Shown here: piece by piece, positions 1 through 64,000 of the stretch
Position numbering within the stretch: the first letter of the stretch is position 1
Layout: each line of letters begins with the position of its first letter
Source of the DNA: Sipunculus nudus
Taxonomy: Eukaryota; Annelida; Sipuncula; Golfingiida; Sipunculidae
Assembly: GCA_026874595.1 (NCBI GenBank)
Contig: CM049307.1
Location: 30,171,079 to 30,235,078, forward strand
DNA: 64,000 nt
Direction of reading: 5' to 3'
The notes under the pieces: model-generated
Told to the model about the DNA's origin: nothing
Databases searched by the model: none
Seen by the model: only the letters and a program-made list of their open reading frames with translations
Made by a program: the position numbers and the translations under genes

Positions 1-328
1 AGTGGACTCGAGTCGTACATCACTGTTCCGGACTCTCCTTTGTTAATTTGAAATGATTTATGATCATCCTTGAAGAAAAAGGCAGCTGTAATGTTTTTGA
101 TCCCGCATGCGTATACGTGTGTTTTAGTCCATGCACTTTTCAGTCATATTTTTTATCTAAAAAGCGTAATATTCACTCTTAAATAATACAATAGATGCCG
201 TGTTTACAACACCGGTTCAAGGTGACCGAAATAAAATGTATGCGCTGTTTTACCATCCTGCTCGGAGTCGGACTCGGAGTTCTTTTTGAGTTAAAACGAC
301 CTCTTACGGAAGGGGTGTTTTCCCTTTG
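1..328. other. No gene seen
   Basis: AT-rich sequence without a recognisable exon, RNA gene or repeat. It ends at the left edge of the GGGGCGGATCC element. Confidence 0.5.
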
Positions 329-559
329 TAGGGGCGGATCCAGGATTTAGGAAAAAAATGGGGGGGGGGGGGGGGGCTAGGCCTATAATGAAAACCCTAA
401 ATAAAAAGGTCCCCGGGCCCGGAAAGAGCAGGGGTTGGGGGTTCCAGGCCGCAAAACTTTGTCTGAAACCCTTAAAAAGTTGCGGTGGGTGAAAAAAAAA
501 GGGGGGGGGGGGTCTGGAAGCCCTAGACCCCCCCCCCCCCCCCCCCCGATCCGCTTCTG
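329..559 (+). mobile_element. Short non-autonomous DNA transposon relic, GGGGCGGATCC family, copy A
   Basis: The left end reads AGGGGCGGATCCAGGATTT. The right end reads GATCCGCTTCTG, whose reverse complement (CAGAAGCGGATC) mirrors the left end, so the termini are imperfect inverted repeats. The interior holds poly-G, poly-A and poly-C runs and a stretch (about 438-500) that matches, in reverse complement, the interior of copy B at 27267-27519. CTTTG occurs next to both ends and may be part of a target duplication. The ends resemble hAT-type miniature elements (family knowledge from memory). The class assignment is inference; membership in a repeat family is directly visible. Confidence 0.6.
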
Positions 560-767
560 CTTTGAAACAGCATAGTAATCACGTTGCTGAGTGAAACTGC
601 ACTCGGCAATAAGTGGTGGGCGTGGCCTCACTGACGTCACGCGTGACAGGGCTGAGAAAACACTTCCTGTCTGGCCCATTGTGTATCAGTGACTGCCGTA
701 ACTTTTCTCAACAAACACTGTATATATATATAGTAACTTTATCAAAATTACGAAACGATGTGTTGTT

Positions 768-995
768 GGTGGATGCTGTAACACCAATAAGGATGGCGTG
801 AGTGTCCATAATTGACCAAAAGACGTTCGTTTAGGCAAAAAGTGGGACTAATTTGTCAAGTTGGACGTGCCGATGGGCAAAAGCGTTATTTGTGGGGCAC
901 ATTTCCGGATCCCTGACGATTTTAAAAATGATCAGCAATGGAAAGCGGGATACAAAAAAACAACTAGATCTGGTACAGGGGGCGATCCCCAGTAA
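768..995 (+). pseudogene. Degenerate THAP-type zinc-finger domain
   Basis: A single frame from 768 reads GGCCNTNKDGVSVH, then an in-frame TGA (813), PKDVRLGKKWD, an in-frame TAA (849), FVK, and later SVICGAHF followed by PDDF, ending at TAA 993. The order Cys, GVS-H, P, KKW, FVK, C-x2-HF and DF follows the THAP C2CH domain found in P-element-like transposases and THAP proteins. Two stops inside the domain and a shortened middle part mean it is not functional. No start codon or continuing exon is evident; an open stretch near 1045-1095 may be more of the same relic. It could derive from a transposon or from a cellular THAP gene copy. Confidence 0.6.
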
Positions 996-2100
996 AAAAT
1001 CCACCACCTGCAAGGTCAGCTGACAATTAAAGGATCAAGAAAAGGCCGGCAAGAGCCCGAGGTTCTCCTTTTAATAAGAAAATTATTATAAATTGTTGAT
1101 TTCTCAGTGTTTTGAAATTGCCACCAAGTGGCTGAAACGATATCCCGTTTTCACCTTTTGCAGCTATTGGTCTTGTTACAGCAAAGTTCATCTGAAGCAA
1201 CCCCTAGGCTGGTGGTCAAGACCTCTTGTCCAAATAACCCATTTACTGAGCTGACTTTTGCGGCCGAGCCTACATCAGCAAGTGTCTCTACCGAGGAGAC
1301 GTTCCCCAGCCCAATTTTATATCCCACCTGAGCAGCATATATAGCGCTCGCCCAACCAAACATGATGAAGGCACACAGTGCAACAATCCAGGACCCACAA
1401 GCGCCGTAAAGGTTAATATTATACCTATTTTATTTCAAGTAATTACAGTTACTGCAGATGTGTATTCAGTAATCAAACACAATACTTTGATTATTGCTTA
1501 ATTAGAGTGCCATATCTTACACAAGTTTAAACACGTATAGTCGTTTTTTTTCTCACAAATTCAAATAGTTAACTTTTCATCTGCCTGAATATCATTGACC
1601 AGTGACATATATGTTTTCAGATTCAGGTTGCCAGGTGAATGTATCCACAAAACGTGTTGACGTTCAGTGATTAGTCAAGCTCAGGTTGGCAAAAATACAG
1701 AAGACATCATCAATATCTTCAGTGATGAAGAAGAAACAAATGATGATGATGATGATACACATGTTTATGCAGCTCCGGTGTAGGGAAATAGGGATTGAAC
1801 ATTAACGTTTGGAGTATCCTATTAGAGCTATTTAATGTATATTGAATCGGCAGAGAAATTTTATGTTCACACTCAAAATGCAGTTTCAATGGCATGTTGT
1901 TGCCAAATATGCACAAGCTACCCTGAATATACCTAATAGGACAGCAACAATATAGTGTCATAGGTATTGTGTTGAAACAGCCGGTTCTAAATTTAAATGA
2001 ACTTGAACTTGCATATGTAAGTCAGACAACGTTGGCTCTTCATAAAAAGTGGTAAATAGGCGGCTATGTCTGGGACTGTACCATCTGGGACTGAGATAAC
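996..2100. other. No gene supported
   Basis: Short overlapping open frames occur on both strands near 1128-1363, but neither has a recognisable domain. There is a short (GAT)n run near 1740-1757. Otherwise this is AT-rich intergenic sequence leading to the GPx-1 promoter. Confidence 0.45.
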
Positions 2101-2104
2101 TTGC

Positions 2105-2110
2105 TATAAG
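2105..2110 (+). promoter_or_regulatory. Possible TATA box of GPx-1
   Basis: TATAAG lies 55 nt upstream of the GPx-1 ATG, close to the 60 nt spacing of TATATAAG in the other three copies. The flanks are not similar to the promoter module shared by copies 2-4, so this rests on position and motif only. Confidence 0.45.
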
Positions 2111-2159
2111 TGTCTGTATTGTCTATGTGGTGGCGCGACACGGCTGTTCAGCTTACAGC

Positions 2160-4241
2160 ATGAGGCTGCTGCTGGTGGCGCTCCTCTGGCTGGCTACCCT
2201 GCAGCCAGGCCAGGGACAGCAGAGCGATTGTGACCTCACACTCCAAGACGTGTACGGCTTTACCCTCAGGGGGCTAGATGGAAGACCTAACGTTACGCTG
2301 GCCGACTACGCGGACACGGTCCTACTAGTGGCCAACGTGGCCACGTACTGAGGTGACAAATTAACACCTATAATCAAAGTTGAATCATGTATTTTGTTTG
2401 ATTTAGGATTAATTTCAATTGCAATTCAGTCATTTGCACTCCCTTTGCTTTTATGTTTGAATGACAGGGAATGTATTTCCAACAGCGGAAACCCAAACAT
2501 AATAATATATAATTTAGATTTTCTTTAAAAGATCGATATTTCTTAACTTTAATAAAATTTAATGTTTGAATTCGATAACACAAGTGTGTGTAGTTGACAT
2601 GGTAAAAATAAAAACACTTAAATAGAGCAAGATGAAAGTAATATGAATGTATATTTATCCGAGAAAATAAGATATAAATATGGTAAACTCCAAGCAAAGT
2701 CGACGGTACAGATGCACAGTTTGTTAAACAGAAGAACTGGTCATAAGTACACCTCATATACAAATCCCATAAGCAATACATGTGTATATTGATCTTCAGA
2801 AATTAAAAAAAAAAATATTTGTGTTCAAATAATCTGTATCAAGAATAAATCACATGGTATACCATGCAGCGATTATTGGAGGTGCTTAAATCATATTTTA
2901 AAGCTTGATATTTATAGCATCACATTTTCCCGTGTTCTATATGACTAAAATGTTAAGTCCTGTAAAAACGTTTTCATAAATGGCTGTTTTGTTTCTCCTA
3001 GTAATATTTTGTTGACGTATTTCTATATTGCTAGATTTCACCTATCAGTACAACTCAATGAATGCACTAAAAGAGTCCTATGCTGGTTGGCCGTTTGATA
3101 TTCTTGCCATCCCTAGCAACCAGCACGGTCTCCAGGAGCCCGGCACGGACTCTGAGATCCTGAACGGGATCCGCTACGTCCGCCCAGGAAACGACTTCCA
3201 GCCTAACTTCGTCGTTGCGGGCAAGCACGAAGTCAATGGGGACTCGGAACATGCGATGTATACATATTTAAAGGTGATGACGATATCTTTGTCAGTATAA
3301 TTTAAAATGCGAACTTAAAATAAAAAAAGGTCAGTCCTTCAGTGGCCTGACAGAGAGCACTCGCAAACTCTGATATATGGCAGTCTAAACATAGAGGAAA
3401 CAGATATTTTGGTCATTTTTGACAACTACCCACCGCCTACAAAATGGTTTCACTTAGAATAAGACATTCCATCCGTTTAAAAATGAAAGTTTATTTTTTA
3501 CCAACGGCCAACATGGTGTAAAACAGATTTCTTTATCACCCGGCATTGTGGGAAATTTCAATATACATTTATGTCAAATTCCTGACTGTATTCAAGTATA
3601 TCTAAATATATATGATATGTGATTGACAGTTAAGTCGTGCGAGGTAGGGAAAGACGGTGTTCAAGATATAGAGATTGGACTTACACTTTTATTTATACAT
3701 TAACATGTTTTCATGAGTGAATTTCCTCATTTATATTAAGATTATCTTCTGTGGAAGGAGATATGTTTTTGTGATAGTGTATAGTCGATCATTGCAGTGC
3801 ATGACTAGTGTCCATTCTATTTCTTCAGTTTTCCAATTTTACTTAAATAGCCCTATATGTACGGACTAATGACACCAAAGGCGTTAATTCATACGTCGTT
3901 TCCACTATTGAACTTAACATAATTTTGGCAAAACCTTTATTTACGTCTATGCAAAAACAAAATATGGAACTTCTGCAGTTTTCGTGATCTCTGTGTCTTT
4001 TATTCGTCAGGATCTGTGTCCTGGACCCCTGTCAAGGATCGGAATCGGGTCCCGTTTGTACTGGGATCCGATCCAGAGAGATGACATCACCTGGAACTTT
4101 GAGAAATTTCTCATCGACCGGGATGGGTTTCCCTTTAGACGATACGCTCCGGCCGTCGAACCAGAGACGCTCAGAGACGACATAGACTTTTTAATTCTCA
4201 CAACAGGTAGACCACAACAGAAAAGAAAAAGAAAAAATTAA
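2160..4241 (+). CDS. gpx3-like: GPx-1: secreted selenocysteine glutathione peroxidase (GPX3-like)
   Basis: Coding exons are 2160-2352, 3035-3273 and 4011-4241, with GT-AG introns in phases 1 and 0, giving 220 residues with Sec at 64 (TGA 2349-2351). GPx enzymes reduce H2O2 and organic hydroperoxides with glutathione or thioredoxin-like donors; this one should be extracellular. A hydrophobic leader (MRLLLVALLWLA) with likely cleavage near Gly19, and an N-V-T sequon at 44, support secretion. The catalytic tetrad is visible: Sec64, Gln94 (IPSNQHG), Trp172 and Asn173 (WNFEKFL). The ATG at 2160 begins the leader. Oddities: the residue after Sec is Asp instead of Gly (G|AT across the junction), and the C terminus gains a basic tail, QQKRKRKN. 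It is the most diverged copy. Family assignment is very sure; the exact subtype is inferred from the signal peptide. Confidence 0.92.
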
Positions 4242-4339
4242 ATCAACTATGGATTGGTCTTTCGTTAGAATATCAACTAACATTGGATTATCTAAGCATG
4301 GACCCCTCATCCTGTAGTTCTTGCCATGTTGCCCGGTTG

Positions 4340-4412
4340 GGATAGGACGCAAATGACGGGTTCACCGAAAGGTTGCGACACCTGGTGACTCCCTGATGAG
4401 GTAACGTGATCC
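4340..4412 (+). promoter_or_regulatory. SECIS element of GPx-1
   Basis: About 100 nt after the stop, ATGA (4353-4356) is followed 11 nt later by AAA (4368-4370) and then by TGAT (4394-4397). ATGA/TGAT can form the tandem G-A quartet, GGG/CCC and CACC/GGTG form the helix, and AAA lies in the apical loop. This matches the eukaryotic SECIS plan that recruits SBP2 for UGA recoding. The wider helix seen around the SECIS of copies 2-4 is not evident here. A polyadenylation signal AATAAA occurs at 4567. Confidence 0.82.
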
Positions 4413-4419
4413 ATTGGTC

Positions 4420-5562
4420 GTCAGTGCATTCAGCTGGTGGGTTGCGCCCTCTGTCCGCAGCCTAACTGAGGAATGGTTCATTTGCAGCAGGGTAATAGTT
4501 ACAGGAATAAAGAGGTTAAATAGACTGCTTTTGTTCTGTTTCACTAAAATTCATCACTAGCTTTATAATAAAAAAATACAAACAAACAGAACACTTACAC
4601 AACGCCTCCAAACAATGTTAACATTTTTTTTCCATTTTAAATATTTGAACGACATAATGGTTCCCTAAAGTAAAAGCTGACATATAATGGTTTGTTTTAA
4701 TCTTCAAAAGTGCATATCATGATAAGTACATAGGTATATACAATATATCTATGGTGCAATACTGTTTAACGAAAATGAATATCTAAAAATAATTGGTAAT
4801 TTTAAGCATACGCCAAGTGATCATTCTCCAGGTTTGACAAGTTGAATGGGTTATGCTTTTACAAAAATAATTAATGTCAGTGTACAAGGAAGCGACCACG
4901 TTTTCTAAACCTGTAAATAGGTAACATATTTACTTATAATATCGTCCCTCAAAAGCATATTTTTCCTGTAGTATACTAGTGTGTGAACTGTACGAGATTC
5001 AGCAAAGTCGAAAAGCGGCATATAATAGCGTTGCGGTTTGTGCGGAAGAAAAATATTGTTTATTTAGAGAGTCTCGCCATGAACAATATGTTATGACGGT
5101 AGACATGGCTCCGGAGGGCAGGAAACTCCATGCAGCTATTCAAACCCCATTTCATTATAAATCGGAACATATGTGCGCAAAACGGATATCTTAAGAAAAC
5201 CGTGTTCTGGGGGTATTTCCATTTCCACAAGTACAATGGGGGGGGGGGGGGGGGGGGAGATTCTAGTTACTCTAGTAGCATACGTTTTTTATACCTCAAA
5301 GGAAAAAGGAATACACAAACCCACATGACGTATTTATAAAGGGCTTTTGAAGAAATTGCCTCTGACGCCTGTTGTAACCTTAAATTGTCCACCTCCCCCA
5401 TGCACACCCTCAAGTTTAAACATGGTTTCAGATTATTCTGTAAAATATTACACAAAGTACACATCACCTGCAGTGGGTAATTATATGTAAAAAAGGCATG
5501 GTTCTCAGGCACTTTTTTCAGAAATCACTGCGGGCGGACGGTATTATATTGTTTACCTTTTT

Positions 5563-5641
<79 letters not shown>

Positions 5642-5979
5642 TTCGATAAAAAATCTCACATGGTCAGGGAAAAGAATTAAAATAACAATTTTTTTACTAA
5701 ACAGGTAAAAGTACTACATAACAAGTCACCGTATCAAAATTGTATTATTTTATTTTCTTGAAAAGTGTTTCATATACGGGGGGTTAAAATTGACGCGGGC
5801 GGTGCCTGAGAACCATCCCTTTTATTTTTCGGGCCTAAGGCAATGAGCACGAGTTCAGGTCAAGCATCGGGGGGGGGGGGGTGAATATAACCGTACTCTT
5901 GTAGTGATAGTAAATTGATACCCCAAAAGATTTTCGTACCCCACATAACTGATCTAAAGGATATATTTATGTATGTATG

Positions 5980-6010
<31 letters not shown>

Positions 6011-6022
6011 CATATTATAAAC

Positions 6023-6064
<42 letters not shown>

Positions 6065-7780
6065 GCAAAACTTTCCCAAGAAGAACATATTATAGCATCC
6101 TTGACCAACCCCGGCCTTAATTTACAGTCAGTCCAAAAGTTGTTTTACATTCATTTTAGTGTACAGAATTTTAAATCTATTACTTTCTTTCACATTAATA
6201 AAGTTTAAGATTGTTCATGCAAAAGAAGTAATATTTGATTTTAAAACTAAGATTGGTGAGTTTGTCCTTCATAATTCCTTTTACAAACATATTTACAACC
6301 AGTAAAAATTCTCTTTTTTTGACCTACTCAATCTTATATAGAATCTGTGTTTAAACAATTACGCTCAAAGGTATTAAAATAAAATCCATTTAAAGAATGT
6401 GATGGACACGCAAGTCATGCTTAAGAAGATTGTTGAAGTACCCAGATTTATCTCCTCGAAATATGATAACCTGGTTCGCGAGTTGTTCAACTATTATTGA
6501 TCCGATAATAAATATGACTTCTATTTCAATTTTTGGAAACAGATCACTTCCTAGTATAATTAAAATGCCTCTGTAAATCATGGAAAAAAAGATTTCTGGT
6601 CTTAGAGCTAGAAATGAAAATGTCCTCGAATAACTCTAACAAGTAACTTTATTCAAGCCAAACCCCGAATATCAAAAAGTGTCTTAATTCCGTCTGCATG
6701 CAGAAACTCTGAATCTGCCGGTCATTGGGTCACAATTTACAGTGTATTGGTTGATGCTGGATGTAGGATAGTTACGTCAACATTAAATGTCTGTCGAAAT
6801 GTTCCATCGGGAAAAAGACAATTACAACAAGAGACTGTAGTTTATTTATAAGCATGCAAGGGGCGTTTTAAATGACAGTTTTTTTCTCAGAACATCATAT
6901 CTTAATTTCTACTGCATTGAACATTGATAATGGACCTTTATTTTGTCATATCTTGTTATACAAACAGTTCCTCATGGGTTGTGCTAAGACTGATGATATG
7001 CTATTTGTATTATTCGTGATGTGTTCCAGTTATAGTTTTAGCTCAGTAAGGCAACGTAAACATATCAGTAACCGAAGTCTCACATAAACCGCTTCTTTCC
7101 TCGAAATTAGTTGAAGAAAATAAGATCCTTAATTTGGCAAATTTTATATTAAGTTGTAGAAACTTCCGATGTTGACTCTTTCATATTGGCTCTCATTGGT
7201 CGTTTGAGCTAAAGGACGGAATTCAAAGGCATTTGCATTGATTCATGGATATATTTTGGAGTACACATCTTATATGTTATGTTGTACTGTATATTTGTGT
7301 ATATATTTTTGATTACACATTTTAAATTTTATGTTGTACTGTTATTTTTAGATGTATGGAAAGTGTACTGTTAAGAAAACAACACTTGTTAATGTCAAAG
7401 TTTATCAAATTCCTTGTTATTAACAACATAAAGCGACCTGAATTTGAGACTTAATTATGTGAGAAATAGAAGATAGTCAAGGTTTACTTGGAAGTGTATC
7501 ATCGCCTATTTTTTCTAATATGTAGATAAAAATTCAATACACTTTAAAAACGGTTATTGGCCATAACTCGAGAGTTTATTCTGTGTCATTCAGAATCACC
7601 AAAGTAAATTCTTGTTATTGTCTGTGATAATATGCTAAATAATAATAATTACATGTCATGTGTTTGAGAAATTTGCACTTTTCTATGTGTCGTTGTGCTA
7701 CTATAATTAATCTATTATGAAATCATAGATACACGTGCGGTAACACTCATGACCTAATAAAGCTCTCGCTGAGGTCACCA
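4420..7780. other. Intergenic, GPx-1 to GPx-2; microsatellites only
   Basis: No gene is supported. Contents: the GPx-1 3' end with AATAAA at 4567, poly-G at 5238-5257, a (TA)n-(TG)n compound microsatellite at 5566-5641, poly-G near 5871-5881 and interrupted (TA)n at 5980-6062. The 4979-5194 open frame (71 codons) has no recognisable domain. Confidence 0.55.
5566..5641. repeat. Compound (TA)n(TG)n microsatellite
   Basis: Uninterrupted TA dinucleotides change to TG dinucleotides near 5617. Confidence 0.95.
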
Positions 7781-7784
7781 ATGT

Positions 7785-7839
7785 CACGTGCTGGTCTGAC
7801 GAAAAAACCCACCTCTACCCTAGGGTTATTTTATATAAG
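7785..7839 (+). promoter_or_regulatory. GPx-2 promoter: E-box and TATA box
   Basis: CACGTG (7785-7790) lies 47 nt upstream of TATATAAG (7832-7839), which is 60 nt before the ATG at 7892. The sequence from TATA to ATG is nearly identical in GPx-3 and GPx-4, so the promoter is intact although the gene body is broken. Transcription would be expected to start near 7860 by TATA geometry (inference). Confidence 0.7.
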
Positions 7840-9009
7840 GATTTCCCATACTGTCTTGTTCCACAGAGCGACGACTGTGCCAGGCTTCCCCATGAAGCTC
7901 TTGTTGGCGCCGCTCCTTTGGCTGGCCACACTGAGGTCAGCCCACGGACAGCTAGATTCACACAGCACGTGCGACCGACCATCCACAGACATATACGGCT
8001 ACTACCTATCAAGTCTAGATGGAACAAGAAACATTACACTCGACAGCTTCAGGAACCAAGTAAAGTACCTCCGTGTCAGTCTGTCTGTCGCAATTTTTTT
8101 ACCTGGATCATGATCTAAGAAGCGATTCGCCCTTGGACATTTGAGAGTTTATTAAACTTTGTAGTTGATTCGGTTGCAGATCTTGACAAAGAATCAGTTC
8201 GGGCGTATTTGTGCATCTGTTACCAAACATGTATCTGTCCTTGTGCTGTCATCTTTGGGAGGAAGTCGGTACTAATGTCAGTAGCACCTGAAGTGCTGCC
8301 ATGGCAGGGTTTACACCTTTGGCATGGTTTGTACCCCTATGCACCATGCAATAAACTATTTGACTATAGGACAGGGTGTGTTGGCTATTAACGTGGATTC
8401 CCTGCACTGTTTGCATAGCAATCAAGGCACAAAGTCCAAGAGCAATTTTGAGCTGTGAATTGCACCCTGCTCCAAAGATCACATTAAATGATTATTCAAT
8501 TGAAATATTAAACATAAGTTATTCAACAGATTTATCACGACTGACTTAATATCACAGGTTGAGAACTGTTCTCTATTCATATACTGTGTTATTGCAAATT
8601 TATAAGTAATGTTTGATTTCCCATGGATCTGCAAACTGCAGTTGAAATCCCTTTATTATGATCAAATTAAAATGATCATAAAACTGAAACATTGATTATG
8701 AAATATAATTTATCTCTACATGTAATAAAAAAAAAATTACCATTATTATGATAATGCATTATGCATAGTGGTTTTCCTGTAGACCTTAAAGTCTCCATGG
8801 ATATATAAACATCAGAATTACTGATTATATTATTTTTTTAAAATTGATAGCCAGTTGTATTCATTTAAAATATCTTTATTGTGCCCATTAATGATCTTTA
8901 AAATAATAATGTCAGAGGTGTTGTTCTTTGGCCAGACTAAATTTGATATTTAAATATTAAAATACCCCTTCAAACGACAAGTTATGTTATAAGTTTTGAG
9001 TTATATCTT

Positions 9010-9600
9010 TTTAGCGCAGCTGACTGTAAGTCATCTGAGCTATAGTGATCACTCTTCGTCCGTCGTCCGTCTGTCTGTCTGTCCGTCTGTCCGTCTGTCC
9101 GTCTGTATGTCCGTCTGTCCGTTTACCAGGCACAAATCGTAACCGCTGGATCTAGAATCTTGTAACTTGACATTCTGAGAGGTCCATGAAAAATCTCCTT
9201 GGAAACCAGAAATTAGGTCTCTGTTACCCATATCCTTCGAGCTATGTGGCCCCAAAGTACCCCGCAGATATTCAAAAAACTTCATACAAAAACTTCAATG
9301 TCTCATTAACTGCATCACTGATGGTCATGATTTTTTGCATACATATTGATCATGAGATGTTCCATCAGTTCCTATAGACTGGTGGCGCCATCTGTATTTT
9401 TCGATTTTTTTAATGATTTTTTTTCTCTATTTTGGAGACCTTTAAAAATGTGAACATCTGTTAACAGGGCACAAATCGTAAAGACTGGACCTAGAATCTT
9501 CATTCTTTACACAGTGAGAGACCAATGAAAAGTCTCCATGGAAACCAGAAATTAGGTCTCTGTTACCCATATCCTTCGAGCTATGGGGCCATCAATGATT
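9010..9600 (-). mobile_element. Repeat-family F1 fragment with (CCGT/CTGT)n, reverse orientation, in GPx-2 intron 1
   Basis: It starts with TTTTTAGCGCAGCTGACTG, related to the reverse complement of the right ends at 48640-48660 and 58760-58797, followed by CCGTCTGT-type repeats (9058-9124). Within it, two ~75 bp direct repeats (about 9168-9243 and 9515-9592) contain the same GAAACCAGAAATTAGGTCTC core. Inferred to be a truncated copy of the same non-autonomous element family. Confidence 0.6.
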
Positions 9601-9610
9601 CATCATGTAA

Positions 9611-9776
9611 CCAATTAATAGATACAACCAAGCTTACTTCAGACTTTCCATACATATTTACTAAAACTACACTATATATATACTAAAAAATATACCAATT
9701 AATAGATACAACCAGGCTTACTTCAGACTTTCCATATATATTTACTAAAACTACACTATATATATATACTAAAAAT
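9611..9776. repeat. Tandem duplication, ~84 bp unit x2
   Basis: CCAATTAATAGATACAACCA begins a unit at 9611 and, with one change, again at 9695. The two units differ at only a few sites, so the duplication is recent. Confidence 0.9.
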
Positions 9777-11651
9777 TAAAGGGAATACCAATCATGATCA
9801 GTAACTTTGAGCACGTTTCTGCATACTGTATGTGATAATTTTAAGCCTATATTACCCGACGTATTGTTAAAATTTGCATTATTATTTTAACTCGGATATA
9901 AATACTGGTGTATTACAAATATATAACCTGGTGCTAAGTTAATTAACAATTGAAATAGCACCAGTTTATACATTTGAATATACCAACATTGTATCTATAA
10001 TGATATTTTGCCTTCCTATATATTTAATTTAAATGGAAAATAAGGTTAATTACATTTTATATATGCCTATTAATTGGACATGTTTATACATACAAAAATA
10101 TTTTTATGGTAAATGTTTCCAAAGCCTTTATAGTCTTTATACAGTAATTCTTATTCATACAAATGTAACTTTATGCTTTATAAATGTTCATCATTTGTCC
10201 AGGGAGAAACTGTAATATATGCTTTATAAATGTTCATCATCTGCCCAGTGACAATGTCCATTTTGCAGTGATTATAAACAATTTGTAAGGTATATGGGTT
10301 TTTCACAAATTCAGTTAACTGCATTTACTTGACTTACTGCTCTGCTTGTATCATAATTGTGCAATCAATCAGTTGAGGGCTAGCCTATACACATTCTCCT
10401 CTAACTAACTAGTCTGCGGCTATGGCTTTGGGGTGCAAACGATGCCGAGGGTGCAAATCATGCCTTGATAGCTCTTCAGCCCCTACTCACATATGTTACT
10501 TATTAAGAATATTCGTCCATGAAACATGCATATAAATGTTAATTGCCTCCCTTTTGTATAATTTCGATGCGATGTGCCTTAAATTGCAAGAGATCTTAGC
10601 TAGTTAATGTTATACTCACTAAATGGTGATCCTTGCCCTCGAACTTGCGATTGGCTGTTGCAGAAAAAAAAGCAAAAGTTTGTTACGTCAGACATAGCAT
10701 TGCTTAAGTCTTTTTGACCTGTGCAACTTAAGCGACACCTTAGATGACTACAGTCGACCCGATTGGTCATCATGGTCACCTGGTTGTAGTCTGTATGGTC
10801 GGCCCAAGGTCATCGCCTCTTTCATGCCGCAGCGTGTTTTCAAAATTTCAAAATTTTGACGACAGCTTGTTTTAGGCGAATTAGTGTAACTTAACTTCAA
10901 CTGAAAAATAGGTGCTGTCATAATCTGTCTTTAGGTAACATATTGGAGCTCGGGTATATACCATTTTACTATGTTGGTTCAAGAAAATTGTCCCGTCCGG
11001 CCTTAATTATACAACTAAATTAGAGAGTGACCTATATTTTCTGTAAAGCGCTGATACAACATTATAATACTTTCATACGTTACAAATCACCAGCGCTTTC
11101 GATCGAAGGTATTCTCCATTAGGATATTCTTTCCATGTCCTTGACTTTACCTATAAATATGACACAAACGGTCTTTGTTTTAATATTTCCTGTTAATTAA
11201 GTGTTAACCATGATTATCCCTGCGATCCTCTCTTATATGGTTTTCCGGTTTCGTTTGAAACCTAATGGAGGATGTAAGTGGAATCTGTAGCGGCAATATC
11301 GAGTACGTAAAATGACGAGATTTCGGCACTTCATTTTATTATTCGTACTTCCTTCGCCCTAGACCTGCGTGGTATCTTATGTCTACAGACGAAAGATAAA
11401 AGATAAAACTCAACCATATCCAAAATTTTTGTGTCATGATCTATAATTTATCTGACGTAAACACTATATAAACACTGCATGGGCCATTTTCATTCCATAA
11501 TATGTCATGACTTTAACACATGTTCATGATTGCACATACCTATACTGCTGATCTGGTATATTTCAGCCTTCACCTATCAGTACAACTCAATGAATGCACT
11601 AAAAACCTCCTACGACGGGCAGCCATTTGACATCCTTGGTATCCCTAGCAA

Positions 11652-12349
11652 AATTACGCTCTTTACACAGCGCTTTAACTATAGGCCTAGTACCTATATG
11701 GTAAGCGCTGTTTGTTATGACCGCGTATCCTGAATTGCTACACCAGAGGGGAGCACTGTATTTTTGTCCAATCACGTGAGACCTTGTGCTGGAAGACACT
11801 GCCAAGCGAGGAATACACGGAGCCAATCATGTTCATTTCGTTTTGATTGACAGCTCATCGCCCCTGTAACCGTCTGAACAGGCCACAGGCTCAGAGAGAA
11901 TTGCACTAGACGTGGTTTGCAAGGGCCTTGGGCACATAGGATTCCCGGCCGGTGAGCTGTAATTCAAACGAAACGTAACAACAAAGGCTGCTTGCACACC
12001 TCGCTGGCTGGTTTCAGTTCTGCAGACAACAGATACATGGCTACGCTAACACAGTCATAATGTCATAATCGAATCGGTCGATCATGCGAGAATGCAGAGG
12101 GAGCAATTAAAATTCAACCGTAAACTCACAGGCGGCGCTTGAAGCGCAGCTATGGGCGGGGCCAGGATGCCTGTCGAGTGTTTGTTTATTGGCATCTGGT
12201 TGGCTGCTTGTCGCATCATACGCACGTATTTTTCAGCGGACAACGAACCGCCATCTGGTGTCTAAATATATCATAAACGGTCAAAGCTGGCAGCGTGAAA
12301 ATCAGTTGCTTCTTTAGAAGCGCAAGATTTCCGCTGCCTCGGGAGCGTA
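11652..12349. mobile_element. 698 bp insertion disrupting GPx-2 exon 2
   Basis: The exon sequence ...CCCTAGCAA breaks off at 11651 and resumes with TAGCAACATGCACG at 12350, so TAGCAA (11646-11651 and 12350-12355) flanks the insert as a 6 bp direct repeat, consistent with a target-site duplication. TACGCTC near the left end and GAGCGTA at the right end form a 7 bp inverted repeat. Near the left end an imperfect palindrome (CAGCGCTTTAACTATAGG against CCTATATGGTAAGCGCTG) can fold. There is no long reading frame, so it is non-autonomous. The superfamily is not clear. Confidence 0.75.
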
Positions 12350-12508
12350 TAGCAACATGCACGTCTTCAGGAACCGGGTTCAAACGCCGAGATCCTGAAC
12401 GGTCTGCGCTACGTTCGTCCCGGCAACAACTATGTGCCAAACTTTGAGCTCTCGGCCAAATACGAGGTGAACGGAGACAACGAACACAATATGCACACTT
12501 ATCTTAAG

Positions 12509-14525
12509 GTAAGACATCAGAATCAGAAGTTAGACAATGTTAGACACGCACATCAGATCCACACAGTTATAGGAAATCACCTTCATTTAATTAAGCCACG
12601 TCCGTATGGAGGGAAGGCTGATAGGGGTTGATGAGTTTATTTCTATATCAATATTTGGTTCAAAACTTTTTTGTGGATGGAGTTTCTCCCCCAGAGTGTA
12701 AACCGTTCAATACAATTATCTTTCTTTTCCCCCTTTTTTTCTTCTGTCTGAACTCAAACATAACTGATTTTCAAAAAACTGACTTTTTCCCTATAATATT
12801 AGTGATATAGGTGACACATATGCACCTGGTATATTCATATTTCACTATGTCCTAATTTCCAAGGTCGTGCACTCCACAACCACTTCCCCATTATCGCTCA
12901 GGTGCAAACATTTAGTTGAAAATAAGACTAAGACGTCAAGTCAACACAGTTTTAGAGGAATCATCTTCACTTATTAATTTAAGATATTACTTAGACGTCG
13001 ATTCCCAATTAGTTCAAAGGTAGGTCGTAGGAAATGTCTATTGTGCATGCCTTTCTTACCCTGCACCAAAACTTGAGAATATTCTTCTTTAAGATCTTAA
13101 TTATTGCAAAACCTTAAATATTCTAGAAAAATAAAATATATGCGAGTCAAAAGTGCTATATATCCAAGTGGAACCGTATTGTCCAAGTGGAACCGTATAA
13201 ACATCTTTCATTAATACTCTTACCAGCAATCATCTCCAGACATTTCATTCAAAAAGAGTAATTGTATCAAATGTTATACTTTTGTCATTTTGCCTTTCAT
13301 TTTTTTGTATTATTCAATAAAGCAGGTATCTCTAAAAAATGCGCAATATAGATTTCTTCAAGTTACGAAACGGTAAAACCTGTGTGATGATATCACCCAT
13401 TGAACAGAAAAATATAGTCTTAGTGCACAAGTGGTCATATTTTACAGGTATATGTTTTAACCGATGTGTATCCGTATGGTATATTAAAGGAAAGTCTTTA
13501 TAGGCAGGTGTTCTTATTTGACAGATGGCCTTTAGACAGGCTCCACTGTTTTACACTTGGCTTTCGGTGACATCCAAACTTTGTTTTGCGGTGACTTTTC
13601 ACACTTATCCCGCCTTGTTACATTTAGATCATCTACACTTCCATTATATATAGCAACATTCTCGCTTCAACTAGACCCATTTAGTTTAAGTAAGCTCATC
13701 TATAACTCCTTTACGGCAACAATCTCATTTCAGCTTGTCCCATTCAGTTAAAGAGTGATCATCCACGCTTTCATTGAAGTAACATCCTTACTTCTGATTC
13801 GCAATTTTCAAGTAAAGTAATCGACAATTATTTTTAGATAATGTGAACCTTTACGCTGTAGTTCCCACATCTAAATTGTTGTCACAATAAGTTTAATAGC
13901 ATGAAATGTTTTCACATAATAGGCTTCATTTTCTGCCTGTATATGTTAACTATCAGTTTAATATCATCAACACAACTTGTGCACAGATAAACACTGACAA
14001 TTTTGAAGCAACCATGTACATCCTTTAGGAAATAAGGAAATATCCAAATGAGTGATATATTGGACGGTTATGAGTACCAATCAAAATTGTTAAATTATAG
14101 ATATATTTATTGGCTTTAAGAGAGGTCATAGATCTGTAAAAAAAATAACGAAATAGCGATATTTTGAATTTTGACCGACGTATGAAGAAACATATGAGGA
14201 AACCAAAGTAATAAAATAACATGCTCCGGTTAATGATAACAGTGAACAGTAAGCCCTCAAAGAAAATAAAAAAATACATTAATACTGATTGGCTTTAAGG
14301 CGACCGCGTTCATCCAAAACAGAATGTATAAGAGAGTGAGGGATCTTTATGCAACAAATACCAATAAACACCACCAAAAAATGACAAAATCAGAGTAATA
14401 TACATCTTCTTTATACCATCCCCATGCAGCAACAAAAGAAATAAGAGCAAAATGAAATATTTACTCACTTGAAGGGAACATAGACAAGAAAATACTCAAA
14501 TTAACATTTATCTGTAAGAATTTTC
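12509..14525. other. GPx-2 intron 2, upstream part
   Basis: AT-rich intron sequence. A short direct duplication of CAAGTGGAACCGTAT occurs near 13167-13200. No coding or RNA gene seen. Confidence 0.5.
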
Positions 14526-14529
14526 AACA

Positions 14530-15258
14530 ATATAAACAAGAAACAAGACGACCAGAGACTCTGACCAAGTTAGAAAAGACAGAAAATCACCTTTGAGATA
14601 TTAGTGAATGTCATAAGATGTACAAGTTGCAAAAGGATTCCTACAAAACTGTGGCCTGTAGAATCCTATATGTAAGACGCAAGAACCAGCAAGCTGGCAA
14701 AATTGAGAACAACTGACAAACAGACAGACACATTGACAAAGTGAAACAAGACTGAGACGAGATGATTTGACAAAGTTATGGAGAAGACTCAGACGAATAA
14801 AATAAGCTACAATTCATAAATGTAATTCAGGTTTATAGTTTCGGAGATAGGGCCAAAATCCAAGCGGTTATTTTCCGAAATTGGTAAATCACTTGACAGC
14901 CAGACAGACACACTGACAAAGGGACACAAAGATGAATTAAGATAACTAAACCATGCAGAAGACAAAGGGGATGAAAATGAGTTTATGTTTGTGAAGATAG
15001 GACTAATATATACAAAGTTAGTATGAAAATAAAATTACTTTTTTGATGACCTTGACCTTTGACCTATGTTGACGGAAAAACAATAGGCTTCCATTTTGAA
15101 TTTCAATCTACCCTGAAAGTTTCAGATCGTATGCTCCAAAATTGTGGTTAGGAGAGAACTGACAATCAAACACACAAACACACCCACAAACAGACATATA
15201 CGCGACTGACCAACATGCTTGCCGAAATCTTCGTATTTCCGGCAAGCAACAAACCTAG
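14530..15258 (+). mobile_element. Helitron-like element in GPx-2 intron 2 (3' end seen, 5' end uncertain)
   Basis: The proposed 3' end has a hairpin, GCTTGCCG (15217-15224) with CGGCAAGC (15240-15247) and inner AAAT/ATTT pairs, followed 8 nt later by CTAG (15255-15258). A hairpin just upstream of CTRR is a Helitron 3'-end feature. Upstream the segment carries repeated GACAGACAGACACA-type phrases and a GACCTTGACCTTTGACC phrase, as in other repeat families of this window. The left boundary is a guess, and the base after CTAG is A instead of the usual T. Confidence 0.4.
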
Positions 15259-15639
15259 ATGTGATTCCCAACCCTCCGACATGACTGAGTAACTACAATG
15301 TGAATCATTCAATATGCCAAAATAAATGCTTGTTCACAAATTAAGGAGACCTATGTACATCATTGTTTTTTCGTGTCTTGTTTGGTTTTACAGTCAGCGT
15401 GTAACGGTTCGCAACCACGTATAGGCTCTGTGTCTTCCATGTACTGGGATCCAATCCAGAGAGACGACATCACGTGGAACTTCGAAAAGTTTCTGATTGG
15501 ACGAGATGGTTACCCTTACTACCGTTTCGCGCCAAACGTGGAACCCGAACAGCTCCGAGAATCTATCGATTTCCTCATCGCAAATACAGGATCGCCATAA
15601 AATTTTTACAATATGTCAGGCAGTTGGTCCAAGCAAGTG

Positions 15640-15780
15640 GCCTGGATGGGGACAGGACCAATGACGGGTCCACCGAAAGGTGGTGACACCTGGTGACACC
15701 TGGATGGGATAACGTTTTCTGCTACAGTCTTCAGTGCATTCAGCTGGCAGGTGGCGCCCCCAGCCTCCAGCCCATTCGGA
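15640..15780 (+). promoter_or_regulatory. SECIS-like element of GPx-2 with outer helix, and poly(A) signal downstream
   Basis: ATGA (15661-15664), AAA (15676-15678) and GGAT (15702-15705, where other copies have TGAT) keep the SECIS geometry. The outer stem CTGGATGGG (15642-15650) can pair with the CCCATTCGG region at 15771-15779 using wobbles. AATAAA follows at 15814. It no longer has a Sec codon to serve in this copy. Confidence 0.7.
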
Positions 15781-15829
15781 TGTACTTCATGGCTCCAGAG
15801 AATGTAATATGTAAATAAACACCTCAGCC

Positions 15830-18800
15830 CTGCAATTTTTTTTATGTTACATTTTTTATAAGCCGGTCAGATACGCTTTTTTTGTGCATGTGTGTTTGAG
15901 TTGGCAAGGCCTTTATGTTTAACTTTTTGGGTCATATGCACGGAAACTTTTTAACTTTAGCAATCATTCTGAGACAATTTGAAGTTGAGATTTGTTTAAC
16001 AAATGTTCGGAAAATTTAGGCGTTAACAAAAGGATGGGAATAATTACGCAGTGGTTATAAACCAAATGACATGTTTGAAATTTTATCGATATCCTACTAT
16101 ACACCTCCAAGAACCATTGTACTTGTCCAGCTGCGTCATACATTTTGCACGCGAGAAAATTAAGCACTTGTTTATCACTCTCTTAAACTTGAATATTATT
16201 ACATAATTTTTACTCTTATTAAATAACAAGTCGAATGATTTCAAAAGGTGAAACAAAAGGTGGTTTATCAGGGTCCAAAGCCATGAACTGCTTTCGCAAC
16301 ATTTCATATTGTTACTTTTCATATTAAACTGTTTTATCATAAAGCAATTTCTAGGTATTTTAAAATGGCTTTTAATTTTTTTTAAACAAGTGGCCCATGG
16401 ATCATGGTGTTCAGCTGACTAGCATGACACTATAGCCTTGTATTCACAATAGGAATTTTACCATCTGAAAATTGTACCGACATCTTGATTTAATCTTGAC
16501 CTTTGACCTTCAGGCACCGAAGTAGACAGGATTTTTTCTTTAGTGAAGGGTCAGACATAAGTGAAGACTGAACCGAATCATGACAGGTCTATACAGGTTG
16601 TATGAGAGAAAAATAAGATTTCTGAAGAACTGGTTTGATTCGTGTTGTCCGAATTTTGCATGCTGACAGGGTTTATATATATATGATATCTATCCATGCA
16701 CCCCCCCCCCTTCCGCAAAACTTAGGTGATAATTATTTTATCTATTAAAAATACTTTATTTTACTTATTAAAAATAATTTATTACTTGAGGATCAATATA
16801 TATATACATGTGATTCAGTTTTACCATCATTTCCCATTACATTCTAAATTTGTTCTCTTTAATTTTTAAATGTCAGCCTGATCTTTTATCAGTATCTTTT
16901 TCATTTTCACTTTCCAATCCATTGCCCTTTCATTATTTTTCTCTATTCATAATTCTCCAAATTTACACCATTTTGATTATGTTTTCTAGCTGTTTTTTTT
17001 TTAATTGGCAATATAACCGTTGACATTTAATTTCCCCCTAACTTATATACCCATTGCTCAAAAAAGTAAAAAAATTCCTCAAACACCATTTATGACCATT
17101 ATCCTAAAATATCCTGACATTAGTGTTATATTTGTGACTTATAGTAACGCAAAGCCTGTTCGACTTATAACCACGTGTTTAACTTTAGATGTAGTTTGAC
17201 CATAACAAGGCATCATTTTAAAAAGCTTTAGTGGGAAGATTTTTTTGTTTAATTCGGCATATGACAAATTTAAGTTCTTTCATTTCAGCTTTTATTTTAA
17301 AACTGATTTTTTTTTCAATTTAAAAAATGCCAAATTTGAATAGATATTGCTATTCTCAGGTTTGAATTGGTGTCGATATGCAAACCATGAAGATTATAAA
17401 ATACACGTCAGATATTAATAATGTGAGGAAACTACCTAATCATGTAAAAAATACATATGGCAGCTTCAGTCTTCAACGTACCTCTCTGTTTTTTAACTGC
17501 TCTCTTTATTTGTAGCAATTAGGCGGTGAACAATATTGCAAACATTTGCGGTCGGTGGCAAAGCATTTAACTGTGCTGGGAACGGTGTGCACGGGCATTG
17601 AGAAGACGATAAAATATAGTAGTGTGAAGACGCTGCGTATAGAATATCTTTAGGCTATGTTTCTTTGTTATGACTTCCCCTAATTGGCTCCTTTTTCTAC
17701 ACAGAAAGATACAGACTACTTTAATACAGTTTGACAATACTGAGACCATCTCTGTCACACATTAAGCCCGTGTGTAAAGTCGTTCGCACCACATTCATAT
17801 ATGCCACTAAAGCTACAACGCAAAATAATTTAAAGGCTTCAGTGAAAAAAACTACTATACCAAATAACTCATTGGAGCCATCTGGAGTTCAGCTTCATAA
17901 CTAACTCAAAATTATTCATAATTAATTCAAAATTCAAGAATATGCATGGCTTGCCATGACCGTTAATTTCTTTGTACCTGTATTGACTAAATCCAGACAA
18001 GCGTGGATTTTAGTATGAGGGGGCGCCCCATAACGCCTGTCGGGGGGGTGGGGGGTATTAGTTATATACCTGTTATTGCAAACATTTGTAATCAGTAACA
18101 GGTGTTTGAAAGGAAGATGGGATTGATTTGAGCAACTTTGTGGTTTAGAAAACTACATTACTTAAAATTTCTGCAAATCTACAAATTGTGTGTAGACCAG
18201 ATACTCCTAAATAATAATAATAAAAAAAACAAAGGTTGATATATACGAAACAAATGATACTTTTTTAATTAACGTCTATTTTTTCGCTGTTTTGAATAAA
18301 AAGGGATGTGAAAATAATTCATTGATTGTCACATGACCATTGTTTGCTGCAACCTTAATTGGGATTACCTGTACAATAATGCAAATCATACTCTTGACCG
18401 CTAAACCTAGGGATTATCAATACTCTTAAGTCACATTGTAAGTCACAAGATCATTGAGATGATTAGCACAGGACATTCTTCTTGGATGTGTTGCAATTAG
18501 TTTTTTTTTATCCACTCCCCTCTATTTCTCAAGCTACCAGCAAGTACTAAAACCAAAACACAGACGGAACACATGCAGGCGCAACGTAAACTGCTGGTCA
18601 GCGGCTGGTCTGCTGGTCAGTGACTGGTGTCTTCTTTTTGTATTTTAATGAAAAGTGTATGACGAAAAGTGACTATAAACACAGCGAATCGCTCTTGATT
18701 GTTTGGTGTGCTATAAATTGCTTCTAATTCCTAAACAGGCAATTCAGAAGGCAAAATCTGTAGCATATACAACAAACTTTTTTTCCGCCGGGATGAGTTA

Positions 18801-19140
18801 CGAAATTTAAATCCTCTCGGAAATTAAACTGCACGAATTTAAGGAGCATCTTGCACTCACCCTCTTAGCCCGACCCTGATAACATATATGACCTGTGCAG
18901 GATATCTATTAGTATTTTATGATATTTTATGATTTCAGTGTACAAGGAAACTTTCATCTTAAAATATATAAACAGTCCACTGCATCTGTGCGTGTGTTTA
19001 TTTGCCATGACCATATATAATATATGACAATAAGATGTCTTTGAGAACACCTGTACACTTTTCAATATATGTTTTAATAATATAACTGTTTCATCATACA
19101 TCGTATGATAAGCACTAAGTACACGTGTTGAACTACTCAC
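15830..19140. other. Intergenic, GPx-2 to GPx-3
   Basis: No gene is supported. It holds an F1 repeat fragment (16388-16630), a C run near 16701-16710 and a G-rich stretch at 18019-18056. The remainder is AT-rich with no recognisable exon. Confidence 0.5.
16388..16630 (+). mobile_element. Repeat-family F1 left-end fragment
   Basis: ACAAGTGGCCCATGGATCATGG followed by a TTCAGCTGAC phrase matches the left ends of the elements at 46978 and 56895. A TTGACCTTTGACCTTC phrase follows. The rest of the element is missing. Confidence 0.6.
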
Positions 19141-19178
19141 GGCCTAATAAATCAGGTCCACGATGAAGCTCCCTGCAG

Positions 19179-19234
19179 CACGTGCTGACACGACAAAAAA
19201 TAAACACCTGTGCCCACGGGTTATTTTATATAAG
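19179..19234 (+). promoter_or_regulatory. GPx-3 promoter: E-box and TATA box
   Basis: CACGTG (19179-19184) sits 48 nt upstream of TATATAAG (19227-19234), which is 60 nt before the ATG. Spacing and flanks match GPx-2, and the TATA-to-ATG segment matches GPx-4 as well. Confidence 0.75.
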
Positions 19235-19286
19235 GAGTTCCCAGACTGTCTTGTTTCACAGAGCGACGACTGTGCCGGGCTTCAAC

Positions 19287-22263
19287 ATGAAGCTCCTGTT
19301 GGCGCCGCTCCTGTGGCTGGCCACACTGAGGTCAGCCCATGGACAGCCTGAGCCCTCCAGCTTGTGCGAGGAAGTACCAAATGATATTTACCGATACTAC
19401 TTTTCAAGTCTGGATGGAACGAGAAACATCACGCTTGACAGCTACAGGAACCAAGTTCTGCTGGTTGTCAATGTGGCAACGTACTGAGGTAAGCTGTCTT
19501 ACTTCCCGTTTATTTGTCTGCGTATCTCAAACTGTTATTACTATTTCTGTTTCTATTAAAACTGTGACAAATATTACGATGTAAATTTTAACAAGAAAAA
19601 AATATTTTAAGGGTAACACGAAGAAATGTAACTTCACATATTTAAATGTAACGTCACAAATGTAAATGTTACTGCACAAATTTATAAAAATACACTTACC
19701 GAATTTGTCCAAACCCGACATGTGTCACTTTCAACAATAAAAGCCAGCAAAATACAAATATGCACACCTTTTGAAAATTTGAAATAATAAAAAAAAAAAT
19801 GGTTCAAACAGAGAAACAAAATTTTCTGTCAATGTAAATTATATGCTAATTTGAAACTATTCGAATTGACAAAAATACGAAAGTGAGACATGAAAATTAA
19901 ATTGAAAAATTTATTATTTTTAATTTAACGGTTAAAATTGGGAAAATATAGTATGGAAAAAATTTATTAACTAAGAAGCTTCAACCCAATAGATATATGT
20001 CTACGCCATAGGAAAGAAAGTTTCGAACACGTTCTGCAAACACAGTGCTGCTGGGCGCTCGACCGTGCCCTGAACAAGTGACGCGCCAGAATCCGGAGAA
20101 GATGCTGAATGAACACCAAAATATAATTGATTCTTACTTGGTTCATTTCCGAAATGCCCTGAAAATTTCATGATCTTCCTTAACGACTGCTGAGTTATGT
20201 TGTGAACAAACACACACACACACACGAACGGGAAGCAACGTATACCTTCCTGGAGGAGTCAATTGTTCTAACTATGAACCCTATGGCAACTGAGCAAAAC
20301 AGTTGCAAGCAACCTATCAAGTAACCATTGACAATGTGAACAGTCAATCACCTTAGAATCCAAAAATTTGCATATTTTGGGCAAGTCTTACCAACAGAAC
20401 ACGTGCAGTGTGTACCAGTATTCCTGTCCGCATGTTTTCCCCCGAGATATTTTTTTATACAAAGGAATCAGTATATAATGCTCGGCCAAAGGTTGCGGGA
20501 GCTATTCCGCCGACTGCCGCGTGAATAATAACGTGTTATCTTGAAATAAATTCGCATGAGACGAACAATCGAAAATAAGGTAAAAAAAACTTCACAGTGA
20601 TATTACGATATATTTATCACTGCAGAACAGAGGTGTCATAATTCCAGCTGATGACGTCAGTCGATGCGACGTCATACGCGACCGACCTTTGTGACGTCTT
20701 TGTGACGTCACTATTCTCTTATAAACAGCTCTTGCAACCATAGCCTTATGTGAAGTGTTTTGGGGTTCATTAGCATAATTAGGTCAAGTGGCGAGCATAA
20801 GCCCTGTGGTGGTTTGATAAAATACGACAGCATGACAGCGCCACCTAGATTGTCTTTATGAAAGCTTCAATCGGATCTTAAATTTACAAGAGTCCTTGTG
20901 CAACCAATTTCGTCTATTTCACAATGATGTATTTTGTGTATTTTATAGGTTTCACCTATCAGTACAACACAATGAATGCACTAAAAACCTCCTATCAGGG
21001 ACAGCCATTTGACATTCTTGGTATCCCTAGCAACCAGCACGGTCTTCAGGAACCGGGTTTAGACTCCGAGATCATGAATGGTCTGCGCTATGTTCGTCCT
21101 GGCAACAACTTCGTGCCAAACTTTGAGCTCACTGTGAAAGACGAGGTGAACGGGGACGGTGAACACGAGATGTACACGTACCTGAAGGTAAAGACACCAA
21201 AACCCCCGCGTCTGTCTGATTAAATAAACTCATAGCTATGAGCCTTGTTAACTGAGATAATATTAAGGGCACATTCCAAAGGAATGACGAGAGAAGCCCC
21301 CCCCCCCCACCCCCCATATAAGGACACCCGGACAGCCCCCTCTGTAATTATGACAAACATGAGAATCCCTCCATGGAGTATCAACAATTATTCCTATCAG
21401 ATATTATAAAATATATTTTTGTTCCCCGCCATCTTCTACGAAGGCGCCGTCGGCGGGGGACATAGAAATGGTGAGCGTCCGTCCGTCCGTCATTGTTAAC
21501 GCAATGACGTAAAAACAAATTAACTTACAGTCACACTACTAACACCATTAATTCAACTCATGAAAGGCTAGGTCATGTTCGACTATTCATGACCTTGATG
21601 CAGATTTCAAGACCATAGAGTCGTCCATGCTAAAATGATGTTAACGCATTAACCTGAGAAGAATTTGAGACACAGTCACAAAACATGCAGCATTGATACA
21701 CCTCATGAGGAGCTAGGTCAAGTTCAAATGTGGATTAGGTTGATGCATTTTTAAAAGCACATGCGATCATGCTAAAATGATATTAAAGCAATAACTGGAA
21801 GGGAATTTGAGGTGTAGTCACCAAATGTATCGTATTCATAAATCTCATGAAATGCTAGGTCTAGTTCGAATATGGATGCCCTTGACGCATTTTCAAGGTC
21901 ACAGAGGCGATAATGCTAAAACAATGTTAACGGAGTGCTGACAGAGTACTGACCATGTTTACCAACATATTCAATACAGCCAAGAGAATAATACAAATAA
22001 CACCGCTGCGCAAAAATGTAGACAATAATAAAGCAAGATGTCAATCTCTTTTGCAGTCCGCGTGTCCGGGTACTCGTTCCCGAATTGGGTCTGTCGGTTC
22101 CATGCACTGGAATCCAGTTCAGAGAGACGACATCACATGGAACTTTGAGAAGTTTCTGATTGGACGAGACGGTTACCCCTACTTCCGTTTCGCTCCAAGC
22201 GTGGAACCCGATGAACTCCGGGAGTCCATTGATTTACTTATTGCCACCACAGGACCACAATAA
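19287..22263 (+). CDS. gpx3-like: GPx-3: secreted selenocysteine glutathione peroxidase (GPX3-like)
   Basis: Coding exons are 19287-19488, 20949-21187 and 22057-22263, giving 215 residues plus stop, with Sec at 67 (TGA 19485-19487). The leader MKLLLAPLLWLATLRSAHG predicts secretion, with cleavage near residue 19-20. Motifs: N47-I-T sequon, NVATY-Sec-G, Q72-Y-N-x-MNALK, Gln97 in IPSNQHG, QEPG, YVRPG, PNFEL, EVNG and Trp175-Asn176 in WNFEKFLIG. These complete the GPx catalytic tetrad. Cys27 and Cys150 are shared with the other copies and may pair (inference). In the usual PCNQFG motif the Cys is Ser here. Exon phases (1, 0) equal those of the other copies, so the genes arose by tandem duplication. 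It is the best-preserved unit, with TATA box, SECIS and AATAAA (22501) all present. Confidence 0.94.
20652..20725 (+). promoter_or_regulatory. CRE-like cluster with TATAAA inside GPx-3 intron 1
   Basis: Two palindromic TGACGTCA sites (20652-20659, 20703-20710) and two near matches (GACGTCAT 20668-20675, TGACGTCT 20692-20699) lie within 60 bp. TATAAA (20720-20725) starts 10 bp after the last site. This is the architecture of a CREB/ATF-type promoter or enhancer, about 225 bp upstream of exon 2. Function is inferred. Confidence 0.5.
21421..21945 (+). mobile_element. Helentron-like repeat with ~145 bp tandem core in GPx-3 intron 2
   Basis: The left end GTTCCCCGCCATCTTC...GGCGGGGGACATAG forms a terminal hairpin like that of the element at 39197. 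It is followed by CCGTCCGTCCGTC and about three diverged tandem units of roughly 140-148 bp, each starting with a GCTAGGTCA-GTTC phrase (about 21568, 21714, 21853). No 3' hairpin with CTAG is found, so it is probably truncated or diverged at that end. Confidence 0.5.
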
Positions 22264-22331
22264 ACCTTATACGACACGTCAGGCAGTGGAAATAGTATTG
22301 ATTAAATATATATATATATTTCTCTTTTGCG

Positions 22332-22465
22332 CGGATGGGGACAGGACCAATGACGGGTCCACCGAAAGGTGGCGACACCTGGTGACACCTTGATGGGGTA
22401 ACGTTTCCTGCTGGTCTTCAGTGCATTCAGCTGGCAGGTGGCGCCCCCTACCTTAAGCCCATCCG
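22332..22465 (+). promoter_or_regulatory. SECIS element of GPx-3 with outer helix
   Basis: ATGA (22350-22353), an 11 nt helix strand, apical AAA (22365-22367) and TGAT (22391-22394) fit the SECIS consensus. GGTC-CACC can pair with GGTGACACC. Outside this core, CGGATGGG (22332-22339) is exactly complementary to CCCATCCG (22458-22465), giving an enclosing stem. AATAAA lies at 22501-22506. Confidence 0.87.
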
Positions 22466-22678
22466 GATGGTCTTCATGGCTCCAGAGAATAATATATGTT
22501 AATAAACACCACCGTCCTGTAATATTGTATGGAACTTTTTTATGCCGTGTCATAAGGTGTATGCTAAAATATGTGCGTGTGTGTTTATGTTGGCATGATT
22601 TAATTCTACTAGATAATGCTGGGAATCTCGTTAGAAGAATTTACTAATTGTTAAAATAGAATCCCTAGGGTGTTACCT

Positions 22679-22681
<3 letters not shown>

Positions 22682-22731
<50 letters not shown>
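22682..22731. repeat. (TA)n microsatellite
   Basis: About 25 uninterrupted dinucleotides just downstream of the GPx-3 polyadenylation site. Confidence 0.95.
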
Positions 22732-22732
<1 letters not shown>

Positions 22733-22832
22733 GGAGTGTGTCACCAAACTGGTGTATGGCTCTTACTTTTTGCATAAATAAGACATAATATAACATCCTT
22801 ACACTCTTTCTTTAAGAATGATATAAACCAGT

Positions 22833-23020
22833 GTCGGATCAAGAGTTGGTCGAGGGTGTCCGGACCCCTCCTTTGGAGTTGCAACAGCGTTTTTCATGGT
22901 TTTAAACAATTTTTTTCCTACCTGGATTCCTCCTTTTCTGGATCTTGCGACCTTTCTTCAGTTTTTCTTATTGACTTCTGAAACCCCCCTTTTCCAAATA
23001 ATCTCCATTTCCTAGATAAG
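22833..23020 (-). mobile_element. GGGGCGGATCC-family relic, copy C (diverged)
   Basis: The segment GTCGGATCAAGAG, GGTGTCCGGACCCCTCC, GTTTTAAACAATTTTTTTCC and GACCTTTCTTCAGTTTTTC follows the same order as copy B at 27267-27519, with many substitutions. It is the oldest-looking of the three copies. Confidence 0.55.
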
Positions 23021-23029
23021 CTGTTGTAA

Positions 23030-25670
23030 ACTTGCAGCAGGAAGGAAAAGAAAGAAGGTTTTGCACCTTCGGGGACCTTCAGAAAGTCCACAAAATATTC
23101 CCTTCACCTGTCAGTAATGGCATAATTCGCTATCAGCTGTACGAGCGAGGGGAATCTTGGATTGGGTGGTCCGTACACTTTCTTGAGAGAGCAGAATAAC
23201 ATCTTAGAATTCAGTTCCGCGTTATGCTGGACTTCCGCTACCTTCTTCTCCTTCTGTGCATCATGTATTTGCAATGGAGTGCTTGATTGCCTATATACTG
23301 ACAGGGTGCTAAATTCTCCTGTTTATTATTATAATGTTATTGCCTTCTCTTCTAGAAATGGACCGGCCAAAACCATCGGCCAAATAAATACATGCGATCG
23401 ACAGTAAATGCAGCAAGTCAAGAGCGGGAACAAAGTTGAAAATCTTCGCTTAAAGTTGGTATTGTAAATGCGAAGGACATTTGAGTTATTTCAAATACGA
23501 CTGCCGTCATGAAAGCCTTATTATACTCACCGATAATGCAGGTAGCCTAATATATTAATGTTCCTGACGGTCATGCAGTAAACCACTATACCTGAGATCT
23601 ATTGAGAAACATGTGATGAATTTATCTCTTTCCAGTGTATTGGCGGCCATCTGGGATATCATTCTTGATAAAAAAAAACGCAATTACTTCATCTTTGATT
23701 TATACGTTGACAGTTCAGTTTGTTTTCGCTTAAAACAATATGTCTTTTCACCAAAATAACCGCAGTACAGCAGTTAATCTTAGTGGCTTGTAACCATTAC
23801 AGATTTGCCAGTCACATGACCAGAGGTCTACTCATTTCATTTGGTCTTTCGTTTCAGTTTATTTCTTGATCCAAAATACGTATAGTAGTAGGTGATAAAC
23901 ATTTCAACTCTTCTGTGACATATAAATAGATTTATGCGCATATCAGGGTCCTGGCGGCCATCTTGGCCATCGTATTTAAAATAACGAATCTGGTTTTGTG
24001 TTTGAAGTATGGATGAACATGAGCAATAAAATTAGAGAAGGAACATGTTACATAAGGCTTATATGAGAAGGAAACAGTAATATACACACTTGGTATAGTT
24101 AATTTTTTGCGAGATACTTTGTACCCAACATTTAAAGTTATTTGTGTAGCAAAATTGTCTCTTCCAAATTGGCTAGAAGTCTCATTTTATTTATTAAATT
24201 ACCGAAAACAGGTAACACTGAGAACACTGATTTTGCACAGTTTTTAAAGTGGATTAAATATGCCCAGTGTGCAGTCGCACTTTACGTCTTTGCGTCTATA
24301 TATAGTCCAGCCAAGAACTGGACATCTAGAGCTTGTCTGGAGACAGCGTGTCACTTTGTGATACGGGCAAGTCTGCGGCAGGATTATACACAGGCGCTTG
24401 ACTCCCTAGAAACATAACATAATTAGGTTTGGTTTAATAAAGTGTTCTAACCGAATAAGGAGTGGTGGGGGGGGGGGGGGGGGGCGGGGGGGCGGGGGGC
24501 TATTCTGGCTTGCTAGATCGACTGAGTCGACACTGTTGACTGAGCTTTGGAGGAACTTGACACTTTTTTTTACTAATACAATTTATTAGATATTTTGCAC
24601 ATGATATCTACATGACATACTTTGTTAAATTATTAGATATTATTTTGGGGTCAATATGCTTGATTTTGCAGTATATGAAGTTGAAAATGGATACTTGTGA
24701 CCGATTTTATATGATATAATATAACTATAGTCTGTTCCTCGGTAGGCTGCTCATTGAAAGTTTGCAATTATTCCCTGAAACTCAAAAATTATTACACAGT
24801 CTGACCGTAAAGCTAATGAGGGACCAAAGGCCTAATATGAGATGTAAAACCTTTTAACAAAAACCAACATTTATATATATTGCAACCCTCTGGTTCTTCT
24901 GAATCTTGTGACCAATTAACATGGCGTCTGCCATAGGTAGCTGAATTTTTTATAATATTTATTTCTACATTTCTAACATTTTAGAATATTGAACAATAGA
25001 TTTTCATAATATTCTCCATGAACATGCAGAATTATTTATTTTATTAAAACACAAAAATTTGTATGTCAATAAGTAATTTTTTTTAAAAAATCATGATAAA
25101 ATGTGAAACTTTTGGAGAATACTAGTTTAGTAAACACCCAACAGGTGGCTCTGGCGATTATTAAACAGAGAGCCAGTCCATACAAAAATGGCAACTGCTG
25201 AGTACTCGCGTTAACAATATGAAATCAGCTTTCAAAATGCACAGATCAAAAGAAATAAAATAAATAAACACTAAGTAGTATGGGTATATACTAGCTATCA
25301 CCTCAGAGTTGCACCACCAGTGTCACTCACAATCATATGGTGATATTTATGTTCCGCTTTGTCATCTATTTACAACTGTCAAAACTGACACTTGACAAGA
25401 TCGCCGTCGGTATGTTCCTGCACTTGAACCTTTTCTGATGAATTTCAGTTTGAAAAATTCTCACTGAACATGTGTAATTGGTTCGAAAAGTAATAAATAA
25501 AACTGTTTCGCTGAGAATTCCTACAATTATTGTGGATGTAATGTTAGTCGGTCATCATAGGTCGTCACTCCCTACACCCTACATCTGTTCAGTCATTTTA
25601 CTTTCTGAATTAATCATATATATATATATATGGAATCCATGCACGGAAGAGTGTTATTTTGCTGTTAGAT
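23030..25670. other. Intergenic, no gene supported
   Basis: Open frames of 81 codons (23162-23407) and 91 codons (24142-24417) carry no recognisable domain or splice context. A long G run with few interruptions occupies about 24463-24500. The rest is AT-rich. Confidence 0.5.
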
Positions 25671-25854
25671 AATCGCCATATTTGTCAGATTTGCCGTTGG
25701 GGTAAATGAAGGTAAAAGCTTGAGTGCTTGAACACTATCACAAAAAAAATCAGGTGCACAATGATGCTGGAATATAGCACAGACGAGAATGGGTAGTCCT
25801 CATAGACGGCAGGCAAATTTAGAACGAAAACCCTTCTTGGTTTTGATGGGATTG

Positions 25855-27160
25855 GCATAGGCCTAGTCGGTGACATCAGGTGTGATGGGATTGACATAGG
25901 CCTAGTCGGTGCCATCAGGTGTGATGGGATAGACATAGGCCTAGTCGGTGACATCAGGTGGGATGGGATTGACATAGGCCTAGTCGGTGACATCAGGTGG
26001 GATGGGATTGACATTGGCCTGGTCGGTGACATCAGGTGGGATGGGATTGACATAGGCCTAGTCGGTGACATCAGGTGGGATGGGATTGACATAGGCCTAG
26101 TCGGTGACATCAGTTGGGATGGGATTGACATAGGCCAAGTCGGTGACATCAGGTGTGATGGGATTGACATAGGCCAAGTCGGTGACATCAGGTAGAATGG
26201 GATTGACATAGGCCTAGTCGGTGACATCAGGTGGGATGGGATTGACATAGGCCTAGTCGGTGACATCAGGTAGGATGGGATTGACATAGGCCAAGTCGGT
26301 GACATCAGGTGTGATGGGATTGACATAGGCCAAGTCGGTGACATCAGGTAGAATGGGATTGACATAGGCCTAGTCGGTGACATCAGGTGGGATGGGATTG
26401 ACATAGGCCTAGTCGGTGACATCAGGTGGGATGGGATTGACATAGGCTTAGTCGGTGACATCAGGTGGGATGGAATTGACATAGGCCTAGTCGGTGACAT
26501 CAGGTGGGATGGGATTGGCATAGGCCAAGTCGGTGACATCAGGTAGAATGGGATTGACATAGGCCTAGTCGGTGACATCAGGTGGGATGGGATTGACATA
26601 GGCCTAGTCGGTGACATCAGGTGGGATGGGATTGACAAGGGCCTAGTCGGTGACATCAGGTGGGATAGGATTGACATAGGCCTAGTCGGTGACATCAGGT
26701 GGGATGGGATTGACATAGGCCTAGTCGGTGACATCAGTTGGGATGGGATTGACATAGGCCAAGTCGGTGACATCAGGTGGGATGGGATTGACATAGGCCA
26801 AGTCGGTGACATCAGGTAGAATGGGATTGACATAGGCCTAGTCGGTGACATCAGGTGGGATGGGATTGACATAGGCCTAGTCGGTGACATCAGGTGGGAT
26901 GGGATTGACATAGGCTTAGTCGGTGACATCAGGTGGGATGGGATTGACATAGGCCTAGTCGGTGACATCAGGTGGGATGGGATTGACATTGGCCTAGTCG
27001 GTGACATCAGGTGGGATGGGATTGACATAGGCCTAGTCGGTGACATCAGGTGGGATGGGATTGACATAGGCCTAGTCGGTGACATCAGGTGGGATGGGAT
27101 AGGCATAGGCCTAGTCGGCGACATCAGGTGGGATGGGATTGACATAGGCCTAGTCGGTGA
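25855..27160. repeat. 39 bp minisatellite, ~33 units
   Basis: The unit contains GATGGGATTGACATAGGCCT followed by AGTCGGTGACATCAGGTGG. Because 39 is a multiple of 3, the minus strand keeps one frame open for 486 codons (27145-25685) as 33 repeats of MSIPSHLMSPTRP with variants. The plus strand is also open through the typical unit (DIRWDGIDIGLVG), but without start codons. Variants fall in ordered blocks: units 6-10 (a TKP unit, two standard units, an FYL-TWP unit, an SHL-TWP unit) recur as units 18-22, so larger segments were duplicated. Low complexity, openness on both strands and no gene-like flanks make a minisatellite more likely than a protein gene. The unique 55 residues after the array show no known domain. 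Confidence 0.92.
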
Positions 27161-27266
27161 CGTCTGACAATAAAATCAACCTTTCTGACTAACCAAATTG
27201 TTCAGTTTATGCATTTTAATATGGTTCTATAGGAAATAAACTTACATTTACTATATATTATGCAAA

Positions 27267-27519
27267 CAGAAGCGGATTCAGGGGGTCCGGACCCTCCCCC
27301 CCCCCGCCCCTTCCTTCTTTTTTTTCAGCCGATGCAGCCTTTTTTAAAGGTTTTAGACAAATTTTTTTGCGGACTGGAACCCCCCCCCCTTTTTTTTCCT
27401 GACCCGGGGAATGGGACCCCCCCCCCCCCTTTTTTCCAAACCCGGAGACCTTTTTCAGTTTTGTCATTAGTCCTCCAATGTTGGATCCCTTCTTTTCCTA
27501 AATCCTGTATCCGCCCCTT
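27267..27519 (-). mobile_element. GGGGCGGATCC-family element, copy B
   Basis: Left end CAGAAGCGGATTCAGGG, right end CCTAAATCCTGTATCCGCCCC. It is the reverse orientation of copy A at 329-559, with matching interior (GGACTGGAACCCC, GTTTTAGACAAATTTTTTTGC) and long C runs. TGCAAA flanks both ends, consistent with a target duplication. There is no transposase. Confidence 0.65.
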
Positions 27520-27786
27520 GCAAATGTTTGGAATTTTTAAGGGAGTAATAACACATGAACATATTTATGAAATTGCTAATAAGCTATCAGAAAGATTATA
27601 AAGTTAAAGATACTTAATTTCAGTCTGACACAATTGTAAAGACTTTCTGACATTCTATTCTTATATTGAAAGTACGACTCCGCCCACAGAAATCACGTGC
27701 ATGTCAGCATTACGGCATTTCAAGGGGGTCAGTTTCAGTGGTGACGACATGGTCATTGGGCTGACCTGCGCGTGATACCATGAGGA

Positions 27787-27889
27787 CACGTGATGTGATA
27801 ACTAATAACGAGAGATAATACGGGTGTTGAACGCAGGTGCTGAATTTACGAAATTTCACCACCTGTCTCCTATAGATGTTGTATATAAG
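27787..27889 (+). promoter_or_regulatory. GPx-4 promoter: E-box and TATA box
   Basis: TATATAAG (27882-27889) is 60 nt upstream of the ATG, as in copies 2 and 3, and the sequence between is nearly identical. CACGTG occurs at 27787-27792 (95 nt upstream of TATA) and at 27694-27699, further away than in copies 2 and 3. Confidence 0.72.
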
Positions 27890-27941
27890 GAGTTCCCATA
27901 CTGTCTTGTTCCACAGAGCGACGACTGTGCCAGGCTTCACA

Positions 27942-29662
27942 ATGAAGCTCCTGTTGGCGCCGCTCCTGTGGCTGGCCACACTGAGGTCAGCCCATGGACA
28001 GCCCGAGCCCTCCAGCACGTGTCAGCCAACAACTGGTGATATTTACAGTTACTCTTTCCCGAGTATAGACGGGACTAGAAACATCACGCTTGACAGCTAC
28101 AGGAACATGGTCCTCATGGTTGTCAACGTTGCAACGTACTGAGGTAATAATATCATTGTTTTTATTCTTTCATTTATGACTATCTCAGTTGTGATCTATG
28201 GTTTATTGTTAAAACCTCATTTTTATCCTACCAAGTCTGTGACATAACCATTGTGTGGTCATGTCGAAGACTTGGGAGTATGAAGATGTCAAAACATATA
28301 TAAAGAATTAACAGTTTTCATTACAATATTTTAATATTGCCCGGATAAGCAGCAATAAGCACTAGCGCATGTGATGCGCATGTCCAACGCATGTTACTTA
28401 AATAACTTACAAGTAGATGGCAGTAACAACACTATAAATGGAAACACTGCGCCAAGAATGGTTAACAGCGCCACCTATCGGTTAAAAAAATGAGTTTTTT
28501 TATAGCTATTTTATTTACTTGAGTCGACCAAACGTACCAGCGATATCCTGCGTGATGTGATGATTTCTTTTTCCTTTTTCTTCTCTCTGGATCATCTTAT
28601 TCGAATGTGGTTGTTCACCAGAGCTTGTAACCACGGCTACCATGTTGCATGTCTGGGCTTTTCGTTTCATATTTTATATCTCAATTGGTTAATGAAATTA
28701 TCGCCTGTCAGGTCTTATATTTTTTTAACAGGTGTAACAAAACTGCTGAATCATTGCAGGGTTCGCCTACCAGTACCCCTTCATGAATGCACTAAAAACC
28801 TCCTATGATGGCCAGCCATTTGACATCCTTGCCATCCCTACCAACCAGTTTGGTCTCCAGGAACCAGGATCCGACGCGGAGATCGTGGACGGTGTACGAT
28901 ACGTGCGTCCTGGGAACAATTTCGTGCCAAACTTTGAGCTCACCTCCAAGGACGAGGTCAACGGAGATGGCCAGAATCCCATGTATACTTATCTTAAGGT
29001 AAGATACAACTATATTATCTTAAGATAAGGTACAGCTACACTTATCTTGAGGTAACCTACAGCTTCACTTATCTTAAGGAATTCACTTATCTCAGTGTTA
29101 GACACATCTGCCCCTCTAGAAATAAATCAGAATCCACTCATCTCAAGCTAAGACACGTGTTTTCTTATCTTAAGTACGATTTGCACGTGAGGTTTAGTTA
29201 GTTTAAATTAGCGACAGTTACCTAAGATTTGAACCTCATGCAAGGCAAATCTATCTAAAGCAAGATAGCATATTTCTGTGCTCCCTTAGCCAATTATATG
29301 CCTGGACGGATCAAATATTAAATTTAGCGGTCGACAGTAATAAACATCACTCTTACTCCACATGTGACACTTACTAAGCTATAGGACTTTAATAAGTGCA
29401 CTGCAACCTCTAGAGGTGTGACATATTACTTCATTGAGCCGCTTTTATATTTTAGTCAGCGTGTGCCGGTACGAAGGCCCGTATAGGTGCGCCGTCTTCC
29501 ATGTACTGGTCTCCAGTCTTGAGGGATGACATCACGTGGAACTTTGAGAAGTTCCTGATTGGACGGGATGGTAAACCTTACTTCCGCTTCGCCCCTAGCG
29601 TCGATCCGGAGGATCTCCGTGAGACAATCGACTACTTGATAGCAAACACCGGATCATCATAA
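27942..29662 (+). CDS. gpx3-like: GPx-4: secreted selenocysteine glutathione peroxidase (GPX3-like)
   Basis: This is array copy 4, not the mammalian GPX4 type. Coding exons are 27942-28143, 28760-28998 and 29456-29662, giving 215 residues plus stop, with Sec at 67 (TGA 28140-28142). The leader is identical to GPx-3 through residue 20. Tetrad: Sec67, Gln97 (in IPTNQFG), Trp175 and Asn176. Exon 2 starts GFAYQYPFMNALK, and the end is a short TGSS. It has the most compact introns of the array (616 and 457 bp). Exon 3 lacks an early ATG, so simple ORF calling misses it, but it is fully open from the acceptor TTTTAG (ending 29455) to TAA. SECIS and AATAAA (29912) follow. Confidence 0.94.
28989..29174 (+). 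repeat. Degenerate tandem copies of the exon 2 donor sequence
   Basis: CTTATCTTAAGGTAAGATAC spans the GPx-4 exon 2 / intron 2 border (28989-29008). Related phrases recur at 29013, 29041, 29069, 29085, 29136 and 29164. The copy at 29041 keeps a usable-looking donor, CTTGAG|GTAACC (GT at 29052). Using it would retain about 53 nt and run into an in-frame stop near 29026-29028. Confidence 0.75.
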
Positions 29663-29719
29663 TTTTGTACATGAAGTCAGGCAGTTTAAACATAAATATA
29701 TATATTTTTTCTCTGTTGC

Positions 29720-29855
29720 CCGGATGGGGACAGGACCAATGACGGGTCCACCGAAAGGTGGCGACACCTGGTGACACCTTGATGGGGTATCGTTTCCTGC
29801 TGGTCTTCGGTGCATTCAGCCGGCAGGTGGCGCTCCCTACCATGAGCCCATCCGG
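29720..29855 (+). promoter_or_regulatory. SECIS element of GPx-4 with outer helix
   Basis: ATGA (29739-29742), AAA (29754-29756) and TGAT (29780-29783) define the core. CCGGATGGG (29720-29728) is exactly complementary to CCCATCCGG (29847-29855), a 9 bp enclosing stem. A (TA)n tract and AATAAA (29912-29917) follow. Confidence 0.88.
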
Positions 29856-29871
29856 TAAAATCTTCCAGCTC

Positions 29872-29876
<5 letters not shown>

Positions 29877-29910
<34 letters not shown>
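29877..29910. repeat. (AT)n microsatellite in the GPx-4 3'UTR
   Basis: About 17 AT dinucleotides sit directly before the AATAAA signal. GPx-2 and GPx-3 have short AT-rich sequence at the same place, so it is a local expansion. Confidence 0.9.
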
Positions 29911-29913
<3 letters not shown>

Positions 29914-29929
29914 TAAACACACTGACATA

Positions 29930-31620
29930 AATATGTGGTATATTTTGTGTATATACATGATGTCAAATAGTGTCAGAGGCGTTTATTAATTCACTGGGTG
30001 TCTGTCAGGTATAAGAGGTTGTGTTTGTGTGTGCGTGTGGTCTTACAAGTAAAGAGTTCAAAATTTTAATTCAAAAGCCGTTAGTAATTCATTTTTGCTT
30101 TGAGTATCGGTATAACCACTAAATTTTGCCAAAGCCTCAGGAAAATAATGGAAAAATCCTCGATGGCTTTCATTCAGACGAATATTAGCGGTTTTATTAC
30201 CCTCCTATCAAATACTGAATTCAGTAAAGAGCATTATATTGCCTTATAGCAAGTCTGGCCTATCAAGAGAACTAGATAAAAAACTTAGTTAAATTAACGG
30301 GAATCAACATTCTGTAAAGTATGATCATTCATACATAGATTTTCAAAATTTTCTTTTGGATTAGCAGAGTTTGTTTAAATGCGTTACTGTTCCATAGTAT
30401 TGTTAACTAATAAAAGGGGTTTCCGCGTGACTCGGAAGAGCTGATTGGATCTGATCTGCTACGAGAGGTGCATGGTAACTAAATGTTGGACCAGTCAGTT
30501 TGCATGTGATGCAGCGAAAGCTGAGTTTGTCATCCTTGCTCTGATATATGCAAGTGATACAAACTGATAAGCTGGTGATAAAGAAGGCAGTATTTAGTCT
30601 GGTGAGGGTTAACGCGGGAATTCATGAGATACGTGTTATAAATGTTTACAAAAGTACCAGGGTAAGAATAAACGATTATGAAACATTTATTAACACATAG
30701 TCACGTGCACCTTTATGTTTTCACAACACAAGAGCCACAAGACATATATATTTATTTTGAACAAAATATAAATATGTACAGACGAACATATACAAAGCTT
30801 ACAATATGTACAGCGTGTTTTATGCTGAAATATCTGTGCATTCACGATATATATTAAAAGATTCGAAATCCTTAACTTCGAACTGCGAGTGCACCATTCC
30901 AGAGTATATATTCCATAATACTCTCGCCGCTGAAGAATCTAAAACATATATAAATAGTTACGACTATTTCGATTCTTACGTGATCACAAACGCAAGGTGC
31001 AAGATACTCACGTGAAAGTGCATAAAAACTACATTACATAGCAAAGTTTTTATTGTCCATTGTGTCATATATATATATATTATCTGTGTGTGTATCTCAT
31101 CACTCTCCCACTTCGTTGCTCGATCCTTTCTGCGACACTCATAGCTTCTCTGATTGATTTCAAAAGGAATATGATGAATAATTGAAAAGCATCACAGAGG
31201 GAGGGCATAGAACATTTTTTTCAACCCGCGATGGCACCACAAGGCATTTGTTTTACTCCTGTTGGTATATATAATATTGGTCCTCCCAAGTCTTTGTAAC
31301 AAGTCTCCACCTTAAAATGATGAAGTCTGTTATCAGTTGATCATGCTATTTCGTCATTTATGATAATAGCCAACATTACATGTTGCTTATATCGACTGAA
31401 AACCAATTGCGTCCATCCATTCCATCACTATCTCAGAGGTGACAGACAATAGTATATGCTTCACCTAATGGAAGGGGCGACATCTACCGTGAGCTACACG
31501 TTTCACATTTGGTTTAACGTCTCTTTTCGTTGGTGAAGCATGGCTAACAAGTACATGGTATAGGCAGTAACAGTTTATCACATATTCTTACGAGTTTAAA
31601 TGACTAATGACGACAAATAG
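29930..31620. other. Between convergent GPx-4 and LITAF-like genes; includes the LITAF 3' region
   Basis: No separate gene is supported. Read on the minus strand, TTTATT at 31049-31054 is an AATAAA polyadenylation signal about 580 nt after the LITAF-like stop codon and could end that transcript. The 30806-31015 open frame has no known domain. Confidence 0.5.
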
Positions 31621-31630
31621 GTTAATGACG

Positions 31631-37638
<6,008 letters not shown>

Positions 37639-37639
37639 G

Positions 37640-38318
37640 GTCTGCCGGTATCCTGGTTATCGCTCAACGTTCACGGACTGACTGAGTGAACCGGGGATGA
37701 GACTGCTCTGCGCTCGCTATACCCCCACCAGCGATCAGGCGGCCGCAGTCACTGGAACACACATAAGATTCTATTAAACATCACAGCGTGTGTTACGTAG
37801 ATGTAAGTCAACATTTGTGGTAAGGTTTACAGTCTATCATGTCGCGCTGTAAGGAGAGACTTGTAATAGTATGGTGTCACAGCTAATAACGCACGCATCG
37901 GCAGGTGTGTTTGTGATACAGGTGACAACACAGTATTCACATTGCGACTCTGTGAACAAAGCACATGGTGACTTTTTAATAGTTATATACTGCAGAGTGA
38001 CAACGGGAACCTTCATTAGCATTAGCACATTTATAATTTAATGTTTTATTACAAGCAATTTATATGCAGGGCCTTTTTATATTGTCCAGTGTAGATGAAC
38101 TGTCAATTATATATGTCAGCTACTGTGTTTGTTAATTGCCCTCATACTCCCTATATACTCTTTGGTCTGTCATGACGCGTATTACATGCCATGCATTTAG
38201 ATATTAGGTGTTTTCCTTTTAATTCTAAGCGTATTACCTAATTCATATCGACGAAAATTATACGTATAACACATAGGCGCTCGCTCGCACGTATATACGA
38301 GTCTGTCTGTCTCTTTGT

Positions 38319-38377
<59 letters not shown>

Positions 38378-38516
38378 TGTCTGTCTATCTGTCTGTCTCC
38401 CTGTCTCTCTATTATTAAGTTTTAAAATTTGTGTAAACGTTTGTCAATTTTTGTTGTACGTCTATGTCTGTTGTGTGCATATTTGGTCAAAAGTACATGC
38501 AATTGTCCTAAAGATG

Positions 38517-38595
<79 letters not shown>

Positions 38596-38610
38596 GGGAA
38601 ATAGAGAGTG

Positions 38611-38668
<58 letters not shown>

Positions 38669-39190
38669 TCTCTCTCTCTCGCCTTCGCACTCCCTATTTC
38701 CCTCTATGTATGTAAAAGGCAAGATTAAAATGAAATATTGATCAATTTGATATCGATATCATGACCCGCGGGTTTATAAGTGACAGACACTTCTCATTAA
38801 AATACCAAAATACTGCGCATTTATCGATGAAAAATACAGAATAAAGGAAGACCCATGTTTATATCTCTTACTATCTCATGATGAAACGAATCCAGAAATC
38901 CAATAAAGCATTTTAGAAAGAATTATTGATTAATGGTAGAAAATATGTATGGTAAACATTTAATTTTGATATATCCTGGCATGCAGGCACTCCTATACCT
39001 ATATGGTTTTAGAGACGAAACGAAAAAGTCAGGAACGTTCTTCATGGTAATATCAGAAGATACAAGTTCTATATCACCTTCAGTATAATTTAGTATTGTT
39101 GAGGTCTATAGAGAGGTGGTGGGCATGGACATTCATCACGTGGGCTGTCTATACCTCTCTGAGTCAACGTGTGTATATGAACTGAGACAT
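37640..39190. other. Upstream of the LITAF-like gene
   Basis: 37640-37760 is GC- and CpG-richer than its surroundings and is the likely LITAF 5'UTR or promoter, but no clear TATA box is visible. Beyond it are microsatellites (see 38317-38682) and AT-rich sequence with no exon seen. Confidence 0.45.
38317..38682. repeat. Cluster of (TA)n, (GA)n and (TC)n tracts with palindromic arms
   Basis: (TA)n at 38321-38373 and 38517-38561, (GA)n at 38562-38600, then AGAGAGTGATAT, (TA)n and ATATCACTCTCTCTC up to about 38682. The last part is an inverted repeat with non-repetitive GTGA/TCAC steps inside the arms, so it is a true palindrome and not only a TA run. Confidence 0.9.
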
Positions 39191-39196
39191 GTGTTT

Positions 39197-41072
39197 TTAT
39201 GCCCCCGCCACAAAGTGGCCGGGGCATATAATTTTACCCATGTCCGTCATTCCGTCATTCCGTCATTTCGAAATCAAACAGTTGTACGGACTTTTTTTCG
39301 CAATGCCTGCAGATATTGGCCTGATTTTTGGTGTGTGGGCAGATAATGACCAGTTACAGATCGAGTTCGCGTTTCGTCCCGGTTGACCTACTTTTGACCG
39401 TTTTACGGCTCCTAAACTTAGAAAATTTCATGAAAAATAGAAATTTTCATGACAAATACACATGTACGGTTTTTTTTTTCGCAATGCCTGCAGATATTGG
39501 CCTGATTTTTGGTGTGTAGGCAGATAATGACCAGTTACAGATCGAGTTCGCGTTTCGTCCCGGTTGACCAACTTTTGACCGTTTTACGGCTCCTAAACTT
39601 AGAAAATTTCATGAAAAATAGAAATTTTCATGACAAATACATATGTACGGACTTTTTTTCGCAATGCCTGCAGATATTGGCCTGATTTTTGGTGTGTGGG
39701 GAGATAATGACCAGGTACAGATCGAGTTTGCGTTTCGTCCCGGTTGACCTACTTTTGACTGTTTTACGGCTCCTAAACTTAGAAAATTTCATGAAAAATA
39801 GAAATTTTCATGACAAATACACATGTACAGACTTTTTTTCGCAATGCCTGCAGATATTGGCCTGATTTTTGGAATGTGGGCAGATAATGACCAGTTACAG
39901 ATCGAGTTCGCGTTTCTTCCCGGTTGACCTATTTTTGACCGTTTTACGGCTCCTAAACTTAGAAAAATTCATGAAAAATAGAAATTTTCATGACAAATAC
40001 ACATGTACAGCCGTTTTTAGCCCTCAGCTCCGGCTGATGGGCTATTGTCGTCACCCAAGCTGTCCGTCTGTCCATCTGTCTGTCCGGTGTCTGTCCGTCC
40101 GTCCGTTCCACGTCTGTTAACTTTTACCTTGTGAGCGGGATATCTCTAAAAGGATTCACCGTTGGAATTTTATTTTATCAGTGAAGATGTATATCAATGA
40201 AATCTCGGTCAAGTTCGAAGATGGGTGACCTTGACCCATTTTTCTACATTTTAGAGCTGATTATAGAAAAACACTCAGAAGTTTATATCTCAGGAACCAT
40301 TGTGTGGATTTTCACAAAACTTACTATGATCATTGGGTCTGATGGTCTGTATGTGCTGCACAATTTTGGTGGTGCCACCTGCAATTTCTGATATTTTAAT
40401 GAAATTTTATCAGATTTTTTCAATTTTGGCCTTTTGTGCAGGATATCTCCAAAGGTATTCAACACAGGAACTTCATTTCTTCAGTGCTATTGCATTATAT
40501 TTACAAAATCTTGGTCAAGTTCAAAGACGGGTGATCTTGACCTACTTTTCAAGGTCACAGAGCTTAGTATAGAAAAAAACTTAGGAGCTTATTTCTCAGG
40601 AAGCATTTGGTGGATTGTTATGAAACATGGTATATACCTCTCCAATTTAAATTTATAAATGATTATCAACTTTTGCTAATATTCTAGTTTCGCAATACAA
40701 TGCTTACAGATACTGGCCTAATGTTAGGTCTGTGGGCGCATAATGACAACTTACAGATCGAGTTCGCGTTTCGTCCCAGTTAACCTATTTTTTACCATAT
40801 GACAGATCCTGAACATAGAAAATTTCATGAAAGACAGAAATTTTCATGAAAAATGCACATATATGGACTTTTTTCACAATGCCTGCAGATACTGGCCTGA
40901 TTTTTGGTGTGTTGCTTGATAATGACCCTTTACAGATCGAGTTTGCATTTTGCCCTTGTTAACCTACTTTTGACCATACAACACTTCCTGAACTTAAAAA
41001 ATGTTACAAAATTTAACAAATGTTTCTAATTTGCCCCAGGCGGGGGCATTCGTGTCGTTCCGACACATCTAG
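39197..41072 (+). mobile_element. Non-autonomous Helentron/Helitron-like element with ~180 bp tandem core
   Basis: The left end has a hairpin, GCCCCCGCCAC-AAA-GTGGCCGGGGC (39201-39225). The right end has GGCGGGGGCATTC, a second hairpin GTGTCG-TTC-CGACAC (41052-41066), and CTAG (41069-41072) followed by T. Subterminal inverted repeats plus a terminal hairpin before CTAG are the Helitron/Helentron hallmark. The core is four tandem units of 180-181 bp (GCAATGCC at 39300, 39481, 39661, 39841) and two more after a nested insertion (about 40692 and 40875). No Rep/helicase is encoded. Molluscan elements with short tandem cores of this kind (pearl-like) are known; the assignment is by structure. Confidence 0.75.
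40013..40685 (-). mobile_element. F1-like element nested in the Helentron-like core
   Basis: After the fourth core unit the sequence switches to TTTTTAGCCCTCAGCTCCGG, GGGCTATTGTCGTCACCC and GTCCGTC-type repeats, resembling the reverse complement of the F1 right end at 58690-58797. The core repeats resume at about 40690. Boundaries are approximate. It must be younger than its host element. Confidence 0.6.
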
Positions 41073-41990
41073 TCTTGAAACAGCAATAGATAATCTATAG
41101 AATACAAACATCCATTCTCTACTGCGAATAAAATATCGGAGTCATGTTTGAGGTGTTTTCTTGAAGTGAATGAGATTTTGCATTTGCTTTGCTTGTATAC
41201 TGTTCAATGTTATTTACATGACATTATTGCACACTCACACACACATGGTCAATGAAGAACATGACAACTTCTGACAATGTCTATATATATGATAGCATAA
41301 TGTGTAGCGAGGTGGCGTAATGCATGCATGGATAGGGCACTGTATGTGTAAAAGCAAGGTTTTGACTGTTTCGTTTAGACCGCCCTCCGCGCTAAGAATA
41401 TATACATGCATTATATTATATTAGTAAAGAAATGCAGACAGAGAAATCAGAAAGTACTTATGTATATACTATTTCACATATATATCATGTATAACACGTC
41501 AGCAGCAACCATATCGTTTTTTTTATCCTTCCTCATTTCATCCTGTGACCATGTATTAAATATATATACATTGCATGCATGGAGCACATCGAAATAAAGA
41601 TTACACCTCCATATATATATATATATAGTAGCAGTTTTTATAGTTTTTTTTTTCTAGTCTATATTATTTATATTTAAATTACGGTCATTACCTATATGTA
41701 GTGGGAACCTCTCTATGAAGTGGGCAGTTTGGCATAGCCCCTCTAGGGTGCCCACACACACTATATATATACATACAGAGAGGTTTCATGTTTAATATTT
41801 CACGTGTATCATGTATATAATACGCGCCATCATCAACCATATCATTATATTCATTCCTCAGTTCATCAAACGTTACCAAGGAGACATTAATATAAACACG
41901 TGCAGCTTACACCACCATTACCAGGTAACATGCAGACAGCACCTGTCGACAGCAACGAGCCGTACTAGCACGTGACCACCCATTCACTTG

Positions 41991-42043
<53 letters not shown>

Positions 42044-43745
42044 TTCAAACCCATTAATAAGCAAGTTTGAAGAATAAACTATTATAGATTTTTTAACTTT
42101 GATGGTTTGTGAAATAATAATTGACACATTTTTTTGTGAAAAATATTCGTTTACCATTATATCAACATTTATGTATTTGATATTATATATATATTACCAC
42201 TTGCACTTTCTGTGGTTTCAATGTAACTGGAAAGCTCTCATAGAGCGCATACCTCCGCAAATGTTAACAATAGCTTGTTCTTCAAATAAAACCTAAAGGC
42301 ACCTAAAATATTAAAAAATAGCAATACATTTATCCACCCAGCGTAAGCATGCACCCGTAACTTTTTACATGTTGTATTTTATTAAAGAAATAAACAGATA
42401 TTTGAATATGAGCTTGTATCAGCTTCTAAATACTTATTTAATCAGATATCCCTTGTATACAGATTAAAAACCAATATTATTAATTCATAAATAATTATGT
42501 GCTATACAGACCTTTATATAAACAAACAAAACTTAAATTGTACAGGGTTATGTACACATTTCTCTGATATACTTTCGTTATTTTCATGGATAGTACTTAA
42601 CCCGCCATGAATAATTATATTGTGACATTCACATGCATGGCAGTAATCGTTATACATGAGTGTATATATGTGGAGTATACATGTGAACTGCAGCGGACTG
42701 TGGCAGCAAGCGTTCAGTGCCTGGATGCAAGCGAGAACAGCCCTGGAGGGTAGGAAGTGGTGGCTGTCACACCATCAATATATACTGTGACCTCTGTTAC
42801 GTGTGTCCTGTATAACCTTACAGAAACCGCAGTCTGCATGAAACGGCGTTCTCTTTCTCATCAGGACTTATAAATACAGCTTGATGAGAGTGAACGTCAG
42901 AGTTAAACGCTCTCTGGTTGATGGATTAGGCTACAGCTCTGCTTTGATCAGTAAGAACCACCGAAATCAAAATGCCATTTTATAACATGTCCCCAGGTTG
43001 TATATCCAGTAAAGTGCTAAACATAACGTTGAGTCATGGGGGAATGCTTTGTTCCGGTGCGTGCGCACCAGAGCCTGCTTATTAATAAGAGATGTATGCT
43101 GGAGACATATATAGACTTCACTTCACAAAGGAAAACTTAGTGCAGTAATGTATAGCCATGGCGACCTGCCCCACCGCGGACGAATATAAGTCATGTTGTC
43201 TTGGTACTGGTGGCACGGCTAATTAACAAATTACTTGCCATGTCAATATACCATATCCTAGGACGGCTTGTGCAGTCTTGTTTTGCTTATCGGATTTCAG
43301 TGTGTCATAACATAATTGTTTTATCATTATCTATGGTTGTCCCGCTAGGCGTGCCCTCCCGACACTTGTTGGTGGGAGTCAGAATATGAAAATTCTTTCT
43401 CTCACACAAAAAAAACTCCCCTTTCGCACCTACTCCTACCCTGACATGAAAAAGAATGGTTATGTCACATTTGAAAAGTTTAAACAATGTTTTATGTGTG
43501 CATGATACTAGATAAATGTGTTTTCTCGGAGGCAGCAAGATTTGTATTATTTCTTTGTATTATTTCTTTATAGTGAGACCTGTGTAATAAACCACCCATT
43601 GGACTGGCCAAACGTGGTCTCAATTCACAGGTGGTCTTATTAGGTAGATCAATTATAACCGATGTGAATGCTTTTGGTTCTCTCAAGTATAGGGTCTTAA
43701 TAGACAGTTGGTTTCATCAGACAGGTGATGTTTCAGACAGGTTCC

Positions 43746-43794
<49 letters not shown>

Positions 43795-44710
43795 TTAATA
43801 GATAAAGGTAGTTATCAGCGGAACATTTTAAAATTGATCTGGTTGTACCAAATTTAATGTATGCATATGAGATCTGGGCTAAAGCTCCAAATGCGGCGGT
43901 TTTAAATTTGTAAATTGAGTTGCTGCAACCATCAGTTAGCTGTGTAAAATCAGAAAGACATACAGAAATTTACAGAGAAGAAAGAATATGTCAACACTGC
44001 ACCCATGATGATATAACATTTAACAGAGGATGAAAGACGTTTTATTATGGAATGCCCTTTATACAAGGATTTACGTATGAAAAATTCGAGAAATACATAT
44101 TTGATATATAATTGAAAAGATTACATGTTAAACACCAATTAAAGATTTTTTTTTATTTTGCCGCTTTTGTATATTGTATAATTAAATTAAAGATAGAAAA
44201 GGTTGGAAAATTTGGAGTCATGACATCACCTATAACGGCACACAATGATACAGAAGTATAATTATCATTGGATTTGATTTTTACAGACTGACTAATATTT
44301 ATTATTTTACTGAATTAAATTAATTATCTTAATGGAATAATGAATATAAATGAACAGGCATGGGGCCTTTATTCCGAAAAAAAACTCTATCTTTCTTTCT
44401 TTCTTTTTTTCTATCTTCTGTAAGTTTTCGTGTATATATGTATACATATGTTAATTTAGCTATATCTGTCCCTGAATGTCAAAGTCATTTTTCTGTGAGT
44501 TTATGTTATTGACAACGTATAGTAGATTCATAATACTATTTTATGTCAAAGAGAGGTCAATGTGTTCTTTTATTATACAGTAGCTTGTCTGCATGGTGAT
44601 TTTTATCATGTTTTGTAAAAAAGCATGATTTAAATCAAGGAGATATAAAACAAATATTTTTTTTATTTAAATATTAAACAGTATCGGTCATATCAATAAA
44701 CTGGTATTCG
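41073..44710. other. Intergenic, no gene supported
   Basis: AT-rich sequence with (GA)n at 41998-42039 and (AT)n at 43750-43791. A short open segment between a CTGCAG and a GGGTAGG near 42690-42750 resembles an exon only by borders. A weak tRNA-like phrase near 41311-41390 is too diverged to call. Confidence 0.5.
41998..42039. repeat. (GA)n microsatellite
   Basis: Uninterrupted GA dinucleotides. Confidence 0.95.
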
Positions 44711-44714
44711 ACCT

Positions 44715-45960
44715 GGGGTAATGAACATTCAGCGACTGCCGCCAGGCGATGTCACCAGCGTACATGACCCTTGACCTCAATGTGCGTGACGAACTGATTG
44801 GTTTCTGAGAGAGCGTGGCTCGTCAGAGACTTGAAATTTAGGAGAACACTATAGATGTATAATCATGCAAATGTTGCCCTCTGGGACTTACATGCATGAT
44901 GATTTTATGTAATTTGAAATAAGAGGTACAAAAAAGTATGAAAAACAAAAAAATATACATGTACTGTTGATCTTAATACAGTCACTGATTTATATATAAC
45001 TGAAGCGATTTCCGGTGCAGTCCTATAGGCGGTTAAGATTCTCAGGAAGACCTATTCTTCAGTCAATATTATAGATTTGTTACTCCAATTTACTTTAAAT
45101 GAAATATACATTGACCTGATACCCCCCACTGTACGTCATGCTACTGCTCTATAGTCATTAATCATAAAACGACACTGAACAACAAGAACCCAGTCCCGTT
45201 TATCACCAATCCTCGCGAGATTTGGCTTCCTCTCGCGCTATAGTTAATTGCATGTCGGTATTTATCTGAATTATACATACGCATGTATAAATATATAAAT
45301 CACTGAATTCTGAAACAAGAAATGAAATATTTTATGAAACATTACAAGGCTGGTCGGAAAAGGTGAAATCAATAAATTGTGATTTGAGTATAGGAATAAC
45401 AAACCTCACAGATCGCCAGACGATGTCATTTGCATACATGACCTTTGACTTTTCGCGTGATGAATTGATTGATCTATGAGAATATGAGGCCCGTCAGGGA
45501 TTTGGAAGAGCACACAATAAATGTCTTATAATGCAAATGTTGCCCTCTGGGACGGACGTGGTAATTTATTTGTGATGTAATTTGAAATACACGCTGCCTA
45601 ACAAATGTTATATAACATACTTATCTTTCTTTTGAAGGCAGTCATTAATTTCAATCTGTTTTCCATCACAGTGAATAAAATACATCCAAACAGTTACTGA
45701 AACCGATTTTTTTTTCAGAACAGCCACGAGCTCTATCTATAGATTCCAAGGAAGACTGCTGCTTCAGTCAATATTAGATAACTGTTATTCTAATTTACTT
45801 AAAATGGAATGTACATGGAGCCGATAACCCCCTTTACATTGCGCCCCTGGTATAGCCATTAATCATAAAACGACAGTGAACAAGAACAAGCCCGCCCCGT
45901 TTATCGCCAATCCTCGCGAGATTTGCCTTCCTCTCGTGCGCCATGATTAATCACTGGTGG
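44715..45960. repeat. Tandem segmental duplication, ~690 bp period, noncoding
   Basis: Unit 1 (about 44715-45255) and unit 2 (about 45385-45960) share phrases in the same order: CGATGTCA-GCATACATGACC, ATGCAAATGTTGCCCTCTGG (44865, 45531), CTTCAGTCAATATTA, CATTAATCATAAAACGACA and AATCCTCGCGAGATTTG (about 45209, 45909). Between these islands the units have diverged with indels. There is no shared reading frame. Uneven conservation suggests retained short functional sites, possibly regulatory (inference). Confidence 0.8.
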
Positions 45961-46977
45961 TATTTATCGGTACATGTCTGACGTTTCTCGTCTTGTTAGT
46001 CATCTGGTGCGGAGTCAAAAAGGGAATAATAAAGACTCCAGGGGCAGTGGATATCCTGCAGATACATCGTGTGTTTATCTGTGCTGTCATTCTGTATTTT
46101 TACAAAAGAAATAGACTTTTTTTTATAAGCGAGTAAAGTATTTTTCAGGTGTTAATATATAATCATTTCTTAGCATTTTTTCTTCAAGATGATGATTTGA
46201 AGCATACATATTTCAGGTCTTGACGGGAGTTATACATATGCTCTGTCACTGTTTTATAACCGCAACATTTATTCAGCAAAGATGTGCCATATTCGTCAAA
46301 ATGACTGCATACCATATGCATGGACATGAAATACAGAGGTATCATGGGAAATAAAGCTCAACATAACTGCAATTATCATATAAATATTTATAAATTATAC
46401 GAAAGTTGCACAATTTTTCATTGATTTATACATATTTTCATATACTATTTTCCAGAAATAATTGGTTTTTCTATTAACATTTATCATTTTCGATAATATC
46501 TACATAGTGCCAGCGCTTATTTATATTGATTGTATAATGAAGCTACTTATGTATATAAAAGGCCTCGTGTGTGATCAACAGTGTTTGGATCAACGATGCT
46601 CGTCTGTATACATATTATATATGTTCGGAGAAATATCCGAGTATATACCAAACAATTCGGAAAACCAAATTCTTCAGAAGGAAAGAAAAATTGACTTTTC
46701 ATTTTGTCACAATTTTGGAGCTGTTCCTGAGACTGAATGCTTATAAAGTAAGGTTCGTCACTGTTTTCTTCTTTTATATAAATCTCAGGAGTACAGCTGT
46801 GTACCTGTAACATGTTGGTTGTATAAAATAATTGTCTTTATTCAGCATTGCATGTTGGCAGTCAGGAGGCATGCAGTTACTGGACAACTTCACCAGTCAT
46901 CAGGAAAACAAGCCTCGTTTCGCGGCCTGTATAACATAATGACCAAAGTTACTATACAGAAGGCGGTTGTCATATCA

Positions 46978-48660
46978 ACTAGGAACCCATGGGTCTCGAC
47001 GCTCAGCTGAATGTGTCTATAAGGATATGTTTATGAGCTTTTTCAAAATATGTGTCCTGTGATCAGTTTGAAGCCAACCTATTTACCCAAACTGGGGTTA
47101 TCATCTATGAACTAATTGATGGTATTTTGATGGGTCCTGTGACCTTGACCTTCGACCTAGTGACTCCAAAATCAAAAGGAAACTTCCCCTTTTAACAGGT
47201 GCGCAACATGTGGAAGACGGAAGTTTTGCGATGAAAAGTTTGGCTTGAATTGCATCCATAATCTTTCTAAAGTAGTGGGTCCTGTGACCTTGACCTTTGA
47301 TCTCATAACCCCGGATCAACATGCGGATTCAGTGTTGGGCCATATATAAGTCAAGTTTGAAATTAATATTTCAATCCAAACTGCAATTATCATCTGGAAA
47401 CTAGTATTGGATAGATGGCCCCCGTGACCTTGACCTTTGACCTTGTGACCCCAAAATACATAAGTTTCTTCCACTATTGGCAGGTGAGCAATATATGGAA
47501 GATGGAAGGTTTTGGATGGAAAGTTTGGCTTAAAATACATCCACAATCTTTTTTGTGACCTTCTCCTGTGACCTCATGACCCAAAAATCAAAAAGGTTCT
47601 TACATTATTGGTAAAGATTGATACCAATATGTCATTCCAAACTGGAGTTATCAATCGGAAACATATGTATAGAGAGATGCCCAATGTGACCTTTAACTTA
47701 TGACCCCAAAGTCAATCAGATTTTTTCCCTATTGGCAGGTCAGCTGTATGTGCAAGTTTGTAGGTATTGGAAGAAAAGTTTGGCTTAAAATGCATCCACA
47801 ATCTTTTTAATTTAGAGGGTCCTGTGACCTTGACCTGTGACCTAATGACACTAAAATCAGTTCCTGTGTTAGTGGTAGCCCATATATAACTCAAGTTTTA
47901 AATCCATATGTCAATCCAAACTGGAGTTGTCATCAGGAAACAAATTTGATGAACATACAGAAAGACGAACAGATGAACATACGGACAGGGTGATAAATAG
48001 GGTATCTGTTTAATCAAGCGGGGCCCTAAATTAATCACACAAAATTTCAGGACACAGATAAAACCACAGTTGCGAATCTGATAGTATCAATATAATTTGG
48101 CAGTCTCAAAATAAAGGAAAAAATGCATAAAAATATAAAAAAATACAGGTGGTGCCACCATTCTTCAGAATCTGAAGAAACCAATCATAATAAATAAACA
48201 CACACTGGGTTTTTGGACACTGGATGAAACCACAGCTGAGAATCTGATATAACTGGCGCATTTGATGGTCTCAAAAACAGAAAAAAAACGTAAAAATTAG
48301 AAAAATTCTGGTGGCGCCACCAGTTTATGGGAACTGACAAAACTAGTCATGGTCAATATTCAAGGCAAGATTCAATGCAATCCATGCTTTAATTATCTAG
48401 ATACTGGAGATTTTTTATTAATTATTAATTATTCTGGGGGGTACTTATACGAGCCCCCTTGCTCGAAAGATTTAAGTGACCTAATTTCTGGTTTCCAGAG
48501 AGATATTTTTATAAACCTACCTGGATATTATGTTACAAGTTTCTATAGGATTAGCGATTACGATTTGTGCCCTGCTTACGGACGGCCGGACGACCGGACG
48601 CCCGGACGGACAAAGCGCCATTCCTATACCTAAGTTTACTTTCAGTCGGCTGAGCTGAAA
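46978..48660 (+). mobile_element. Repeat-family F1 element, ~1.7 kb
   Basis: The left end AACCCATGGGTCTCGACGCTCAGCTG and the right end CAGTCGGCTGAGCTG give near-terminal inverted repeats (GCTCAGCTG against CGGCTGAGC). The interior has about six diverged ~140 bp units, each with a GTGACCTTGACCTTTGACC-type phrase (about 47140, 47285, 47425, 47555, 47685, 47825), then two ~165 bp units with a GGTGGCGCCACC centre, then CCGGACG repeats (48580-48612). There is no coding sequence. It has the same layout and orientation as 56895-58797. Confidence 0.7.
48308..48323. repeat. Perfect 16 bp palindrome CTGGTGGCGCCACCAG
   Basis: It lies inside the F1 element. A diverged form (GGTGGTGCCACC) occurs in the neighbouring unit near 48153, and CTGGTGGCGCCATCTG lies at 9380 in another F1 fragment, so it is a family feature. 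Confidence 0.9.
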
Positions 48661-51055
48661 AAAAAACACGCCTTGTGAGGGGAATATGCTGTAGTTTAAT
48701 AGAGCTAAATTCATTTATATACAGTCCTCAGCAGAGGGTATAATCAGGCCCGTGGGAACCATGAAAGGACAAGAAATAACTGATCAATCAATTAATGGAT
48801 CATTAATCATTTCTCATTGTCCCCGTTGGGTCAGCTTCGTCCTAATTTGGCTCAATAGCTTAATGATGATCTGGTAATTCACTGCCACAGTGTGTACACA
48901 CTCTGAGTTCACCCAGCATTATAGGATTCATTATATGGAACCCACCGGATGCACAGATTCATGTTTTGTCAAAAATTAAGTTTTTACCTGGTGTCACAGG
49001 GCATTTTTATTGTACATATAACATTCATACACGCATATAAAAAAAAAAACAGTATAAGGGATATGAAAAGAAGGAATCCGTTTTCTCTTCTCATTTTAGT
49101 GTCTGACATTCTTTTGGGTGGAAATTCTAAATACAATGCCTAATATATCTATACTCAATTTGCTTTCGCTTTGAAGTGTCAGTTGTTGTACAGCGGTAAC
49201 GTGCTGTAGTTAATATATCATCGACCTTATTAACCCTCATAAGAGAACAATGCTAAGTGCCATTAGGCGGACGTCCAGGGGCGCCTGCATGCCATGCATT
49301 TAACTTCATACTACAGTATACAATTGGGACATATATCAAGTTAACTTATCTCAGCCAGTCCGTTTCTGATTCATTCTGTTACTTTTCCCAGACCTTTGTG
49401 ACCACGTGCCATACATAGATTATATGTCACTATAATGTCAAGATTACACATGTATACTTCAGAAGAGCGCCAATGTTTACATAAAGAATATGTAAGAAGT
49501 TTCGTATAATAATGATCAAATAGAACATATTTTTGGGGAAGTAAAATTAACATGTGAGAGGATTTCGTCATATACTCTTAAAGCAAATTGTTGAAATTAA
49601 CCAAATCATTGGCTAAATTTAACCAATCGGCTTGGTTAAAATGTGTCCGAAAAATTTATTAGTTGAAACAACCAATCTGTTTTGGATAAATTAAACCAAC
49701 TGACACTGGTCCTTTATCAATCAATATTTTGGTCGGAATAACCAAAATTGTTATAAGTCAAAGTATAGGTCTTCTTAATTGACCAAATAAAATGTTCAAC
49801 TTTAACCAAAATACTTTGATTATTGCCAGCCAATGTACAACTGGTTGATAACAAGCCTTGTTCAAAACAGTTCTTCCGATCCTTGCTTCTGTGTGTGTTA
49901 CAAAGAGAACAAAAATTCCGAACGATCATGAAATCGAACGTTATGCCGCTCAGCCATGCAATAAAGCTCATCGGGAACGCTTTGTGTTTGGTGTTAAGAT
50001 GATCAATCGGTTTGGTTAGTGCTTGAGCAATATGTTGGTAGAAAAAATATAGACTATTTCTTTTCCATCAGTTGGATAGTATTTCATCTCCTGCAGAGGA
50101 GTTTATGAGGCAGATATAGGGTATTTTATCACAAAGAGAAGAAGTAAATAAATTAATTTCTACAACAATTAATATTTTTTTACTGATGTGCTTGTAGTTG
50201 AAATCAAGATTGTCGATCGATGCATGAAGCTGTTGTAAAATATTTCACTTCTTTTTAAACACAACAGAGGTATTCGCATATTCACATGTTTGCGTTTGTA
50301 TTTACAGTATATATACTTTTTTATGAGTAAATGACTTTATAGGACTGCAGCCATCATCGAGTTGAATTAAATTCAAAGATATACCAAAGAAGATACATCA
50401 AGAATGTCGAATAAAGTCTATTATTTATTGTCTCAACATAAGAGACTACATATTTCTTCGTCTCTCCTCCTTTATGATGTCAAAGTCATCATATATATAT
50501 GATATATATATATGAAAGTATACCAACATGTAATTAGAAAAAAAAGGTGGGCGATAATATGGATTCATGCCGATTACAAAATAAATCTAAAATTTTCAAT
50601 TTTTTTTATGTTGGGATAACTACAGGCAATTTATACAGGCCAAACACAACGGAATTTACAATGCATTCACAGATAGCATATTTATTGCATCAAAATCACT
50701 GAATTATTCAAAAATAAGTTACATGCATGGGCCTTGTTAGCTGAGAGAATGGAAAGGGCGATTCACATGACTACATGCATTGGCAGGAGCCATCTCCAGG
50801 AAAATGTCAATCCACTGAAATGAGACCCCTGCATCCTCAAACTTTCCTTCACATCAGGAAAACATATATGGTGTATTACCATATATTTTTGTTACACGAA
50901 AGTATATTGCTTAATTTCAACAGTTCATTTTTCTCAATCTTAGTTTGATCCAATTCCCTCCAGTTTACGGACGTTCATGCAGTTACATGTTCTAATGCAG
51001 ATTAAACTTTATGATTTTTTTTCTTCACTGTATAATTGTATAATGTTTTTATTTA

Positions 51056-51094
<39 letters not shown>

Positions 51095-51716
51095 TATGAA
51101 TTCAAAGGATCTATAAACTATTTGGTTGAAGGGATTTTCCGTTAAATCAATAGATATATGTATAAAATTATGCTTCTTATTCTTCTGAAATATTAAAGGT
51201 ACTAAACGTATTTTGTTCCCTTTGAAATTAGAATGGGTTTGTTTTTGTAGATGAAAAAACGGAAATATCTACCCCCCCCCCCCCAAAAAAAAAAAAAAGT
51301 TTTCGTTCTCCTCCCAGATCTTGGTCTAGAAAAACATGTTTATTAAACATATGCAGTACATGTGCTACAAATTTTATGAATTTTACAAAGATTTTAGCCT
51401 CCTAGGTCTCTGAAGATCTAAAAACAGGGTCATCAATATATAGGAACCCGTCGAAGAGTTTGGTGGAAACAACTTGTGTGTCCAATTTGAGGGGGGAACA
51501 TGCAATACTTGAAGGTTTATGGGGTTCATTACGGCTGATTTCAGAATTCCTTTTCTTTTCTGTTCAGCAAAAATAAAAATGCACGGAGGTTTTACACAGA
51601 AGCATACGATTACACCCCCATGTATAGTACCAATTTTATCAATTGAATTGGCTTAAAAGAATTGACTTTCAGATGTGTTTTAAGTACATATAGCATATTT
51701 CCCGTTCTTCCGTTAT

Positions 51717-51721
<5 letters not shown>

Positions 51722-51812
<91 letters not shown>
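51722..51812. repeat. (TA)n microsatellite with a central TT step
   Basis: About 90 bp of TA dinucleotides interrupted once near 51775. Confidence 0.95.
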
Positions 51813-51815
<3 letters not shown>

Positions 51816-53299
51816 TATAGTTCGTATACATGTATATACAAAATTATTTTTGTCTATAAAATGATAAAAATAACTAAAGATATTTTTTGGGAAGATATTC
51901 TTCCGTAAAGAATAATCAAATATATAAATATTTTTAAACACCTTTGCACATACATGCTGATCTGCATTATTCATCCAAATTTATCCTATACTTTAATATT
52001 TTTATAACAGCTATTAAAATCTGTTGTATACTGTGTATATAGGATCTGCGTTTAATGAGAAAATGGCCGACGTATATGATTTTGAGTAATTTTGAGTAAC
52101 TTCGCCAAATTCATCATTTTCACTTAAATATCTCATTAACTAACTTACTAAACTTTTTCATTTAATATTACTCACGTCCTTTGTTAAGAATAATTATATT
52201 TTTTCATCTTAATATAACATCATTCTCACTGGAAGATTTATAAATCTGTGTTTTATGACAGAATGGCCGACGTAACCATATATAAATCGGACGTAATACC
52301 CTATATATATATATAGATATATATATCTCATGACCATTTCATGACAACATTTAAATCAGAACATCTGGGCTGCACCTGCATCTGCCTGAATGTGAACAAT
52401 GCCAATAAAAATACTTGCTTAATGGCAAACATGGCCATAACTCACACATGCGATAGAAAAAGGGCATTAAAGTCCCTGTCATGTAAGAACTGAATTTTAC
52501 TGAATTTCTACATGAGCTTTTTAACTCCTGTCCACACAGAGCACATCCAAAGAAGTTGTTCTTGTATACGTTGTCTTGGTATATCGTAATATATATAGCT
52601 GGGATATCTTATAATATATAGCTCGGATATCGTGATATATAGCTGGGATATATCGTAATATATAGCGATCATATATGTAAATGCCTTCCCTTGGCAGTTA
52701 CAGAGTATTGTCAACAAATATAGTTGGTCCCATGGACTAAAATCCGTGTGAACCTGCAAGTATTGTTTAAGTTATAAAATGATTATGATTGTTAATCAGC
52801 ATTTTGTATCTTTTCAATAACAACAACAACAACAAAAACAATATATAGACTTGTTTTCCCAAAGACTGAATCATCATGCAATGATGTCAAGATAGTCAAT
52901 TGATCATGCAGTTTTCATGAAAGTTTAAGAAAACATCAGAACAATTGGAAAGTTTTGAAAAGAACCTCGTTTTCGTCCAGGTTGTTTGCACAAACCTTTG
53001 AATGTATAATTTGTATTAACTACACGGTCCTGCTTGTTTTAAGTAACATTCGGCCATATATTGTCACTATTATACAAAGCCTCTAAAGTAGATTTATTTA
53101 CCTACCTGAGTTGGAGGTGTACAGAAGAAAGTGAACTTGGATCAGGGGACCTGATCTCAGGTTAGCGATATATTTGCACTGTCCTTGTAGACGGATGTTC
53201 ACGGTTATGTGTATTCCAGCTTATCCCTCACGAGTCTTACTGTTGAATATGTAAAATATCTGGTCCAAGCGACAAGCACTCAAACATATGGGATAAGGA

Positions 53300-53950
53300 G
53301 GGTCAGAGCGTCTGTCATATGCATGTAAAGACCATCAGCATAAGTCAATACGGGCGAGTGGATGAACAAACTGTTCCTATAGCGTTTTATGTCTCGGCCA
53401 CATCAAGTTTTGAGTACGGGGCCTCGGGCCAGGCGATAAGGCGTTTCCTATTGTGCTGTAGATCAGCGTATATCTACTGGCCGCGGGCTGCGGAACCTGT
53501 GAAGTCAGCCTCTTATCAGATTCCTAAAGGATGCAATGGATGTAATCCGGAGTCTGCGATGTGTATGGGATGATTCACTTTTTATCATTGTCTGGAGGGG
53601 GCGACCATCTCACCGACTGCTGATACTGAGGTCTTCCTCGGCGACTGTGGTGCAATGTTGTGATGCTGCGACTTGGTGCTTGGAACGGTAAAGCAGCCAA
53701 GTGCTGCGTAACTGCCGATGCAGTCCGATTCAATAAGAGTCAGTAGCTAGCGCACGTGGATTCTATTGGCTTCAAAGAGCAGCTCTATGATGTAGCCTGT
53801 TCTTGTGGTGAGCTACGGTCCACCCCTATGTCCTGGCGGGGCCTTGTTTGACGGTTTGTGTCCCGTCCTCGCGCCCCTTTCTGATTATACCCGACGTTCA
53901 AGCTTGGCTGGGCGCAGTCTTTATGCGCTTTCCCTTTTCATGCGGGTTAT
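53300..53950. other. GC-richer island, no gene recognised
   Basis: CpG-containing phrases such as CTCGGGCCAGGCGATAAGGCG and CCGCGGGCTGCGG stand out from AT-rich flanks. An 84-codon frame (53319-53573) has no domain. It could be a conserved regulatory element, an unrecognised exon or an old insertion. Confidence 0.3.
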
Positions 53951-54739
53951 AATTTGTACTGTATGATTCACATGAACGCTGACTTTCAACAGCTTCGGGG
54001 GTAAATAACACCCAACAGACAGGTTTTTATGAAAGCGGGGGCACATCTGATGGTTATAGTGCAGCACGTATATTTTGTATGCGTGCACATGCCGAGAACT
54101 CGTAAAAGAGGCATGAAGCCTTCACGTCCAAACAACTACGGTAATAAACCCGGAGAAGTAACTCTTGAACTTTGGTCCTTGCTCATAGACAAACACGGTG
54201 ACGCTGACCTAAGTGTATTGTGCGTGCACATGTCGGCAGCAAATGATGATTTTATGAATTAGCGACGTTTTGCATCCTTGATTTTATTCATTGTCCCGTG
54301 AGGACTGGTGGTGATGGATGGTCCACGAACCACTAGATTATGACGAATTGGCCGCCTGTCTAACCGAGCCTGTCATTTTTCTCACGGCTCCGTCACAAGT
54401 TCTGCTCCCGCATTCACCATAGCTCGGACATATAATTATATATGACAAGATACCTAGCCTGCATTCGTCTGACTGTTAGTCTATATTACTATCTTATTAT
54501 ATTTACATCCAATACCTACTCAATCAGATAACATTGAATACTTTGTATTTTACTAAGTGAAAATAGTTTTTTTAATGTCTGCCGATTTATTTTTTAACAA
54601 AAAACAGAAAGAAAAATATACGTGTATGTGTTTATAAACAATTTCGAAATGTATAAATTGGTTACCAAAGTTGAATATAATCTGGATTTATTCTTGAAAG
54701 TTCTTTCATGTGACCAGGATTGAATATTAATTCATTTTC

Positions 54740-55050
54740 AGATTGAATGAAGGTAGTTGCTCGACCATACGTGTGAATTTCGGAGGACGGGGCTGCCGCG
54801 CGTGTGAATGTCATCCGCGGGAGGTGGTGCTGCATGGCGAGCACATCATGAGCGACAGGGCGGGTGCCGGGCAACATCCGTATCTACCTGTCTCAGCCAT
54901 TAAAATTCAATTAACGCGATCAAGCCGGTCTAATAGGGCCAGCCGGGGCAGTGACGGATGCCGTCTTGTAATTGTGTTAAACACACAGCCGCACATGTGT
55001 CATGTTCAGTGGAGGCGAGGCATTCATCCACAAATCTACAATTAATTCAC
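54740..55050. other. GC-richer island, no gene recognised
   Basis: A 100-codon plus-strand frame (54743-55045) is open across GGAGGACGGGGCTGCCGCGCG and a GGGCCAGCCGGGGC phrase, but has no recognisable motif or splice borders. Described for its composition only. Confidence 0.3.
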
Positions 55051-55567
55051 TGTCTCCAATACACGATGTGATGGTATATTCTACATGAGACTGCGAATTC
55101 TTCTGAATAAAAGATTTAAATAAACCTGGATTGTGTGTGATACACCTCTGTGATTGCCGCCGTGCATATGTTTACACCTATCATATAACGATAAGTGGGC
55201 TACTGTCAACAATGTTCCACCAATGAATCCCTATATACATGAGAGTATATATAAAGTAGAAACTACAGATGCATGACAAACGTAGCATGTTTATCTCTGG
55301 AATTTTTCCTCTACACCAAACATCAATTTCATATAAAGTTAACCCTTCACAAAGCTGTAAAAACTTAAGTTGTGAATCCACGCTTTGTTTTCTCCTTTCG
55401 CATATCTGTTTCTGTCAGCAACTCTAGTGGACATTTGTTTGAACCTAGACTTTTAATTATATATATAATATTCCATCATGGTCTTTCTTCTTACTAATTA
55501 TGTCAGCTGAATTAAAATGAATTATTACTATAAAGTTTCCGGGAAAACCCCTGTAGACATGTTACAT

Positions 55568-55590
55568 ATATATTTATATATATATATATT

Positions 55591-55631
<41 letters not shown>
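55568..55631. repeat. Interrupted (TA)n microsatellite
   Basis: TA runs broken by TTTA and ACATA steps, about 170 bp from the SINE end. Confidence 0.9.
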
Positions 55632-55632
<1 letters not shown>

Positions 55633-55799
55633 AAGGTTCGTGTCCTCGCACTGCCTGATGGACATTTAATTTCGTACTCGATAGGATAGATTGACCTGCG
55701 AAATTTATGCTTAAAAAAGCTAACGATTTTATATTTAGACATTTTCTTTTGATATAACCATATAGGTTTAATGTAAGGCCTGTTGGGCTTTTACACCCA

Positions 55800-56010
55800 A
55801 GCCTACATATATACTGGCCCATCAGTAGACTCGTCCATCGCAGGTTATCTTCCCTGTATTTACGGGTACCCATTTTCTATATACCGCTGCACACTTGCGG
55901 ATGGGACCTTGCCTATAAGGATCTTAGCACGGTGGGGGTCTGACCGTTATTCGAACACAAGACCTCTCGATCATAAGCCCGGCACCTTAACCATTACCCC
56001 ACCTCCCCCA
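55800..56010 (-). mobile_element. tRNA-derived SINE
   Basis: Read on the minus strand it begins GGGGGAGGTGGGGTAATGG. TGGTTAAGGTG (55993-55983) is a perfect A box, and a B box GTTCGAATAA lies at about 55958-55949, 34 nt apart as in tRNAs. An unrelated body follows (CCCATCCGCAAGTGTGC, CGATGGACGAGTC). A tRNA-like head with intact pol III boxes joined to a non-tRNA body is the SINE structure. The exact 3' end is uncertain. Confidence 0.8.
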
Positions 56011-56014
56011 CTAA

Positions 56015-56890
56015 CCATGTAGGTTTATCTGCCTTAATTTTACTTGAAAGAATAGTTGCACATAGGCACGTTCTTTCTCTAAATGTACAGCTAATGTCCT
56101 TTAATTTAATTTTTAAAAACTATTTATACGATTAATTCAAAGTATATTTGAACATGCAAATATATCTCTTTCACCATGCAGCATTGTCTGAAACGCTGAT
56201 AATTTATACATCATCCGAAGCAACATAAGTATATTTACCTTGTAATTGCATGCATGCTTCTTCATCTGAATAAGTCTATGAATTAAATAAACATTGACGT
56301 ATCTTTTTTTATATTGACATTTAACGAGGCCCACATTGCCATGCACCTCTCACAAACATGACATACATCATTCATTAATTTTGCATTTAAAGACACTTTT
56401 ACGAGGTTTGTTTTATTTGTTTTCTACTATAGTACCATAATTATACACAAAAAAATCCAAGAGCACTCGTATTTAATATACACCGAAACGAAACAAGTGA
56501 CATTTCATAAAACTGCATGGCGCATGTTTCAGTTCAAAGTGACTAGTTATTTATAATGTATGATTATTGATATAGTTTGGGTATATTTAATTTAGCAAAA
56601 ATGTAATTATTTCATAAAGACTCATCTATATACGTCGAAGCTCGCAATAAGTAATTCAAACAGAATCACACAATTACATAATTAAATGGTATTATATTTG
56701 TTATATTATATTGGTATTGTAATTGGTATTAGAACGTACAAAGTTATATTATTATAGCCACTAGAATCTTATAGTATATACCCTCATATATATAGGACAC
56801 AAAATCTGCATGCATCTCGACTGGTGATTATCTTACTCTCGTATATACCCTTTCAAACAATACCATGCATGTAATATGAAAGTTGAAGAA
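56015..56890. other. No gene seen
   Basis: AT-rich sequence with short TA runs. No exon, RNA gene or repeat family member recognised. Confidence 0.5.
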
Positions 56891-56894
56891 CCAG

Positions 56895-58797
56895 TTATAA
56901 ACAAGTGACCCATGGGTCATGACGCTCAGCTGCCAAGCATGACCTGCGACATCATGGGCTGAGATTCACAACTTCCAATCAAATTTTGAAGAACCAATTT
57001 GCCAATTTGTTGAAATTTTCTACGACAACAGAAATATATATCACCTATGTCTGGTTAAAACACAGTGAATTGATGGTCTGAGGAAAATGTATGATTGTTA
57101 AGGTATCCAGAACTATTCCCATAGCTTATACTTGATACCTGTCAGTCTCAAAAGGAACACCACAAAGGGCAAATATAAGATCAAAATATATAGCAAAAAA
57201 TCAAGGAAATCCATGCAAGAATTATTGAGAAACAGGTGCTTCTGTATGAATTTTTATTCAATACAAGCCAACTGTACTGCACTTTCATATATGATGATAA
57301 TGTAATAAAATAAAGCCATCCTAAATCAAGTACACATCCACATATTATGAGAACAAACACTTGCTTTTATATGTGGTGATTTATATAAAGATATTCAGAT
57401 ATCTAGGAAACTAAGTTTATTGCTATGATTCCATAAAATAAACTGCAAAATGTTCCAATCATCTTATAAATCAGTAGCTAAACCTTAATACTATATTCTC
57501 ATAGTGTTAATTCCTGGCTGAAGTATTCCAACAACAGTGTTTTGTTATGCAGTAACGAGGTACTTATCACTCGGCCTTATCACTTAATAGCCTGATACAA
57601 AAGGGAGTCATATGTTACCAGTGTCACTCACAATTACAGCCACACGGTGAGATGTACCAGCTGGAGTGCAAGCTTATATATACAAGAAAAATATAGATGG
57701 TCTACAAAATAAGTTGACCTGACCTATGACCTTGGCCTTTTGCCCACATATCAACTGGATTCTTTCTAAATGATGGGTAACTACTAACCAATTACATCTG
57801 GCCGGGTGTAATTACTTGGCAACCAATGAGTGAATAACTTAGACCTGCAGCCTTTAACCTCCTGACCAGCTGACCTCAAAATCAATTAGTTTTTTCTTCA
57901 TGCAAAAAGACCCATAAATATGAAGTTTGAATCACATTCAGTGATGCATACATGTGGCATATGTGAAAGACTGAAGGTTTGGGTTGAACAGTTTCACTTG
58001 AAATATGTTCACAAGCATTTAGAACAATATTGTGACCTTGACCTTTGACCTTTTGAACTCAACTTCAATAGGCTTCTTCCCCTATTGGTAGGTAAGCCAT
58101 ATATAACAGATGGAAAGTATAGATTGAAAAGTTTGCCTGAAAATGTCTCCACGCAAGAAGAGGGTGCTGTGACCTTGACCTTTGACCTCAAAATCAACAG
58201 GTCTTTTCCCCTGTTGGCAGAGAAGCGATATCAGTGCTGAAAGGTTTGGAATGAAAGGTCTAGCTTGAAATGTGTCCACAACCTTTTCAAAGAAGTGGAT
58301 CCTGTGACCCTGACCTTTGACCTTGTGACCTCAACATCTATAGGATTCTTCTCCAACTTAGTAGGTGAGCTATATGTGAAAGATCAAAGAATTGGGGTGA
58401 AAGGTTTGGCTTAAAATGCATCCACAGGCTTTTCAAAGAAGGTGGTTCTGTGACCTTGACCTTCGACCTTGTGACTCCAAAATAATTATGGTTCTTCCCC
58501 TGTTGGTAGGTGAGCTGTATGTGAAAGATGGAAGGTTTGGGATGAAAATTTTGGCTAAAAGAATTATTTCTGGGGGGTGCAAACACACCCCATAACTTCG
58601 AGAATATAGGTCGCAGTGACCTAATTTCAGGTTTGCAAGGAGATCTTTTTAGAACCTCTAAGACCGCATAGGGTTCATGGCCCTAGCCCTGCTAACGGAC
58701 GGCCGGCCGGCCGGACGGACAGACGGAAGGACGACGGACAAAGACCCATCGCTATAGCCCAGCATGACTGAAAGTCAGCTGAGCTAAAAACATGATT
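56895..58797 (+). mobile_element. Repeat-family F1 element, ~1.9 kb
   Basis: Left end ACAAGTGACCCATGGGTCATG with CGCTCAGCTG; right end GACTGAAAGTCAGCTGAGC, which holds a small hairpin (TGACT-GAA-AGTCA) and is the inverse of the left GCTCAGCTG. The interior has four clear ~140 bp units with GTGACCTTGACCTTTGACC-type phrases (about 58032, 58170, 58305, 58451), then GGCCGGCCGGCCGGACGG near 58703. It matches 46978-48660 in layout. A Helitron-like nature is possible but lacks a clear CTRR end. Confidence 0.7.
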
Positions 58798-59229
58798 TTT
58801 TTAATGGACAGATATCGTTTTTTTTATCCACGACTGTAAGAAGATCTGCTTACAAAGCCGATTCCAGTTCTCGAACCGACTTGTATAGACATGAAGGGAA
58901 TTAACAGTTTCCAATATAATGCTGAAAAGAGGATGTTTTCGAGTTCGATAACTAATCGATAACTCGAGTCAGGAATAGAGCTTTCGTGTAATTTTTATTT
59001 CAATACTTTTGAGCAGTGATTAATGTATTTATTAATTGTCTGTAATTATTTCTTCTTATCAATTTATAATATGTTTGTTTGATAGTCATGACATCTCTTC
59101 ACCTGACGTATCCGGTTAATTGCAATTAAATTATTCCATCTAGCACGGTTTATAGTAATTATATATGTATTTTTCACTTCAAATGTTTCGCTTTAAGATT
59201 TTTGTCATGAAAGTGCTTAAATCCGAAAT

Positions 59230-59990
59230 TTGCTACCCCGCCGCTGGAGCCCTATATTCCCAACCCACCGGGTTTCTTACTACCTAACGCCCCCCACTCC
59301 CCCACGTGGTAACAATATAACTAACTTTCCCAAATTTCTAACATGGACGAATTCCGTAGTGGCTACCGGGAGGATCTTGTACGGATTTTCATTAGCTCCC
59401 TCGACCAGTGTTACAACAAGGTTTTTAGCAGTACTGGGCCAGTACGGGTCAGCAGTGCTATTGCTCACACATGCCTGGCAAGCCATCCATCTTGAACGTA
59501 ACAAGTCACACATGTCGTCCACACCACTCGGCAACTCCGAGCACTACGGTCGCCACACTCCACAGAATCAATTGCACAAAAATTACACCCAGCTTCGCCC
59601 AACTCTTTCAAGTTTGTCACTGAGGCCTAGCTCAGACATTAAGCACGACAGCCAAGAATCGGCCCTCGCCCGTATCCCAACGTTCAAGTCCGCCTTGCAC
59701 CGTAACCGGACGGTGACAGATGGGATTTTCAGTTGGCTTTGACTGGTCTTAAATAAAAAGGGAGCGTTCTCTTTGTAGGCCCGCAATCTTACCAACCAGT
59801 ACCCTTTGATTAATACCACAAGCGACCCTTTCAGCCGTGGTCGCGCTGTATCCGTTTCATAAACATTATTACAGTGCACGTGGTAATACAACAGTATTAT
59901 AGCAGACCGAATATATCCATAACCGACACAAACGGAAATACTTGCGGTTTCGTACGAGCTCACTTAGACGTAACCGAAGGTTTGCATCAT
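59230..59990. other. GC-richer block with long open frames on both strands, unidentified
   Basis: The plus strand is open for 170 codons (59230-59742) but begins with TTG and has no domain I recognise. The minus strand is open over much of the same segment (59280-59534, 59583-59963), also without a family match. Openness on both strands with raised GC suggests composition as the cause. It could be a relic of a mobile element or an unrecognised exon. Confidence 0.3.
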
Positions 59991-59999
59991 TTGGACAGC

Positions 60000-62900
60000 A
60001 CTATAGATGTAAATAAAACCAGTTTTGCGGTCAAATAATTCATATCTGATATCATTTCCTGAATTTCGATATTTAAAAAAATATATTTATTTAAGATTAT
60101 AAATATTCCGCACTTCATTGAGAAAATGGAGCAGTAAAACCTTATATTTTCTATTGATTATTTATGGATATCATGTCAGGTCATGATTTATCAGTCAAAT
60201 ACACACACAACCACAAACTTACATACACTCAGGCACGCACATATATATATAGTGATACACGTATCAGGAAATGTTGTATGCCACAACAGGATATCTTCGC
60301 ACACATACATCAAAATTATGATGGTGATTATCAAATGAATACATTATCATATTACATTTATGTAATATATAATTTATATAAATTTATACTATATATATTA
60401 ATATATTAAAGACATCGATAAATCATAAAAATGAATAAAAAAATTCATTAAAATGTAGAAATCTGGAGGTCCATATTGAGACACTAGCTTATATATATAG
60501 GGATCATTTGATCAGACCTGAGTTCGCGTATTATACAGCTGGGTTATCTCATGTATACAGTCCGTGATATCCCCCTCTCCCGCTCCCTCCCTCATCTATC
60601 TTCTTGTTATTCAGGGTGATCGCCCACAGCCCCTCCGCATCTTCTGCTGCGTTACATCACCAACATCAAAGGCTTCCCGGCATGTAAAAAATCCTGTGTT
60701 ATATCTTGGCCCGTATACATACGGGCCGCCGTGGTGCCCGGCTAGATTGTAAAGTTACACGCTTGACGTTAGGGAATTAGCTGTTACTTGAATCTCTAGG
60801 CTGTTCTCGGCTAGCCATCACCAGAACTGTATCTGTAAATGTCTTTTTGGTTTAAACAAAATTAATTGCAAAATAGCAGAGGGATTTGAAAACGGGGCAC
60901 AACCCTATAAATTAATTCTTCTTTTCTGATAAAAAAAATACCTTTCCATGATACAATAGACAAAAACAGAGAAGTAATAAAATACAAGCCGATACTGTAG
61001 TTTTGCATTTGTAAATTTAATGTATCAATGCAATTGTATCCGCAATAATCCAATGTGTGACATTCAAAATTGCAGAGAAGATGTTTACGCAATGCCTGAT
61101 GATGAGTAACTACATACATTTATCGACTGTATAATGAAAATGAAAAACGTTATTATGTATCATTACTGCTTATATAAAGTGTTTTAGTGTTTTCAAGCAT
61201 GGAATTTCTATGTTTAAAGAAGATAAACCGATCTTTTAATTTTTAAAAACTTATTTTAGGCCTATACAAATGTAGATATAAACTTACATTAACCTAAATA
61301 ATTTTTCGTTATAATTGACATTTGCTGCATGATGCAATTAAAATGTGTCCGATAACATGCTGTGGTAAAGTTAAAGATGCCAAATCACCTACCTTTTGAA
61401 AAAGAATTTAAGAGATTTCTGGCTTCCTCTGTGTATGTATTTATGATCTGATGATACTTTTGGTTGTGAAAAGTTTGTATAAGGCTTTTGTGATAGATGT
61501 GTGACTTTGTTTTGCAACAACGTGTTTGAAAACACAGCAGTGTTGACAAACCGGAAAAACATTTAACTTAAGGTGGTAGGTTGCATGTATGCGGAGGTAG
61601 AAAAGGTCACTTGTTGCAAAACGCCATTTGGAAAGCTCTGGCCTGTCTGAATTGTTGCCAGATGCCCATGCTGAATTTGTTTTTATGATTTTTGCGGGCC
61701 CCCACATATTATAAACATGTCAATATAAACAAAAAAGCAGCCCGTGTGCAGTGATATCCACGTTTGCTGGCCTATTTTTATGAAAGTTCCAAGGAATTAC
61801 CTTTAGTTTATAAAGGTCAGATAGGCGATTGGGTCCCTTTAAGCTGTGAGGGCAACTGTGCATCGGCGAAAGCATATATGTGCTTTGGGCTATCACTGCG
61901 CAGAAGCGTGCTCACAATCGTACGGCTCTGCAGGTTAATTAGGCACCATGGGTAAAGAAATAATTTCCGGACAATGCATTAAGGGCTGATACGTACACAG
62001 GCGGTGTGGGTATAAATGAAGTGAACACGGCAATGTATTTCATTATAATATTTTGGATAAGAATTGTATCAAATGGCAAATTACATGTAAATAAAGTTTT
62101 TTTTTCGTAAGGACTTCATGGAATAAACAATATTATGCTATCATGCACATGTGAAATGTTAACCGATGGTGTTTGCTTGAATTGTGGCAAATTTTATTTG
62201 TGAAGTTTGACGGTTGAGACAAGTGCATGGTCCCGGCCGTCCAACAATTCCTAACTGGAAGAAGTTCGTTTTGAATGGAAACGACCTCTTGTGGAAGGAC
62301 GAACACAGAAGTGAAAAGCAGAGTTAAAATAGACTGGAGACCTGTGAAATATGCGTAGCGCTCAGCTCAGAGACAGACAAACACCTCTCATTTTCTCATG
62401 CAGTGTTTAATCATGTACTCTTTTTATGTGTCCATAATAGAGTTGAAGAAATTGGAATGACCGCAAAAGTATATATCTATCTATAAAGTCAGGGGAAACT
62501 AGACACCACGCAGTCAATTTAAAATAAGTAGGGTACAAATCTGTTTGTAGTTGTTTTTCCGTTCTTGCAGAATGATTCAATATGGTCATCTTACTCTTCT
62601 CGGTATTATCGTCTTCAGCACTGAGTGTGACCGAGTACAAATATGGTAACATGGTGATTACATTGCAGGAAACAAATCGTAAAAGCTCTCTGAAAGAAAA
62701 ACAATGGCCATTGTATTAACCTCTAGGCCAAGAAAATTACCCACAGAGAAAAATGGGATTTGAAGATGATATTTCTAGTGTTTCATCAAAATTTGTACCT
62801 TCAATACTTTATAAAGTTTCAAGTAAAACATTATTATTGATTTTCCTTTCACTTTTATTATTTACATTTGTTTCTGTGTTTGAAAAGGGTTATTGATTCA

Positions 62901-64000
62901 AGATGTAGCGGGTGCGCATGCTGCCATGGGAACCGAAAACACGTAATGGCAAAATGGATACCTGCGGTGCAAGCATCCCTATCCCCGACCAATGCACACA
63001 CGAGTCTATCAATTAACTCAAGCGACAAGCTAATTATCATCATTAACTTGAGTAGCAAGCTCAAATGGAGCGGGTTTCTGCTGAATATCTTTGTTGAACG
63101 CGGCCAGTGCTGACCAGAAAGGACTGACTTAATGCAGAGTGTCTTAATCCCTGAAATGTTCCGGAGGTAAACTTTTAGGTGCAAACCGAATAAGCTCACG
63201 GAACATAAAAAAAGGCGACACCGGAAGAAGAGGGCAGGCGTTTTCCGCCCATCGGCCAGACACGGAGCTCTGGTTGCTGCAGCGACCTGAAGATTTGAGT
63301 GTTGATGAATGAGCGGGTCTTCTCCATTATGAGGCCTGTCTGACGGAGCGGTGATAAATGAGCGACAAGGCCAAAGTTGGATGTCCCAAAGGGGCCGAAT
63401 ATTTGTCGTCCTCTCCTGTATTCAATACATTTGGGCCAATTTTTCTTGTCACTGCTAATCCAGAAAGATAAGCAGTGTACATCCTTGACAAATTGTTCTC
63501 CACTTAAGATTTTGTCTCATGCAGAACGTTTTTGTCTGATATAGCTATAAATTATCCGGTCTGACTCAGACGAAACGCGGAAGAGTAGCTGTTTCTTGGA
63601 ACAGAATAAATAGCTTTCTTACTTGCAAGAGTGTATGGAAATTTTCGTGTAATACTTTTTAATAAGAAATTTTATCTGCAACCGCCACTTATGTAACCGC
63701 TCTATAAATATTATTATCTGAAGTGTATTCTTTTATACAGTGTAATCATACAATAATCTGCGGAAAAGTCGGCCCTATTGCCGAGGGATATATAACTATG
63801 TTTCCTTGATAGCCTGGCTGAGCTCAGCTCTGATACAGTCGCCATCATTCATCTTGGCGGAATCCAGTCTCCAAGCGAACAGCTCGGTTGCCATAGAGAA
63901 ACGCATTGTCAGGGTTACAAGAAAACAAGCCTAAAGTACCCATTTTTTTACTTATACAAAAAAAGTACACGTCTTAATGTTGATTGATTGCATGTCTTTG
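60000..64000. other. No gene supported; one GC-richer block
   Basis: AT-rich, with a GC-richer, poorly repetitive block at about 62870-63440 that includes short GATAAG and TAATCC phrases near its end. Overlapping open frames on both strands at 62858-63199 have no recognisable domain. A block near 60600-60690 begins after TTATTCAG and is exon-like only by its border. Confidence 0.4.

Follow-up and report, generated by a model that had tools for sequence, protein, structure and literature searches.

The GPx3 glutathione peroxidases of the scallop Chlamys farreri are the closest described counterpart of the locus analysed here. Table 1 of the respective study lists five GPx3 genes in this species, all five with two introns, and the positions given for four of them (CfGPx3-2, 3-3a, 3-3b, and 3-4) share the number 41509 and extend from 1,587,475 to 1,610,027, that is, over 22.6 kb (PMC7824116). 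The scallop genes are counted there as SeGPx and an expansion of the GPx3 sub-family is stated, while the main text of the article is free of the words SECIS, scaffold, and pseudogene and uses "tandem" a single time, for tandem mass spectrometry (PMC7824116). That the four C. farreri genes form one cluster is our own reading of the listed positions rather than a statement of the paper, and the proteins listed for them (145 to 221 aa) may be truncated models. For Patinopecten yessoensis, the same article gives two introns for 3 and one intron for 2 of 5 GPx3 genes, and its Table 2 counts 2 GPx3 genes in L. gigantea and 3 in C. gigas (PMC7824116). More generally, section 10 of an article from 2012 describes invertebrate clusters of deiodinase, Gpx, MsrA, and SelU selenoprotein paralogues, some of them incomplete and presumed inactive, and a Nematostella Gpx pair of which one member lacks both a SECIS and a complete reading frame (PMC3473315).

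We analysed a stretch of 64,000 nucleotides of Sipunculus nudus DNA (in the following called the window) which contains, from position 2160 to around 29.9 kb, four plus-strand units, each consisting of a three-exon glutathione peroxidase gene with a SECIS-like element and poly(A) signal downstream of it. Judging from the sequence, this locus very probably represents classical secreted Sec glutathione peroxidases of the GPx3-like type in an old tandem array, of which three copies are intact and copy 2 is a pseudogene. Similar to the four C. farreri GPx3 genes, its members lie close together and have two introns each, but C. farreri has a fifth GPx3 elsewhere (PMC7824116). The array also resembles the invertebrate selenoprotein clusters in being made of tandem paralogues that are partly incomplete, but differs from the Nematostella Gpx pair in that copy 2 retains a near-intact SECIS-like element and has lost the Sec codon instead (PMC3473315). 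The crayfish enzymes CqGPx3a/b likewise are secreted Sec GPx3, for which type 2 SECIS elements and N-glycosylation sites are predicted, yet they are described as cDNAs of two isoforms with C-terminal extensions and without a genomic array (PMC8872551). Since both a GPx3 expansion (PMC7824116) and decaying invertebrate selenoprotein paralogues (PMC3473315) have already been published, the array is not novel; it is an ordinary arrangement that leaves the existing picture unchanged.

When the proteins encoded by copies 1, 3, and 4 were used as tblastn queries against the window (E up to 1), all exons of the four units were recovered, with exon 1 of copy 2 matched partially and its exon 2 as two pieces. 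No further GPx copy was found by this search anywhere in the window, where the remaining matches are only four with E values of 0.27 to 0.85. Direct-repeat analysis detected the same exon blocks and a common 3' block across the units. In blastn comparisons between units (same strand, E up to 1e-3), similarity is limited to exon sequences and exon borders, to the region upstream of copies 2 to 4, and to the 3'UTR, with intron matches being absent. The four-copy plus-strand tandem array of three-exon GPx genes proposed in the initial annotation is therefore borne out by tblastn, by Pfam GSHPx matches, and by the exon models; the resemblance to PDB entries, the coding constraint, and the conservation of the 3' elements add to the support for secreted-type Sec GPx genes with three intact copies and one in decay. 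Four other long open reading frames in the window have no Pfam match (E up to 0.1).

Copy 1 comprises exon 1 at 2160..2352, which runs from a signal-peptide-like start to the Sec UGA at 2349-2351 (ATG...CGTACTGAG, donor gtgaca), exon 2 at 3035..3273 (239 nt; acceptor ctag, then ATTTCACC...TTAAAG, donor gtgatg), and exon 3 with the stop codon at 4011..4241. Copy 3 is composed of exons at 19287..19488 (Sec UGA at 19485-19487), 20949..21187, and 22057..22263 (with stop), and copy 4 of exons at 27942..28143 (Sec UGA at 28140-28142), 28760..28998, and 29456..29662 (with stop), all on the plus strand. The lengths of exons 1, 2, and 3 are thus 193, 239, and 231 nt in copy 1 and 202, 239, and 207 nt in copies 3 and 4. 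All six introns of these copies have GT/AG borders and, as claimed previously, their phases are identical: intron 1 is in phase 1, one base past the UGA, and intron 2 is in phase 0. The joined exons are in frame in 3/3 intact copies, their sole internal stop being the UGA that occupies the catalytic Sec position.

The catalytic tetrad of glutathione peroxidases is formed by Sec, Gln, Trp, and Asn, and copies 1, 3, and 4 keep all of these residues with the UGA in NVATYU, the NQ in IP[ST]NQ, and the WN in DITWNFEKFL. Pfam GSHPx matches copy 1 with an E value of 2e-26 and copies 3 and 4 with 6e-30 and 9e-30, corresponding to 92, 103, and 103 bits for copies 1, 3, and 4 compared to a curated cut-off of 27. 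In a phmmer comparison to PDB made with copy 3 out of the four copies, GPx6 (161 bits), GPx3 (155 bits), and an epididymal GPx5-type GPx (155 bits) score above GPx1 (125 bits), GPx2 (117 bits), and GPx4 entries (52 to 66 bits). The tetrad residues of copy 3 align to the same positions in GPx6/3/5, where the structures have Cys or Gly in place of Sec. Over residues 30 to 193, which contain the Sec position (Gly in 2r37) and the NQ and WNF motifs, copy 3 aligns gap-free to vertebrate plasma GPx3 (2r37), while the tail past residue 193 is unaligned. Monomeric enzymes of the GPx4 type (GPx4/7/8) lack the oligomer-type loop, and the gap-free alignment of copy 3 to GPx3 spans the stretch that is missing from them. 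The protein start (MKLLLAPLLWLATLRSAHG / MRLLLVALLWLATLQPGQG) resembles a signal peptide by its look, and an N-x-T site comes after it. By these features, we assign the copies to the classical GPx of the secreted GPx3/5/6 type, with secretion being a prediction, within a group whose invertebrate members change clade with the method used (PMC8614756).

At the amino acid level, copy 1 is 66% identical to copy 3 and 60% identical to copy 4, whereas copies 3 and 4 share 78.5% identity. This agrees with the initial annotation, which had called copy 1 diverged (it is intact as well) and copies 3 and 4 well preserved. The dS values of the coding sequences amount to 1.81 (copies 1-3), 1.51 (copies 1-4), and 0.89 (copies 3-4) and therefore indicate that the copies are old, with dN/dS values of 0.144, 0.215, and 0.169 for the same pairs. 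For exon 3, which is coding sequence downstream of the UGA, dN/dS is 0.14 to 0.16 in the 3/6 copy pairs for which it can be computed, the three pairs involving copy 1 being saturated. A maximum-likelihood tree of the four copies does not settle the branching of copies 2, 3, and 4 (support of 60 for 3+4), and the highest pairwise identity among all copies is that of copies 2 and 3 (0.819).

The core motif of a SECIS occurs exactly four times on the plus strand of the window, once 3' of each copy, so that the SECIS-like 3'UTR previously ascribed to each unit is indeed found in all of them. The cores AUGA...AAA...UGAU lie on the plus strand at 4353..4397 for copy 1 (AATAAA at 4506), 15661..15705 for copy 2 (AATAAA at 15814; 3' quartet GGAU in place of UGAU), 22350..22394 for copy 3 (AATAAA at 22501), and 29739..29783 for copy 4 (AATAAA at 29912). 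After the stop codon of each unit, the elements follow the plan AUGA-(11 nt)-AAA-(mini-helix)-(arm)-NGAU. They can be arranged as a Form 2 SECIS with AUGA, GGGU/ACCU and CACC/GGUG arms, an AAA bulge, a GGUG-gcga-CACC mini-helix, and UGAU, and both the motifs and this pairing scheme are present in 4/4 copies apart from the GGAU of copy 2. In described Form 2 SECIS elements, a terminal bulge carries the AAR motif and a kink-turn contains the GA quartet (PMC2746813). Over a 3'UTR block of 148 nt, copies 3 and 4 are identical at 140/148 positions (95%), while their synonymous sites differ at 52%. Constraint appears to be the best account of this identity, and gene conversion could contribute to it. 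The 3'UTR block of copy 1 is 71% to 74% identical to those of the other copies, yet it keeps the positions of AUGA, AAA, and UGAU.

When both strands of the window were scanned with a SECIS template, the four elements took ranks 1 to 4 of 23 matches, a ranking that is purely descriptive because the template was devised after the motif had been seen. Ten shuffles gave 283 template matches (28 per window and thus no fewer than the 23 of the window itself), 5 of which reach or exceed the stability of the least stable of the four elements. The top-scoring template of copies 1 and 2 relied on a GA that lies a little 3' of the one given above. The telling point of the scan is placement, given that 4/4 elements lie immediately after a GPx stop codon. 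Pairing holds in 46/48 pair cells compared to 20.8% to 58.3% with the partner slid, which is a biased control with the structure drawn from the same sequences. A covariation check of the four elements found zero compensatory changes and column shuffles score equally well, and the four 94-nt segments did not adopt the SECIS fold when folded without constraints. Rfam reports nothing at gathering in the whole window; relaxing the E value to 10 gave 71 matches, none of them a SECIS and most of them microRNA models on AT-rich simple repeats. When the 3' region of copy 1 was searched alone, a full-length but weak SECIS_1 alignment was obtained at 4344-4410 (13.6 bits compared to a gathering score of 35; E of 7) that puts AUGA, AAA, and UGAU where we propose them; the separately searched 3' regions of copies 2, 3, and 4 gave SECIS_1 in 0/3 cases. 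Other Rfam families matched in the four 3' regions are unrelated and all score below their own gathering scores. We regard the 3' elements as putative SECIS.

Alternatively, the intact genes might yield short proteins terminated at the UGA or products of readthrough without Sec. Another cause, for example gene conversion between copies, might then keep the 3' element conserved. In favour of this alternative, gene conversion could account for copies 3 and 4 being 95% identical, and neither free folding nor covariation supports the fold of the element, for which Rfam gives a weak alignment. We nevertheless consider it very unlikely: the coding sequence past the UGA is constrained in the exon 3 pairs that could be computed, and the positions of AUGA, AAA, and UGAU are held in copy 1 despite the lower identity of its 3'UTR block.

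Copy 2 is a pseudogene that has lost the Sec-coding end of exon 1, carries an insertion in exon 2, and is missing one base. The remnant of its exon 1 at 7892..8061 (plus strand, as all parts of this copy; detected by tblastn) resembles the other copies as far as 8061, where the final ~32 nt with the Sec codon and the donor site are gone. A search for this lost end in 7801-15600 did not find it, with the best candidate having 13 mismatches in 32. The Sec UGA that had been described as common to all units is therefore confirmed for copies 1, 3, and 4 (3/4) but absent from copy 2 owing to the loss of this part of exon 1. Exon 2 is split into a first part at 11567..11651 (detected by direct repeats and tblastn) and a second part at 12350..12508 with the 1-nt deletion close to its start. 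Between them lies an insertion of ~0.7 kb (11655..12349) which extends the earlier and otherwise accurate description of this copy as decaying. It is probably a DNA transposon or MITE, as suggested by inverted ends of 18 nt that match imperfectly (72%) and by a flanking repeat that is nearly identical on both sides (TAGCAAAAT / TAGCAACAT, 8/9 by eye). The reading frame of exon 3 with its stop codon (15394..15600) is open and its dN/dS is low (0.146 and 0.162 compared to copies 3 and 4, respectively), so that the inactivation of copy 2 was probably recent. Besides the open exon 3, copy 2 keeps its SECIS-like element almost intact as well as an upstream region that resembles the corresponding sequence of copies 3 and 4. 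It would be far-fetched to suppose that a non-coding or chimeric transcript of copy 2 competes for SBP2 and thereby tunes the Sec supply of its neighbours.

The broken state of copy 2, together with the standard code ending the reading frame at the UGA in the three intact copies, could be taken to mean that the whole array consists of decaying pseudogenes with the UGA as a genuine premature stop, but this is even harder to believe than the production of short proteins given that copies 1, 3, and 4 have one early in-frame stop each, a UGA precisely at the catalytic Sec position, combined with undamaged splice sites and remaining frame, dN/dS values of 0.14 to 0.22, and a 3' element that is better conserved than synonymous sites.

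For three intact Sec glutathione peroxidases, as we prefer to interpret copies 1, 3, and 4, insertion of Sec at the UGA is the best reading because of the anatomy of the array and the known biology of SECIS, SBP2, and eEFSec (PMC2746813). The mRNAs of these copies would be spliced as modelled, and the Form 2 SECIS would bring in SBP2 and eEFSec so that the UGA can be decoded as Sec. The product would be secreted, glycosylated, and oligomeric, and would reduce peroxides with thiols. The UGA is located 240 nt (1 + 239) upstream of the exon 2/3 junction and hence beyond the 50 to 55 nt of the junction rule for nonsense-mediated decay, so the mRNAs of these copies should be prone to this decay at selenium shortage, under a rule that fails to predict every selenoprotein response (PMC4911915).

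With three constrained copies and one that is Sec-less and carries an insertion, the array is a tidy case of selenoprotein turnover after tandem duplication in which the SECIS-like element of copy 2 survived longer than its reading frame. It also serves as a concrete example for selenoprotein-aware gene annotation. The initial annotation had expected automatic gene calls to truncate or miss all copies, which is plausible as such but general to selenoproteins. The "all" depends on the pipeline, because vertebrate selenoproteins are widely misannotated but RefSeq is correct in 77% of cases (PMC12822975). The missing early ATG in exon 3 of the last copy, which had been listed as a further obstacle, is irrelevant to a spliced gene. 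Finally, a TATAAG string read from the sequence starts 55 to 58 nt upstream of the ATG in 4/4 copies.

The array of four GPx3-like selenoprotein glutathione peroxidase genes is adjoined on the minus strand by two putative exons of a LITAF-like zinc-ribbon protein, at 31600-33260, whose pieces, once joined, match Pfam family PF10601 (E = 1.4e-23). Judged by eye, a stretch at 32160-32270 resembles a tRNA and looks like a SINE. On the plus strand, positions 750-1000 hold a decayed THAP domain with 2 internal stops, which matches PF05485 (E = 4e-8; Pfam query with X in place of both stops) and is probably the remnant of a transposon or of a THAP gene.

A minisatellite (25845-27161; 39-bp unit, 33.8 copies, 94% matches) lies upstream of copy 4, the last gene of the array, and stops some 0.8 kb short of that gene's ATG. 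One of the minisatellite's forward frames reads as a 13-residue repeat with 5 stops, and the remaining two contain 59 and 67 stops. A further tandem repeat, with four copies of a 180-bp unit (95% matches), lies at 39283-40008.
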